Shown here one piece after another: positions 1 to 43,597 of a stretch of DNA of 43,597 nt. The DNA is from a virus. Positions within the stretch are counted from its first letter, which is position 1. Each line of letters opens with the position of its first letter. The stretch lies in the IMG/VR virus record IMGVR_UViG_3300011440_000016, positions 1-43,597 of that record, one strand, 5' to 3'. Position numbers and translations under genes: made by a program. The notes beneath the pieces were generated by a model. The model did no database searches and had not been told where the DNA came from. It saw nothing but the letters and a program-made list of their open reading frames with translations.

Positions 1-123
1 CGTCAGATTCGGAGAACGGTTCTTTGTACGGTGCCATTTCATTTTCCTCCTTGTTTGTGCGATGCCGATTAGCATCCCCGCCTACACAATCCGCCATCGA
101 ATTGTGTAGGGTCGGGATACCTA
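1..123. repeat. Left copy of 123-bp terminal direct repeat
   Basis: Bases 1-123 are identical to 43475-43597. The copy begins inside the coding region of the small leftward gene at 43317-43511, so 1-37 is a truncated 5' end of that gene (start codon complement at 35-37). It ends in the intergenic hairpin region before the gene at 128-484. It may be a true direct terminal repeat of the virion DNA, or an assembly overlap from a circular or circularly permuted genome. The unique length would then be 43474 bp. Confidence 0.95.
74..118 (-). other. Long imperfect hairpin in leader between two leftward genes
   Basis: CCTACACAAT (81-90) is perfectly complementary to ATTGTGTAGG (101-110) with a 10-nt loop. 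The stem extends outward with imperfect ATCCCCG (74-80) pairing to TCGGGAT (112-118). It sits between the stop of the gene at 128-484 and the ribosome binding site of the gene that starts at 37 (equivalent to 43511), so it may act as an attenuator or processing site. There is no clear T-run, so a classical terminator is not supported. Confidence 0.6.
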
Positions 124-127
124 CCGA

Positions 128-484
128 CTACAGAGCGTCGAAGACTTCGTCCACCGACTTAACGGCGGGCTTACGTCCCGGCGTTGCCGAATCCGGTGCT
201 CTGCGTGCTCGAATGGATTCGATCGACAAATCGACCGAGCCGTCATCGTGTCCGTCCCAAATGGTCGAGTCGAACACGGGCTGCAACTTTGACCGCACCG
301 AGTTGATCTTGTCCATCGTCTCCCGAAGTTCTGTCTGGTCGGACAAACTCCACTTCGTCCAGGTCTTCCCGGAAACGACCGGGTAGAGTTGCACGAACAT
401 GAACTTGAGAGATTCCATAATCTCGTCGAAGCTCACCTCCGCCTGAGTCTCGACGGCAACTGCCGTCACGTTCGTATCTGTCAC
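128..484 (-). CDS. Hypothetical protein, 118 aa
   Basis: I do not recognise the family. The GTG start at 484 is chosen because AAGGAGG lies 9 nt upstream; the upstream ATG at 529 has no such site. The protein has an acidic-amphipathic central part (EIMESLKFMFVQL, KWSLSDQTELRETMDKI) and a basic Arg/Pro/Ala-rich C-terminal third ending VDEVFDAL. A promoter-like TTGACT-N18-CATACT lies just upstream. On the circular map it is the first gene of a leftward group continuing with 43317-43511 and 43192-43317. Base composition is more GC-rich than the rest of the genome by eye. Confidence 0.8.
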   Translation of the reverse strand: MTDTNVTAVAVETQAEVSFDEIMESLKFMFVQLYPVVSGKTWTKWSLSDQTELRETMDKINSVRSKLQPVFDSTIWDGHDDGSVDLSIESIRARRAPDSATPGRKPAVKSVDEVFDAL

Positions 485-533
485 TTTCGTGAACCTCCTT
501 GTCTCCTGGTCGGGAATCTCCCGGCCCAAGTAC

Positions 534-563
534 AGTATGCGCAGAATGTCCGTCGAGAGTCAA
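534..563 (-). promoter_or_regulatory. Leftward promoter for the 128-484 group
   Basis: Read on the minus strand: TTGACT (563-558), an 18-nt spacer, then CATACT (539-534). This would give a short leader of about 40 nt containing AAGGAGG ahead of the GTG at 484. The spacing matches the other promoter candidates in this genome. Confidence 0.6.
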
Positions 564-608
564 GATGTTTCGACAAAGTTCCCGAGGAATTTAAACGTAC
601 GTTCGATA

Positions 609-690
609 TAGGATCTTGTAAGCATAGGTTAGCTACGGCATAGGATTACAAGTACCTATGCTAGCTACGGCCTAGGATCTTGTGAGCATA
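609..690. repeat. Interleaved direct and inverted repeats in divergent control region
   Basis: TAGGATCTTGTAAGCATA (609-626) recurs as TAGGATCTTGTGAGCATA (673-690). TAGCTACGGCATAGGAT (630-646) recurs as TAGCTACGGCCTAGGAT (662-678). Between them ATTACAAGTACCTATGC (644-660) is a rough inverted copy of the CTTGTAAGCATAGG part. The block lies between the leftward promoter at 534-563 and the rightward late promoter at 975-1003, so it is a good candidate operator array. From 691 to 890 I see no gene, only AT-rich sequence. Confidence 0.7.
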
Positions 691-890
691 TGCACCTGAG
701 TTAGTTATGATTAACCTACCTTGTAAGGTGGACCTCTCGTTTTTTGTAAAGCCCCCTTAACATTATGCAGAAAGGCGACCTTATACGGCATGTTAATGTA
801 CCCTAACGGATTGATCCCCGTTATGCGACTAAAGGAATCTTGATTTCTTTAGAAACTCCTAGAAAAATAGAAAATCCTCTCTGAGCAGAA

Positions 891-940
891 AGGATTTCTT
901 CAAAATCTACCAAGCCTTAAGGATTTCTTCGAAATCTACC
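891..940. repeat. Paired 21-bp repeats, likely operator sites of the late promoter
   Basis: AGGATTTCTTCAAAATCTACC (891-911) and AGGATTTCTTCGAAATCTACC (920-940) differ at one base and are spaced 29 bp apart. Each contains a short dyad, GATTTC-TTC-GAAATC in the second copy. A weaker third relative, GATTTCTTTAGAAAC, is near 842-856. They end 34 bp upstream of the -35 box of the terminase promoter, an upstream position typical of regulator sites. Confidence 0.65.
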
Positions 941-974
941 TGGAAGGAATCTTTTATCCCAGAAAATTTTTGAT

Positions 975-1003
975 TTGTCTTCTTAGAGCAGACAAGCTAT
1001 CTT
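975..1003 (+). promoter_or_regulatory. Leaderless late promoter for the structural operon
   Basis: TTGTCT (975-980), a 17-nt spacer, then TATCTT (998-1003). Only 6 nt separate the -10 box from the GTG at 1010, so transcription would begin at or next to the start codon. No Shine-Dalgarno sequence precedes that GTG. The geometry repeats at 15202-15238 (+). Confidence 0.65.
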
Positions 1004-1009
1004 GTAAAA

Positions 1010-1816
1010 GTGAAGACTCGTATGAACAAGAATCAAAAGCTTGTAGAAGATGCGAAAGGATTCTTAGATGGACTCAAAGCCTTTCATCAAAAAGAAGACA
1101 AAGAAGATAATTCTTCAGAGGTTCCATCCCCGCCAATCGCGTTTAAGAGGACACCAGGTAACTGGCCCTCAAAGGAAACGCCTAAGATCGACTTTCATCC
1201 CCAATCCGACTTTCGCTCACAGTTCATTACCTTTGTCGAAGTCCACTTCTTCCTTCATAAGCGTCTTCCTTCCAAAAAGGAAGCCGAAAACAAATTCGGG
1301 AAGATAACTTTCCAGCAATGGGATGATCTGACCCTGTCAACACAGGAAAGTCTTTCTAATAGAGGGATTACTCCGTATGAAACTCCCATCGGCTACTTGG
1401 AGCCTAATTTCGTTCTAGCCTGTAACCTTTTATCTTCCCCTCATAAAGGAATGAGCGTATCTGCTCGTCTTAAAGAGGCAGGTCTTTCTACTACTCAGTG
1501 GCAAAACCTGCTAAGGCAGGAAGATCATCGAAAGTATTGGCAGGATAAGATAGATTCTATCTTCGATGAAGACGTAGTTGCAGACTCTAAGAGGGCTCTA
1601 GCGGAACTAGTAGCTAGGAACGACCTACCTACTATTAAGTACGTTAACGAAATGAAGTCTATCTACCGCCCTAACGATTCTAATCAAACAATTCTGACGA
1701 TGTTGCAAGTTATCATCGACATCGTAGCTATGCACGTGACCCCCGAAGTTTTAGGTAAGATCGCAAATCAGTTACAGGAATCTAACATCATCGAAACGAA
1801 AGAATTGAGCGCATGA
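1010..1816 (+). CDS. Terminase small subunit-like protein, 268 aa
   Basis: First gene of the rightward operon, two genes upstream of the large terminase. Small terminases recognise phage DNA and feed it to the large subunit. The central segment (about residues 145-215: SARLKEAGLSTTQWQNLLR, HRKYWQDKI, ALAELVARNDLPTIKYV) resembles the HTH-containing small-terminase type. Its N-terminus is Lys/Glu-rich and probably disordered. The GTG start at 1010 lies 6 nt after a -10 box (leaderless); an ATG at 1022 is an alternative. The assignment rests on position and the HTH-like pattern, not on a diagnostic motif. Confidence 0.6.
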   Translation: MKTRMNKNQKLVEDAKGFLDGLKAFHQKEDKEDNSSEVPSPPIAFKRTPGNWPSKETPKIDFHPQSDFRSQFITFVEVHFFLHKRLPSKKEAENKFGKITFQQWDDLTLSTQESLSNRGITPYETPIGYLEPNFVLACNLLSSPHKGMSVSARLKEAGLSTTQWQNLLRQEDHRKYWQDKIDSIFDEDVVADSKRALAELVARNDLPTIKYVNEMKSIYRPNDSNQTILTMLQVIIDIVAMHVTPEVLGKIANQLQESNIIETKELSA

Positions 1817-2436
1817 ATTATTTAACTAGAGATACTTGGACTAGCAGACTTCCTTGGTCTTCTACTAGAGGGGACACCTTTGAAGGAATGCCCTTCTTTG
1901 AGGGGCTACCTGTAGGTGTAGAATTCGTCGCCCTTGGGCGAGAAACTCTTTACGTCAAGCAAGATCCTACAGAAGTCTTGAACATGCTTCTGAAAGAAAC
2001 TAATCAGACTGGCCTATCAGATATTCCGTATAATTACGCAATCGCTCAGAATCGAACTGGCGTTTTCGTAGTTCGTGGAGGAATTACCAAATGCCCCTCT
2101 ACGAAGAAGTTACGAGTTCTGATGCTAATTGGGAAGCACGAAGAGCCTACTGACTGCTTAAAGGATAACCAGCTTCTAGTCCTAGGAAGTAGCAACCCTC
2201 CACCTCTTAACCCGATGTTTCCAGGAGATTCCTCTATCCACGTCTTCAACTTAATTGAATTCTTAGCTTCCAGAGGACTTTATAAGGCTCGAAACGACGG
2301 AGTCTACGGAGCCTTCTGCACACAAGCTGTTCATCAATTGCAGATCATATTAGACAATCCGCAAATTGACGGCAATTACGATACATCTCTGATAGATAGA
2401 CTATGCCAAACCGAACTGACGAGCCAATCTCATTAG
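1813..2436 (+). CDS. Degenerate amidase-2/PGRP-fold protein, 207 aa
   Basis: Overlaps the preceding stop (ATGA) and the large terminase start by 34 nt. The pattern is like an N-acetylmuramoyl-L-alanine amidase (Amidase_2/PGRP): RDTWTSRLP near the N-terminus, then GLSDIPYNYAIAQN-G-FVVRGG (usual GW.DI.YNF.I...G.IYEGRG), then VLMLIGKHEEPTD...QLLVL (usual GI.IGNFE..PT..Q). The zinc-ligand histidines expected after the first strand and before the IG motif are not apparent, so it may not be catalytic. Alternatives are a cell-wall-binding or regulatory role, or a structural protein with only superficial similarity. Its position between the terminase genes is unusual. Confidence 0.45.
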   Translation: MNYLTRDTWTSRLPWSSTRGDTFEGMPFFEGLPVGVEFVALGRETLYVKQDPTEVLNMLLKETNQTGLSDIPYNYAIAQNRTGVFVVRGGITKCPSTKKLRVLMLIGKHEEPTDCLKDNQLLVLGSSNPPPLNPMFPGDSSIHVFNLIEFLASRGLYKARNDGVYGAFCTQAVHQLQIILDNPQIDGNYDTSLIDRLCQTELTSQSH

Positions 2437-3917
2437 GCCAAGTAGCCTTACTTGCAGAAGAGATGCTCCGACGAGCATCTATTTCTCCTGGCCTAGTAGC
2501 TTACAACCCGCATGAGAAACAGGTAGCCTTTCATAAAAGCCTAGAGAAGGAAAAGCTTTTCATAGGTGGAAACAGATCAGGCAAAACTGTAGGTTCTGTC
2601 TGCGAAGATTTAATGTGGCTTACCGGGAACCACAGGTTCCGAGACGATATTCCTACCCCCTGTAGGGGTCGAATAGTCGCAGTCGATATTGAAGACGGCG
2701 TAAAGAAGATCATTCTACCAGAATTGGCAAAATGGACACCTCGAAGCTTTCTCATCAACGATTCTTGGGAAGACTCTTACGACAGGCAGAGCCGTACTCT
2801 AACTTTGAACAACGGCTCCTTCGTAGAACTTATGAGCTACGAGCAGGACGTGGGAAAGTTCGCAGGAACTTCCAGACACTTCATTCATTTCGACGAAGAA
2901 CCTCCCAAAGACATTTACGACGAATGCTTGATGCGTCTCATAGACACAGACGGATCTTATTGGATCTCTATGACGCCGTTAATTGAAATGAGCTGGGTAA
3001 AAACTCAGATTTATGAACCCTGGGAAGCAGGCGATCAGAGTATTTTCGTGATACAAGTAGACACAGAAGATAACCCGCATGTTCCAGCCTCTTCTCTAGA
3101 TAGACTTACCAGGGGACTTTCGGAAGAAGAAAGGGCTGCCAGAACTAAGGGCGTCTTTATTACCCATACCGGTCTTGTCTACCAGGGAACTTTTTCGGCT
3201 AAGTCTTATTTGGAGGGAGGAAACGTTGTTCCAGATTTCGTTGGATCACACCTATTTCAAGATTTTGTCAAAGGTTGGGGACATTTTACTTGCATGGATC
3301 ACGGTTTTTCTAATCCTACTGTATTTCTTTTTTGCTGCTTTAATGAATACGGCGTCATCATTGCATACGACGAGATTTACCTCAATAGAACGACGGTCAA
3401 AGACCTAGCTCAGATCTATAGACAACGAGTTGAAACACTAGGCGTCGAGCCGATATATTGCGTAGGAGACCCTAGTAACTTAACGAGAACGGAAGCGATT
3501 ACTGGCACCACCATTCAATCGGAGTATATGGAACACGGTGTTGCTATAGCTCTCGGTCACAAAGACGTGAACGCTGGAATAGTTCGATGCCAGAATCGCT
3601 TTCAAATGAAGAAGCTCTTCATATCTGAGCGCTGTAGGCATACTCTAAAAGAAATATCCAACTATAGATGGGATCGCTTCTCATCTTCCAAGATAGCCGC
3701 AAGAAGGAATCAGAAAGAGACACCTCTTAAGAAGGACGATCATTGCATGGATGCCTTAAGGTACGGTGTAATGTCTCGGCCCGCATTAGAAGGTGAAGAA
3801 GATTTGAAGCCTTTCAACTTCTTGAACGTTCCAGAAGCTGGTTTGAAGGATATGGATTACGAACTTTGCTTTTCGCAACCAGAAAGCTACGACGAAAACT
3901 TAGGAATTGAGTGGTAA
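2403..3917 (+). CDS. terL: Terminase large subunit, 504 aa
   Basis: ATP-driven packaging motor with a C-terminal nuclease. The Walker A motif GGNRSGKT lies near residues 56-63 and Walker B FIHFDEEPP (catalytic Glu next to Asp) near 160-168. The coupling segment ISMTPL follows near 190. The C-terminal RNase H-like nuclease domain includes HFTCMDHGFSNPT (first Asp), YDEIY, GDPSN and a late KKDDHCMDALRYG, the usual last metal ligand. Length is typical. The ATG at 2403 overlaps the previous gene, and the stop overlaps the next start as TAATG. This is the most certain assignment of the packaging module. Confidence 0.96.
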   Translation: MPNRTDEPISLGQVALLAEEMLRRASISPGLVAYNPHEKQVAFHKSLEKEKLFIGGNRSGKTVGSVCEDLMWLTGNHRFRDDIPTPCRGRIVAVDIEDGVKKIILPELAKWTPRSFLINDSWEDSYDRQSRTLTLNNGSFVELMSYEQDVGKFAGTSRHFIHFDEEPPKDIYDECLMRLIDTDGSYWISMTPLIEMSWVKTQIYEPWEAGDQSIFVIQVDTEDNPHVPASSLDRLTRGLSEEERAARTKGVFITHTGLVYQGTFSAKSYLEGGNVVPDFVGSHLFQDFVKGWGHFTCMDHGFSNPTVFLFCCFNEYGVIIAYDEIYLNRTTVKDLAQIYRQRVETLGVEPIYCVGDPSNLTRTEAITGTTIQSEYMEHGVAIALGHKDVNAGIVRCQNRFQMKKLFISERCRHTLKEISNYRWDRFSSSKIAARRNQKETPLKKDDHCMDALRYGVMSRPALEGEEDLKPFNFLNVPEAGLKDMDYELCFSQPESYDENLGIEW

Positions 3918-4099
3918 TGCCAGAGAAAATGGAACTTCCAGAATTTACTCCGCCCGAAGGATGCACATACAACAGAGATGAAGACCCTTCGGGAACGATC
4001 CATGAGATTTGGTATTCTTATCCTGGTGGAGAGCTTGTAGCCGAACGTAAAACTGGGAAAGACGGCAGAGTTCAAATTACAAGGAATCCGATAGGATAG
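3917..4099 (+). CDS. Hypothetical small protein, 60 aa
   Basis: Starts by TAATG overlap with the terminase stop (ATG at 3917; a GTG at 3911 is possible). The sequence is charged and aromatic (MPEKMELPEF, HEIWYSYPGGELVAE, VQITRNPIG). I do not recognise it. Tight coupling to terL suggests co-expression with the packaging genes. Confidence 0.75.
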   Translation: MPEKMELPEFTPPEGCTYNRDEDPSGTIHEIWYSYPGGELVAERKTGKDGRVQITRNPIG

Positions 4100-4107
4100 G
4101 AGTTGAG

Positions 4108-4185
4108 ATGGTAGCGGGTAGAAGTGGTGGCTGGCTTAGAAGGTTGTGGGATAAGATTATGAATAAGGATAAGGTCAAGAAGTGA
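4108..4185 (+). CDS. Tiny basic protein with VAGRSGGW signature, 25 aa
   Basis: ATG at 4108 follows AGGAGTTGAG, a good ribosome binding site (AGGAG, 4 nt spacing). The peptide begins MVAGRSGGWLRRLWDK and is Lys-rich at the end. The same VAGRSGGW octapeptide recurs in an 11-codon ORF at 5182-5217, just before the portal gene. The stop overlaps the GTG of the next gene as GTGA. The function is unknown. Confidence 0.6.
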   Translation: MVAGRSGGWLRRLWDKIMNKDKVKK

Positions 4186-4655
4186 CCATCGTTATGGGGA
4201 AGCCTACGTTTCCGCCTTATATTTGTATTGAGTGCGGTATGCAGGATCAACGTAAGTGGTTTGTCGATCTTCAAATTCAGATCGATCTACATTTCAATCC
4301 CGTTATGAACGGGGTAATCTATCTTTGCAATCTTTGCTTCGACGCCAAAGTTCTAGACACTCTCAGACAAGCACAAGCATACGAAGGTATTACGTACGAC
4401 GGAGAAACGCCTACCTATGAAAATAAGAAGGAGTTACTCACAGAAATAGAATTTGAGGAACAACATGACGAACCTGAACCAGACACCGGAACAGTTCGTG
4501 ATCCAATCCCAAGCAGAATTAATCCAAGCGCTTCAATCTTCGATGAAGATAGTGCTGGATCTGAATCAGAGTCTACAGATGACTCTGATGGCGAAAGAAA
4601 ACCCCTATCCGAATTTAGAACCTTCTTCGGAGGAAAATCCCGACAGGGAGTCTGA
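4182..4655 (+). CDS. Zinc-ribbon-like protein with acidic disordered tail, 157 aa
   Basis: Two Cys pairs, CIEC near residue 15 and CNLC near 49, suggest a zinc-binding N-terminal domain. The C-terminal half is acidic and Ser-rich (EDSAGSESESTDDSDGE). The start is GTG at 4182 (overlap with the preceding stop) or ATG at 4194. From 4465 the gene is overlapped in another frame by a second ORF with its own ribosome binding site, so the C-terminal part should be treated with caution. I do not recognise the family. Confidence 0.7.
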   Translation: MTIVMGKPTFPPYICIECGMQDQRKWFVDLQIQIDLHFNPVMNGVIYLCNLCFDAKVLDTLRQAQAYEGITYDGETPTYENKKELLTEIEFEEQHDEPEPDTGTVRDPIPSRINPSASIFDEDSAGSESESTDDSDGERKPLSEFRTFFGGKSRQGV

Positions 4656-4743
4656 CGAAGATATTGATACGGAATGGGCAATAAAGTTTGCACAAATGGA
4701 GGCAAATGATGTCAGCAACAGCAACGAAGACGAGCGATCTTGA
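4465..4743 (+). CDS. Overlapping small protein, 92 aa
   Basis: Starts at ATG 4465 after GAGGAACAAC, about 190 nt inside the preceding gene in a different frame. The N-terminal half is Gln/Leu-rich and probably helical (QSQAELIQALQSSMKIVLD). The C-terminal half is acidic (EENPDRESDEDIDTEW). It runs into the start region of the gene at 4709. The good ribosome binding site and natural-looking composition argue that both overlapping frames are used. The function is unknown. Confidence 0.6.
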   Translation: MTNLNQTPEQFVIQSQAELIQALQSSMKIVLDLNQSLQMTLMAKENPYPNLEPSSEENPDRESDEDIDTEWAIKFAQMEANDVSNSNEDERS

Positions 4744-5185
4744 CGACGTTCGTGCACGTCTTGCAATTAAGACGCCGCAGGACGCCGTTGTAGCATTTCT
4801 TCGAGAAGAAATTGAGGAAGATGATTTCCGTGAGGAACTCGGACGCTTCGGTACTCTTCCAGGGGATCTTGCAACGATGGTTCGTGTCACAGTAGATAGA
4901 CCGGATGCCGCTTTCAGAAGGACTATCCCGGCAGACCTTATGGAGCCAGTTCTTCCACCCGAAGACTCTCTTGCGGTCCACGAAAAGCAGGTAGCAGAAA
5001 AGCAAGCCCTTAGGGACGAAGCTACTGAACTTGCAAAGAAAGACAAGACACGAGAAGAGACAGTCAAGCGTGAGACTCCCGAATTTCGGGATGAACTCGC
5101 CGCCAAGCACATTACGGACCCGCTTGCGGACGTTCGTAAAAGTGACAAAAAGTCCGGCGACGAAACTAGAAAGGCAAACGCATGA
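4709..5185 (+). CDS. Hypothetical charged protein upstream of portal, 158 aa
   Basis: The ATG at 4709 has GGAGG 6 nt upstream; an adjacent ATG at 4706 is possible. The first half is compact (DDVRARLAIKTPQDAVVAFL, GTLPGDLATMVRVTVDRPDAAFRR). The second half is a long charged helix with many KK, EE and DK pairs, likely coiled coil. I do not recognise the family; its position between terminase and portal suggests a minor head role. The stop overlaps the next tiny ORF as ATGA. Confidence 0.75.
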   Translation: MSATATKTSDLDDVRARLAIKTPQDAVVAFLREEIEEDDFREELGRFGTLPGDLATMVRVTVDRPDAAFRRTIPADLMEPVLPPEDSLAVHEKQVAEKQALRDEATELAKKDKTREETVKRETPEFRDELAAKHITDPLADVRKSDKKSGDETRKANA

Positions 5186-5217
5186 CAAAGGTAGCAGGCC
5201 GCTCAGGCGGCTGGTAA
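5182..5217 (+). CDS. Eleven-residue ORF MTKVAGRSGGW
   Basis: ATG overlaps the preceding TGA (ATGA), and the stop is 7 nt before the portal ATG, which has no obvious Shine-Dalgarno of its own. It repeats the VAGRSGGW sequence of the 25-aa ORF at 4108. It may be a coupling leader peptide or a small conserved peptide. It is too short to be sure. Confidence 0.35.
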   Translation: MTKVAGRSGGW

Positions 5218-5224
5218 ACAAAAA

Positions 5225-7501
5225 ATGGTAGACGTTCTGTTGACAGGTTCGGCTGATGCGAATCTCATGCAAAAGTGGGATAGTAAGCTTAAAGCCTGTC
5301 AGCAAGAACGTCTCCGATTCGAGGCTCAATGGCATCGTAATATGCTATTTTACTTTGGTCGGCAATGGATCACTCAGACTAAGACTGCCAACGGGTTTAA
5401 TATCGTTGAAGAGCCTATCGAACATCCGTGGAGAGTTAGACACACTGCCAATCGTATTCTCCGAATAGTTCGTACGGAGCTTACGAAGCTTACAAAAGAA
5501 GAGCCGCAGTATTACTCTATGCCTTCTTCGACGGAACAAAAAGATCGCCTTGCAGCAATGGCGGGGGATGCCATTGCTGAATACACTATTCGGACTAAGT
5601 ATTTCAACAGAAAAAGAACCGAAGCGACTTTATGGGCGCTACTACACGGAACAGGTTTCCTGAAGAATTACTACGATCCGAACAAAAACGACTTGGATGG
5701 AATGCCCGGTCGAATTGACTTTGAAGCCGTAACGGCTCTACATCTTTTCGTAGGAAACCTACAGCAACCTGACCTACAGGAACAAGATTTCGTTTGCCAC
5801 GCTAGGACCATGTCAGCCGAAGCTGCGTATATGTGTTTCGGGGTCGATTGCGAAGCTGATACTTCATCGACGGATATTCTTCTTGACCAAAGATTCACAG
5901 CAGCTGTAGGTATTAACAGTAACCCGAAAGCGGAGAATAAGCAGGTCTACGTTAAGGAATGGTACGTAAAGCCCTGCAAGGATTTCCCTAAGGGCGCTAT
6001 GTTCATCTACGGCAGCGGGAAGATGCTTTATGTATATGAAGCTCCTGAGATTCCTGAACCTTTTATGGAGAGTGAAGGAGAAGATCCGAGTGTCCTTCCT
6101 AGTGAATCTCCAGAAACTGTCGAAATAGAGCCTAGTCGCAACCCTGTAGGTTATAAAGAAAACCCTCTTGCAGAGAATTACATTCCGGGAGCTTCTGTAG
6201 AAGAAGGTCTTAGGAAGTATAATCACGAATTTGGATATCGTCACGGTCGGTTCCCCTTCGCAAAGATCGATCATATTCCTTCTGGAATGTTTTACGCTCG
6301 AAGCGTAATTGAAGCTCTAATTCCTCTACAGAAGGAATACAACAGAACTCGAAGCATTATGCTGGAGCAGCGTAATCTTACTGGAAAGCCACAATGGTGG
6401 TATACACCTGGAGCATTCGATCCAAAGAAGTTTACAGGTAAACCAGGTCTTTTGCTTCCTGTGCATTTGGGATTTGAAGGTCCTAAAGCAATTGAACAAC
6501 CCCCGCTTCCTCCTAATGTTCCTGCGGAACTCGATATTACTGTAAGGGACATGGATGATGCTGCCTCTCAATTCGAGGTAGCTAAAGGAAGGACTCCCCC
6601 AGGTGTCGAAGCAGCATCGGCTATTGCTTATTTGCAGGAAGAAAACGACACGATTCTTTATCACACCGTACAATCCTTGGAAGACGCCGTTCAAGAAACA
6701 GGTGTGCAAGTTCTAGCGAATGTGCATGATTATTGGCCAGAAGAGCGAATCGTTAGAATGACGTCTCGAAACCAATTCATGGAAGTTCGTGAATTCAAGA
6801 AGACTGACCTGAATCCGATTACAGACTTTAGGGTTGAAGCTGGATCAATGGCTCCTAGGTCTACAGCTGCTAAGCAGGCGTTCATTACAGAACTGCTTAA
6901 GCTCGGAGCTATCGATTCTAGTAAAGCTCTTAGATATCTGCAAATGTCTGAGACAAATAAGCTTTATGAAGAGTTGATGTTAGATGTTCGTCATGCTCAA
7001 AGAGAGAACATATATATGTCTGAGGGACAGCGTCTTACAAAGGTTGACATTTCTGCTCCTAAGCCTGAATTGACTCCTGAGATGATGCAGCAACTACAGA
7101 TGATACCGCCTGAACAAGCTCAGCAAATGATGCAACAGCTGCTTGTTCCGCCTAATAAAAAGACGGAGATGCTCGATCCTCTGGGTAAACCTATTCTGCA
7201 ACCTAATCCTGAGACTGGTCAAATGGAACCAGTCATGTATGAGATCACGGTTAACCCCTTTGATGATCATGCGGTGCATGTTGAAGAACACCAAAATTTC
7301 CAAAAGAGCCAAGAATATGAACTTTTATCACCTGAGATTCAGAAGATTATTCAAGACCACGTTGACGAACACAAGATGGAAATTCTTAAAGAACGTAACG
7401 CAATTCAAGCAGATGCAGCAATGAAACAAGAACCAGAAGGTGAAGAAACTGTTCCTCCAAGGGAATTGGAACCTTCTTCTAACGGGCAGCAGGGATATTA
7501 A
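5225..7501 (+). CDS. Portal protein, P22-like, 758 aa
   Basis: Twelve copies form the DNA portal vertex at which the terminase docks. The length (758 aa) and order (terminase, portal, scaffold, capsid) fit the P22-type portal family. The N-terminal WDSKLKACQQERLRFEAQWHRNMLFYFGRQW segment, spanning about residues 14-45, is typical, as is the later LQKEYNRTRSIMLEQRN region near 365. The C-terminal 150 residues are Gln/Met/Pro-rich with a charged helix, as in portal barrels. The stop overlaps the scaffold start (TAATG). Confidence 0.88.
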   Translation: MVDVLLTGSADANLMQKWDSKLKACQQERLRFEAQWHRNMLFYFGRQWITQTKTANGFNIVEEPIEHPWRVRHTANRILRIVRTELTKLTKEEPQYYSMPSSTEQKDRLAAMAGDAIAEYTIRTKYFNRKRTEATLWALLHGTGFLKNYYDPNKNDLDGMPGRIDFEAVTALHLFVGNLQQPDLQEQDFVCHARTMSAEAAYMCFGVDCEADTSSTDILLDQRFTAAVGINSNPKAENKQVYVKEWYVKPCKDFPKGAMFIYGSGKMLYVYEAPEIPEPFMESEGEDPSVLPSESPETVEIEPSRNPVGYKENPLAENYIPGASVEEGLRKYNHEFGYRHGRFPFAKIDHIPSGMFYARSVIEALIPLQKEYNRTRSIMLEQRNLTGKPQWWYTPGAFDPKKFTGKPGLLLPVHLGFEGPKAIEQPPLPPNVPAELDITVRDMDDAASQFEVAKGRTPPGVEAASAIAYLQEENDTILYHTVQSLEDAVQETGVQVLANVHDYWPEERIVRMTSRNQFMEVREFKKTDLNPITDFRVEAGSMAPRSTAAKQAFITELLKLGAIDSSKALRYLQMSETNKLYEELMLDVRHAQRENIYMSEGQRLTKVDISAPKPELTPEMMQQLQMIPPEQAQQMMQQLLVPPNKKTEMLDPLGKPILQPNPETGQMEPVMYEITVNPFDDHAVHVEEHQNFQKSQEYELLSPEIQKIIQDHVDEHKMEILKERNAIQADAAMKQEPEGEETVPPRELEPSSNGQQGY

Positions 7502-8319
7502 TGGACGTTAACGCATCTTTCGGTGGTTCAGCCTCACAAGAAGGTCAGGAATCAACGGTAGAGTCAGTTGTAGAACCTACAGAACAGGGTGGAAATCCCT
7601 GGCTAAATGAAGTAGCGCCTGAACACAGAGGAATTGTTGCTCCCTATCTAAAGAAATGGGATCAAGAATCGACTAAGAAGTTTCAGTCGTGGTCAGAGAA
7701 GCACAAGCCTTACGAAGCATTAGGTTCAGCTGAGGAATTAGCGAAATATCGAAATTTTGCTGAGAATTTCAGACAAAATCCAGAAAGAGTTTTCAAACTT
7801 ATGTTTGAGAGTCTTCAGGAACAATACGGAGAGAATTTCGATGCAGAACTCCTGCGTATTCTCGAATTAGAAGCAGAGGAACAAATGAACGAATACGAAT
7901 ATGAACAGGAATACCAGGAGCCTCCTGATTCTGATCAAGTATTCCAACAGAACGTAATGCAGGAACTTGAAGAGCTTCGTGCATGGAAAGAAGAGCAAAC
8001 TCAGTCTCAGACATCGCAGCAGGAACAGGCTCAACTTGACCAGTTCCTCGAAGTGATGCATACTAAGTTTGGTGATTTCGATGATGACTGGGTTCTCCTA
8101 AGACTTGGGGAACACGGTGATCCGAACAAAGCAATTCAGCAATATAAAGCCTTCGAGGCTAAAATTGCTGGAAAAAATGGAACTACGCCAAGACAGCCTC
8201 CAAAGACGCATTCGTCTGGTGGTCAGGGGGGTGGAGTTCCGAACGAAAATATCAACCCAGCAGAACTACGTGGCGAAGCTAGAAGAAAGGCTGTTCTCGC
8301 CATGTTAGGAGAGGAATAA
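7501..8319 (+). CDS. Capsid scaffolding protein, 272 aa
   Basis: Lies directly between portal and major capsid genes. It is highly acidic and Gln/Glu-rich with predicted helices (EYEYEQEYQEP; QELEELRAWKEEQ; SQTSQQEQAQLD) and a short basic C-terminal patch (RGEARRKAVLAMLGEE), the pattern of scaffolding proteins that bind coat subunits through a C-terminal helix. The stop abuts the capsid start. The identification is by composition and synteny. Confidence 0.82.
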   Translation: MDVNASFGGSASQEGQESTVESVVEPTEQGGNPWLNEVAPEHRGIVAPYLKKWDQESTKKFQSWSEKHKPYEALGSAEELAKYRNFAENFRQNPERVFKLMFESLQEQYGENFDAELLRILELEAEEQMNEYEYEQEYQEPPDSDQVFQQNVMQELEELRAWKEEQTQSQTSQQEQAQLDQFLEVMHTKFGDFDDDWVLLRLGEHGDPNKAIQQYKAFEAKIAGKNGTTPRQPPKTHSSGGQGGGVPNENINPAELRGEARRKAVLAMLGEE

Positions 8320-9525
8320 ATGTCTGCAACCCTGACCACTGTTGCCGGTATCTTGAAAGAGGTATACGAAGGTAACATCAACAACCAGCTTAATGAGGAA
8401 CGAATCACCATTAAGCGAATCGAGAGAACTGCTGAAGGTGTTACAGAGGACGCTGTAGGTGGTAAATATGTTACCTTCCCGGTACGTATTTCTCGTAACC
8501 ACGGTATTTCATATCGTGCAGAAAATACAGCCCTTGCACCTGCGGGTAGGCAGGGTCTTAAGGCTGCTACAGAAACGTTGAAATACGGTTATGGCCGTAT
8601 TCGACTGACTGGGCAGCTTATTGATCTTGCTGAAACTAATAAGCAGGCATTCACTTCCGGTATGGACATGGAAATGGATGGAATCAAGGAAGACCTTCAA
8701 AAGGACGAAAACCGAATTGCATATGGCCACCTCGATGCGGCTATTGCATCTGGAATTAAGGCGAAAGTTACTGCTAACTCAGCAGGAACCACTCTGACAG
8801 TTGATTCCACGGATTACCTCGAAGAAGGTATGGTTATCGACGTTACCGCAGCAGGAACTCCTGTTTCCGGTGGCGCTCAAAAGACTATTACTGCAATTCT
8901 TACTGCCACCACATTTACGGTGGACGTTGCAATTGCTGGTGCAGTTATCGGTAACTACGTCTCCAGGTTTGGTGACTACAACCAGGAACCTCATGGTCTT
9001 AATAAGATCATTGACTCTACTGGTGTTCTCCACGGACTTGATCCAGCTACTACTCCAAAGTGGGTAGCTTACGAAGATGGTTCAACTACTGCTCTTACCG
9101 AACTGGTAATGGTTGCAGCAGTTGATAATATCCGTAAGGCTGGCGGAGGTCCTAACATTACTGCTATCTTTGCTTCTCTTGGAGTTCGTCGTGCGTATTG
9201 GAACCTGCTTACAGGTCTCCGGCGTTTCAATGAACCAAAGAGGTTTGATGGCGGTCTTACCGGGCTTTCTTTCATGTACGGTGAAGGTACGGACATTCCA
9301 GTTGTAGCAGATCCTGATACTCCTGCGAAGCACATGTTCTTCATTAACGAGAAGGAAATCAAGATCTGGCGAAAGAAGGATTGGTACTGGGAAGACCGGG
9401 ACGGATCTGTTCTTAAGTGGGTCGTTGATTACGATGCCTTTGAAGGCCTGATGAAGAAGTACTGGCAGCTTGGTACTCACAAGCGCAATGCTCATGGAAA
9501 GCTCACGAATCTGACAGAAGCCTAA
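8320..9525 (+). CDS. Major capsid protein, 401 aa
   Basis: The ATG follows GGAGAGGAATAA. Its start resembles actinophage capsid proteins of the HK97 fold (TVAGILKEVYEGNINNQL; VTFPVRISRNHGISYR; GYGRIRLTGQLIDLAE). A Thr/Ala/Gly-rich beta segment at about residues 145-215 (TVDSTDYLEEGMVIDVT, TITAILTATTFTVDV) looks like an inserted beta domain, such as the P22 I-domain. The C-terminal part carries EIKIWRKKDWYWEDRDGS. The codons are the most regular in the window, as expected for the most expressed gene. Confidence 0.88.
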   Translation: MSATLTTVAGILKEVYEGNINNQLNEERITIKRIERTAEGVTEDAVGGKYVTFPVRISRNHGISYRAENTALAPAGRQGLKAATETLKYGYGRIRLTGQLIDLAETNKQAFTSGMDMEMDGIKEDLQKDENRIAYGHLDAAIASGIKAKVTANSAGTTLTVDSTDYLEEGMVIDVTAAGTPVSGGAQKTITAILTATTFTVDVAIAGAVIGNYVSRFGDYNQEPHGLNKIIDSTGVLHGLDPATTPKWVAYEDGSTTALTELVMVAAVDNIRKAGGGPNITAIFASLGVRRAYWNLLTGLRRFNEPKRFDGGLTGLSFMYGEGTDIPVVADPDTPAKHMFFINEKEIKIWRKKDWYWEDRDGSVLKWVVDYDAFEGLMKKYWQLGTHKRNAHGKLTNLTEA

Positions 9526-9552
9526 GCTAACCGTCGTAGCTTACGGAAATGG

Positions 9553-9599
9553 ACAGGGGAACACCTCTTTTACTTTAGGGTAGAAGGGAGTTCCCCTGT
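9553..9599 (+). promoter_or_regulatory. Hairpin occluding the start codon of the next gene
   Basis: ACAGGGGAAC (9553-9562) pairs perfectly with GTTCCCCTGT (9590-9599). The 27-nt loop region can pair further (CTC with GAG and TTTTAC with GTAGAA). The right arm contains the first two bases of the GTG start at 9598 and abuts the GGGAG ribosome binding site. No T-run follows. It could act as a translational switch, a transcript-processing site or a weak attenuator after the capsid gene. Confidence 0.65.
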
Positions 9600-9744
9600 G
9601 CCATTTAGATCTGAAAAGCAACGTAGATACCTCTGGGCCAAGCAGCCTGCTTTAGCGCGTAAATGGGCGGATAAATACGGATCGAAGGCTATTCGTTCAA
9701 AGGCTGCAAAGAAGCTAAAGGAAAAGAAGAATGGAAGCTCCTAA
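9598..9744 (+). CDS. Small basic protein, 48 aa
   Basis: GTG start at 9598 with GGGAG 7 nt upstream. It begins MPFRSEKQRRYLWAKQP and continues ALARKWADKYGSKAIRS before a Lys-rich tail. This short basic type (FxSEKQRRYLWA) recurs in many phage genomes near structural genes, but I know of no firm function. It overlaps the next gene by 14 nt. Translation may be controlled by the preceding hairpin. Confidence 0.78.
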   Translation: MPFRSEKQRRYLWAKQPALARKWADKYGSKAIRSKAAKKLKEKKNGSS

Positions 9745-10186
9745 CCCTGGCTTCACTATAGTCGATGGCAATATTGTAGAAACTGATGCTCTTCGTATAG
9801 CAGAGGCTATTAAGGAGTATGATCCCAATTTGACTCTGGTTTGTAATATGCGACCAGATCATCCTGGTGATCCTCCTTTTCTTGTGATCGAAAGATGTAA
9901 GGACGGCATTAATAGGCCGGTTATGTCTGCTTGGAAGCTAGATGATATGCTTCTAACTCGTCTTCGTCTTGCGGACGGCTATCGTGGTAATCAACTGAAA
10001 ATAGTTGAAGACTGGGAAGTTACTGCTAAGGCGGAAAGTAATCGACGGTACAAAGAAGATATGATGGAGAAGCATGATATAGCTGCTTCTGTCATAGCTT
10101 CCAAAAAATCTAGGTACACCATCAGAGACAGTCAGACGGGTGAACTAATCACGTTTTTCGACGATCGTCCAGCTTCTAGGAAATAA
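9731..10186 (+). CDS. Conserved phage protein of unknown function, 151 aa
   Basis: The start overlaps the end of the previous gene. It contains AIKEYDPNLTLVCNMRPDHPGDPPFLVIERC and a charged C-terminal helix followed by YTIRDSQTGELITFFDDRP. The sequence looks globular and well conserved but carries no catalytic motif. Its place after the capsid gene suggests a minor head or completion protein; this is inference from position. Confidence 0.8.
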   Translation: MEAPNPGFTIVDGNIVETDALRIAEAIKEYDPNLTLVCNMRPDHPGDPPFLVIERCKDGINRPVMSAWKLDDMLLTRLRLADGYRGNQLKIVEDWEVTAKAESNRRYKEDMMEKHDIAASVIASKKSRYTIRDSQTGELITFFDDRPASRK

Positions 10187-10188
10187 AA

Positions 10189-10818
10189 ATGCTAGTAGCC
10201 GATGCTGTAACTCAAATTAAACGCCAGTTCATAGATGAGTATGACGTTGTCATCACTACAGAAGACGTCTACGCTTATATCCTTGAAGCTGAAACTGATA
10301 TCATTCGTCGTGCAGGATCTAATGATGTTTCAGTAGACTCCACTGTAGGTGCATTTCCTCTCTCAATCCCTGAGCATATTACTGTCAAACGTCTCTCCAT
10401 AGACGGTAGAGCTTTAAAGACTACGTCTCTGGAAGAATTGGACGGTCTAGGAGCTTCTGATACAGTAGCAGCAGAGCCTCAATTTTGGTACACAGTGAAC
10501 AAGATAATTCACCTGTGGCCGCAGATGGTTCCATCTACTACTGTCATCAAAATCTCCTATAACAAAATGCCAATATTAATGACAGGGCTTCCCTCGGCAA
10601 ACACTTTTACAGTTCCATCAAATTTCCATTCCGATGTTATTAACTTTGCATTAGCTAAGGCCTTCTCTAAGTCTGGAGAAACTAAGAGAATGCAAGAATA
10701 TATGGAAATGTATGACAGGAATGTAGGCATTCGTGCTTCTGAGGCACAGGCTCCTGACACTGTTCTGTATAAGGGACAAGATCCCGAGGACTTTAACGAA
10801 TACGATGAAGTATATTAA
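10189..10818 (+). CDS. Head-to-tail adaptor/connector protein, 209 aa
   Basis: The length, helical N-terminus (VADAVTQIKRQFID, YAYILEAETDIIRRAG), beta middle (HITVKRLSIDGRALK, FWYTVNKIIHLWPQ) and C-terminal helices (DVINFALAKAFSKSG) fit adaptor proteins of the gp4/gp6 type that join the portal to the short tail. The position between capsid and nozzle gene supports this. There is no diagnostic motif, so the call rests on architecture and synteny. Confidence 0.6.
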   Translation: MLVADAVTQIKRQFIDEYDVVITTEDVYAYILEAETDIIRRAGSNDVSVDSTVGAFPLSIPEHITVKRLSIDGRALKTTSLEELDGLGASDTVAAEPQFWYTVNKIIHLWPQMVPSTTVIKISYNKMPILMTGLPSANTFTVPSNFHSDVINFALAKAFSKSGETKRMQEYMEMYDRNVGIRASEAQAPDTVLYKGQDPEDFNEYDEVY

Positions 10819-10827
10819 GGCGGAATT

Positions 10828-12510
10828 TTGGCTCTTGCATCGAATATCCCAGGAGAGGAATTCTGGCCTATTGCTTTAGGTCAGGGCATGTATACCTCTG
10901 AGTTGTCGTCTAACATCCCAGACGGGTATTCTGCCATTTGCTACAATATGGTAGCATCTGGAGACTCTTTAGAGAACAGAATTGGAATTAAGCGTTCTAC
11001 TATCAACTGGCAAGTAATTGATTATTCTCCCTTCTATACTACAGGGGAGTCAGACGATCAATATTACTACACAGAGATAGATCCTTGGGGACAAAATTCA
11101 TCTCAGCCGGCGTTTATGTGGGCTGGTGCAGGATTTGCTGTTCCTGGATTAGGAGTTAATCCAAAATCATTGAGTTTAGTTCGTGCAGAAGGAACTCATG
11201 ACGCTAACGACGGCTTTATGTCCGTCTCTATTCCCGCCATTGTTCAAGGAATCGCTCAATATCGTGACGTGATCTATTTTTCTGTTAAAGCAGACGGAAT
11301 TAAAAAGATTTCGAATATCAACTGGGCTACAGACGCAGTTACCTATTCGGCTATTGTTTCTTCGGCGGGTATGACTCTTAAGGGCCTTTTCACATTCAAG
11401 GATAGAATGTGGGCCTACAATGGACATTATTTGTATTTTACGGATATCGCTTCTGTAGGTGGATTCCCTGAAACGTGGTCGGCGGCTTCTAATAGAATTC
11501 CGTTTGTTGGACCTACAGGGGCCGGTAATATCAAGAAGGTTATTCCTCTTGGTAACCGTTTGGCTGTTTTTACGACGGCAGGTCTTTTTACGCTTCTTGT
11601 TGAAGGTGCACCTGGATCTTGGATTCAAAGACTTCTGGACTCGAAATCTATTTCAACTACCAGTCAGTGTGCCTTTGAGTCGAAGGGTATTATCTACTTC
11701 GTCAACACAGAGGGTGTTTGGGCTACTAACACACAAGCAGTCACAAAACTCTCTGGTGTGATTGAAGATCAATGGTTCTTGGCTAAAGGAAGCCGTATTC
11801 ATACTATCTGTCTTTATGAAGATGGTATGGTGGTTTCTATTGGAAAGCTTGCTACTAATCAAGCTTACTACGATGTACCAAACTGTCGTGTTTTCTATTC
11901 TAAACTAGATCCTGTAGGTTGGACAGAATGGAATATGAATAGACACGGACTAGGTTCCCGGACAGAGCAGTTCGCTATGATTTGGTCGATGACTAGTAAA
12001 ATTCCTTCCTATTTGAACGTTGAGCCTACTGTCTACATAATGTCAGCTATTACGACTAATATTGATCCTGGTACGACTCATGCTCTTTATCAGGTTCAAA
12101 TTATGGACGGCGGCACAGATCAATATGTTGATATTAGTGGTACTCTCAGAGAAGATCCTGTAGGTATATATTTAAAGACAAAATCGATCGATGGGGGAAA
12201 TCAGTTCCGAATTAAGACAAGTAGAAAAGCGTTCTTGGAACTTTATACCTCTGATGCTGAACATGAATTTGCTGGCTCGTGGGATATAGATATGACTATT
12301 GATGAAGCATCAGAAGTCGAAGGGAGAATTATAACTGACTTTACGGTTGGAGTGGGTTCCAACATGATTCTTGTTAAGTCAGGATTCCGTTATCGAAGAT
12401 GTGCTTTTAATTTGCGAGCAGAACTTCAAAGTGCGACGTCCCAAATTAAAATCAAGGATATGGCAATCGCCCAAGATACTGTGCGGGTTGTTGGCGAGCA
12501 GATTAGCTAA
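10828..12510 (+). CDS. Nozzle/packaged-DNA stabilisation-like protein, 560 aa
   Basis: TTG start at 10828 with AAGGCGG upstream. A repeating beta pattern (YRDVIYFSVKADGIKKIS; FTFKDRMWAYNGHYLYFTD; IPLGNRLAVFTTAGLFTLLVEG; ESKGIIYFVNTEGVWATN) suggests a beta-propeller like P22 gp10 or T7 gp12, which closes the channel below the adaptor in short-tailed phages. The length and the place right after the adaptor agree. The assignment is by fold pattern and gene order. Confidence 0.62.
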   Translation: MALASNIPGEEFWPIALGQGMYTSELSSNIPDGYSAICYNMVASGDSLENRIGIKRSTINWQVIDYSPFYTTGESDDQYYYTEIDPWGQNSSQPAFMWAGAGFAVPGLGVNPKSLSLVRAEGTHDANDGFMSVSIPAIVQGIAQYRDVIYFSVKADGIKKISNINWATDAVTYSAIVSSAGMTLKGLFTFKDRMWAYNGHYLYFTDIASVGGFPETWSAASNRIPFVGPTGAGNIKKVIPLGNRLAVFTTAGLFTLLVEGAPGSWIQRLLDSKSISTTSQCAFESKGIIYFVNTEGVWATNTQAVTKLSGVIEDQWFLAKGSRIHTICLYEDGMVVSIGKLATNQAYYDVPNCRVFYSKLDPVGWTEWNMNRHGLGSRTEQFAMIWSMTSKIPSYLNVEPTVYIMSAITTNIDPGTTHALYQVQIMDGGTDQYVDISGTLREDPVGIYLKTKSIDGGNQFRIKTSRKAFLELYTSDAEHEFAGSWDIDMTIDEASEVEGRIITDFTVGVGSNMILVKSGFRYRRCAFNLRAELQSATSQIKIKDMAIAQDTVRVVGEQIS

Positions 12511-13430
12511 TGGCTACAAGTGATAAAGCAGATCTTTTTCGTGAGGAGCCTCTTACCTACACAACTCACATGGATCACAGTAAGCACTACATTGGAGAGT
12601 CGCTTCCTGTTGCTTCCTTAAGTGAGTTGGCAACTACAATTGGGACTGTAACTTCTACTGGAGTATCCCCAATTCCCGCAAGAGCGGATCATACCCATAA
12701 AATTGATTCTTCTATGGCTTATGCCTCAGGTGATATTAAATTTGGTATTTGGACAGACCCTGGAACGGGATGGCTTCTTTTAAATGGCGCTACAATTGTA
12801 GGTGGTCAGACTCTTTATCCTAGTTTATGGGCAGTTATTCCAGCAGGTTGGAAATCTGGGGCAGACATAGTTTTGCCCAATATGAACAGTAGATTCCCAA
12901 TTGGTACATATGCAACCTTAGGAGCAGTTGCAGGACCTAACACAGTAACTCTTACAGAAGCAAACCTAGCAGTTCATGATCACACTCTTTCTGCCCATAC
13001 ACATACTATTACTCATACGCACACTATTGCTCACGTACATGATCATACTCATACTCATACAATTGCACATACCCATACTACATTTAATACTGCTTCAGCA
13101 GGTACTCACGCACATACAGGTGACCATGCATTGCACGCTACAGTTGGTTCGGCATCATCTTGTGTAAAATTGCCTGGTGCAGGTACTGGTGCTACTATTA
13201 CTGATGTTAGTGGTGCTCACTTGCACTCAATTGCTGTCCCTACACATTCAGGCTCTTCTGGAAACCCCAGCGTTCTGGGTACAGATGGATCTTCTGCTGC
13301 AAACACAGGAGCGTCTTCTGCTGCAAGCACGGGTGGTCCTTCTACGGCAAATACAGGTAATGCGGGATCAGGAACGGCATTCTCCATTGTTTCTGCTCAT
13401 CTAGAAGTTAATTTTGCAATCAAGACATAG
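12510..13430 (+). CDS. Tail collar/fibre protein with HxH metal-binding repeats, 306 aa
   Basis: Residues about 70-150 match the phage tail-collar domain (KFGIWTDPGTGWLLLNGATI; YPSLWAVIP; IVLPNMNSRFPIGT). This is followed by a dense His-rich stretch at about 153-215 with many HTH, HDH and HAH triplets. In T4 long tail fibres and related trimeric fibres, HxH motifs coordinate iron along the needle. The end is Ser/Gly/Asn/Thr-rich repeats (SSAANTGASSAASTGG). It probably contacts the host receptor. It overlaps the preceding stop by 1 nt. Confidence 0.82.
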   Translation: MATSDKADLFREEPLTYTTHMDHSKHYIGESLPVASLSELATTIGTVTSTGVSPIPARADHTHKIDSSMAYASGDIKFGIWTDPGTGWLLLNGATIVGGQTLYPSLWAVIPAGWKSGADIVLPNMNSRFPIGTYATLGAVAGPNTVTLTEANLAVHDHTLSAHTHTITHTHTIAHVHDHTHTHTIAHTHTTFNTASAGTHAHTGDHALHATVGSASSCVKLPGAGTGATITDVSGAHLHSIAVPTHSGSSGNPSVLGTDGSSAANTGASSAASTGGPSTANTGNAGSGTAFSIVSAHLEVNFAIKT

Positions 13431-13438
13431 GAGAAAGA

Positions 13439-13624
13439 ATGTCTACTAGAAAAAGTTTGTTAGGTCTACAGGATGCTAGGTCTAATCGTGGTATATTCGC
13501 TAGAGGAACTGCAAAATATGGCTTGTCTATGGCGCCTAAGCCTGGTAATATTTTTAATGTGCAACGTGCTGCTCAAAATCGTTTGAAGAAGATGAAAAAG
13601 GTAGATAAACGGAGATACAGATGA
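13439..13624 (+). CDS. Small basic protein, 61 aa
   Basis: The ATG follows GGAGAAAGA. The protein is strongly basic (STRKSLLGLQDARSNRG; NRLKKMKKVDKRRYR) with no transmembrane segment. It overlaps the lysin start by 4 nt. The function is unknown; it could be a structural or DNA-associated peptide. Confidence 0.75.
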   Translation: MSTRKSLLGLQDARSNRGIFARGTAKYGLSMAPKPGNIFNVQRAAQNRLKKMKKVDKRRYR

Positions 13625-14523
13625 CGTATTTCGGTCCTGATGGTGCTCTTTATCAAAAAGGTATTCGTCTTACGCAGAAAGACTGGGACTGCATTAGCTA
13701 CGTAGCTTGGCGTTGTATTCATCAGTCTGGAAAAAAGGATTTGTCCTTTGATGAAATGCGGGAATTGTCTCAGAAAAACAATAAGCCATTCGTTGCTTAT
13801 GTTTGGGTAGACAAGATGTCGCCCGTTATGAAGGCAATCTATACTGCCGCTGCTTTAAAGGATACTACTATTCCTATTATGGTAGACTGGGAAGATCCTA
13901 CATGTTCGTTCACAAATATGGCATCCTATGTGGATGAGATGCGTAAGAAGGGCTACAAGGTAACACTTCTTTATACGGGCAAGTATTACTGGCAGTCTAT
14001 GGGATCGCCAGATCTTACTAAACTTGCAATGGATCTCGTACTTGCTCGATACGGGAATCAGAATCCTCTGGGGGAGTATGAGTGTGAACCCCGTTATAAT
14101 GACATGATGCCTAGGTACTCTGTTTGGGACTGGAATGTAGGTGGACTTCTTCCGTCTATGTGGCAATTTGGATCTAGAATTCGCTGGGGCGATCGATACA
14201 TGGATATGAATGCTATTCTTGATCCAAATGTTATTAAGCGAGCATTCAAAGCTTGGACTTCCCCTGCTCCTGTTCCTGTTCCAATTCCTGATTTAGGAGA
14301 AGAAATGTATAAATTCCCATTTTTTGCAAGGCTTCCGAATAACGGAGCCTTTTATGTTGGTGATGGATATGAACGTCACTGGACTGGAGGTCCTGTCTTT
14401 GCGCAACAGATTAAAGTTGGTTTAATCAATCCAGATACTGGTGCTCCTATCAAAACTGCTGGTGATGGTCCAATTTATGATGAAAAGACTATGACAGAAC
14501 GTCTAGGTAAATTGGTTTTCTAG
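13621..14523 (+). CDS. GH25-type lysozyme (endolysin or virion lysin), 300 aa
   Basis: Hydrolyses peptidoglycan glycan strands. Domain of about 205 residues: YFGPDGALYQKGIRL, then KDWDCISYVAWRCIHQSG, then IPIMVDWEDP near residues 83-92 carrying the Asp/Glu pair of GH25 lysozymes, then VTLLYTGKYYW, and WQFGSRIRWGDRYMDMNAIL near 180-200, the usual closing strand. A Pro-rich linker (PAPVPVPIPDL) leads to a 70-aa C-terminal domain (FPFFARLPNNGAFYVGDGYE), probably wall binding. The adjacent membrane and holin-like genes support a lysis role. Confidence 0.8.
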   Translation: MTYFGPDGALYQKGIRLTQKDWDCISYVAWRCIHQSGKKDLSFDEMRELSQKNNKPFVAYVWVDKMSPVMKAIYTAAALKDTTIPIMVDWEDPTCSFTNMASYVDEMRKKGYKVTLLYTGKYYWQSMGSPDLTKLAMDLVLARYGNQNPLGEYECEPRYNDMMPRYSVWDWNVGGLLPSMWQFGSRIRWGDRYMDMNAILDPNVIKRAFKAWTSPAPVPVPIPDLGEEMYKFPFFARLPNNGAFYVGDGYERHWTGGPVFAQQIKVGLINPDTGAPIKTAGDGPIYDEKTMTERLGKLVF

Positions 14524-14537
14524 GAAGAACTGATTTG

Positions 14538-14951
14538 ATGATTCCTAAAGAGCATAAACGTATAAAAATAAGTGATACTCATCCTGCTTTATATAGAACT
14601 ATTAGAAATATTTCTATATTAAGTATTTGTTTAGCTATTAATTTTTGGATATGGACTCCAGCATTTAAGCCATTCAATATACCAAACGTGCTTATAGGAA
14701 TAGTCTTTTTTGGACTTGGTGTTAGTCAATTTATCTTCCTTGTTTTAGTCCCTAACTTAGTAATAACGCGTCATTTGTTAGGGGGTTTTGTATTTCTTAA
14801 TTTAGTTTGGGGAGTACTTAATGCACAACAATGGTATGATGGTCCTGCTAGTTTGCAATTGCCTATATACATAATCGGTCTCGCTGTTGTAATTAGACCG
14901 TGGATTACTGAACCAGCTGTTAATCCTATGACGGAGAAGAATGGCAAATGA
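14538..14951 (+). CDS. Integral membrane protein, 4 TM segments, 137 aa
   Basis: Four hydrophobic spans: about residues 24-42 (NISILSICLAINFWIW), 50-72 (VLIGIVFFGLGVSQFIFLVLV), 80-95 and 110-124 (YIIGLAVVIRPW). ATG 14538 is taken as the start; TTG at 14535 is also possible, with AGGAAG upstream. It follows the lysin, so it may be part of the lysis cassette, though it is larger than a typical holin. It overlaps the next start. Confidence 0.8.
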   Translation: MIPKEHKRIKISDTHPALYRTIRNISILSICLAINFWIWTPAFKPFNIPNVLIGIVFFGLGVSQFIFLVLVPNLVITRHLLGGFVFLNLVWGVLNAQQWYDGPASLQLPIYIIGLAVVIRPWITEPAVNPMTEKNGK

Positions 14952-15205
14952 GTTGGGGTGAAGCTGCTAGCGGGGTGGCCGTCGTTTTGGGCGGTGCTAT
15001 TCTCTACATCCGAGATACTAAGAAATCTAAGGCAGTTGATGAGATTACTGCTCAACCCGGTATAGCTTTGTTTATTCAAAGTATCCAGGATGATAATAAA
15101 GATTTACGAGTAAGACTTGAACGAAGTGAAGCTAGAGTTGACAAGTGTGAACAAGAGATTCTAGACTTAAAAGAAGAATTGAAAAAACGGTTTAGGGAAG
15201 ATTGA
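14948..15205 (+). CDS. TM plus coiled-coil protein, holin/spanin-like, 85 aa
   Basis: One N-terminal transmembrane helix (AASGVAVVLGGAILYI) is followed by a long heptad-like helix (DDNKDLRVRLERSEARVD; EQEILDLKEELKKRF). This resembles small holin or i-spanin-like proteins of lysis cassettes. The host has no outer membrane if actinobacterial, so a holin or anchor role fits better than a spanin. ATGA overlap with the previous gene. Confidence 0.7.
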   Translation: MSWGEAASGVAVVLGGAILYIRDTKKSKAVDEITAQPGIALFIQSIQDDNKDLRVRLERSEARVDKCEQEILDLKEELKKRFRED

Positions 15206-15231
15206 CACCTACCTGAAAGAAATGGTATTCT
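15202..15231 (+). promoter_or_regulatory. Internal leaderless promoter in the late operon
   Basis: TTGACA (15202-15207), an 18-nt spacer, TATTCT (15226-15231), then 6 nt to the ATG at 15238, which lacks a Shine-Dalgarno. The -35 overlaps the end of the previous gene. It would give separate expression of the small membrane and internal virion genes downstream. Confidence 0.62.
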
Positions 15232-15237
15232 ACTGTC

Positions 15238-15360
15238 ATGTTTCCAGCACATAACAATATTGCAGTAGAGACGTGGTTAGGTCTGCATCCGCTAGTTCTA
15301 ATTTTAATTGTTCTTGGCATCATTGCTGTAGGGCTGTATATATTCCATTCCAGGAGATGA
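15238..15360 (+). CDS. Tiny single-TM protein, 40 aa
   Basis: Starts at ATG 15238 directly behind a promoter. After a polar start (MFPAHNNIAVETW) there is one hydrophobic helix (LVLILIVLGIIAVGLYIF) and a basic end HSRR. It is probably a small holin, antiholin or lysis-timing protein. The stop region supplies AGGAG for the next gene. Confidence 0.65.
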   Translation: MFPAHNNIAVETWLGLHPLVLILIVLGIIAVGLYIFHSRR

Positions 15361-15361
15361 A

Positions 15362-15529
15362 ATGAAAGCATATCTTAAGGCATTTGTAGGTTCACTAGTA
15401 GCTGCTTTAGCTGCGCTAGTAACTGCGTTGGACGATGAAAAGCTTTCTGTTCAGGAAGGTCTTACAGCTGCAATTGCATTCCTAGTTGCACTAGGTGTAA
15501 TTTGGGCTGTGCCCAACGAAGAGGTCTAA
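15362..15529 (+). CDS. Holin-like protein, 55 aa, two hydrophobic helices
   Basis: The ATG is preceded by AGGAG (6 nt). Two hydrophobic stretches (AFVGSLVAALAALVTAL and AAIAFLVALGVIWAV) are separated by an acidic loop (DDEKLSVQEG), and the tail is short and acidic. This is the layout of small two-TM actinophage holins. With the GH25 lysin upstream it is the best holin candidate. It abuts the next ATG at 15530. Confidence 0.7.
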   Translation: MKAYLKAFVGSLVAALAALVTALDDEKLSVQEGLTAAIAFLVALGVIWAVPNEEV

Positions 15530-15901
15530 ATGGTTGCAGTCAATCCAGCAGTTCTTAATGCTCTGACTCTGGACTACGGTCGAACTAGAGCAAATCTCGA
15601 CGATCAAGAGAATCGTCGAAGAATCAATTATAACTCCGTTCTTGATAAGATGAAACGGGGCTACACAGACACAGCTCTAAAAAATCAGGAAGGGATGGCA
15701 GATCGTGGTATGCTACATTCTGGTCCTTCTATGGCTTCGGGGGTTAAGCTCCGTGATGCTTACAACCGTCAGCAAAGTGAAGCAGGTCAAGGCTTTAATA
15801 CTGATCTAGCTACGATTGCTCGTAGACGCCTAGAGACGAAACAACAATATGATACAGAAAGACTCTTAGCTAGTCTAGGATTCACACAGCAATCGAGGTA
15901 A
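15530..15901 (+). CDS. Hypothetical helical virion protein, 123 aa
   Basis: ATG directly follows the preceding stop. The sequence is Arg/Gln/Asp-rich and helical with a Gly/Ser turn (GMADRGMLHSGPSMASGV). Related stretches (DRGMLxSG) occur in small minor structural proteins of phages, usually before internal virion genes. No enzymatic motif is visible. Probably an internal or adaptor virion component. Confidence 0.72.
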   Translation: MVAVNPAVLNALTLDYGRTRANLDDQENRRRINYNSVLDKMKRGYTDTALKNQEGMADRGMLHSGPSMASGVKLRDAYNRQQSEAGQGFNTDLATIARRRLETKQQYDTERLLASLGFTQQSR

Positions 15902-15903
15902 TC

Positions 15904-17001
15904 ATGGCATTTGGTAAGGGTTTTGTACCGGCTCCGAGGACAGTAAAGTCTTCTCAACCAGTAAAAAAGAGTAGTTCCAGTAATACTAATAAGGCTGGAC
16001 CGCAGCCTAGAACCGTAGCACAATCTGGTCCAGCTAATAATGCTGGGATGATTTATTCATCTTTTGATAACGCATGGCATCCACCATCTTGGTTTGCACC
16101 TACTAAAAAGGCAGCCGCTCCACCAGCTAAGAAAGTAGCAACGACTCCTGTTAAAGCTGTTGCTAAGAAGGTTGCCACAACTCCCGTTAAAGCAGTAGCT
16201 AAAAAGGTCGCAGCAACTCCGGTTAAAGCTGCCGCTCCTGCAAAGAAAGCTGCTGCACCACCTGCTCCTGTAAAAAAGGCTGTTGCCCCTGTTGCTCCAG
16301 TAAGAGCACCGGTTACTAATGCTAGACCGGCTACTAATCCTCTTGCACCTGCTGTAGCTCGGTCTTTAACTGCTCAAACTAGTCCTGGAACTCCTGCCGG
16401 AACTAAAGCTTTGAATGGTCCTCAGGGAGTAACTCTTTCTAGTGGAAGACCACTTAGTTCTAAGGGCGCTTTTGAAACAGCAGTTTCTACTACTCGTTCT
16501 CCTGCTGGAACTGCAATGGATCTTGCAAATACTGCAAGACAAGCCCTTGCAGGGCAAAAGGTTATGAATGGTCCTGGTTTAGTAACTCCTTCTAATCCTG
16601 TAAATAAAGCAGGAAATGCTTTGGGTGCTGTTCAAAGAGCAATTCAACTTGCTAATACTGCTAAAAATCTTACAAATACAGGTGGGGGTACTTATACTCC
16701 TGGTGGTACTAATACTGGAACCGGAGGTGGAGGTAGGATTCCTACTGCTCCTATTCCTACTGCTCCTAGAACTCCCACTGCTCTTATTCCTCCGGGTGGA
16801 ACTACTACTGCTCCCCCTGCTCCCCCAATCACTACTCCTACAATTCCTACAGCACCTACAGGTAGCTTTACTACTGTAGGTGGAGGAACTGCCGGTAGAT
16901 TTGCTCGACAAAGACAGAACCGTGGTCCTAGAAGTGGAATGTCTATGACTCCAGAACTTCTACGGAGACTTGCAAGAGAGCGGTACGTTAGAACGAGGTA
17001 A
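15904..17001 (+). CDS. Low-complexity Lys/Ala/Pro then Gly/Thr/Pro-rich protein, 365 aa
   Basis: An N-terminal half like histone H1 tails: near-perfect 12-residue repeats KKVATTPVKAVA followed by AAPAKKAAAPPAP segments, at about residues 70-130. The middle is Ser/Gly/Asn-rich (SSGRPLSSKGAFE) and the C-terminal half is Gly/Thr/Pro-rich (TNTGTGGGGRIP; TAPIPTAP). It ends with a basic ordered tail (MTPELLRRLARERYVRTR). It is probably a virion protein, perhaps DNA-condensing or ejected; that is inference from composition and position. Confidence 0.72.
   Translation: MAFGKGFVPAPRTVKSSQPVKKSSSSNTNKAGPQPRTVAQSGPANNAGMIYSSFDNAWHPPSWFAPTKKAAAPPAKKVATTPVKAVAKKVATTPVKAVAKKVAATPVKAAAPAKKAAAPPAPVKKAVAPVAPVRAPVTNARPATNPLAPAVARSLTAQTSPGTPAGTKALNGPQGVTLSSGRPLSSKGAFETAVSTTRSPAGTAMDLANTARQALAGQKVMNGPGLVTPSNPVNKAGNALGAVQRAIQLANTAKNLTNTGGGTYTPGGTNTGTGGGGRIPTAPIPTAPRTPTALIPPGGTTTAPPAPPITTPTIPTAPTGSFTTVGGGTAGRFARQRQNRGPRSGMSMTPELLRRLARERYVRTR
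16129..16236 (+). repeat. Three 36-bp coding tandem repeats (KKVATTPVKAVA)
   Basis: Three consecutive 36-nt units encode KKVATTPVKAVA, KKVATTPVKAVA and KKVAATPVKAAA. The third codon positions differ between units, so the peptide rather than the DNA repeat appears conserved. Confidence 0.8.
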
Positions 17002-17003
17002 AC

Positions 17004-19505
17004 ATGGCTGCGGACCCATATGATGTAATGCAAGCTCTTCAAAGGGCTGCAATATTCCGTCGAAATGCTGGATCTAATGCCAGAGGAATTGCTGGATTAG
17101 CTCAACAAGTTGCGGCGGGTAATACGGGAGGTATGCGTAATACTGGTCGTTCTTCTGGCGGAGGTGGCGGTTATGGGGGAGCGGCTCCTGTTACTACTTT
17201 AGCTTCTATGGCGGCTTCAAATCCTGTAGTGGCTGATTTGTTGAAAAAGGGAATTCTCAAAGAGGGAATGGCTCCTGAACAGATTCAGGCTATTCTCGCT
17301 ATTTCGCAAATGGCTGGTACAGTTCCTGTAGATATTGCCGAAATGATCGCTAAGATCAACGCAGACTATGAGTCTACTACTGGCGATATTATGGGTTCAG
17401 GCGCAGAATGGATGAAAGAACTCTATGGTACGAATTATGATCCTAATGATCCTAATGCCGCCGCTTTTGCTCGTGACCCTCTTTTTAGTTCTTACGCAGG
17501 TGGTCTTGCCCAAATGGACGAGACAGCCGATACCAATCAAGCTACTGATTTAGCATGGTTCAGGAAACAAGAACAAGCACAACAGGATTACTACAATCAG
17601 CTGATGGCTGATGTTTCTACCTATGGTTTACCAGCACAAGAAGTAACAGGTGGATCTGGTGGTGGAGGCGGAGGTGGCGGAGGTTATGGAGGTGGATCTT
17701 CTGGATCGGATTCGGAAGGTCTTTGGGATTTTAACGATGCAGATGTTCGTTTCCAAGATCAAGCCACAACTACAGCTACTAGTAATGTTCGAGAGTATGA
17801 TCCTGGTTTCTGGTTAGGTGCTCTTCAAATGCCAGGTCTTTCTGATGAAGATCGTGAATTCATCAATAATATGATCTGGACTCATGGTCCTGGCCCCCAA
17901 GATGTTGGACAAGGAATTACTGAAGAATTCACGAATAACGTGGCTGATATTGAGTTAGGTAACCTCGGTATTATGAACAACACCATCTGGAATCAAGGTG
18001 CTGCTGCTGATTTTGATTCTCAAATGATGCAATATATGCAGCAGGCTAATCTTGCTGATAATCCTGAAACAGAAGCAGTAGAACATTTCTATCATCCTGA
18101 GGGTGGCCTTCAAAGAGGCGAAGAGCCTATCTTTGGTTCTCCCGAAGAACGAGAATATTACCTACAGCAGCAGGCTTTGTATGAGCAGGCATACCTTCCT
18201 GTTAATCAGCCTATTAATGTTCCTAGGGCGCAACAGTATCTTGATGAGGTCGGCTCTGTAGAAGACGTTCGTAATTCTGTTCTTCCTGGTAACACTGTTA
18301 ATTCTGTTACTTCTCCTATTCCAGCAACAATGCCTACTATAAACCAGGGGGCAGGAATTCCAGAAGGCATGTCCCCTGAGGATGTATTGGGTATTACTCC
18401 TGAGTATACTCCGCCATTATCTGATCTCCCTTCTGCCCCTCCTGGAGCTACTGCTCCTGCGTCAGAAGCGGAAATGACTACTGAAGAATATGCAGCTTCT
18501 CTTAACGAGGCCTTAGAGTCAGCTCGTAGATATGTTGGAGATGACAATGCTCTAAGTTACTACTGGGATGATACATTCCCCACATTAAGCAGAGGACAGC
18601 AAGCTGCTGTGCTTAATATGTTTGCGAGCGAAGGAGTGGATGTACCGCTTCAATATCAAGAAGCAGTTTCAGATACTGTTCTTTCTCCAGAAGCATTGGC
18701 GTCGCAAGCTCTGCAAACGGCTATGCAAGGTGCGCAAGAGGAACAGAGTCAAATTCCTCAGAACATAGCTCGTAGAATCCAAGAAGGACAAAGAGTAGCT
18801 CAGCACTTAGTAGCTAACATTCAAAATGAATTCGGTCCTGAGCTTAACGAGCCAATTCAATGGGGCGGTACGCTTCGTAATGATCTTTTGACTGCTATGC
18901 AAGAGTTTTCGGATGAACAACGTAGGCGAGCACGTGAAATTTTCAATGGTACTACTGAGGAATTTGAGCAAGAAATCGATCCTGGTGACTATTACCAGGA
19001 CGATGCGATGACTCCTGATGAGGTGGTTGAAATTGAGCATGAGAATCAATTGATTGAACAATTGCGAGATTTTGCTCAAACTAATAATGCAAATTTCCAA
19101 GCTACTCTAGTTCAGAACTATCTCTTGGATCAAGAGCGTCAACAGCAGACAAATGCCGTTTCTTCTGATACGGAAGATCCTGCTCTATCTGCACAGGTTA
19201 TTGGTCCTGGTGATCTTAACTATGTCGATCCAGCTGATCTGCAAATTGTTGAACCATCTCCTGATAACTACGGTGGATTTGGAGAGAGTGCTGGTAGAAG
19301 CTATAGGAGTCCTCTAGTTGATTGGACCCCTCCTGCTCCTGCTGCTTTCAATGCTGATAAGATTATCAATCAGCCAGTCATGCGGACTCAATCTAATCCT
19401 AAGCCCGCTGGTGGAAATATTCAGCTTATCGCTGCTAAGAGACTTGCAGACGCTTTAAAGAATGCTACTAGGAAGGTATCTCCACCTAGATTTGGTAAGT
19501 TCTAA
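17004..19505 (+). CDS. Large internal virion-like protein, 833 aa
   Basis: Near residues 50-60 and again near 215-230 there are poly-Gly linkers (GGGGGYGG; GGGGGGGGGYGGG) that separate an N-terminal helical domain from an acidic Gln/Glu/Pro-rich remainder. No enzymatic motif is seen. With the 1237-aa gene it occupies the place of ejected internal core proteins in short-tailed phages. It ends with a basic tail (LADALKNATRKVSPPRFGKF) and overlaps the next gene by 1 nt. Confidence 0.7.
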   Translation: MAADPYDVMQALQRAAIFRRNAGSNARGIAGLAQQVAAGNTGGMRNTGRSSGGGGGYGGAAPVTTLASMAASNPVVADLLKKGILKEGMAPEQIQAILAISQMAGTVPVDIAEMIAKINADYESTTGDIMGSGAEWMKELYGTNYDPNDPNAAAFARDPLFSSYAGGLAQMDETADTNQATDLAWFRKQEQAQQDYYNQLMADVSTYGLPAQEVTGGSGGGGGGGGGYGGGSSGSDSEGLWDFNDADVRFQDQATTTATSNVREYDPGFWLGALQMPGLSDEDREFINNMIWTHGPGPQDVGQGITEEFTNNVADIELGNLGIMNNTIWNQGAAADFDSQMMQYMQQANLADNPETEAVEHFYHPEGGLQRGEEPIFGSPEEREYYLQQQALYEQAYLPVNQPINVPRAQQYLDEVGSVEDVRNSVLPGNTVNSVTSPIPATMPTINQGAGIPEGMSPEDVLGITPEYTPPLSDLPSAPPGATAPASEAEMTTEEYAASLNEALESARRYVGDDNALSYYWDDTFPTLSRGQQAAVLNMFASEGVDVPLQYQEAVSDTVLSPEALASQALQTAMQGAQEEQSQIPQNIARRIQEGQRVAQHLVANIQNEFGPELNEPIQWGGTLRNDLLTAMQEFSDEQRRRAREIFNGTTEEFEQEIDPGDYYQDDAMTPDEVVEIEHENQLIEQLRDFAQTNNANFQATLVQNYLLDQERQQQTNAVSSDTEDPALSAQVIGPGDLNYVDPADLQIVEPSPDNYGGFGESAGRSYRSPLVDWTPPAPAAFNADKIINQPVMRTQSNPKPAGGNIQLIAAKRLADALKNATRKVSPPRFGKF

Positions 19506-22500
19506 TGGCTGAAACGTGGGAAGACAAATGGGAAAGGATGTTCAGGGATAGGCCTGGATATTCTGGACCAAGAGTCCAATATCGTGGGAATATGGACATT
19601 AATCGTCCAGCCATGGTTCGTCGTATCGCTAGAGGAACACCGGGAATTCCTTCTAGAATTACTAGAAAATTCAATACCCAGCCAGGTGGAGGTGGTGGGC
19701 GTCGTTCTGGTGGAGCTACTCAGGGTGCCTTTGAAGACGTTTGGTCTAATGTATCAGAACGTCTTATGGACCAATATCAAGAGACGGCTGCACAGCAACA
19801 GGCTATCAATAATGCTAATGAGGCGGAAGCTGAAAGAGATTATCCTTGGTATCAGGATGCCTTTCATACTTTAACTGGAGTAGGCCCAGGAAGCTTTGAT
19901 GAGTCAATTATAGGACGTGGTCTTAATATTGCTTCTCGACCTGCCTTTGGTATTTTTGAGGCCTTTAACGCTATAGCTGGGAAAGAAGAAGAAGACTACC
20001 CTAATGGGGAAAGTATGGGGTGGGATGCTTTCGTTGATGACCTTGGAGATATAGGCTCTGGTTTTTGGCAAGGATTTTCTGGACAAGAACGAACTGGATT
20101 CGGTCAAGTATACGAATCTCTTAAGAATAATGAGTCTATGGGGGCGGGCTTTCTTCAGGACTTTGAAGAAGCTCATCCTGCGTTAGAGCAAACAGTAGCT
20201 CAGGGTGTTGGTCTTGCAGGCGAACTATTCCTTGACCCTCTTAATGTTCTTATTCCTGCTGCCCCAAGAGTTATGCGGGAAACGGGTGAATTAGCGACGG
20301 AAGCTACTCTTCGAGAAACTTTGCTTAACGCCGTTCGTGAACAGACTGATGAATTCGCTACTAATTCAGGTCTAATTCAGAACGTCCCGATGTACGCCAA
20401 TGACCCTGATCTTCTTATCAGAAGACTTGAAGCGGCTATGGGGGATAATTTCAATAATGCTGTTGTAACTGTTGCGGGTGGCGGTAATCGTGCTACAAGC
20501 ATAATGAACGATACTACCTTCCCTTCAACTGTAGCTAATCAGACGGTTGAAGAAATTCGTACAGCCATGACAGAAGGTCTTCGTACTTCTGTAGATGATA
20601 TGTGGAGTTACGGATCTTCTGGGCGCATTACTGTAGGTATGATCGCTTCCGCTAGGCGGGCTAGCCCTGATTTTGATGAGTTTATTACTAGACTCTTGGC
20701 TAGTATGCCGCCAGGTTCTACGGCTGATGATATCGTAGACGGTTTAGCTTTCCGTACGATTCCTAAAGGTCTTGTAGACAACGCATATAGAGAAGTCGTA
20801 GCTAAGTACGAATCTGCTCTAGATCCACATTACGCTGAAATCTTTAAGGCAGTAGAGAATCCAACCTACAGGTCGCTAGGACTTCGTATTGGAGCTACTC
20901 GTACAGGTCCTGGAAAAACCTTTGCTTTAAGAGGACGCTCTAGAAGGGTTCCGGGAACTACGATCCGTCCGGTTGGACGAGCTTATGCTTGGGCAGGATC
21001 GAAGTTGGACGATGTTTTCCCGAATAGAGGAAACAGATTTGGTTTAGCTTTTGAACATGAAGTTCCAGGCATTTTCGCTCTTAAACTAGGTCGGGCACGG
21101 GCTTTAGGCTTCAACGCTATGGATGACTTCCGTAAAGAACTTGAAGCTATGGCTCGAAAGTTCACTAGAGAAGAAGGAATAGAATTCGGAAGACATCTAG
21201 AGAATGGTCTTCCACTAGTTGGAAAATCTGTAAGAAGTGGCGAAGATAAAGCCGCTATGCTAGCTCGTCTACGACAAATGCTAGACGATATATTCGCTGA
21301 GGAAATGGCTCTAGGTGCTCGTCCTGTTACGGGTAGAGGTTCTAGAAAAGTTGACAACTATTTCCCCGTCTACAATAAGAGTGGCACAAAAGCTAATCGA
21401 ACTCTCTTTAAGGAAAGACGGAAGATCGATGCTCATAAGCCAGGTGTTATTGGTGTGGGTGAGTGGAAGTTAGCTAAAGCCCAACAGATGGGATTGAAAC
21501 CGATCGAAGACGCTTTTGACGCTATTTACCATCGACGACTAAAGATGGCAAGAGACTCTGTTCGAGCTACCTTCTTGCAAGATCTTGTAACTAATTACGC
21601 TGTGCATGGAACCAACCCTGTAGGTCGTCTGTCTGACAAAGCATTGACTTCTAGAGGACTCACAAGAGTCTCAGAAAATATGCTGCAACATTCCTACAGA
21701 GTTGCCCGTAAAGCGAAGGGCGGGGAATTTTACATTCCCACTCCAATTTGGGAACTGTATAAGACAGTTGATGAGATGCTGTCTTGGTCAACAGCAGATT
21801 GGAATGGAATTGGCCGAGCATTCGCAAACGTCATCGGAAAGCTTAAGAAGGGACTAACTATTCCTTATCCTGGCTTCCATATGAAGAACTTCATCGGTGA
21901 CGTCTTCATGGGATTGCTAGATGGAGTTAATCCTAAGCACTACGCCAACGTTCTTAGGCAGAGAGCCAGGAAACTAGCTGGTGGTACAGGTAACTACGAT
22001 ATCGTTCCAGGACTCAGTTTTACTCATGACGGGTTCGTTGCTCAGTATATGCAGAATGCTGATGCTGGCTTCGTAAGAACGGAATTTGGAACCTTTGAAA
22101 GTTTGACGGCTGGAGCAATTCCTAGAAGGATGGGTAGAGCAGTATCTAATGCGGCTACCCAGCTTGCAGACAAGCGGGAAATGTATCCTCGTCTTGTTCA
22201 CTTTATTACTGCCTACACAGATGAAGCCCAGGCTTTGTGGAGGGCAGGTCATAGAGATATAGATGAAATAATGCGACGTGCTTCTGATGCAGCTATCAGC
22301 AGAGTTAATGCTTACAAGTTCGACTATTCTGCCTTGCTGCCTTGGGAGAAGACTATTAAGACCTTGGCATTTCCGTTCTATACGTATTTGCGTAAGGCCA
22401 TTCCTTTGCTTTTACAGCAAATGTTCCAGAATCCTCGTTTCTTCGCTGCTGTAAACAGGTTCATGGAATACAACGATGGCTCTGCTGCGGATAACTTCAA

Positions 22501-23218
22501 CGCAGACAATATTCCACAATATATTAGAGATATTGGTTTTGGTATGTTGACTGATGAAGAAGAGCCGTGGGCTATTACTGCTGATATTCTTCCCTTTGGT
22601 GCATTGGACATTCTTGGTTCCTCCGATGTAGGAGAATTGTCTCAGAATGTTCTGTCTAATTTGAATCCTCTTTTTCAAGCACCAATTGAACTAGCTACTG
22701 GAAATGAACTCTTCTCTGGAAGATCCATTGAGGATGAGTCTGGTTTACAGTATCTTATGGATAATATTCCGTTGCTAGGAGATATAGAAGAAGAACTGGG
22801 TATCCCTAATCCTTTGACTGATACACCTACAGGTGATCCTGTTTGGGAGCAGTTGACTTCTACAGATGTCTTCCATAATAGACTTGCTGGTCTAGGTATT
22901 CCTGCTCGTCAGATTACTGCTGGACAACAGTTGCAGCAACAGAATACCAATTTCGATAATTTGATTGAAGATCCTATTGGTGATTTCAACCATTCACAGG
23001 ATCGGTACAGAATTACTATTACTAGTGAATTCATGTATAGAATTACAGATCAAACAACCGGGGTGGTTCTGGGTACAGTGGCAACTCCGCAGGCTGCCAT
23101 TGATATGGCAAATCGTTTGCCAGGTGTCTCTTATAACCAAGAGTTTGTATCTCCATACCAGCAGCCAACATCAATGGATGTGCAGGGTATAATTGAACAG
23201 ATGCAGATGGCTCCATAA
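19505..23218 (+). CDS. Very large internal virion/DNA-ejection protein, 1237 aa
   Basis: Last gene of the rightward operon. It has a disordered N-terminus with GGGGGRRSGG, then mostly helical segments (about residues 95-760), then a region with PYPGFHMKNFIGDVFMGLLDGV and KTLAFPFYTYLRKAIPLLLQQ near 790-960, typical of large phage proteins of MuF-region or ejection type. The C-terminus is acidic and Pro-rich. No lytic transglycosylase motif was recognised. It probably forms part of the internal core or the trans-envelope channel. The 3' end is overlapped antisense by the leftward gene at 23043-23348. Confidence 0.7.
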   Translation: MAETWEDKWERMFRDRPGYSGPRVQYRGNMDINRPAMVRRIARGTPGIPSRITRKFNTQPGGGGGRRSGGATQGAFEDVWSNVSERLMDQYQETAAQQQAINNANEAEAERDYPWYQDAFHTLTGVGPGSFDESIIGRGLNIASRPAFGIFEAFNAIAGKEEEDYPNGESMGWDAFVDDLGDIGSGFWQGFSGQERTGFGQVYESLKNNESMGAGFLQDFEEAHPALEQTVAQGVGLAGELFLDPLNVLIPAAPRVMRETGELATEATLRETLLNAVREQTDEFATNSGLIQNVPMYANDPDLLIRRLEAAMGDNFNNAVVTVAGGGNRATSIMNDTTFPSTVANQTVEEIRTAMTEGLRTSVDDMWSYGSSGRITVGMIASARRASPDFDEFITRLLASMPPGSTADDIVDGLAFRTIPKGLVDNAYREVVAKYESALDPHYAEIFKAVENPTYRSLGLRIGATRTGPGKTFALRGRSRRVPGTTIRPVGRAYAWAGSKLDDVFPNRGNRFGLAFEHEVPGIFALKLGRARALGFNAMDDFRKELEAMARKFTREEGIEFGRHLENGLPLVGKSVRSGEDKAAMLARLRQMLDDIFAEEMALGARPVTGRGSRKVDNYFPVYNKSGTKANRTLFKERRKIDAHKPGVIGVGEWKLAKAQQMGLKPIEDAFDAIYHRRLKMARDSVRATFLQDLVTNYAVHGTNPVGRLSDKALTSRGLTRVSENMLQHSYRVARKAKGGEFYIPTPIWELYKTVDEMLSWSTADWNGIGRAFANVIGKLKKGLTIPYPGFHMKNFIGDVFMGLLDGVNPKHYANVLRQRARKLAGGTGNYDIVPGLSFTHDGFVAQYMQNADAGFVRTEFGTFESLTAGAIPRRMGRAVSNAATQLADKREMYPRLVHFITAYTDEAQALWRAGHRDIDEIMRRASDAAISRVNAYKFDYSALLPWEKTIKTLAFPFYTYLRKAIPLLLQQMFQNPRFFAAVNRFMEYNDGSAADNFNADNIPQYIRDIGFGMLTDEEEPWAITADILPFGALDILGSSDVGELSQNVLSNLNPLFQAPIELATGNELFSGRSIEDESGLQYLMDNIPLLGDIEEELGIPNPLTDTPTGDPVWEQLTSTDVFHNRLAGLGIPARQITAGQQLQQQNTNFDNLIEDPIGDFNHSQDRYRITITSEFMYRITDQTTGVVLGTVATPQAAIDMANRLPGVSYNQEFVSPYQQPTSMDVQGIIEQMQMAP

Positions 23219-23348
23219 TATGAGTTAGTCCGCAAGGCTTCCAATCATTGCAATATACGCACCATCCTTTCGGATGAGCTTTATCTATCTGAGCTAAAAG
23301 CTCTAGAAAAGCAATGCAAAAGTAGCAATCACATTGTTGTTTATCCAT
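23043..23348 (-). CDS. Putative Cys-rich small protein overlapping convergent gene, 101 aa
   Basis: The first 43 residues lie outside the antisense overlap and show C6, C8, C11, C30, C33 and C39 (CDCYFC...CVYC..KPC), a zinc-binding look. The remaining 58 residues are antisense to the end of the 1237-aa gene. The start overlaps the stop of the upstream gene (ATGGATAA), which supports translation. The C-terminal extent is uncertain. Last gene of the leftward operon. Confidence 0.5.
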   Translation of the reverse strand: MDKQQCDCYFCIAFLELLAQIDKAHPKGWCVYCNDWKPCGLTHIMEPSASVQLYPAHPLMLAAGMEIQTLGYKRHLANDLPYQWQPAELPLYPEPPRLFDL

Positions 23349-23511
23349 GTTTTTGGGTTTCCTTTACTGCTTCTGCCAGTGTTAGTCCAGCTTCTGTAGC
23401 GGATTGGAATATAGAAGTGTGTTCCTCACATAATGTGATTGGCGATCCGTCTTGATTTGCTACGTAGTAGACTACAAAATTCTTACAACCTTCAACTACG
23501 CAATTTTCCAT
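23341..23511 (-). CDS. Small zinc-finger-like protein, 56 aa
   Basis: ATG at 23511 preceded by AGGAGG (8 nt). It begins MENCVVEGCKNFVVYY and has C4, C9, C28 and H31 (CxxxxC...CxxH), followed by a helix (SATEAGLTLAEAVKETQ). It is likely a single zinc knuckle. The function is unknown; it is one of many Cys-pair microproteins in this operon. Confidence 0.72.
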   Translation of the reverse strand: MENCVVEGCKNFVVYYVANQDGSPITLCEEHTSIFQSATEAGLTLAEAVKETQKHG

Positions 23512-23679
23512 TAGTTTTTCCTCCTAATTACGATGTCTGCCTACCCTCGGTCAGCCCCCTGATGGATGGCATAACCCCAGGTCAGAGGCCTACTCAGGCG
23601 CCCGTGGTGGCCCGCTGAGCGATTGCCCCTTGACAGGGACGTGCTCGTCAAGTACAACTAAAATAAGCCTTCTGAGAGG
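23512..23679. other. GC-rich intergenic segment with inverted repeats
   Basis: No gene is seen. The segment is markedly richer in G+C than its neighbours and contains CTTGAC...GTCAAG (about 23634-23657), a 6-bp dyad with a 12-nt loop, plus several short GGG/CCC complementarities. It may be a structured RNA leader for the two downstream leftward genes. I could not match it to a known riboswitch. Confidence 0.4.
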
Positions 23680-23910
23680 CTAGGCATTCTTTCTAAACGA
23701 AATGATGGGTTGAAATTTAGGTTGATAGACGCTGAACTCTTTCTCTAAAAACCAGGCGGTTACCCGTTTAGATTTACCAAATGAAATTCCGTACTCTATA
23801 CTACCTACTCGGCTAATGACTCGTATTTTTCCAATTTGACCTCCGTACCTTCTAACAGAGTCTCGAATTAGAATTCTAGTACCTACAGGGAAGATCAAAG
23901 GAAAATCCAT
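23680..23910 (-). CDS. Small SH3/KOW-like protein, 76 aa
   Basis: Start ATG at 23910, in a CCATG shared with the divergent WhiB gene. FPVGTRILIRDSVRRYGGQIGKIRVI followed by SIEYGISFGKSKRVTAWFLEKEF reads like a compact beta-barrel (KOW or SH3 type), with a VGTRIL...GGQIGK strand-turn pattern. A longer reading from 23955 is possible but would overlap WhiB. The function is unknown. Confidence 0.6.
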   Translation of the reverse strand: MDFPLIFPVGTRILIRDSVRRYGGQIGKIRVISRVGSIEYGISFGKSKRVTAWFLEKEFSVYQPKFQPIISFRKNA

Positions 23911-24313
23911 GAAAGATGACCTTTCTTGGCAAAAGCATAAGATATGTTCTGTCAATGAATTATCGATGTTTTATTCTCAAATTAAACAGGAGATAGAAGC
24001 AGGAAGACGTTTTTGTCAACCGTGTCCTGTAATAGAAGAATGTTTCCAGTATGCTATTCAACATCATGAAGAAGGTGTGTGGGGTGGAACTGATGAAAAA
24101 CAGAGACGAAGATTATTTAGACGCTCGCTCGTACTGGGCGTGCCTGTAGTTTCTTTACAGCGTAGTAAACCGCATGAGCTATTGCGTCCTGAGCGTGCAT
24201 ATTCTTCTTTCCACGAACGTATTTCATTCCCGCAAAACCATAAGCCGGCGGTTTTAGAGAGGCATTTTGCTTCTCTACGTGTTGAATTCCATGCTGTTTC
24301 GCAAGCGTCTTAA
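23909..24313 (+). CDS. whiB: WhiB-family iron-sulfur regulator, 134 aa
   Basis: WhiB proteins bind a [4Fe-4S] cluster and act with the primary sigma factor; they occur only in Actinobacteria and their phages. C13, C36, C39 and C45 give the canonical C-Xn-CxxC-X5-C pattern, followed by GVWGGTDEKQRRRLFRR, the family turn and basic helix. AAAGGA lies upstream of ATG 23909. The gene runs against all neighbours. Its last 60 or so residues are antisense to the ruvC 3' end and are beyond the usual family length (85-100 aa), so the tail may be dispensable. Probably a late or host-takeover regulator, as in mycobacteriophage TM4; that role is inferred. Confidence 0.85.
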   Translation: MKDDLSWQKHKICSVNELSMFYSQIKQEIEAGRRFCQPCPVIEECFQYAIQHHEEGVWGGTDEKQRRRLFRRSLVLGVPVVSLQRSKPHELLRPERAYSSFHERISFPQNHKPAVLERHFASLRVEFHAVSQAS

Positions 24314-24563
24314 TGGTACCGATTACCTGTGGTGCTGGCATCTCATCGTAGTTTAGAAATCCAGCCTGTGCAAGTTTAGGATCAATCCAGAAACCTTCAT
24401 AGACCACTATATCTACGTCTGCAAAGTGGTGGGCGATATCGCTTAGAGTCATATCTTTACTGACTCCGAATTCTCCTAGAGAGATTTGTCGGTTCTCAAC
24501 CGTAATGCGCCCCCATCCTGTTGATTTTCCGGGATCAAGCCCCAGAATCTTCGTAGAAGTCAC
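24117..24563 (-). CDS. ruvC: RuvC-like Holliday junction resolvase, 148 aa
   Basis: Cuts branched DNA during recombination or before packaging. The GTG start at 24563 has AAAGGA 5 nt upstream. Acidic metal ligands sit in the expected places: D10 in KILGLDPGKSTGWG, E in VVYEGFW near 57, and D in KNMHAQDAIAHAVYYA near 127. Length agrees with phage RuvC. Its 3' 197 nt are overlapped antisense by WhiB. Confidence 0.85.
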   Translation of the reverse strand: MTSTKILGLDPGKSTGWGRITVENRQISLGEFGVSKDMTLSDIAHHFADVDIVVYEGFWIDPKLAQAGFLNYDEMPAPQVIGTIKTLAKQHGIQHVEKQNASLKPPAYGFAGMKYVRGKKNMHAQDAIAHAVYYAVKKLQARPVRASV

Positions 24564-24744
24564 GTAATTCCTTTCTCATATCTGTGAGTAGGTGAATCTT
24601 CATTGCTGCTAGCTCTTCTCGTTCTTCTGAAACTACTGGAGGAACATGATTTTTCTCTACGTATTCTGGCGTAGTCCAAACATTCCCGATCTTTACTAGG
24701 CGGTATTTAGGATGCTCTTCGTATTCAATTCCGTAAATTTTCAC
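24535..24744 (-). CDS. Hypothetical protein, 69 aa
   Basis: GTG at 24744 is chosen because it forms a GTGA overlap with the upstream stop; TTG at 24756 is an alternative. It contains KIYGIEYEEHPKYRLVKIG and ends with a charged helix (EREELAAMKIHLLTDMRKEL). It overlaps the ruvC start by 29 nt. The family is unknown. Confidence 0.7.
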   Translation of the reverse strand: MKIYGIEYEEHPKYRLVKIGNVWTTPEYVEKNHVPPVVSEEREELAAMKIHLLTDMRKELRDFYEDSGA

Positions 24745-25001
24745 TTCTCTAACCAATCCTGAATAAGTGCTTCGAGTGCAGCATATGCCCCCTCTATTTC
24801 TATTGCTATCATCTTAGATGCATGTTCTTCTACTTTAGCCAGATTTGCTTTCTCTAAGTTTGTTTGTGCATAGAAAGAGATAGTGCCCATAATGTTAATT
24901 ACATTTGGATTACCAAACGGCTCTGTTACATGCCAATTAACCTTAGGGTATATTTCTCTAGCAGATGCTTCGATTACTTCTCTATTCACTTTAGTATCCA
25001 T
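24741..25001 (-). CDS. Hypothetical protein, 86 aa
   Basis: ATG at 25001 overlaps the upstream stop (TAATG). The sequence mixes beta (KVNWHVTEPFGNPNVINIMG) and helix (KVEEHASKMIAIEIEGAYAALEALIQDW). No motif recognised. Confidence 0.75.
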   Translation of the reverse strand: MDTKVNREVIEASAREIYPKVNWHVTEPFGNPNVINIMGTISFYAQTNLEKANLAKVEEHASKMIAIEIEGAYAALEALIQDWLEK

Positions 25002-25198
25002 TAATTCTTACTAGCTTCATTCTCTTTCTTCCACTCTTGGTAGAGGAAATATGCTTCTAAGAGATCATCTAGAGCATCTTCCATCTTCTGAACGATATTG
25101 TCAATAGATTTTCCTCTGAGAGCAGATTCTCTAATTGCGTTGTGGATTGTAGCAACTCTTCCTGCTTTCAGGATCATTTCGTGTTCTTGTCCAGTCAT
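25001..25198 (-). CDS. Hypothetical helical protein, 65 aa
   Basis: ATGA overlap with the upstream gene. Almost entirely helical and charged (KAGRVATIHNAIRESALRG; VQKMEDALDDLLEAYFLY). Probably a small regulatory or accessory protein. No family recognised. Confidence 0.75.
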   Translation of the reverse strand: MTGQEHEMILKAGRVATIHNAIRESALRGKSIDNIVQKMEDALDDLLEAYFLYQEWKKENEASKN

Positions 25199-25359
25199 GA
25201 CTTTCTTACTATCTCTAATCCTCGTTCTTCTAATGCTGCCATAAATTGACGTACTATAGAGTACATCACTTCTTGAATTTTATCAGGTTCAGCAAAAGTA
25301 ATTTTATGAAATGGAAGCTTCCACAAGCACCATTCAAGTTCTTTGTCTATTAGTGCCAT
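25195..25359 (-). CDS. Hypothetical protein, 54 aa
   Basis: ATG at 25359 with GAGGA 5 nt upstream; the stop overlaps the next ATG as ATGA. It begins MALIDKELEWCLWKLPFHK and continues as a helix (KIQEVMYSIVRQFMAALEER). The function is unknown. Confidence 0.7.
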   Translation of the reverse strand: MALIDKELEWCLWKLPFHKITFAEPDKIQEVMYSIVRQFMAALEERGLEIVRKS

Positions 25360-25360
25360 G

Positions 25361-25537
25361 CTAATCCTCGTAATACATTAGTGTTGGGCCAGAAACTCTA
25401 ATTATATCTCTAGATCCAAGGACTAGTTCATATGCGTCGAAATCTGGAACTGCGCTCCAAGCACTAACAGGAAGTTGATATTTTTGTATAAATCTAGCTA
25501 AGGCTAGTGGGAAGGGCCCACCTTTATAATCATCCAT
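25361..25537 (-). CDS. Hypothetical protein, 58 aa
   Basis: ATG at 25537 forms TAATG with the DNA polymerase stop. It contains YKGGPFPLALARFIQKYQLP and ends VSGPTLMYYED. Its coding end supplies the GAGGA for the following gene. The function is unknown; co-translation with polA suggests a replication accessory. Confidence 0.7.
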   Translation of the reverse strand: MDDYKGGPFPLALARFIQKYQLPVSAWSAVPDFDAYELVLGSRDIIRVSGPTLMYYED

Positions 25538-27240
25538 TAGTTTAGTCTCTTTCTGTCCATTCTAAAGCTAAGTCCGAAGGCTGCTTTAGTCCAGCCTTCC
25601 ATTATGTTTTGTATCTCGATCGTATCTGCCTCACTATCTACATCAAGCCAGATGCTATCATGTACCTGATTAACGATACACGCTCCTGCATCGTGAGCTT
25701 TAAGCATACTGCGTTTAACAATCTCAAATGCCCCGCCCTGAATAATCGAGTTAAACGCCGATCTATATTCTGATGGGTACTGGAAGTGTCTAGTTCTCCC
25801 AGACCACATATCGATCTGTCCGTATTGTTCTGCTACTGCTTGTGCGTCGTCTGCTCTGGCGAAGATTTCCCAGTAAGCCTTTTTGTAGCCTGCATGAATC
25901 TTAGCGGCAATTGAATATGACACACCAAGTTGTTTTTGGAGGACCTCAATACCACCTCCAAACGACATGAGATAATTGATAGTCTTAGCTTGTTGTCTGC
26001 CGATACTGACACCAGCCTGAGCCGAAACATCATCTGCCACAAGTTGATGGAAATCTCCCTCCGCTTCAAATAGTTCAAGGAGGATACGACTCTGAGCGTA
26101 TACCGCTGCCAAACGATACTCAATTGTCCGAAAGTCCACTTCCCATAGCTGTCTGCCTGTGGTGGGGAGGAATAGCTTCTTAACATAGGCATCCTTCCAT
26201 TCCTCTCTTGGTATCTGTTGTAAGTTGGGCTTTTCGCATGACAAGCGGCCTGTCTCGGTGCCATGCTGCTTGAAAGTTGGGTAAAGAATTGGATCGTCCC
26301 TGGTAGTGAGCCTAAGATACGACGAGAAATAGCTTGACCTTTGCTTAGCAGTTTTCCTATACTCATGTATGAGGGCGCAGACAGGATGACCCTGTCCTGC
26401 AAGCCACGATAATGATACTTGTGGTACCCCAGTCTTAGGAGTACGAGATGGAACTTTTAACCCTAAACCGAGTGGAGGATCGGCAAAGAGTTTGGGATGT
26501 AATTGCGTCGGCTTGGCGGGATCAAATCCCAACTCCTGCTGAATCTCATCTAGACGAATATCGCACTTCTGATCCAGACTCTCACAGAGAGTCCTATTTA
26601 TTGGGAGTCCACGTCTTTCGATTTCCGCTAGAAGTAGCATAAATCGTCGATCAACATTCTCCCACAATTTCACATGTTTAGCTTCTGTCTTTGAAAGGAG
26701 TTTCTCTCGGAGTTGTGGGAGATGTTGAACGTCCTGGATCGCGTATTCAGCCATGTAATGAGTAGGCGCTGATTCCCACCCAAAGGCCTTCATTGCCTTT
26801 TTCTCAATCTTCTTCTTTTTCTCACCTAAGTATTTCGTAAGAACTTCATCTAGCTCATGACCTACAGGTTTGTGGTTTTCGTCTATGTAGACTGATTGCA
26901 TCATCGTGCATTCGAGCGCACCTGTAGGTAGTTTGATTCCGGCCTTCTCTAGGACGTTGTAGTCGAACTTCATGTTATGTGCTATAATTGGCCCCGAGAA
27001 GTCAATAAATAGATCTGATGGAATTACGAAATTCTGCTGTGGAATTCCTCCGAACGGCAGATGACCTACAGGAATGTACCAGCTATTTTGTGAAGTCGTT
27101 ATTGCGAGTCCTAAAAGTTTGCGTAGGGATTCTGGGTCGTGTTTCTCCAACCATGTCGTCTCCGTGTCTAAAGCTAAGATTTTCGCCTTCTGAATTTCCT
27201 CCCGTATCTGCTGGAATTGCTCGTTGTTCGTCAGTAGCAT
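25537..27240 (-). CDS. polA: DNA polymerase A family with 3'-5' exonuclease, 567 aa
   Basis: Replicative phage polymerase. The N-terminal exonuclease domain shows LALDTET (residues 21-27), then IAHNMKFDYN and YAIQDVQHL. The polymerase motifs are: A, WEVDFRTIEYRLA near 365; B, RQQAKTINYLMSFGG near 410 (Arg, Lys and Tyr as in O-helix motifs); and C, IVNQVHDSIWLDV near 528. Motif C has His-Asp-Ser where His-Asp-Glu is usual. No 5'-nuclease domain, as in other phage polymerases of 550-600 aa. The start lies inside the 3' end of the primase-helicase gene (158-nt overlap). Confidence 0.93.
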   Translation of the reverse strand: MLLTNNEQFQQIREEIQKAKILALDTETTWLEKHDPESLRKLLGLAITTSQNSWYIPVGHLPFGGIPQQNFVIPSDLFIDFSGPIIAHNMKFDYNVLEKAGIKLPTGALECTMMQSVYIDENHKPVGHELDEVLTKYLGEKKKKIEKKAMKAFGWESAPTHYMAEYAIQDVQHLPQLREKLLSKTEAKHVKLWENVDRRFMLLLAEIERRGLPINRTLCESLDQKCDIRLDEIQQELGFDPAKPTQLHPKLFADPPLGLGLKVPSRTPKTGVPQVSLSWLAGQGHPVCALIHEYRKTAKQRSSYFSSYLRLTTRDDPILYPTFKQHGTETGRLSCEKPNLQQIPREEWKDAYVKKLFLPTTGRQLWEVDFRTIEYRLAAVYAQSRILLELFEAEGDFHQLVADDVSAQAGVSIGRQQAKTINYLMSFGGGIEVLQKQLGVSYSIAAKIHAGYKKAYWEIFARADDAQAVAEQYGQIDMWSGRTRHFQYPSEYRSAFNSIIQGGAFEIVKRSMLKAHDAGACIVNQVHDSIWLDVDSEADTIEIQNIMEGWTKAAFGLSFRMDRKRLN

Positions 27241-28801
27241 TTTTCCTCACAAACCATAGATTCTCGTTGCGCTCCATCAAGAAAGAGCCTTTTGGCCCGA
27301 AGCGGGCCTTTACGATTCCAAACTCAATATCACCGTTACGTTCTTCCCACAAGACTATTGCGGTATCCGAATCCTTACCGAATTGGAATGAGCCTGTAAT
27401 GTCGTGAATAGACTTAGGCTTTTTGTTTCCTTCAGTAGCTTTTCTAGTATGGTGAATGAGGATTATTGCGACCCCATATCTACGCCGTATCTTTCGGCAC
27501 CACAACATTGCTCTTCGAGCTTCTGCATTAGCTGATTCCGAAGCATCATCAAATAACTCGGTAAGAGAGTCGATAATCACTACAGTGGGTTGTAATTCAT
27601 CGATGATATCCTCGTATGCAGCTAAATTAGCTCGCTCGTCAATCATGTTCAACTGAGGCATAAAATCTCCCCATTCCTTCTTTTGGTGAGAGATTATGTA
27701 CTTGACTGATCGAACATCCATTTCTAGAGATAGAAGCAAAGGCTTATGTAGCTCTGAGGCTTGATATCCAACCCATTTTTGTTGTCTCTCTAAGAGATAC
27801 ATCAGCTGTAAAGCTAGCTGAGTTTTACCTACACCTGGCGCCGAAGCAATAAGCATTTGACCAGTAGTTGATAACAGATTTGGAAGCACCCACTGTAGGT
27901 CATCAACGTATTTGAGAATTTGCTCTGCGTTGTAGACGATAATAGCAGATTCGGCGGAATGCTTATGGATCGCATAATCCGCAAGCTGCGAAAGACGGGA
28001 CATTTGATCTGTCCGAAGAGCGAATTTTTGGATTCTCTCATCTGCATGTTTCAGCAGAGATACAATCTCCAAATGAGTCAAAGACTCTTCTGCCAATTCG
28101 TTAGCAAGACGTGTTAAGAAGGATGACCTGTAGGGTTCTCCTGGTGCTTCCTTTCTTACCATCCGTAAGACTTTCCCTGGAAGGGAATGGTTCGCTAGGA
28201 TGTCTTCAACCTTTAGAAGCGCTCCAATCTCAATCTCCTGATTAGGAGGCAAAGTTATCTTTGGAACGAAGTCGAAGACTTCTATAGTAAAAGCTTCATT
28301 ACTCGCATGACGTAACTCAACCGGCATTCCTCGTTTGAAATTGAAGGTACCAGGAGGACGTAGTAGTTGTGTTGAATCCCACCCAGACGAATCAGCCTGT
28401 AGGTGATATGTCAGTCGTCGATTTATGTTCTCAACTGTTGGACCTGAGGATGCAGGTATTCGCCAATAACAGTGACAGTGAGTTGAAAGACTGGTTTGTA
28501 CTATGAGAGTAGGTTCGGGGACTTTTCTTCCTGAAAAGTCAATTTCGGTAGCACCATCGAACTCCACCCAGACAGTTTGCACTTTCTTAACAGCGTCTTT
28601 AGTAGCTCTCTTTTCAGAGTAGACCGCTGGAGAAATATAGACTTCCCCGCCGCCAGATTGAACGTGATAAACAAGTTCGTCTTTTTGAGCGGGGTACTTA
28701 AACCAATTGGGATCAAAACTGTTCTCTGTTTTAACTGGAGAATATACATATCCGTCAAGTCCATCAAAGAGAATGTCTAAATAAGTCTCTAGATCATTCA
28801 A
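27083..28801 (-). CDS. Primase-helicase fusion (AEP-like primase plus RecA-fold ATPase), 572 aa
   Basis: Primes and unwinds DNA at the fork. The N-terminal part has VWVEFDGA near 77, SLSTHCHCYWRI near 105 and LLRPPGTFNFK near 143, the strand-motif order of archaeo-eukaryotic-type primases of phages and plasmids. The C-terminal half has Walker A ASAPGVGKTQLAL near 318, Walker B TVVIIDSLTEL near 405 and AIILIHHTRK near 450, as in RepA/DnaB-like replicative helicases of the AAA_25 group. The tail is disordered and overlaps polA. A structured leader precedes it. Confidence 0.82.
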   Translation of the reverse strand: MNDLETYLDILFDGLDGYVYSPVKTENSFDPNWFKYPAQKDELVYHVQSGGGEVYISPAVYSEKRATKDAVKKVQTVWVEFDGATEIDFSGRKVPEPTLIVQTSLSTHCHCYWRIPASSGPTVENINRRLTYHLQADSSGWDSTQLLRPPGTFNFKRGMPVELRHASNEAFTIEVFDFVPKITLPPNQEIEIGALLKVEDILANHSLPGKVLRMVRKEAPGEPYRSSFLTRLANELAEESLTHLEIVSLLKHADERIQKFALRTDQMSRLSQLADYAIHKHSAESAIIVYNAEQILKYVDDLQWVLPNLLSTTGQMLIASAPGVGKTQLALQLMYLLERQQKWVGYQASELHKPLLLSLEMDVRSVKYIISHQKKEWGDFMPQLNMIDERANLAAYEDIIDELQPTVVIIDSLTELFDDASESANAEARRAMLWCRKIRRRYGVAIILIHHTRKATEGNKKPKSIHDITGSFQFGKDSDTAIVLWEERNGDIEFGIVKARFGPKGSFLMERNENLWFVRKNATDEQRAIPADTGGNSEGENLSFRHGDDMVGETRPRIPTQTFRTRNNDFTK

Positions 28802-28817
28802 TTAAACCCCCAGAATA

Positions 28818-28919
28818 GTAAACCCCTCGCCGATTCGCTTTTTCGTGTGTCTATTGACCTTTGTGTTTGTAGTTGGAACCCGACAAACGGCACGATATGC
28901 GGATAGACGAGGGGTTTAC
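28818..28919 (-). promoter_or_regulatory. Structured leader upstream of primase-helicase
   Basis: GTAAACCCCTCG (28818-28829) and CGAGGGGTTTAC (28908-28919) are perfect 12-bp inverted repeats enclosing about 78 nt, which contains a second nested pair, GTCTAT with ATAGAC. The whole gap between the ssDNA-binding gene and the primase start is used. It may be a translational operator, an RNA-processing element or a terminator/antiterminator; no T-run follows. Confidence 0.6.
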
Positions 28920-28930
28920 GTTCTTGTTAG

Positions 28931-29356
28931 TTAGACAGAATACCAGGCATTCGGACCCTGGGGAACCAGTTTCCAGCCGAGTTTTCCGCCTCCCTTATCG
29001 TAGGATTCATGCACCATTGCACAACCTACAGTGTCTCCTATGAATCGATCGACATCAGTAAGGTCGAGAGCATCATCTTCCAGGTCTTCACCTGTCAATG
29101 CTTCAAAGAATGGCTTTGCGCCCCAAGGGTTTTCCTTGTCAACCCAAATCCAATGCTTTACCTTGAACTTGTCGTCTTCATAGTCCTCGATTTTGAAATC
29201 CAACACAACGTTGAATCCCTTGCCCTTTGACTCATCCTTCTTAGGTTGAGCCAACTTGTAATCGGTAATCAGCAAGGTGTAGTTGTCTTCGGGAGGAAGA
29301 TCCTCCTTAGTGAACTCTTTCGCCTTGCCAAAGTCAATTGAAAAATCATCAGACAT
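28931..29356 (-). CDS. DUF669-like ssDNA-binding protein, 141 aa
   Basis: Partner of the Sak4-like ATPase immediately upstream (8-nt overlap). The OB-type layout is visible: EDNYTLLITDYKLAQPKKDES, then GKGFNVVLDFKIEDYEDDKFKVKHWIWVD, and a C-terminal FIGDTVGCAMVHESYDKGGGK. Proteins of this type regularly follow phage AAA_24 recombinases and bind ssDNA. The assignment is by architecture and pairing. Confidence 0.7.
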   Translation of the reverse strand: MSDDFSIDFGKAKEFTKEDLPPEDNYTLLITDYKLAQPKKDESKGKGFNVVLDFKIEDYEDDKFKVKHWIWVDKENPWGAKPFFEALTGEDLEDDALDLTDVDRFIGDTVGCAMVHESYDKGGGKLGWKLVPQGPNAWYSV

Positions 29357-30062
29357 TGCCGAAGATTTCCTTCCATGTTGGGTTCTCGATATAAATATCT
29401 TGAATGTTTAATCTGTTCTTAGCTTCGATGGTTCGTGTTCTATTTAAATAAAGCCGTCGTGTAACTCCTTTTGTTGTAGCCGGTCTGGCGTCCATATACC
29501 CTACGACGTTCACAAGTCTTGTAACTGCTTGTTGTAGCCTGGGAGTAATATCCGGATAAATACCTGTAACCTCAGTTTTCCCTTCGGCGTCCTTTTCCTT
29601 GTCAACTCGTTCATGTCCTATAATGACCACATTAATTGGTGCATTCTGTAGGAAACCAAAAAGATCGGTAAATGCTTGTGTAGCGTACTTGTAATCCTTT
29701 TCCCAGAATTCATGTGCCTGTCTCTTTGAATTCGGTTTAGCTACATCGGCTGCCAATTTTTGGCGCATGAAGTAGTCTAAAGCTGTAGTAACAGAATCAA
29801 AGACGATTGTTTTTGCTTCCTTCCCCCGAACGATCTTTTCTATATCTCGTCGCATTTCGTCAATATCTCTCGGTGTCTTCACCGGAGTATCACAATATTC
29901 TGGCCAATGTTTCAGTGTTTCTGTAGAAGACTCAAAGTCTTCCCAACAAGGCTCTGGAGCATCAGCACAAAATCTAGTTTTACCTGCTCCCGCAGGGCCA
30001 TAGATTAAAGCCTTGATGAAAGAGACTCTTTCTCTAACAGGCTGAAAGCCTACTATTTCCAT
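29349..30062 (-). CDS. Sak4-like RecA-fold recombinase ATPase, 237 aa
   Basis: Phage single-strand annealing/recombination ATPase (AAA_24, Sak4 group). Walker A YGPAGAGKTRF is near residues 21-31, Walker B TIVFDSVTTAL near 84-94, and a polar sensor VVIIGHERVD near 146. The C-terminal part ends in KNRLNIQDIYIENPTWKEIFG. It lies beside a DUF669-like protein and a Cas4-like nuclease, a typical recombination module. The start overlaps the upstream stop as TGATG. Confidence 0.85.
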   Translation of the reverse strand: MEIVGFQPVRERVSFIKALIYGPAGAGKTRFCADAPEPCWEDFESSTETLKHWPEYCDTPVKTPRDIDEMRRDIEKIVRGKEAKTIVFDSVTTALDYFMRQKLAADVAKPNSKRQAHEFWEKDYKYATQAFTDLFGFLQNAPINVVIIGHERVDKEKDAEGKTEVTGIYPDITPRLQQAVTRLVNVVGYMDARPATTKGVTRRLYLNRTRTIEAKNRLNIQDIYIENPTWKEIFGNV

Positions 30063-30157
30063 CAGTCTTCACTATCAGGTTCAGATCGCCTACCGCAACA
30101 TTCTGGACAATTGAACCACGGCTTGAAATCATGCTCTTCACATGCTTTCTCATTCAT
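30062..30157 (-). CDS. Small Cys-rich protein, 31 aa
   Basis: ATGA overlap with the upstream gene and TGATG overlap with the Sak4 gene. It begins MNEKACEEHDFKPWFNCPECC, giving C6, C18, C21 and C22 with a His, and ends with an acidic tail. Looks like a minimal zinc ribbon. Coupled translation is the main support. Confidence 0.55.
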   Translation of the reverse strand: MNEKACEEHDFKPWFNCPECCGRRSEPDSED

Positions 30158-30366
30158 TTTTTGCCATTCTGAATTGTAGTTTCTGTTCCTTTAGCAACAA
30201 AAACTTCATGGGTTGTAAAAGACTCTAATGCTCCCTTAAAGAATTCTTCTTTGAAGTAACCCTCACCTTCCCCTACGATGATTTTCTTCACAGTTCCATC
30301 TTTAAAACGAACGATAAAATGGTCAATTGGTACTTGTATCATTGGAGTCGTGACTGGTAGATTCAC
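30154..30366 (-). CDS. Hypothetical protein, 62-70 aa
   Basis: Start is GTG 30366 or ATG 30342; both lie inside the end of the Cas4-like gene. Core FIVRFKDGTVKKIIVGEGEGYF followed by EEFFKGALESFTTHEVFVA reads as small beta-alpha protein. Function unknown. Neither start has a strong ribosome binding site. Confidence 0.65.
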   Translation of the reverse strand: MNLPVTTPMIQVPIDHFIVRFKDGTVKKIIVGEGEGYFKEEFFKGALESFTTHEVFVAKGTETTIQNGKK

Positions 30367-31261
30367 TGAAAGAGGGGTGCTTTCTCTTAGAGTCCCTGGT
30401 CACGTGAACGAAACTATGGCTGATTACATTACTGGAATCAATCCCTTTGCGTTCCAACATGCAAGGAGTCTCATACGCACAGTACCCACAATGGGATGCG
30501 TAATACGGGATCGGTTCAGACTCTAACATCTTAGCGATCTGCTTACAAATCGTTTTATAAGCGATTTCAAGCTCCCGTTCGGTATAGGCTACCGTTGAGA
30601 AAGTAAATGCCTTATCATAGGTGATGGGGCTTTTCTGGTCTTTTGTATTGATATAGCTAATTTCGGCGACTGCAACTTCCCCAGTTAACATCCAGAGAAT
30701 GACGGCGTAGAATAATAGCTGATATGAATGCCTAGCGTCCGCTTTAGTCCAAGCTCTATCTCCTGTCTTATGATCTCTTAATCTAAGTCGACCCTGAGAA
30801 TCTCGATAAATAAGATCGCAGTATCCAAAGAGAGCTAGAGTTTCAGAGATTTCATGTTCAAGCTCATGCTCAACTTCCATCACCATAATTCCGGCATCAA
30901 TCTTTGGAGACTGCTCTGTTATGTATCGAACCATCGCACGACTGATTACAGCGTATACTGGAATCAGGTGGGAATCTCTAGGAATCTCTAGTCTAGAGAC
31001 ATCATTCTTAATTCTTGCTAGAATTTGTGCACGTGCGAAATCTGAGCCTGGCTCAACACCAGCTTTGTAGTTGTTATATAAAACATGGGCTAATTCGTGA
31101 AAGTAGTTTCCTTTGTCGAAGAAGAATTTTCGTTCCTTACCTACAGGTAGGAGTTCTAAGTTGTATACATAGTTATGCTTCATGGCACACGTTTGAAACG
31201 TGCTAATTCGAGATGGGCTGACTAGTAACTTCGTCAACTGTGGTAAAGAGAGTTCCGTCAT
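30323..31261 (-). CDS. Cas4-like PD-(D/E)XK nuclease with Fe-S cysteines, 312 aa
   Basis: RecB/AddB-type exonuclease processing DNA ends for recombination. ATG 31261 is chosen with AGAGGA 4 nt upstream. SPSRISTFQTCAMKHNY near 15-31 carries the first cysteine (C25), GNYFHELAH near 50 is motif I, LFGYCDLIYRDSQG near 143 the Asp, LRLRDHKTG near 160 the DxK pair, and HSYQLLFYAV near 178 the QxxxY. The C-terminal HCGYCAYETPC supplies three cysteines for an iron-sulfur cluster. No CRISPR array is present, so this is a phage recombination nuclease and not CRISPR adaptation. Confidence 0.85.
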   Translation of the reverse strand: MTELSLPQLTKLLVSPSRISTFQTCAMKHNYVYNLELLPVGKERKFFFDKGNYFHELAHVLYNNYKAGVEPGSDFARAQILARIKNDVSRLEIPRDSHLIPVYAVISRAMVRYITEQSPKIDAGIMVMEVEHELEHEISETLALFGYCDLIYRDSQGRLRLRDHKTGDRAWTKADARHSYQLLFYAVILWMLTGEVAVAEISYINTKDQKSPITYDKAFTFSTVAYTERELEIAYKTICKQIAKMLESEPIPYYASHCGYCAYETPCMLERKGIDSSNVISHSFVHVTRDSKRKHPSFSESTSHDSNDTSTN

Positions 31262-31361
31262 AAATTCCTCTAATAATGTCATCAAGTGTCAGACCTGAGG
31301 ACTGCAAGTCAAGCAGCCATTCCAAAATAGCGGTCTGCTGGTCGGGGGTGAAAGTAATCAT
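31203..31361 (-). CDS. Hypothetical acidic protein, 52 aa
   Basis: ATG at 31361 with AAAGGAGG 4 nt upstream, one of the strongest ribosome binding sites here. Sequence MITFTPDQQTAILEWLLDLQ followed by LTLDDIIRGIYDG. Overlaps the Cas4-like start by 59 nt in another frame. Function unknown. Confidence 0.65.
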   Translation of the reverse strand: MITFTPDQQTAILEWLLDLQSSGLTLDDIIRGIYDGTLFTTVDEVTSQPISN

Positions 31362-31486
31362 TATCCCTCCTTTCTAGTTACTGCTGCCTTTCTGCATATT
31401 GCACAGGTTATAAATCCAGGTGTAGGGGGTCTACGTTTACACAGTGGGCAGATATTCAGTGTATCCGCAGTTATCAACCGTGTCAA
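31361..31486 (-). CDS. Minimal zinc-ribbon protein, 41 aa
   Basis: The TTG start at 31486 overlaps the exonuclease TGA (TTGA) with GAGGGG upstream, and its stop overlaps the next ATG (TAATG). NICPLCKRRPPTPG and FITCAICRKA give two CxxC pairs, a compact zinc ribbon. Role unknown. Support comes from coupled overlaps and the clean Cys pattern. Confidence 0.65.
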   Translation of the reverse strand: MTRLITADTLNICPLCKRRPPTPGFITCAICRKAAVTRKEG

Positions 31487-32058
31487 ATCCCCTCGCCAAA
31501 GATATGCTCGAAGACTTCCTTAGCCTTACGAGCATCTCCAATCGCAGTATGTTTATCCTTACCCGCTGATGCAATATCCATTGCTTTAAAAAGCGAGTCT
31601 GATTTGATTGGAAGATCAAGTTCGTGGAATCCCTTATTCTTATCATTAGCCCCTGCTAGAAAGCCAAGCGAAAGGCATTCGACATCCATCAAATGGTAAT
31701 GCCAAGGATGGTTATGGTTTTCTATCTGATTTCTACCATCACCATAATGTCTCCACAATGCATGAAGACGCTCAGAATCGAACCACGGACAAGCCCCGAC
31801 TAAATGGCGACCCTGTAGGAGTTCCTCTAGTTTTCTAGCTGTCTCAAAAGGTGCTAATGCTGTTTCTGGATCGTATTCAGTTCCAAATCGGGTGTTCTCT
31901 TTAACCCATTCATCGACATGAAGAGAGTCTACCCAGTTTTGCCAACGATACTCTTCTTCGTCTATGATGATTGCAATGTCCCAGATACTATGAAACTCAG
32001 GATGAAGTCCTGTAGTTTCGGTATCAATGAATGCTACTTGGCTGCGTTGATAACTCAT
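31483..32058 (-). CDS. DnaQ-like DEDDh exonuclease, 191 aa
   Basis: 3'-5' exonuclease of the proofreading type. VAFIDTETTGLHPE near residues 8-21 gives the first two acids (D12, E14), DVECLSLGF near 125 the third and HTAIGDARKA near 171-180 the His and Asp of ExoIIIepsilon. ATG follows GGAGGG. PolA here also has an exonuclease domain, so this enzyme may serve in end resection or nucleotide scavenging. Confidence 0.82.
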   Translation of the reverse strand: MSYQRSQVAFIDTETTGLHPEFHSIWDIAIIIDEEEYRWQNWVDSLHVDEWVKENTRFGTEYDPETALAPFETARKLEELLQGRHLVGACPWFDSERLHALWRHYGDGRNQIENHNHPWHYHLMDVECLSLGFLAGANDKNKGFHELDLPIKSDSLFKAMDIASAGKDKHTAIGDARKAKEVFEHIFGEGI

Positions 32059-32207
32059 TTGCCCTCCGTTAATTCTACATAAAGTTCATTTTCAGATGTT
32101 CTACGAAGTCTAAGACTATCTATGTCTCCATGTTCTTGAAGAACTTCTAGATTACCGTTTTGAGCTAGAACTCTACCTAATTTTTCTATTAGTTCTAAGA
32201 TTTTCAC
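32055..32207 (-). CDS. Hypothetical protein, 50 aa
   Basis: GTG start at 32207 overlaps the preceding TGA; the stop overlaps the exonuclease ATG as ATGA. Begins MKILELIEKLGRVLAQNG and continues LEVLQEHGDIDSLRLRR. Small helical-beta protein of unknown role. Confidence 0.65.
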   Translation of the reverse strand: MKILELIEKLGRVLAQNGNLEVLQEHGDIDSLRLRRTSENELYVELTEGK

Positions 32208-32452
32208 ATTTTTCTCAATTCACTTCTGATATGTTTTACTAAACCTTTATAGATGAATTCTATAGCTTCATCTAAAGATTCTCCATTACGGAAATATTCG
32301 TCTGAAAGATAAATTTCAGACTGACACGAAAAGGCTAAGGATAGGTGAGTGCTATCAGGAACATCATCAGTACGACATGTATGCCAATTTCCTGGGTGTT
32401 TCTTTTTAGCTATTGCAAGAACCTGCTCCGGTGTAGGTCGTTTCTTAATCAT
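32204..32452 (-). CDS. Hypothetical protein, 82 aa
   Basis: ATG 32452 (MIKKRPTPEQ) is preferred because it lies at the end of the preceding gene (8-nt overlap); an upstream ATG at 32494 would overlap more. It contains VLAIAKKKHPGNWHTC, SLAFSCQSEIYLSD and a C-terminal helix. The family is unknown. Confidence 0.68.
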   Translation of the reverse strand: MIKKRPTPEQVLAIAKKKHPGNWHTCRTDDVPDSTHLSLAFSCQSEIYLSDEYFRNGESLDEAIEFIYKGLVKHIRSELRKM

Positions 32453-32867
32453 CCCACATAGCCCAATACATCCATAGGTTAGAACCTGCCCCATATATAG
32501 CTAAAGAATCTACTCTAATTCTATTACCGTTTTGATAACAAGCTACCACAGTAATAGTCCCACCGCCGGACGGACCGCAAGTAATATTACGATCAACAAG
32601 GGTTTCATCTTCTTCGGCAACGACGAATACAATTTCATTGGTACCACCAGTATTGTTAATAGCAAGATTTCCTGCTGTGTCAACATAGATAGAGGTAACG
32701 CCAACGCAATGATGAAAATAATCATCGAGAACTCTCGGTACAACTTTAGTTCCAGCCCCATTTAAAGTATCGAACCGAACGACACAACCTCTTTCTATGA
32801 TAGGATTAGTGTCAGATTCTGGAACAATCATTACTGTTCCAGCAAGCAAGAGATGAGCTAGTTTCAT
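32445..32867 (-). CDS. Hypothetical secreted or surface-type protein, 140 aa
   Basis: ATG with AAGG 5 nt upstream. A hydrophobic N-terminus (MKLAHLLLAGTVMIVPE) may be a short signal or anchor, but it lacks a clear cleavage site. The rest is beta-rich (CVVRFDTLNGAGTKVV; IYVDTAGNLAINNTG; GGTITVVACYQNGNRIRVDS), like a virion decoration or carbohydrate-binding domain. It follows the threonine-rich secreted protein gene. Confidence 0.68.
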   Translation of the reverse strand: MKLAHLLLAGTVMIVPESDTNPIIERGCVVRFDTLNGAGTKVVPRVLDDYFHHCVGVTSIYVDTAGNLAINNTGGTNEIVFVVAEEDETLVDRNITCGPSGGGTITVVACYQNGNRIRVDSLAIYGAGSNLWMYWAMWDD

Positions 32868-32889
32868 GGTTACCTTAATACAGGAGAGA

Positions 32890-32950
32890 CTCGGTATCTT
32901 CTGGGGGTGAAAATACCGAGCCTACAATCCTGTCCTCCGGCGGGGGAGGA
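32890..32950 (-). terminator. Two hairpins downstream of the threonine-rich gene
   Basis: CTCGGTAT (32890-32897) pairs with ATACCGAG (32913-32920), and TCCTCC (32933-32938) with GGAGGA (32945-32950). They occupy the gap after the stop of the 32953-33597 gene. TTTT follows the second hairpin only on the + strand. A terminator or processing role for the leftward transcript is possible but not proven. Confidence 0.45.
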
Positions 32951-32952
32951 TT

Positions 32953-33597
32953 TTATCGAGTAGCCGGTAAGCAATTTGTGCAAACAGGCTCTTCGGGAAT
33001 TGGTGGAGGAATTGTTACCACAATAGTAGTTGAAGGCAACGTTGGAGGCGCTGTAGTTACTACTGTAGTATTAGGGGGCTCCGATGTAGTAGTAGGATTT
33101 AATGTAGTGCTCGTACTTGTCGTTGCCGTACTTGTCGTTGCCGGAGTAGTTGTTGTCGAAGTCGGAATTGTTGTCGTCTCTACGATTGTAGTTGTCGTTG
33201 TTGGATCTACAATTGTTGTCGTTGTTATAACTACGGTCGTCGTGGTTGTTTCCTCTACTGTTACAGTAGTCGTCGTTGAAAGATCGGTTGTTGTGGTTGT
33301 GGTTGTTTCGGAAGTGCATCTTCCATTTCCAGTATTAGTATTCGTAACTCCGTTTGACCACGTTCCAAAGACTGTCAATGAAGTTCCACTGTAGCCTACA
33401 GTGGTTGATCCGCCTGGTCCAATTGAACCAGAATGACCTTGATCCGTAGTAAACGTCATTGACTTGTCAGATTCAGAGTTTACGATTAGCCAAACCCCTG
33501 GCGATTGACAAGATACGGTAGTATGGTGAGCTTCAACACTTTGAACGCTTACTAAGATAGATCCAGCCAATAAAGCCGGGATAAGGATCTTCTTCAT
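32953..33597 (-). CDS. Secreted threonine-rich stalk protein, 214 aa
   Basis: Sec signal peptide: MKKILIPALLAGSILVSVQS followed by VEA and HH, with predicted cleavage after A24 (VEA). A small beta domain follows (about 25-95: VSCQSPGVWLIVNSES; GSIGPGGSTTVGYSG), then about 100 residues of TTTT/TTVV/TTP stalk like surface proteins of Acidimicrobiia, then VCTNCLPATR at the very end. LPATR resembles a sortase LPxT site, but no hydrophobic anchor follows. Signal peptides are unusual on phage early-operon proteins, so it may alter the host surface. ATG has AAAGGA upstream. Confidence 0.75.
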   Translation of the reverse strand: MKKILIPALLAGSILVSVQSVEAHHTTVSCQSPGVWLIVNSESDKSMTFTTDQGHSGSIGPGGSTTVGYSGTSLTVFGTWSNGVTNTNTGNGRCTSETTTTTTTDLSTTTTVTVEETTTTTVVITTTTIVDPTTTTTIVETTTIPTSTTTTPATTSTATTSTSTTLNPTTTSEPPNTTVVTTAPPTLPSTTIVVTIPPPIPEEPVCTNCLPATR

Positions 33598-33637
33598 TTT
33601 TTCCTTTCAATTAATTACCCCGTCGGTAATCAATAGT

Positions 33638-33715
33638 GGACGAGAGAGGGAATTGAACCCCCATCTTCGGATGTATTTTCAATCCGATACATTACCAGGA
33701 AATGCTATCTCGCCC
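33638..33715 (-). tRNA. tRNA-like gene with atypical anticodon arm (GAA, Phe-like?)
   Basis: Minus-strand cloverleaf: acceptor GGCGAGA/TCTCGTC (one G-U; can extend by G-C to 8 bp), TA, D stem GCAT/ATGT with loop TTCCTGGTA, T stem GGGGG/CCCTC with loop TTCAATT. The anticodon arm is odd: CGGAT/ATCCG (6 bp with the flanking T-A) encloses TGAAAATAC, a 9-nt loop instead of 7. If U33 is the first T, the anticodon would be GAA (Phe). No CCA is encoded. It could be a degenerate tRNA, a frameshift-type tRNA or a tRNA-like end of the adjacent RNA. Confidence 0.65.
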
Positions 33716-33719
33716 CAAA

Positions 33720-34010
33720 TGCTAGTAGGTATTGTATCCCCATATCTGATTTCCTACTAGCAGATCTATCGGGTTTAACTAGCTGAGGACTAGGATTAGG
33801 TACCCGATAAGAATTCGTGGATGGGAAGCACAAGGAGAAACTCCCCACCCACTCAGGATGTGTCGCCTACATCCCGATATTAACGGAGCCTATAGATTGT
33901 CCTAGGCTCTACAGACTCCGGCGAGAATATTTTCCCGCTTTTCAAGGCGATCAACCCTCGACGCTATGATTTGTAGCTAAAGACCAGTGGTCCACACATT
34001 TTGTCATAGC
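33720..34010 (-). ncRNA. Candidate structured non-coding RNA, about 300 nt, directly upstream of tRNA-like gene
   Basis: No ORF. Seven consecutive stem-loops fill the gap: 33720-33729/33753-33762 (10 bp), 33768-33774/33802-33808 (7), 33817-33825/33844-33852 (9), 33856-33861/33869-33874 (6), 33886-33892/33903-33909 (7), 33921-33926/33933-33938 (6), 33963-33969/34004-34010 (7). Two of them are fully paired only when read on the minus strand (a G-U wobble there is A-C on the plus strand), supporting minus transcription into the tRNA. It is shorter than GOLLD or ROOL RNAs, large ornate phage RNAs that also occur near tRNAs. A distinct class is possible. Confidence 0.6.
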
Positions 34011-34025
34011 CTTATGTGAAGAGAT

Positions 34026-34865
34026 TTACTCTTCGTCTTCGTCTTCATCCTCATCGTCGTCAACATCTTCCTCTGCTGCATCTTCTGCACCGGAAGGATT
34101 AGTCGGGACTTCATTAGGATCAGCCTCAACTGTGCCTCTTACCGCCACAACAGTCTTGCCGTTAATTTCGACAGAGAACTTCTCCGGAGGATTGGTCGTA
34201 TCAAGCTTCTTGTCTCCGACCATTTGCTCCTTCAAAGCCTTAGTGAAATCTGCCTGAAGTGCGAATCCAAGAGTTGCTGCAACTCCCTTGACGCTATTAG
34301 CATCTCCCTCTTGATCGACGCCATCAATTGACCAATCGTAGAAAGAAAGTGCACGCTTTCCACGCTTGCCAACGGCCCCACGCCTCTTCGGAAGCGGCCA
34401 TTCGTTGCCCTCTTCAAACTCACCGAAAGTTCCCGCCATTTGAACAGTGAGCTTGATTTGACTTGCAAGCTCTGAACGCTCTGTTGCAAGAGCCTTCTTC
34501 TGCTCATCAGTCAAATTGTCTTCGGTCTTTGGAGCCGACTCAAAAGCTGCGGTGATAAGCTTTTCCGCATCTTCCTTAAAGGCTCCCGAAAGCGCACGAA
34601 TAAGACCGTAGAAAACTCCGGTGCGCTCTTCATCAGTTTCGAACTTTCTCATCTCTTCAATGATGTTCTCTGAAACCGGCTTCCATTCAGCTTCGGAAGC
34701 TACCACTAGTTCATTTGTGATCTTCTTTTTTCCTGCCGATTCTGAACCAGCATCAAGCTTCTCATCAATTTCGGCGATCGCATTCCACATCTTTTTGTAG
34801 AATGCCCTGACTTGTGAAGCGTCTTCCACTTCTGTGTAACGATTCTCAATGAGTGTGTCCGTCAT
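34026..34865 (-). CDS. Unknown protein with acidic C-terminal tail, 279 aa
   Basis: ATG 34865 is chosen with AAAGGA 8 nt upstream; a longer ORF to 34913 would overlap the promoter. Mostly helical and charged (SQVRAFYKKMWNAIAEIDEKL; RTGVFYGLIRALSGAF), with a basic patch (PLPKRRGAVGKRGKR) followed by ALSFYDWSIDGV. It ends EEDVDDDEDEDEDEE. Such tails occur in SSBs and DNA mimics, but no OB fold is recognised. A promoter directly upstream and clean codons suggest high expression. A hairpin (GAAGAG/CTCTTC) spans its stop. Confidence 0.8.
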   Translation of the reverse strand: MTDTLIENRYTEVEDASQVRAFYKKMWNAIAEIDEKLDAGSESAGKKKITNELVVASEAEWKPVSENIIEEMRKFETDEERTGVFYGLIRALSGAFKEDAEKLITAAFESAPKTEDNLTDEQKKALATERSELASQIKLTVQMAGTFGEFEEGNEWPLPKRRGAVGKRGKRALSFYDWSIDGVDQEGDANSVKGVAATLGFALQADFTKALKEQMVGDKKLDTTNPPEKFSVEINGKTVVAVRGTVEADPNEVPTNPSGAEDAAEEDVDDDEDEDEDEE

Positions 34866-34912
34866 GTTTTCTTTCCTTTTTGTAGGTGAATATGCCTCTC
34901 GGCCACCTCTCA

Positions 34913-34941
34913 CTAGTAGTCCTCCTAGACTATCGTGTCAA
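34913..34941 (-). promoter_or_regulatory. Leftward promoter for the 34026-34865 gene
   Basis: Minus strand: TTGACA (34941-34936), 17-nt spacer, TACTAG (34918-34913), giving a leader of about 40 nt with AAAGGA. Upstream, GCTAGGCAG...AGCTAT is shared with the promoter at 42500-42529. Confidence 0.55.
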
Positions 34942-34963
34942 GAGATTTCTGCTAGGCAGCGAG

Positions 34964-35236
34964 CTATGGTGTAGACGACAGTGTGACCCCAGTTCCTTCA
35001 AGTAATTTATCTATAGAAGGATCAGATTGATTATCTACTCCGAAATGAGCTAATATGATAACTCCCACAGCTAGTGCTAAAGCCATTCCACAATATAGTA
35101 GAATCTCTAGACCACTTCGCTCTACCTTGCCAGTTCCATTACAATCTGGACAAGGAAGCACTGATGCTAAGTATCGAGCATGCTCTGTAGCACCAAATTT
35201 CCACATTCCTGTTCCTTCACAATCTTTACATTTCAT
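34964..35236 (-). CDS. DnaJ-type zinc-finger protein with one TM segment, 90 aa
   Basis: Two CxxCxGxG motifs (CKDCEGTG near residue 3 and CPDCNGTG near 29), as in the Cys-rich region of DnaJ, are followed by a transmembrane helix (ILLYCGMALALAVGVIILAHF, about 45-65) and a short tail. It probably binds one zinc and tethers to the membrane. Good start after GAAAGAAA. No J domain, so no chaperone function can be assumed. Confidence 0.75.
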   Translation of the reverse strand: MKCKDCEGTGMWKFGATEHARYLASVLPCPDCNGTGKVERSGLEILLYCGMALALAVGVIILAHFGVDNQSDPSIDKLLEGTGVTLSSTP

Positions 35237-35246
35237 TTTCTTTCTC

Positions 35247-35609
35247 CTACCAATAATTTACTGTTGATTGTGCTACGCCTGGAATTGTCTGTTTATCATC
35301 TTTCCTATGACATGGAGGACATTTCCAGTTGAGTTTCTCTACAATGTTGATCGTAAAATCTTTGGATTCGTGATCAGCTTGTAATTGCGACTTAAGAACA
35401 CGGTTCTCTTCTGGCCATATTTCGCTGAAGAACTTAGGAGCATCCTTCGGAGGATGTATCGTTGTTTTATTACATTCAAAGCGAGATACCTTATCAGGCA
35501 ATAGATAACCTACACATCTGTAGGGAACTCTAGCTTCGTACAACTCTCTTCTAGCCTTCCTTCTTCCAGTGGAACGCCAATCAAGAATCTTTGATTCATC
35601 CTTTGTCAT
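35247..35609 (-). CDS. HNH-like endonuclease, 120 aa
   Basis: Cys/His layout of HNH nucleases: YRCVGYLLPDKVSRFEC, then LQADHESKDFTINIVEKL and WKCPPCHRKDDKQT, giving Cys...DH...N...CxxCHxxK. The N-terminus is basic (DWRSTGRRKARRELYEAR). Free-standing HNH genes in phages act in packaging or as homing nicks; here it lies far from terminase. Start overlaps the 24-aa gene (TAATG). Confidence 0.65.
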   Translation of the reverse strand: MTKDESKILDWRSTGRRKARRELYEARVPYRCVGYLLPDKVSRFECNKTTIHPPKDAPKFFSEIWPEENRVLKSQLQADHESKDFTINIVEKLNWKCPPCHRKDDKQTIPGVAQSTVNYW

Positions 35610-35683
35610 TATAGGCTCTTTGCTAGTACAAATATAGCTATTACTAGAAAAATTCCTAGTACATTCATTACTAAATCAAACAT
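35609..35683 (-). CDS. Tiny TM protein, 24 aa
   Basis: ATG with GGAGGG 5 nt upstream; the stop overlaps the next ATG (TAATG). MFDLVMNVLGIFLVIAIFVL is a single hydrophobic helix, ending AKSL. The translation signals are strong, so it is probably a real membrane microprotein. Confidence 0.55.
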   Translation of the reverse strand: MFDLVMNVLGIFLVIAIFVLAKSL

Positions 35684-35694
35684 TGAATCCCTCC

Positions 35695-35790
35695 TTAGGG
35701 TCTTGGATCTGTAAAATCAGTCATTAGCATAGCAATCACCACTACTACTATAGTGATTCCGATTGCCCATGCTAAAATATCAACTAACAT
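35695..35790 (-). CDS. Tiny TM protein, 31 aa
   Basis: ATG at 35790 with GGGAGG 8 nt upstream and overlap with the preceding stop. A helix (ILAWAIGITIVVVVIAMLM) is followed by a short polar end (TDFTDPRP). A second membrane microprotein in tandem with the 24-aa one. Confidence 0.58.
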   Translation of the reverse strand: MLVDILAWAIGITIVVVVIAMLMTDFTDPRP

Positions 35791-35981
35791 TTTCTATACC
35801 TCCCTACAGGGTGCCCACCAAGACGTCTCCGCATTTCTAGTTCCCTAGGAATAGGGGGACCAAGGATTGGATTATCACGAAAATAGATAGCTTCTTCTCT
35901 AGAATAACCAAGATTAATTAACATGTCTACATAATAAACATTAAAGAGAAGATCGTTAATGGTATTTAAATCAATTTCCAT
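35784..35981 (-). CDS. Hypothetical protein, 65 aa
   Basis: ATG 35981 (MEIDLNTIND) gives a 10-nt overlap with the upstream gene; a longer start at 36026 has its GGAGG directly against the ATG and is less likely. It contains LLFNVYYVDMLINLGYSREEA, a UBA-like helical look, and RRLGGHPVGRYRKC. The function is unknown. Confidence 0.65.
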   Translation of the reverse strand: MEIDLNTINDLLFNVYYVDMLINLGYSREEAIYFRDNPILGPPIPRELEMRRRLGGHPVGRYRKC

Positions 35982-36363
35982 ACTTGAACTTTCTGTAGAA
36001 ACTGATCTTAAATGGTTCGGGGGCATCCTCCGAAGGACGCCATCCTGTTACATGACACTGTAAAGGAAGAGCACATGAAAATCCTCTTGCATGACCATGT
36101 TTGATATATAGTACATTATCTTCATCTAGATATAACCAGAAGTCATCTTCATCTAAATAATGGTCTACTGTGTATGTATAGTCAGCCCACTTGAAACCTA
36201 CAGGGGCTAGAATTTCGTAGAGCTTTTTGAAAGTATTTTGTTGCATAGGGGGTGGAACATAGGGCTTATATGGTGCCTCATTATGTGGTCTAGTCTTCTT
36301 AGAAGGAGCAGACTTTCGTAAAGCTCTAGCATTAGCTAGTATTTCTTCTATGCTTCTATTCAT
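35971..36363 (-). CDS. Hypothetical protein, 130 aa
   Basis: ATG 36363 is supported by the ATGA overlap with the upstream gene. A Lys/Pro-rich N-terminus (RKSAPSKKTRPHNEAPYKP) precedes a beta-rich domain (YTYTVDHYLDEDDFWLYLD; VLYIKHGHARGFSCALPLQ). No catalytic motif recognised. Confidence 0.72.
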   Translation of the reverse strand: MNRSIEEILANARALRKSAPSKKTRPHNEAPYKPYVPPPMQQNTFKKLYEILAPVGFKWADYTYTVDHYLDEDDFWLYLDEDNVLYIKHGHARGFSCALPLQCHVTGWRPSEDAPEPFKISFYRKFKYGN

Positions 36364-36524
36364 GCGTACCACCATCCCCCTGCTCTAAGTTCGACAGCTT
36401 TATACGCCAATGCAACACTAATAGGAACGAACTCTACTAGAATTGCATCAGCTTGTTTATGCGATTTTTCTTCACTATCCCCGCTGATCTGATCTAGTTT
36501 TAAAACTGCTTCGTATTCAGTCAT
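36360..36524 (-). CDS. Hypothetical protein, 54 aa
   Basis: ATG 36524 lies in an overlap with the upstream gene and has GGAGG about 10 nt upstream. MTEYEAVLKLDQISGDSEEK is followed by AILVEFVPISVALAYKAVEL and GGWWYA. Function unknown. Confidence 0.62.
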   Translation of the reverse strand: MTEYEAVLKLDQISGDSEEKSHKQADAILVEFVPISVALAYKAVELRAGGWWYA

Positions 36525-36756
36525 AGTCTTCTAGTTCCTCCTTGAAAGAATGGACAGTAATTTCGTCCATCAGTTGTTTTCTGATCTTGATTTTCTCTTG
36601 TGGAGAGAAGTGGGCGAAAAGCTTGGTGATTACATATGCGACGTCGTCAACCAGTACTTCTAGATCGGAGTTCTCAAAGACAGCTATTAGTTTCTCGAGG
36701 TCGTAACCTTCGCTTAGTGAAAGAAGGGCTTCCACATTCTTGTAGTGATCTGCCAT
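36517..36756 (-). CDS. Hypothetical helical protein, 79 aa
   Basis: TAATG overlap with the upstream gene. Three amphipathic helices (YKNVEALLSLSEGY; LEKLIAVFENSDLEVLVDD; KIKIRKQLMDEITVH). Looks well folded; unknown family. Confidence 0.72.
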   Translation of the reverse strand: MADHYKNVEALLSLSEGYDLEKLIAVFENSDLEVLVDDVAYVITKLFAHFSPQEKIKIRKQLMDEITVHSFKEELEDYD

Positions 36757-36902
36757 TAGTGCTTCGCAGTTTTGTAGTGATTTTCAACGAATTTGACGAT
36801 TAGAGACAGGTTACTCCTGAATGTGATTGAATTGATTGTAGTTCCACAAACACTACAGACAACATGCACCCCTGTAGGTCGTATCTCTATGATTGCTTCC
36901 AT
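36756..36902 (-). CDS. Zinc-finger-like protein, 48 aa
   Basis: ATG 36902 and stop 36756 overlap both neighbours (TAATG). RPTGVHVVCSVCG is followed by FVENHYKTAKH, a CxxC...HxxxxxH arrangement similar to a single zinc finger. It includes one copy of the octamer CCTGTAGG. Confidence 0.62.
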   Translation of the reverse strand: MEAIIEIRPTGVHVVCSVCGTTINSITFRSNLSLIVKFVENHYKTAKH

Positions 36903-37084
36903 TATCTTGCATTCCTTTCTATTTCTATAAGTTGCTGTTCGATCAACAACATCTTTACGTAGCTTAAAGCGTTTTTATACGAACAGAAGGATTCCAATTT
37001 TCTAGCAGATTTATTTTCTGTTACTATCCAATGATCGTATCTTCCACTTTTCATACAAATACGACAACAAAAAATTGAAAACAT
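36902..37084 (-). CDS. Hypothetical Cys-rich protein, 60 aa
   Basis: Begins MFSIFCCRICMKSGRYDHWI with C6, C7 and C10, then C33 in LESFCSY, followed by helices (NALSYVKMLLIEQQLIEIE). The stop overlaps the next ATG. Unknown role. Confidence 0.6.
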   Translation of the reverse strand: MFSIFCCRICMKSGRYDHWIVTENKSARKLESFCSYKNALSYVKMLLIEQQLIEIERNAR

Positions 37085-37087
37085 TAC

Positions 37088-37267
37088 TTAGCTCATCCCT
37101 AACTCTTGTCTATGATCTAACTCTCTGAGCAAATCTCCATAATTACAAAAGCAATAATGCAGCCCTCCAAATTTCCATCCATATTGTTGAGTCCCGCTCT
37201 TAGGTCCAACTAGAACACCTAGCTTCTCTCGAAACTTTCCTGTGTTATTACATTTATGACATTTCAT
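37088..37267 (-). CDS. Zinc-ribbon-like protein, 59 aa
   Basis: ATG 37267 forms ATGA with the helicase stop and has AAGGGG upstream. MKCHKCNNTGKFREK and HYCFCNYGDL give CxxC...CxC. The GNTGKF part resembles DnaJ-type fingers. Function unknown. Confidence 0.68.
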   Translation of the reverse strand: MKCHKCNNTGKFREKLGVLVGPKSGTQQYGWKFGGLHYCFCNYGDLLRELDHRQELGMS

Positions 37268-39099
37268 AAGAGCCCCTTTAGGTATTTCTTCCATTCATCC
37301 TTTGGACGAAGCTCGGATGATTCAGTGAAGGCTTGAAACTGCAACGCCTTATCGTCACAAAGTTGTTGCACAAAGAAGTCAACGCTATTTTCGCACTTCA
37401 AATCGTAGATGAATACTGGCTCATTGATCTTTCGAGCATCGCCAGAAGGGCGAACTGCTCTCTTGTAGAATTGATCGTTGCGCATGTTATTCCACCACTT
37501 ATCAAAGTAGATAACTGCTCTTGCACCACCAGGCCATTCGGTCGGATCTTTGTGAAGGTTAAGTCCCTCTCCCATTGCTAGGTTAACGCAGAGAACGTCA
37601 ATCTTCTTCTGCTGGAATCCAACCTCGTATTTATCGAGATCCTTTCCATGTGCAGATGAGATTACTTCACAGACCAATCCTTCTACCTGACAACGGAAGG
37701 CAAATTCTTCCATTGGCTCATTAAAGTTGCAGCCAATGATTACCTGATCCTGTGTTTGCAGAACGATATCCATTGCCTCATCCAACTTGGAGGAATCCCT
37801 ACAGTCCAGCTTGAATTCTTCAATGCCTCCATCTTCTGTCTCAATTCGGAAGTTGGCTACTGGTAGAACGTTGATCTGCCTAAGGCGCATAAGCTGAGCA
37901 ATAATAGCCGCAGCAGGAAGCGCCTTCTCTTGCTTATCAAGCCAGATAAAGAAACGATCACGCATCTGAGCATAATATTCTCCCTGCTGAGGATTATGGG
38001 GAATGATCTTTTCAATCCACTGGATTGGGGGAAGTTGTAGCCCGACTTCGGAAGCAGTTCTACGAATTAACCTGCCCTTAAGAATGTCCTTCATCAGCTT
38101 CTCGCTTTGAAGAGTGAACTTCATCTGTCCGCTCATGTCTTTGAAGGCGTTGAACTGACGAGCGAATTTCTTTGCGTCTGGAAAAGCATTGGGATCGAAT
38201 AGGTGGAGATATGACCAGATTTCCTCCATCTTATTGACAAGAGGAGTTCCGGTCAACATCATCTGGAAACCTACAGAAAGGCCTTTGATTGTCTCCCAAA
38301 TAGCAGTAGGGCCAGAGCTATTAGCTCCGCCCTTTAACTTATGGACTTCGTCCATTACTAGGAAGTCCCAGTGGATTTTGTTTCCGAACTTCTTGATTGT
38401 CTCGTAGTTAGTCAAGACACAAATACCGCCCTCGGCAGCGATCTCGAAGACAATATCTCCGGCAGCTACAGATCCACCTACAGGGAAGACTTTAAGTTCT
38501 GGAAACCATCTCTTAGCTTCACGGAAAGTTCCGCCTGTCTTCACAATTGACAGCTTAGTAAGCCAGAGGATTGTTGCTTCCTTACCAAATTTCCGGCGAT
38601 GAAGTTCCATGCAAATCTTTAGGGCAAGAAGAGTTTCGTAGGTTTTACCAAGCGCCATTTCATTGGCGTTCATGATTCCAGAGGAGCCCTGTAGGTATTG
38701 ATGAACTATTCTGACTACGTCCTCGATCTGATAGTCACGAGCTTTTGTCCACGCTTCGTAACCGTCACAAATCTCCTTGATGATAAGCACCGTATCATCA
38801 AGCATCTTGTTTTTAGCTTCTTCCTCTTTTTGGCGACGAAGAGCATTAAGCCTTAGCATATCCTCTTCATAAGCAGCTCTGGCTTTACGGAGGACTTCAT
38901 AATGTTTGTCATGCATTGTGTTCAGCTGATTATTCAATCGCTGAATATGAGCACGAATTTCATTATGCTTCTGATAGTGAGAGACTTCAATCTCTTTAAT
39001 TTTGTCACCGTATGTTTCGGTAGTTTCAAGAAGTTTGCGAATCTCTTCGTCTATATTGAAGAATTCGGGCTCTTTCCCGAACCGTGCATTAATCTCCAT
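37264..39099 (-). CDS. SNF2/SF2-type DNA helicase, 611 aa
   Basis: ATP-dependent DNA translocase of the phage SNF2-like type. The N-terminal about 100 residues are coiled coil (NEIRAHIQRLNNQLNTMHDK). Motif I MNANEMALGKTYETL near 145 matches the SNF2 form, then motif II FLVMDEVHKLKGG near 245 and motif III MLTGTPLVNKMEEIW near 278. The C-terminal lobe has VNLAMGEGLNLH near 505 and QFYKRAVRPSGD near 550, as the QxxGRxxR-type motif. Probably acts in replication restart or recombination. AAGGA lies upstream. Confidence 0.86.
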   Translation of the reverse strand: MEINARFGKEPEFFNIDEEIRKLLETTETYGDKIKEIEVSHYQKHNEIRAHIQRLNNQLNTMHDKHYEVLRKARAAYEEDMLRLNALRRQKEEEAKNKMLDDTVLIIKEICDGYEAWTKARDYQIEDVVRIVHQYLQGSSGIMNANEMALGKTYETLLALKICMELHRRKFGKEATILWLTKLSIVKTGGTFREAKRWFPELKVFPVGGSVAAGDIVFEIAAEGGICVLTNYETIKKFGNKIHWDFLVMDEVHKLKGGANSSGPTAIWETIKGLSVGFQMMLTGTPLVNKMEEIWSYLHLFDPNAFPDAKKFARQFNAFKDMSGQMKFTLQSEKLMKDILKGRLIRRTASEVGLQLPPIQWIEKIIPHNPQQGEYYAQMRDRFFIWLDKQEKALPAAAIIAQLMRLRQINVLPVANFRIETEDGGIEEFKLDCRDSSKLDEAMDIVLQTQDQVIIGCNFNEPMEEFAFRCQVEGLVCEVISSAHGKDLDKYEVGFQQKKIDVLCVNLAMGEGLNLHKDPTEWPGGARAVIYFDKWWNNMRNDQFYKRAVRPSGDARKINEPVFIYDLKCENSVDFFVQQLCDDKALQFQAFTESSELRPKDEWKKYLKGLL

Positions 39100-39256
39100 C
39101 GTCGGTCCTTATTTGAATCTTTTCAAAGAATATAGCTGATGGGATACTAATTGTAAGCAGTTCGCCCCTTGCGGCTACTTGAACAATTACTTCCCTACCA
39201 TCATGGACAATGACCACTCTTTGTTTATTTTTACCGTAATAATTGAGTAGACTCAT
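39089..39256 (-). CDS. Hypothetical protein, 55 aa
   Basis: ATGA overlap with the upstream gene; the end overlaps the helicase start. MSLLNYYGKNKQRVVIVHDG, then VIVQVAARGELLTISIPSA and a charged end. Small beta protein; no family recognised. Confidence 0.65.
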   Translation of the reverse strand: MSLLNYYGKNKQRVVIVHDGREVIVQVAARGELLTISIPSAIFFEKIQIRTDDGD

Positions 39257-39432
39257 GACTTAGGCCTTTCGATGCAAGTTGTCATGCCCCAAACGTGATT
39301 GCCATTTTTATCAAGTACGAAGACCTCGATCGGATCAGTATTAGGACACCGATAAGTACTCCCAGAAAGGCAGCCGTCACGAACGAATTCGTAATCGTGA
39401 CAAGCGCCATGAATGATGTCCCCCTTATTCAT
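39253..39432 (-). CDS. Hypothetical Cys-rich protein, 59 aa
   Basis: ATG 39432 lies within the end of the previous gene and the stop overlaps the next start as ATGA. Contains HGACHDYEFVRDGCLSG, YRCPNTDPIEVFVLDKNGN and MTTCIERP, giving four cysteines in a zinc-binding-like spacing. Function unknown. Confidence 0.68.
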   Translation of the reverse strand: MNKGDIIHGACHDYEFVRDGCLSGSTYRCPNTDPIEVFVLDKNGNHVWGMTTCIERPKS

Positions 39433-39607
39433 AATCGTTCACTTCCTCATAATGAATAAAGTAAGAAAGACTAGGCACAATTACTGCAAGTCTCTCTCCT
39501 TTAGAGTCGAGAATTTCAATGTGCTCATATTGATCAACGACGTCATGAATAGCATCGTTAAGCTTGTCCACGCTATTGAGAGTTGCCCAGTAAACTTGCT
39601 TATTCAT
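39425..39607 (-). CDS. Hypothetical protein, 60 aa
   Basis: Start ATG 39607 (MNKQVYWATLNSVD) overlaps the upstream stop. It continues KLNDAIHDVVDQYEHIEILD and GERLAVIVPSLSYFIHYEE. No motif. A longer ORF upstream is antiframe overlap and unlikely. Confidence 0.68.
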   Translation of the reverse strand: MNKQVYWATLNSVDKLNDAIHDVVDQYEHIEILDSKGERLAVIVPSLSYFIHYEEVNDYE

Positions 39608-39830
39608 CGTCTTCTTCTTTGAACATCGTATCCCAGCAGTCGGGATGAATTCCAGTCTTAAGCATTTCTCTAGTATCTGCACTGACTTCGGGGAAAGCGT
39701 TCTGGATTAATGTCCCATTTTTCCAAGCATCGTAATGATCCTTGACAACTTCAAGCTCGGATTTGTTCCTGCAATAAATGCAAGTAGGTGTTTGGATCAG
39801 TATTAATTCCCGACCGTATGGATCTTTCAT
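39600..39830 (-). CDS. Conserved small actinophage-type protein, 76 aa
   Basis: One CxxC pair (PTCIYCRNKSELEV), then a helix and IQNAFPEVSADTREMLKTG followed by IHPDCWDTMF. The xIQNAFPxxSADxREMLxTG...CWDxMF pattern recurs in small proteins of many actinobacteriophages; no function is established. ATG overlaps the upstream stop region. Confidence 0.75.
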   Translation of the reverse strand: MKDPYGRELILIQTPTCIYCRNKSELEVVKDHYDAWKNGTLIQNAFPEVSADTREMLKTGIHPDCWDTMFKEEDDE

Positions 39831-40111
39831 TACTTTACTCCTTGTTTCATTATCATGAGGACATAGGATCTGGATAGTCCATATCTCTTTGCAATAGAGG
39901 CAGGATTTTCAAAGGCTCTCATTCGGCGACGAATATCAGTCTTATCTTCTTCTGAGAGCTTATGGGTGGACTTAGCTCCGAAAGTTCGCTGTCCTTTTAG
40001 AGAAGCTTCTTTCTTTGCAGCTTTCACTTTATAGGCTCTTTCAAGACCAGTTAATCCAGTATGATGAAAACCATCCATATCATAATTGGGATGCATGTGA
40101 TCTGGATTCAT
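39830..40111 (-). CDS. HTH DNA-binding protein, 93 aa
   Basis: The C-terminal half is a helix-turn-helix: SEEDKTDIRRRMRAFENPASI followed by AKRYGLSRSYVLMIMKQG, like homeodomain-type HTH of resolvases. The N-terminus is His-rich (DHMHPNYDMDGFHHTG). Probably a small phage DNA-binding regulator. ATGA overlap with the upstream gene. Confidence 0.7.
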   Translation of the reverse strand: MNPDHMHPNYDMDGFHHTGLTGLERAYKVKAAKKEASLKGQRTFGAKSTHKLSEEDKTDIRRRMRAFENPASIAKRYGLSRSYVLMIMKQGVK

Positions 40112-40776
40112 GATGTGATCTGCTTTACTGTGATGCCTAATTCAGGGTGAGCTTCTACGTACTCGACAACATCCATGAGGGACATAGGCCGCCCGTCATT
40201 GTGATGGATATCTATTCCGATCTTCCTACAGACTGCAAGATGATTCCTGTAGTATTCGTCGTCGCCTTCTCCGAAGAAGAACATATAGTGCACAAGTGCA
40301 CGATCTCCCCCGAAATTGCCTGACATCGGTTCGAGCTTTTCTCCTTCAAAGACGTTGAAGATTTTAACAGCTTCTAGCCACTGGTTCAAAGCTTCACGCA
40401 ATCTCTTGTACTGAGCATGTGCGGTGGCTTTATCCATCACGTGAGTAGTCTCAGCTAGTTCCTGGGCGGCCTTACTTTGAGCAAGGTATTCGATATCGGC
40501 AGCAACCTTACGCATCCTCTTAGCCAACTCAAAGTAAGCCGAAACGGGAAGCTCTTCGGAAGCTTTATGCCAAATCTCTACCATCATCTTATTGTACTCT
40601 GCATAAGAGCCATCGAATTTAGGAGCCTTGGCAATATGCGATGCAATCGAAGTATTACCTCGCATGATGCTCTTCAATTCTGCAGCGGCATCTACACAAG
40701 ACTTATAGAAAGGCTCAGGATCAGTGAGCATGGTAGAAAAATCAATCTCTAGATCGTCAAAGATTGAAGCGGCCAT
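40108..40776 (-). CDS. Hypothetical helical protein, 222 aa
   Basis: Almost all helical (PFYKSCVDAAAELKSIMRG; YFELAKRMRKVAADIEYLAQ; QYKRLREALNQWLEAVKIF) with a glycine-rich turn (EPMSGNFGGDRALVHYMFFF) and a C-terminal basic-acidic helix. TGATG overlap with the upstream gene. Resembles long helical proteins next to replication genes in actinophages; no function can be assigned. Confidence 0.78.
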   Translation of the reverse strand: MAASIFDDLEIDFSTMLTDPEPFYKSCVDAAAELKSIMRGNTSIASHIAKAPKFDGSYAEYNKMMVEIWHKASEELPVSAYFELAKRMRKVAADIEYLAQSKAAQELAETTHVMDKATAHAQYKRLREALNQWLEAVKIFNVFEGEKLEPMSGNFGGDRALVHYMFFFGEGDDEYYRNHLAVCRKIGIDIHHNDGRPMSLMDVVEYVEAHPELGITVKQITS

Positions 40777-41162
40777 CAGACGAATCTCCTAACAAAGATA
40801 CCGGAATCAGTTGTGTTGCCACAAGAGTAGCAAGTATCAGGATCGGCATTCCGAACACGAATTGGATCACGATCGGGATTCTGAATTGCCCAACAAAGGT
40901 TGCATACTGGAACATTCACCCATCTTCCAGAAGCAACCGGAGTAGTAGTAGGATCGAATCGACGAGCAATTTCGAATTCCTCGTCAAGAAGCTTCTCCAA
41001 TTCAGGATCAGCCATCTTGATTTCCCTGAGAGATTCGACGTACTCAGAAAGGCGGCTCGCATGAGCGTTCGCCTGTTGATAGCGTACCCAAATGTCCTGA
41101 ACTTCTTCAGCAGTGACTGAATAGTCCTTGCCATCAATGTGTGCGGTGAATGTGATGTTCAT
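40776..41162 (-). CDS. Zinc-ribbon-like protein, 128 aa
   Basis: ATG with AAGGAGA upstream. A helical N-terminus (DYSVTAEEVQDIWVRYQQANA) precedes the Cys part, VPVCNLCWAIQNP and PDTCYSCGNTTDSG (two CxxC pairs about 25 residues apart), as in zinc ribbons. Role unknown. Confidence 0.76.
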   Translation of the reverse strand: MNITFTAHIDGKDYSVTAEEVQDIWVRYQQANAHASRLSEYVESLREIKMADPELEKLLDEEFEIARRFDPTTTPVASGRWVNVPVCNLCWAIQNPDRDPIRVRNADPDTCYSCGNTTDSGIFVRRFV

Positions 41163-41311
41163 TCTGTTTCTCCTTGTTGTAGAATGTTGCGCTGTCCGAT
41201 CGTGTTCATTTCAATCAGTTCCGAATAGCGACTCTGCCAATCGGCTGCTGATAATTCGCCCTCAGCTTCTAGTTGTTGAAAGCGAAGATCAGTATGTAAA
41301 GGTATGCCCAT
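41159..41311 (-). CDS. Hypothetical protein, 50 aa
   Basis: The end overlaps the next ATG (ATGA). MGIPLHTDLRFQQLEAEGEL, ADWQSRYSELIEMN and a polar end. No strong ribosome binding site, but both ends couple to neighbours. Function unknown. Confidence 0.62.
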   Translation of the reverse strand: MGIPLHTDLRFQQLEAEGELSAADWQSRYSELIEMNTIGQRNILQQGETE

Positions 41312-41412
41312 TACTTCTTCTCTCTAGAAATGTAACGGTTTTCGTTATGATCTTGACCTACAGGGCAGCTACAGATGTGATCAAGATTGTCGCCGTGATT
41401 ACATCTATGCAT
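41311..41412 (-). CDS. Small His/Cys-rich protein, 33 aa
   Basis: TAATG overlaps at both ends. MHRCNHGDNLDHICSCPVGQ has C4, H6, H12, C14 and C16, a metal-binding cluster. Includes a copy of the octamer CCTGTAGG. Very short; support rests on coupled overlaps and pattern. Confidence 0.52.
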   Translation of the reverse strand: MHRCNHGDNLDHICSCPVGQDHNENRYISREKK

Positions 41413-41684
41413 TAGAGGATCTCCCTAACTGCAATCGACTCGAAACGCTTGGGCTCAGAATCGTGATGATCAAAGATAGAGAAGGTTCTCAGTCCATCTT
41501 CTGAACGAACGACTCTTTCAATAATGCTCCTATCAGCAATTACGAATTGGCCGTTTGCATAGCTCTCGACTACTGTTCCTAAGTACGGAGTGACAACTAG
41601 ACGAGATGCCTTTGCATTCTTATCGTAGACAATCTCTGAGTACATGAAGTGAACAAATTCTCCGAGTTCAAACTCTACTGGCAT
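41412..41684 (-). CDS. Hypothetical SH3-like protein, 90 aa
   Basis: ATG with AAAGGGGA upstream. Beta-rich: FELGEFVHFMYSEIVYDKN, RLVVTPYLGTVVESYANGQF, RTFSIFDHHDSEP and SIAVREIL. Resembles a small barrel of the SH3 type. First gene after the regulatory gap 41685-41774. Confidence 0.68.
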   Translation of the reverse strand: MPVEFELGEFVHFMYSEIVYDKNAKASRLVVTPYLGTVVESYANGQFVIADRSIIERVVRSEDGLRTFSIFDHHDSEPKRFESIAVREIL

Positions 41685-41774
41685 TTTAATCCCCTTTATC
41701 GGATATCAACTGAGGGCCGTCTGCCCTCCCAGGTATAGTGTACCACGGCTGTCAAGCGATAAATGTATTAGCTA
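41685..41774 (-). promoter_or_regulatory. Regulatory gap with TTGACA and repeats
   Basis: Minus-strand TTGACA (41755-41750) is followed by GCCGTGGTACACTATACC; TATACC lies only 12 nt after it, so the true -10 is uncertain. Just upstream, TATTAGC is repeated in tandem (TATTAGCTATTAGC). On the + strand GGCTGTCAAG resembles part of the mycobacteriophage L5 operator/stoperator, but no other full copy was found. Confidence 0.4.
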
Positions 41775-41963
41775 TTAGCTATTAACGCGACGCCAGTAAG
41801 ACTCTCTTATGACTGGATAGGTGGCTGCCATAATACTAGCTATTGCTGGATGAAGGCTTTGTTTATACCAATGGTAATTCTGTGTATAGAGAGGGTCGTC
41901 TTCTGTAGGAGGTGTTAGGAGGTAGTAGCAACCTACAGGTTGGTAATATCTAGCGTGTTTCAT
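41775..41963 (-). CDS. Hypothetical protein, 62 aa
   Basis: Start overlaps the regulator gene by 14 nt. Tyr-rich: MKHARYYQPVGCYYLLTPP, then YTQNYHWYKQSLHPAIAS and a basic end (RESYWRRVNS). Function unknown. Confidence 0.68.
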   Translation of the reverse strand: MKHARYYQPVGCYYLLTPPTEDDPLYTQNYHWYKQSLHPAIASIMAATYPVIRESYWRRVNS

Positions 41964-42492
41964 TATCCGCCACTTTACCTAGGTAATCAAGTATTATATT
42001 AATCATAGCTAGCTTTTCGTCATCCTTTTCTGTTTGCACGACAGTATCTTCAAAAGAAGGAAGTTCTTGCTCCATAGACGCAAGCCACATTAATACATAA
42101 GGAACAAGCTCCCTTTGAGGAACAGGGTGAACGTATGTTTTTTTAGCTTGAAGAACAGATCTGCATGTTTTATCTGTCTTGATGTAATCCCACGGTAGAA
42201 GCTCGTAAAGCTTGATACTGGTTTTCTTTTTCGAGGAGATTTGCCTCTTGATGTAAGGGTCTTCCTCTAAACGAATCCTCCCCTCTAAGGTGATAGAATA
42301 GAAACCGCGGCTCTGTCTAGCCCATCCCTCTCTTGTTAAGTCAGCTAGGTTCTGACGAACAGTAGACGGAGTCGAATCAAGTTTTTGGGCCATGTCCTCT
42401 ACTGTTATAGGTCTACTTTCTTGTGAAAGTAGCTTGAATATCCTCTGTAGCATGTTAACTGGTGTAAATACACCGTTGGCTGTTCGTTTCAT
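41950..42492 (-). CDS. Winged-helix transcriptional regulator, 180 aa
   Basis: N-terminal wHTH domain (about residues 12-72): MLQRIFKLLSQESRPITVED, MAQKLDSTPSTVRQNLADL, TREGWARQSRGFYSITLEG, the layout of MarR/ArsR-like regulators. The C-terminal half is helical with QRELVPYVLMWLASMEQELP. First gene behind a leaderless promoter at the right edge of the leftward operon, with no ribosome binding site upstream, so it is a good candidate for an early or autoregulatory factor. Confidence 0.78.
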   Translation of the reverse strand: MKRTANGVFTPVNMLQRIFKLLSQESRPITVEDMAQKLDSTPSTVRQNLADLTREGWARQSRGFYSITLEGRIRLEEDPYIKRQISSKKKTSIKLYELLPWDYIKTDKTCRSVLQAKKTYVHPVPQRELVPYVLMWLASMEQELPSFEDTVVQTEKDDEKLAMINIILDYLGKVADNETR

Positions 42493-42499
42493 ACTAGCT

Positions 42500-42529
42500 G
42501 TTGTACCATACTGGCTATCCGAAAGTCAA
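42500..42529 (-). promoter_or_regulatory. Leaderless leftward promoter for the winged-helix regulator
   Basis: Minus strand: TTGACT (42529-42524), 18-nt spacer, TACAAC (42505-42500), 7 nt to the ATG at 42492. Upstream bases GCTAGGCAGGTAGCTAT (42553-42569) are shared with the promoter at 34913-34941. Confidence 0.6.
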
Positions 42530-42700
42530 GAGTTTTCTGACTATCAATTTCGGCTAGGCAGGTAGCTATCGGATTTATGTTAGTTGGATGGTCTTTCTCT
42601 TCATAAAGACCGAAAACACGTATACTTGAAAACGCCGCTTCGTATACTTAGGAACGTAGCTTCTGCATAGCCTGGACAAAAGCCCTGGTCACAGCGTTAT

Positions 42701-42742
42701 GGTGACACGGAGAAGCTATACTGGTGACACGGAGAAGCTATA
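42701..42742. repeat. Tandem 22-bp repeat, two copies
   Basis: GGTGACACGGAGAAGCTATA occurs at 42701-42720 and 42723-42742. The core GACACGGAG recurs at 43067-43075. An iteron-like array in the non-coding region 42530-43191. Confidence 0.85.
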
Positions 42743-42757
42743 GTCAGATTCCGAGTC

Positions 42758-42792
42758 TATGAAGTTCGTTATGAAGTTCGTTATGAAGTTCT
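42758..42792. repeat. Tandem 12-bp repeat, three copies
   Basis: TATGAAGTTCGT repeats at 42758, 42770 and 42782 (the last with one change). No supported gene covers it. Upstream, 42600-42650, CGTATACTT occurs twice and GGTCTTT/AAAGACC forms a hairpin. Confidence 0.85.
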
Positions 42793-42799
42793 ATACAAA

Positions 42800-42846
42800 A
42801 GCGTGTGTCGTTATCTCTCGGAGAGAGAGTAACGTACACACACGCT
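42800..42846. other. Large hairpin/cruciform in non-coding region
   Basis: AGCGTGTGT (42800-42808) pairs with ACACACGCT (42838-42846); inside, GTTA and TCTCTC pair with GAGAGA and TAAC around a GGA loop. About 18 bp of near-perfect stem. It could be an origin structure, protein-binding site or terminator; it has no T-run. Confidence 0.75.
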
Positions 42847-42987
42847 GCCTGATCGAGAGGCTCCTGACAGACCCCGCCTGAGAGGCCTTCGTAAGCATTA
42901 CCCTTAGAAACCGAATCTTCTAACCTGTAGGTAATGACAGACAGACAAACATATACTCCCAATGCAAATTAAAGACAAATAAAATTG

Positions 42988-43064
42988 GAACGAGTATCTC
43001 AATAATGCGACATTGCTTCACAAACAAATAAAGAAAAATAGAACGAGTGGCTTAAAATTGCGAC
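42988..43064. repeat. Direct repeat GAACGAGT-N10-TGCGAC, two copies 53 bp apart
   Basis: Copies at 42988-43011 and 43041-43064, each preceded by an AAATAAA-rich stretch, giving about 40 bp of related sequence. Regulatory or replication function is inferred from location only. Confidence 0.7.
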
Positions 43065-43074
43065 CCGACACGGA

Positions 43075-43121
43075 GTTAGGGCGGTCGATTTCGGGTGCCC
43101 CCTACTCTCGACCGCTCTAAC
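43075..43121 (+). other. Strong 14-bp hairpin in non-coding region
   Basis: GTTAGGGCGGTCGA (43075-43088) pairs with TCGACCGCTCTAAC (43108-43121). The one non-Watson-Crick pair is G-U on the plus strand but A-C on the minus strand, so the plus-strand RNA pairs better. The neighbourhood (43122-43170) repeats ACCAGT. Confidence 0.65.
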
Positions 43122-43191
43122 CACCAGTTCTCGATAACCAGTCCGGACCAGTTACCAGGGTATTTCTACTGGCGTCCCCTAGACGATCGAC

Positions 43192-43317
43192 TTACTGCTC
43201 CCGGAAATAGGCTTGCCGAAGTCTTTCGGCCTTCCAATCCCGAACCCAACGGTAATCGAGCTCTCTCGCTTCGGTCACGTAACGATCGTGCTTACCGGGC
43301 TTGCCTCTGGAATTCAT
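43192..43317 (-). CDS. Small basic protein, 41 aa
   Basis: ATG 43317 overlaps the preceding TGA (TGATG). MNSRGKPGKHDRYVTEAREL, then YRWVRDWKAERLRQAYFREQ; basic with Arg/Trp helices. Composition is GC-rich like the 128-484 gene. No family recognised. Confidence 0.6.
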   Translation of the reverse strand: MNSRGKPGKHDRYVTEARELDYRWVRDWKAERLRQAYFREQ

Positions 43318-43511
43318 CAGTACCATTTAGGCAGATTGTATGTTAGCGTTTGGATAATTGCTGGACGAATTGCCCAACCGATGCAATGCACCACCATCTC
43401 TGTCTCGATTCCGATCTTGTTTGCTTCGTCGATCGACTCAGCAATGAATCGAAACAAACGCTCTTTGAGAGCTTCGTCAGATTCGGAGAACGGTTCTTTG
43501 TACGGTGCCAT
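43317..43511 (-). CDS. Hypothetical protein, 64 aa
   Basis: ATG 43511 has AAGGAGG 8 nt upstream, inside the terminal repeat, so its 5' end is also present at 1-37. Helical, with EALKERLFRFIAESIDEANK followed by MVVHCIGWAIRPAIIQTLTY. Unknown function. Part of the leftward group of 484, 43511 and 43317 on the circular map. Confidence 0.75.
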   Translation of the reverse strand: MAPYKEPFSESDEALKERLFRFIAESIDEANKIGIETEMVVHCIGWAIRPAIIQTLTYNLPKWY

Positions 43512-43597
43512 TTCATTTTCCTCCTTGTTTGTGCGATGCCGATTAGCATCCCCGCCTACACAATCCGCCATCGAATTGTGTAGGGTCGGGATACCTA
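43475..43597. repeat. Right copy of 123-bp terminal direct repeat
   Basis: Exactly matches 1-123. It holds the 5' part of the 64-aa gene, its AAGGAGG and the hairpin described at 74-118. See the left copy for interpretation. Confidence 0.95.

Follow-up and report, generated by a model that had tools for sequence, protein, structure and literature searches.

A strand-specific heptamer dispersed through a phage genome and its probable recognition by the phage's own RepB-type primase

The window, i.e. the whole stretch of 43,597 nt of viral DNA that was analysed, carries a replication and recombination module on its minus strand. The module comprises a family A DNA polymerase (25537–27240; PF00476, E 7.7e-52), a primase-helicase of 572 amino acids read from a TTG at 28801 (27083–28801; identified by fold, motifs and AAA_25, E 2.4e-20), a Sak4-like annealing ATPase (29349–30062; phrog_124, E 2.5e-38), a small protein without Pfam match between these two (28931–29356), and a Cas4/PD-(D/E)XK exonuclease (30323–31285; PF12705, E 9.8e-28, and PF01930). 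An SNF2-type helicase is encoded on the same arm and strand (37264–39099; PF00176, E 3.7e-28). No integrase was found among the window ORFs examined.

According to its structural model and motifs the product of 27083–28801 is a RepB-type archaeo-eukaryotic primase (AEP) followed by a helix bundle and a RecA-like helicase. The AlphaFold2 model of the primase catalytic domain and the predicted helix bundle (residues 1–288, encoded by 27938–28801, minus strand; model m6df1b7ec42de, mean pLDDT 85.9) has three PDB matches with E<0.001, all of them AEPs (6zp9, 3h25, 3h20), with a TMt of 0.74 for the S-2L PrimPol (6zp9) and of 0.69 for RepB' (3h25). Helices 198–287 come after the catalytic domain in the model, and catalytic domain plus helix bundle could not be superposed on 3h20 as one body (rmsd 18). 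The primase motifs W78-x-E80-x-D82, S104..H110 and D137..R148-x-P150 are conserved, with D82 and D137 being invariant in 20 primase sequences and H110 being replaced in several homologues from the phages that share the word GTGTGG (see below). The C-terminal half matches the helicases RSF1010 RepA and T7 gp4. In a search with the Pfam profile RepB_primase (PF16793) the window protein stays below the threshold, the homologue from phage Huwbert being above it (43.6 vs 24.3 bits).

A preliminary description of this DNA had reported that the octamer CCTGTAGG is over-represented, and a recount confirmed 27 copies between 1909 and 42931, 13 on the plus and 14 on the minus strand. On the plus strand they lie at 1909–1916, 2659–2666, 6143–6150, 11911–11918, 12157–12164, 21617–21624, 26921–26928, 28127–28134, 28396–28403, 31812–31819 and 38688–38695 and, outside called ORFs, at 36871–36878 and 42924–42931; on the minus strand at 5773–5780, 11512–11519, 16855–16862, 20865–20872, 22826–22833, 26861–26868, 27065–27072, 31140–31147, 35803–35810, 36197–36204 and 38477–38484 and, outside called ORFs, at 23882–23889, 41357–41364 and 41932–41939. 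Thus, the copy at 42924 is intergenic as described, but it is not the single one, since four further octamers lie outside called ORFs.

The octamer is only a slice of the true unit, the strand-specific heptamer CTGTAGG with a loose 5' base. Single-base changes of CCTGTAGG at positions 2–8 occur in 0–2 copies each, except for CCTGTAGT (5 copies), while any base is accepted at position 1. CTGTAGG itself is present in 51 copies on both strands, with 5.8 being expected (about nine times over chance). The base 5' of it is a C in 53% of the copies in the window, G is depleted one base further 5', and a T frequently comes next after the heptamer. The 24 further sites, which lack the preceding C, are found between 1966 and 41909 on both strands; given as the heptamer's first base in plus-strand coordinates, they start at 2587, 3632, 5904, 8453, 10343, 11453, 15326, 16874, 20631, 27893, 29646, 35518 and 41903 on the plus strand and at 1966, 5758, 7576, 16846, 18161, 21693, 29025, 33395, 37798, 38270 and 40225 on the minus strand. 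Other words, CTTGAG, GAGGAG and CTGCAG, are avoided in the window.

Base composition does not account for these counts. Dinucleotide shuffles of the window gave a mean of 0.89 copies of CCTGTAGG with a maximum of 5, and Markov models of order 1, 2, 3 and 4 predict 0.87, 1.2, 2.0 and 4.9 copies, respectively, so that the order-3 expectation stays below the 20 or more copies that the preliminary description had named as the level speaking against enrichment. Close relatives are enriched as well, with 7 copies in 12 kb of L001 and 8 in 9 kb of L002. In favour of an origin in codon usage or repeated amino acids, 15 of the 16 Pro-Val-Gly or Pro-Thr-Gly triplets in the window proteins are encoded by CCTGTAGG; the earlier statement that every such triplet uses it has to be corrected for one Pro-Val-Gly, which is encoded by CCGGTTGG. 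However, with synonymous codons shuffled inside every called gene, 2.6 ± 1.4 copies remained (maximum 7 in 300 shuffles) as compared to 22 observed, and sites occur on both gene strands, in all permitted frames and also outside genes. Codon usage is therefore rejected and, as had been stated before, is insufficient as an explanation; we attach practically no probability to it.

The word is asymmetric: ACCTGTAGGT and CCCTGTAGGT are found 9 times each and palindromic variants not at all, by which a dyad operator is rejected. We analysed the distribution along the strands in a comparison of 20 genomes. In all 20 the sites were spaced more evenly than control words matched in count, and in 16 of them evenness within a strand went beyond what random assignment to strands gives. 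Word pairs less than 200 bp apart were on opposite strands in 159 cases and on the same strand in 99. In the window alone evenness is mild (27th percentile of the control words), and each strand has a copy every 1.7 kb or so; most carriers have one per ~1–2.3 kb and strand, the partial contig G038 being sparser. The word thus recurs on each strand at Okazaki-like intervals that are more even than those of controls. A strand switch of the word that might mark an origin could not be located, as 21 of 22 genomes have no reliable change point (Tlacuache, p 0.023).

These properties bear on the possibility that the word is bound as double-stranded DNA, be it by a stoperator-type repressor, another regulator or a nucleoid-type organising protein. 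Mycobacteriophage stoperators are dispersed, short repressor sites of cluster-specific sequence, mostly intergenic and oriented to transcription, and those of cluster A resemble the window word in being dispersed and in drifting in sequence from group to group; moreover, Arthrobacter relatives encode Lsr2-like proteins. Unlike such sites, the window word is neither palindromic nor mostly intergenic: it lies mostly within genes, in several frames and on both strands, its spacing is regulated strand by strand, and close pairs prefer opposite strands. In addition, the HTH protein of the window (41950) has no homologue among the carriers compared. A duplex site is thus very improbable, and with it the near-dyad regulator site and, being a poor fit to an asymmetric word spaced regularly per strand, the DNA-organising motif that had been suggested earlier.

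In the words of related actinobacterial podoviruses the 5' half, CTGT, is constant, and the 3' half varies with the lineage (CTGTGGG, CTGTCGC, CTGTAAAGG and others). Among relatives in terminase, portal and capsid, all whole genomes with a word encode homologues of the window primase and polymerase, and those without a word encode neither. The link to the primase served as a prediction for further phages, which were picked by primase homology only and whose structural genes are unrelated. GTGTGG is over-represented in such unrelated phages of Mycobacterium, Gordonia, Microbacterium, Pseudomonas, Serratia and Yersinia that have a homologous RepB-type primase; GGTGTGG is the most enriched heptamer in Muddy, BigChungus, SteamedHams, Lebethron, P744 and Huwbert, the second in Tlacuache (after GTGTGGC) and the fifth in Cleo. 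Other words are GTGTGGCC in Eleri (40 copies vs 3.4 expected), GTGTGC in Gorgeous (93 vs 23.9) and CTGTGC in Yappy (97 vs 40).

Is the word dictated by the host, as a host Chi or a restriction-modification or methylation motif? The avoidance of other words in the window might point in this direction. Yet three phages of Arthrobacter ATCC 21022 differ: Jasmine is enriched in CTGTGGG (47 vs 3.3) without excess of GTGTGC, Gorgeous shows the reverse, and neither word is enriched in Galaxy, indicating that the host does not set the word. Conversely, GTGTGG is common to phages of Mycobacterium, Gordonia, Pseudomonas, Serratia and Yersinia, and phages of the same family that lack the replication module lack the word. 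A host signal is rejected on these grounds and hardly conceivable, which disposes of the restriction-modification or methylation mark proposed in the preliminary description. Chi of E. coli RecBCD and its analogues is likewise over-represented, asymmetric, short and dispersed, but is set by the host RecBCD/AddAB, whereas words of the window type are phage-specific within one host, as seen for the Arthrobacter phages.

The word changes or vanishes along with the primase gene across the phages compared. In Zuko the polymerase, the exonuclease and the annealing protein nest within the GTGTGG group, but its primase is only remotely related (49 bits as compared to 376 for Huwbert), and GTGTGG is absent from the 50 of 82 kb covered. 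With Eleri, Olihed has terminase (64%) and capsid (81%) in common, but its primase is of a different type and such a word is missing. In Gorgeous and Yappy the same primase half is joined to another helicase half (DUF3987), and a TGTGC word is kept. Zuko, Gorgeous and Yappy also speak against another replication protein as reader, be it the DNA polymerase, the helicase half or a protein that binds single strands, e.g. the product of 28931–29356, for which the word might be a lagging-strand cycling signal. In the window's family the word goes along with the polymerase as closely as with the primase, but Zuko retains the polymerase type and not the word, and a TGTGC word is found together with a different helicase half, making such a reader improbable.

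The main remaining rival, second best to a primase site, is a Chi-like signal encoded by the phage itself, where the Cas4/PD-(D/E)XK exonuclease, together with Sak4, would stop degrading at a word on one strand, thereby protecting phage DNA and starting recombination; only in this version does the earlier Chi proposal persist. Exonuclease and Sak4 are present in nearly every carrier, and regularity per strand fits this reading, too, since Chi sites are likewise octamers without symmetry that are read on a single strand. Youna2 and BSTP8 keep homologous exonuclease and Sak4 with a TOPRIM instead of a RepB-type primase, and a somewhat similar word, CTGCGG, is over-represented in them, readable as the site of their own primase or as a nuclease site. 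On the other hand, their word differs together with the primase type, Zuko lacks the word although its exonuclease and Sak4 fall inside the GTGTGG group, and the exonucleases of Gorgeous and Yappy are short and remote (211–213 aa) while the word is almost the same, tracking the primase half. We regard a nuclease site as unlikely; nearly all carriers have the polymerase, the Cas4-like exonuclease, Sak4 and the primase jointly, so that few cases, chiefly Zuko, separate it from a primase site.

The best-supported reading is that of primase recognition sites. It was absent from the earlier candidates; the phage's own replication and recombination module was rightly considered relevant there. Judged from the sequence, CTGTAGG is probably the recognition site of the phage's own primase, dense enough for priming of the lagging strand. 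We infer that the N-terminal part of the primase-helicase (27083–28801), i.e. catalytic domain plus helix bundle, would bind 5'-CTGTAGG-3' on the single-stranded template and start the primer at the word or just 5' of it, where C and T are favoured, so that the first base would be G or A. As a word of 7–9 bases would be too rare by chance, selection by the need of the lagging strand would maintain about one copy per 1.7 kb and strand, mostly in genes via the choice of synonymous codons, and the lagging strand would thereby be primed at Okazaki-like intervals. Drift of the primase specificity may then lead to genome-wide drift of the word, giving each lineage its own. It also seems likely, if slightly less so, that phages with RepB-type primases in general write a lineage-specific priming word throughout their genomes, which co-evolves with the primase.

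Sequence-specific priming is already known from single enzymes in vitro. RSF1010 RepB' is sequence-specific and has a primase fold with a helix bundle, GTG being the proposed start in ssiA (PMC4434180), and its partner helicase RepA resembles the C-terminal half of the window protein. However, RSF1010 uses one 40-nt hairpin site per strand (ssiA/ssiB) in a leading-strand mode of replication, whereas the window encodes a primase-helicase fusion and has a short word every ~1–2 kb. NrS-1 PrimPol and pRN1 ORF904, also AEPs with a helix bundle, read a short template word just 5' of which the primer begins (TTTGGTTA and GTGG/GTGA for NrS-1 PrimPol, GTG for ORF904), but they act as replicative polymerases as well, while the window phage has a family A polymerase; the extract of the paper considered here (PMC8718748) makes no mention of genome-wide over-representation of their sites. 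T7 gp4 is a fused primase-helicase with site-dependent Okazaki starts and fragments of 1–6 kb; its primase is of the DnaG/TOPRIM type, and T7 needs no enrichment, since the GTC core is short and plentiful.

We came across no description of a primase recognition word that shapes an entire phage genome or of such a word drifting between lineages, and extracts of annotation papers on Arthrobacter and Microbacterium phages contain no mention of dispersed in-gene repeats (PMC5513430, PMC7302621). If our reading is true, such repeats would be explained, and template specificity could be read from genome sequence alone, which would make new specificities minable in bulk and furnish a set of primase tools whose start sites differ and can be predicted. 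Starts of lagging-strand fragments would become predictable, and gene transfer between phages would be constrained, since genes brought in from elsewhere would not carry the matching word.

Not every primase has its site enriched in the genome: GP55 of Lactococcus phage 1706 primes at CCAAC in vitro, and CCAAC is not over-represented in that genome (93 vs 83.5). Scans of bacterial genomes by primase alignment yielded no relative in which a prophage with the word could be compared to host flanks without it. In a Desulfofustis phage the signal is only weak (CTGTGG, rank 5), and CN1A has a deviating word, CCGTGCG (54 vs 14.7). Two repeats are of another kind, namely GGTATTCA, which in other relatives represents collagen-like repeats of tail genes, and CCGGGTATC, which in Zuko is clustered at 31.8–42.1 kb and not dispersed.

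The octamer CCTGTAGG/CCTACAGG occurs 27 times in the window with both strands counted (13 and 14 copies per strand), in agreement with the number given in the preliminary description. Dinucleotide-shuffled windows contained 0.89 copies on average and 5 at most, an order-3 Markov model of the window predicts 2.0, and permutation of synonymous codons in the 41 called genes (300 permutations) gave 2.6 copies with a maximum of 7 versus 22 observed in those genes, bearing out the claim that codon preference alone is insufficient. The over-representation in the window is real. One-mismatch variants of the octamer showed that positions 2-8 are almost rigid and position 1 is loose, and a T directly follows 23 of the 27 copies, revealing CTGTAGG, slightly shifted from the octamer, as the true unit (51 copies versus 5.8 expected; 26 on the + and 25 on the - strand). 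The near-dyad site proposed earlier had to be abandoned as this word is asymmetric and palindromic variants of the octamer were absent from the window in the variant counts.

The window is a single IMG/VR virus record. Scanning of its proteins identified a terminase, portal, capsid, WhiB-type regulator, family A polymerase (gene at 25537), primase-helicase (27083..28801, - strand), Sak4, Cas4-like exonuclease and SNF2-type helicase; there was no integrase among the proteins scanned. The nearest isolates by terminase are podoviruses and other actinobacterial phages, i.e. Arthrobacter phages Jasmine and Brad, Cellulosimicrobium phage DS1 and Microbacterium phage Shocker, with the Manatee Spring podovirus assembly also among the nearest relatives. 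The genomes of the relatives were fetched and words were ranked by enrichment in each, resulting in words of one shape of which each lineage has its own version: CTGTAGGT in the window, CTGTAGGA in Manatee Spring and contig G005, CTGTAGAT in contig G007, CTGTAGCC in contigs G012 and G026, CTGTGGC in contig G014, CTGTGGG in Jasmine and Brad, CTGTCGC in DS1, and CTGTAAAGG in Shocker, where CTGTAAA reaches 45 copies versus 0.3 expected in a genome of 63% G+C. About fifteen further relatives with the same terminase (and portal and capsid where read) had no comparable word. Shocker additionally contains TACCCTAA (15 versus 0.04 expected). GGTATTCA repeats are present in several terminase relatives; as dispersed sites they were rejected in contig G029 (about 11.6-13 kb), their source being a collagen-like repeat gene.

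A mark set by the host, via restriction-modification or methylation, had also been considered. Jasmine, Gorgeous and Galaxy share one isolation strain, Arthrobacter ATCC 21022. CTGTGGG is enriched in Jasmine (47 versus 3.3) with GTGTGC not in excess, the reverse holds for Gorgeous (GTGTGC, 93 versus 23.9), and neither is in excess in Galaxy, which has other replication genes. Phages of the same strain thus carry different words or neither, demonstrating that the word belongs to the phage. Galaxy over-represents CCTCGAG (90 versus 14). The window strongly avoids CTTGAG (1 versus 26), GAGGAG (4 versus 20), CTGCAG (1 versus 15), CTGAAG (12 versus 42) and others, which probably reflects restriction-site avoidance; the avoided words differ from relative to relative.

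All word-bearing relatives with a readable replication arm, for which the gene presence table is informative (several word-bearing contigs are partial), have homologues of both the polymerase and the primase-helicase, and word-less relatives, without exception, have neither. A primase-family profile search gave the same split. The N-terminal 288 residues of the primase-helicase were modelled (pLDDT 85.9), and PDB matches below E 0.001 were exclusively archaeo-eukaryotic primases, namely S-2L PrimPol and RSF1010 RepB', the latter also bound to initiator DNA. For the C-terminal half the matches were hexameric helicases, RSF1010 RepA and T7 gp4 among them. Based on these matches the protein is, as modelled, a RepB-RepA-like fusion, its two parts resembling the separate primase RepB' and helicase RepA of RSF1010. 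The initiation sites that RepB' reads are specific and single-stranded, and a GTG has been proposed as the start (PMC4434180). We consider it likely, from sequence comparison, that the word marks genome-wide recognition sites of the phage RepB-type primase, being lineage-specific and changing with the primase. The primase would recognise the word on a single-stranded template, and the primer would start at the bases 5' of it, with a purine first.

The link between word and primase was tested by prediction in phages chosen by distant primase homology only, carrying unrelated virion genes (siphoviruses and myoviruses of Mycobacterium, Gordonia, Microbacterium, Pseudomonas, Serratia, Yersinia, Arthrobacter, Curtobacterium and others). 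GGTGTGG was the top heptamer in Muddy (40 versus 7.2), BigChungus (38 versus 7.2), SteamedHams (39 versus 7.6), Lebethron (45 versus 7.8), P744 (29 versus 5.0) and Huwbert (42 versus 5.4), the second in Tlacuache and the fifth in Cleo. Eleri is enriched for GTGTGGCC (40 versus 3.4), Gorgeous for GTGTGC, MW202455 for GTGTGG and CTGTGG, and Yappy for CTGTGC; the signal in the Desulfofustis phage was weak, and the word of CN1A deviates (CCGTGCG). In Lactococcus phage 1706, CCAAC, the in-vitro site of its primase GP55, is not over-represented (93 versus 83.5), so enrichment is not general to all primases; CCAAC is short and loosely required, and may not need enrichment.

Polymerase, Cas4-like exonuclease and Sak4 are near-constant companions of the RepB-type primase, and its separation from them rests on three cases. 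In Streptomyces phage Zuko all three nest in the GTGTGG group in quick trees with several long branches and provisional exact placements; its primase is remote (49 bits versus 376 for Huwbert, limited to the catalytic part), and GTGTGG is not enriched (64 versus 47.8) in the 50 kb read. Olihed, with a terminase (64%) and capsid (81%) like those of Eleri, has a Prim-Pol type primase and no enriched TGT-type word. In Gorgeous and Yappy the same primase half is fused to a DUF3987 helicase, and a TGTGC word is kept. The main rival, in which the Cas4-like exonuclease would read the word as a phage-encoded Chi-like signal, could draw on Youna2 and BSTP8, which combine homologous exonuclease and Sak4 with a TOPRIM primase and both over-represent CTGCGG (BSTP8, 50 versus 9.0). 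CTGCGG is, however, a different word that may be the site of their own primase, and Zuko has exonuclease and Sak4 of the GTGTGG group without the enrichment, making the nuclease site improbable. The Youna2 and BSTP8 primase is a TOPRIM primase-MCM fusion and may represent a second primase family that has a genome-wide word to itself. Zuko also carries 12 copies of CCGGGTATC (31853-42121), some as inverted pairs GATACCCGGGTATC, clustered among small leftward genes and probably promoter, terminator or operator elements.

The spacing pattern fits a signal read on a single-stranded template. Counting partly related genomes, i.e. non-independent trials, gaps were more even than for control words of matched count in the same genome in 20 of 20 (mean percentile 0.095; window 0.27), within-strand evenness under random strand reassignment was found in 16 of 20 (strongest in Muddy, BigChungus, Cleo, Gorgeous and Eleri), and word pairs less than 200 bp apart lay on opposite strands in 159 and on the same strand in 99 cases. 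Most carriers have about one site every 1-2.3 kb on each strand; Okazaki fragments of T7 measure 1-6 kb (PMC12839067). In most genomes of the CTGT group the positions 5' of the word favour C and T, as expected where primers begin there with a purine; the base adjoining its recognition site on the 5' side is where NrS-1 PrimPol begins synthesis (PMC8718748). No description of a genome-wide lineage-specific primase word came up in the open-access literature searched. In five phages of the GTGTGG group the + strand carries about 70% of the words genome-wide, with no reliable strand switch point (Tlacuache being a possible exception), suggesting a replication fork that moves mainly in one direction.

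Follow-up and report, generated by a model that had tools for sequence, protein, structure and literature searches.

What purpose is served by a long stretch between two phage genes that has few open reading frames, folds into a row of hairpins, and ends in an element resembling a tRNA? Such a stretch lies inside the leftward operon (24117-42492, minus strand) of the 43,597-nucleotide virus DNA analyzed here, which as a whole is called the window. The record carries an exact 123-base direct terminal repeat (1-123 and 43475-43597) and, given this repeat, may be a complete genome. Its leftward half encodes replication-type proteins, including DNA polymerase A, a Sak4-like ATPase, and a PD-(D/E)XK nuclease. 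A gene for a WhiB-type regulator is found at 23909-24313 (PF02467, E 4e-16), and because of this gene the host of the phage is probably an actinobacterium.

Structure of the 428-nt gap

The gap covers 33598-34025 and separates the stop codon of the upstream gene from the start of the downstream gene (Table 1). A preliminary description of this DNA had pointed to a large ORF-free gap in the leftward operon, and at a cut-off of 50 aa it is indeed the largest on the operon strand, followed by one of 174 nt. When the cut-off is raised to 60 aa, further operon gaps of 338 and 325 nt appear, and these are filled by smaller ORFs. The only frames of at least 40 aa within the 428 nt are one of 47 aa on the minus strand, which has no Shine-Dalgarno sequence by a simple motif scan, and one of 50 aa on the plus strand.

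On the minus strand, which is the sense strand of the operon, the order of structures is eight stems, a cloverleaf, and a 10-bp hairpin. The eight non-overlapping stems were found by a greedy search of 33715-34025, measure 6-13 bp, and total 74 bp, compared to 35.6 +/- 6.9 bp in dinucleotide shuffles; none of 300 shuffles reaches 74 bp. The plus strand of the same interval yields five stems and 41 bp. Seven stems of 6-10 bp had been proposed previously, a count that captured their consecutive arrangement and fell short in both number and size. Likewise, a minus-strand bias had been argued from G-U pairs in two stems; because six of the eight contain such pairs, the bias is stronger than was described. 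The fold energy z-score of the gap is -6.43 for the sense strand versus -2.49 for the antisense strand, and the corresponding values for 33600-34110 are -5.72 and -2.65. Among 724 segments of 240 nt (20 shuffles each), the one at 33721 on the minus strand ranks fourth by z. A second strongly structured gap is present on the minus strand at 28802-28930 (z about -6.8, 20 shuffles), where the arms GTAAACCCCTCG and CGAGGGGTTTAC are complementary.

Table 1. Features in and around the gap, with stems numbered in the direction of operon transcription.
Feature	Positions	Strand	Description
Upstream ORF	34026-34913	-	Acidic C-terminal tail; stop codon opens the gap
Stem 1	33963-34010	-	7 bp (34010-34004 / 33969-33963) and inner 5-bp stem; mean pair probability 0.99
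Stem 2	33942-33961	-	6 bp, one G-U; mean pair probability 0.95
Stem 3	33921-33938	-	7 bp, one G-U; mean pair probability 0.94
Stem 4	33884-33920	-	13 bp, two G-U; mean pair probability 0.99
Stem 5	33853-33877	-	9-10 bp, one G-U; mean pair probability 0.97
Stem 6	33817-33852	-	13 bp, three G-U; mean pair probability 1.00
Stem 7	33766-33810	-	9 bp, one G-U, and inner 5-bp stem; pair probabilities 0.87 and 0.95
Stem 8	33720-33762	-	10 bp; mean pair probability 0.98
tRNA-like element	33638-33715	-	8-bp acceptor, D stem, anticodon stem, T stem with TTCAATT loop
Hairpin directly 3' of tRNA-like element	33610-33634	-	10 bp; mean pair probability 0.96
Downstream ORF	32953-33597	-	Thr-rich; signal-like N-terminus by eye; Shine-Dalgarno GAAAGGA

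With replication genes nearby, the hairpins could conceivably act as DNA, for example by being extruded from one strand at a replication or single-strand initiation site. This reading is extremely improbable, as the G-U pairs of the six stems would be lost in the complementary strand, the sense strand folds better than the antisense strand, and the GC skew changes sign near 24000 rather than at the gap.

A terminator scan gives two weak minus-strand sites, at 33579 (inside the downstream gene) and 33846 (within stem 6), and the two strands of 33400-34300 together hold three terminator-like sites versus 0.6 +/- 0.9 expected. No minus-strand promoter-like site is found in the same interval. The hairpins are not repeats of one another. 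A repeat-based RNA antitoxin was considered and rejected, because the region holds just one weak 13-nt repeat pair.

A tRNA-like element between two genes

The element that follows the hairpins has much in common with true tRNAs. It matches the tRNA family RF00005 of Rfam over 33638-33714 (minus strand) with 49.4 bits, well above the cut-off of 29, and its acceptor stem is 8 bp, so that the element extends to 33715. A free fold recovers each of its four stems (acceptor, D, anticodon, and T), giving a full cloverleaf body with the D and T loops of the family. The earlier proposal is supported to the extent that a structured RNA, specific to the sense strand of the operon, is joined here to a tRNA-like element.

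The element also departs from the family in its 8-bp acceptor and its anticodon loop. In the RF00005 alignment the loop measures 11 nt (with a 5-bp stem) or 9 nt (with a 6-bp stem), rather than the 7 nt of a decoding loop. Because the loop is too long, the element presumably cannot decode normally; judged by loop length, it resembles t-elements in being a probably non-decoding tRNA-like structure between genes. ARAGORN calls no tRNA gene here, and no CCA is encoded. A tmRNA was rejected, since neither the ARAGORN tmRNA search nor Rfam gives a match to its split tRNA-like domain.

Read by eye, the anticodon loop is UUGAAAA followed by four extra bases. UUGAAAA is the loop of a tRNA-Phe, and a 7-nt loop of this sequence plus UACA would account for what is seen in the window. 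This raises the main rival to any functional reading of the locus as a unit, namely that a decaying tRNA-Phe-like gene with four extra anticodon-loop bases lies next to a separate row of terminator or mRNA-stabilizing hairpins and shares no function with it. Consistent with this rival, further gaps in the window are also structured; against it, none of the four stems has been lost from the window element. REP elements are 3'-end stabilizing hairpins of bacterial operons, and the hairpins of the window resemble them in being intercistronic and in lying behind a stop codon. They differ in that they are not mutual repeats and are followed by a tRNA-like element.

The protein encoded upstream combines its acidic tail with the motif RRGA-GKRG-RALS, and its AlphaFold model is mainly helical (pLDDT 79, pTM 0.45). 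A role as a single-strand binding protein was rejected, given this helical model and the lack of a PDB fold match to the model or a Pfam or PHROG match to the protein at E<=0.001. The start codon of the downstream ORF lies 40 nt after the tRNA-like element.

The same position in related phages

Relatives of the locus had to be sought through its neighbors. A blastn search with the gap region against 50,697 phage records gave no match, and a search with the upstream protein alone yielded no relatives. They were reached by way of the DNA polymerase, a profile of the upstream protein, an HNH-like neighbor protein, and the GenBank podovirus MW202795.1. The HNH-like protein has no match in genome contigs, and a single locus from a viral scan with the helicase (L266) was left out because its match reaches the locus end. 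Of 20 loci scanned with the profile, 19 contain the upstream protein. No close relative of the window was found by these routes.

Across 18 related records, the gap that follows the upstream gene is mostly noncoding and rich in hairpins. Sense-strand z-scores of -3 or lower were obtained for 14 of 16 gaps, including that of the window, versus 2 of 16 length-matched pieces of the upstream gene, and the sense fold is stronger than the antisense fold in 12 of the 16 (one-sided P 0.038). This folding comparison left out L050, L051, and L052, and L055 has no match to the upstream gene. The sequence itself is not retained, as blastn of the window's stem sequences against relatives with the same neighboring genes gives nothing better than E 0.1. 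An unconserved sequence and an absence of covariation had each been named in the preliminary description as arguments against a functional RNA; the former is what is observed at the level of sequence, whereas compensatory changes do occur within pairs of close relatives. Across the whole interval in L043 and L016 (92% identity), 86 pairs are unchanged, 1 has changed on one side, 5 have changed on both sides, and 0 are broken. L051 and L056 differ by 16 double changes, in an alignment that is less certain (65% identity). In a loop behind the upstream gene, these last two share CCUUUCUAA, which resembles the 16S rRNA 3' tail of actinobacteria, and a possible interpretation of this sequence likeness is ribosome mimicry.

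An RNA of GOLLD or ROOL kind, new or truncated, had been suggested for the window. The broader form of this idea is a new class of stable noncoding RNA, 300-400 nt in length, that would receive its tRNA-like 3' end from RNase P and act in trans as a cage, scaffold, or regulator, as has been proposed for GOLLD and ROOL. There is a eukaryotic precedent in mascRNA, the tRNA-like 3' end of the long noncoding RNA MALAT1 that is released by RNase P; there, too, a structured RNA directly precedes a non-decoding tRNA-like element, whereas the RNA of the window lies inside a phage operon. The window RNA shares with GOLLD and ROOL its phage origin, dense structure, strand bias, and the tRNA-type element beside it, and the latter RNAs lie near phage tRNA islands, according to PMC12286853. 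By the same account, these ornate RNAs are recognized through a conserved, covarying architecture. The window instead presents about 310 nt of simple local hairpins in a row, with neither conserved sequence nor common stems in relatives at the same site. GOLLD, ROOL, and HEARO were rejected because the Rfam covariance models, including that of tmRNA, give no match up to E 10 in 33550-34100. Together with the lack of a promoter-like site noted above, these observations render a free-standing noncoding RNA improbable.

A search of 20 whole records with RF00005 gave 18 matches above the cut-off in 11 records. A custom scan added two more, one in L053 and one in L016, the latter a copy of the L043 element. 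By-eye reading of the sequences gives seven distinct elements with abnormal anticodon arms, counting that of the window; the others lie downstream of the upstream gene in L043/L016, L048/L049, L052, L053, and L054, and about 1 kb beyond it in L047. Five relatives' records hold such elements above the RF00005 cut-off (29.3-38.6 bits), and the L016 and L053 copies score below it. The L047 element scored 37.3 bits in the whole-record search and is absent from a later Rfam listing. The arms are broken differently in most lineages, as would be expected of decay: the loop has 8 nt in L049 and L052, 13 nt in L054, and 21 nt in L043, L047 has no recognizable anticodon arm, and L053 carries a degenerate form.

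Nevertheless, decay alone appears to be insufficient. The elements of L043 and L016 differ at 5 of 90 positions, and four of these differences are paired partners in the T stem, forming two double compensatory changes; the fifth falls within the expanded anticodon loop. In simulations, two or more double changes arise with P 6e-5. Because pairing in the T stem has been restored by compensation, the body of this element appears to be under selection, even though decoding looks impossible. This comparison of two sequences provides the strongest argument here against simple decay. The intactness of the elements in general is a biased observation, because the scan sought intact acceptor and T stems, and only the compensation in L043/L016 is exempt from this bias.

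Anticodon nucleases are an established phage defense, and an altered anticodon loop on a retained tRNA body might thus betray a decoy, a tRNA mimic that during infection occupies tRNA-targeting defense or toxin nucleases or tRNA-binding enzymes. Bait for an anticodon nuclease should retain the natural anticodon loop, however, and the loops vary among lineages. A decoy also leaves unexplained both the hairpins and the start codons that abut many of these elements (see below), and it is considered very improbable.

Hairpins and tRNA-like elements need not form a single device, because 11 of 19 gaps (window included, the duplicate L048 excluded) hold no tRNA-like element, and seven of the 19 (L044, L045, L050, and L057-L060) hold no tRNA either. 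The recurrence of hairpin rows without tRNAs, as in L044, L050, and L057-L060, again favors the reading as unrelated neighbors, which nonetheless must contend with the compensation described above and with the start codons described below. On balance, this main rival is judged unlikely, with a weight that is far from negligible.

A separate structure came to light in these records. It is a compact H-type pseudoknot composed of a variable first stem, a loop CUGAGCAA, a linker UUAAAC, and a second stem GAGCA/UGCUC. It lies behind the upstream gene in L045, L046, L047, and L051, and is also found in L201-L265 and at 601-629 of L267 (Arthrobacter phage Amigo), where it is located between a single-strand binding protein gene and tRNA-Gly, which is followed by tRNA-Val; the record of Amigo names Arthrobacter ATCC 21022 as host. 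A pattern scan matched 65 viral stretches. The pseudoknot frequently follows a stop codon at a distance of about 10 nt, and a sizeable share of the matches precede a tRNA gene by 3-11 nt. Of 26 distinct matches, three lack the first stem; in the other 23 this stem measures 3 bp or more and its triplets compensate one another (P about 6e-24 by chance). Rfam gives no match to it at E<=1 in the 6 loci tested, and it may represent a 3' UTR element that is widespread and so far undescribed. A relaxed scan finds none in the window. In L232 and L247, the letters that follow the pseudoknot look hammerhead-like to the eye; this candidate was dropped because Rfam, at its gathering score, gives no match.

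Start codons and message ends

In the phage group as a whole, start codons lie close behind tRNAs. Abutment was defined as the ATG of an ORF of >50 aa located 1-3 nt behind the discriminator base. It is seen for 10 of the 19 tRNAs and tRNA-like elements of the group (near-duplicates L048 and L016 omitted), compared to 13 of 252 other CCA-less viral tRNAs, a difference with a Fisher P of 1.4e-7 among elements that are not independent. The control tRNAs come from 80 viral loci, a sample selected with a pattern that combines a T-loop and a downstream ATG. Abutment occurs with six of 12 ordinary tRNAs (Leu of L054, Arg and Lys of L053 and L040, and Arg of L046) and with four of the seven tRNA-like elements (L047, L049, L052, and L054), and the latter frequency speaks against decaying genes beside unrelated hairpins. 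In L052, a partly degenerate acceptor leaves the choice of the discriminator base uncertain. The tRNA-like elements of the window, L043, and L053 do not abut a start codon, nor do the tRNAs for Arg in L047, Leu in L053, L040, L051, and L056, and Ile in L040.

The tail at abutting starts reads mostly A-C-T-ATG (L040, L046, L047, L049, L052, L053, and L054). The identical Lys tRNAs of L040 and L053 each abut the ATG of a different gene. Shine-Dalgarno sequences at the abutting starts are not significantly weaker than at 28 control starts (P 0.10). In L054 the tail of the tRNA-like element, ACTATGGATTAC, is the start of a gene whose product begins with MDYK. The tail of the window element reads ACTATTGATTAC, and this resemblance weakly suggests that it may be a relic of such a start; a search of the window for the MDYK gene itself gave nothing better than E 0.64.

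The best explanation for the stretch, with a probability that falls a little short of even, is that it serves as an RNA-processing cassette internal to the operon and equipped with a tRNA mimic that is dead for decoding, rather than as a free-standing ornate RNA. Transcription of the leftward operon would proceed through the hairpin array and the tRNA-like element, whose acceptor, T arm, and D arm are the parts that tRNA-processing enzymes read. Host RNase P would then cut at the 5' end of the element, and RNase Z or another 3' endonuclease would cut at its 3' end. The message of the upstream gene would gain a new 3' end capped by tandem hairpins, the last of which, stem 8, ends 4 nt before the predicted cut, and the message of the downstream gene would acquire a fixed 5' end. 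In relatives, where the start codon often follows the element by 1-3 nt, the result would be a leaderless mRNA, and actinobacteria are efficient at translating such messages. The cuts, the end protection, and the leaderless translation are all steps that we infer. A helix of at least 5 bp that ends within 5 nt of the element precedes 17 of 20 elements, which lends the design just moderate support because the same is true of 202 of 400 random positions.

Certain features of actinobacteria fit this scheme. Leaderless mRNAs are common in these bacteria (PMC3848588, PMC4681348), most tRNA genes of S. coelicolor lack an encoded CCA (PMC4681348), and 3' cuts of tRNAs have been observed between the two Cs of CCA (PMC3848588, PMC4681348, PMC4633059). 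Therefore, a tRNA body within an operon should be excised. Leaderless translation would not be needed in the window, because the next start codon is 40 nt away and has its own Shine-Dalgarno sequence. For the same reason, just the first half of the design, the capping of the upstream message, fits the window directly.

A wider proposal is that the phage group uses both tRNAs and decoding-dead mimics as operon punctuation, yielding capped upstream and leaderless downstream messages, with the window as a variant that carries a long hairpin array. This proposal is tentative, possible rather than probable. If true, it would amount to a phage counterpart of the tRNA punctuation system of mitochondria (PMC8003010, citing Ojala 1981), where t-elements serve as processing signals in plants. 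The likeness lies in tRNAs or tRNA-like elements between genes, in the non-decoding nature of some of them, and in start codons directly after tRNAs in the phage group. The differences are that a phage of bacteria is involved, in which cutting is predicted, and that the window has its start codon at a distance, a Shine-Dalgarno sequence, and a preceding hairpin array. A search of the open-access literature found no report of tRNA-like elements as message punctuation in phages, which is not proof of absence.

Codon supply and resistance to tRNA-cutting defenses are the usual explanations for phage tRNAs. A non-decoding tRNA-like element that is kept by compensation, and start codons that lie 1-3 nt behind tRNAs, suggest another role, which is the setting of mRNA ends. 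If this is true, it would help to explain odd phage tRNAs and would link phages with mitochondrial gene expression.
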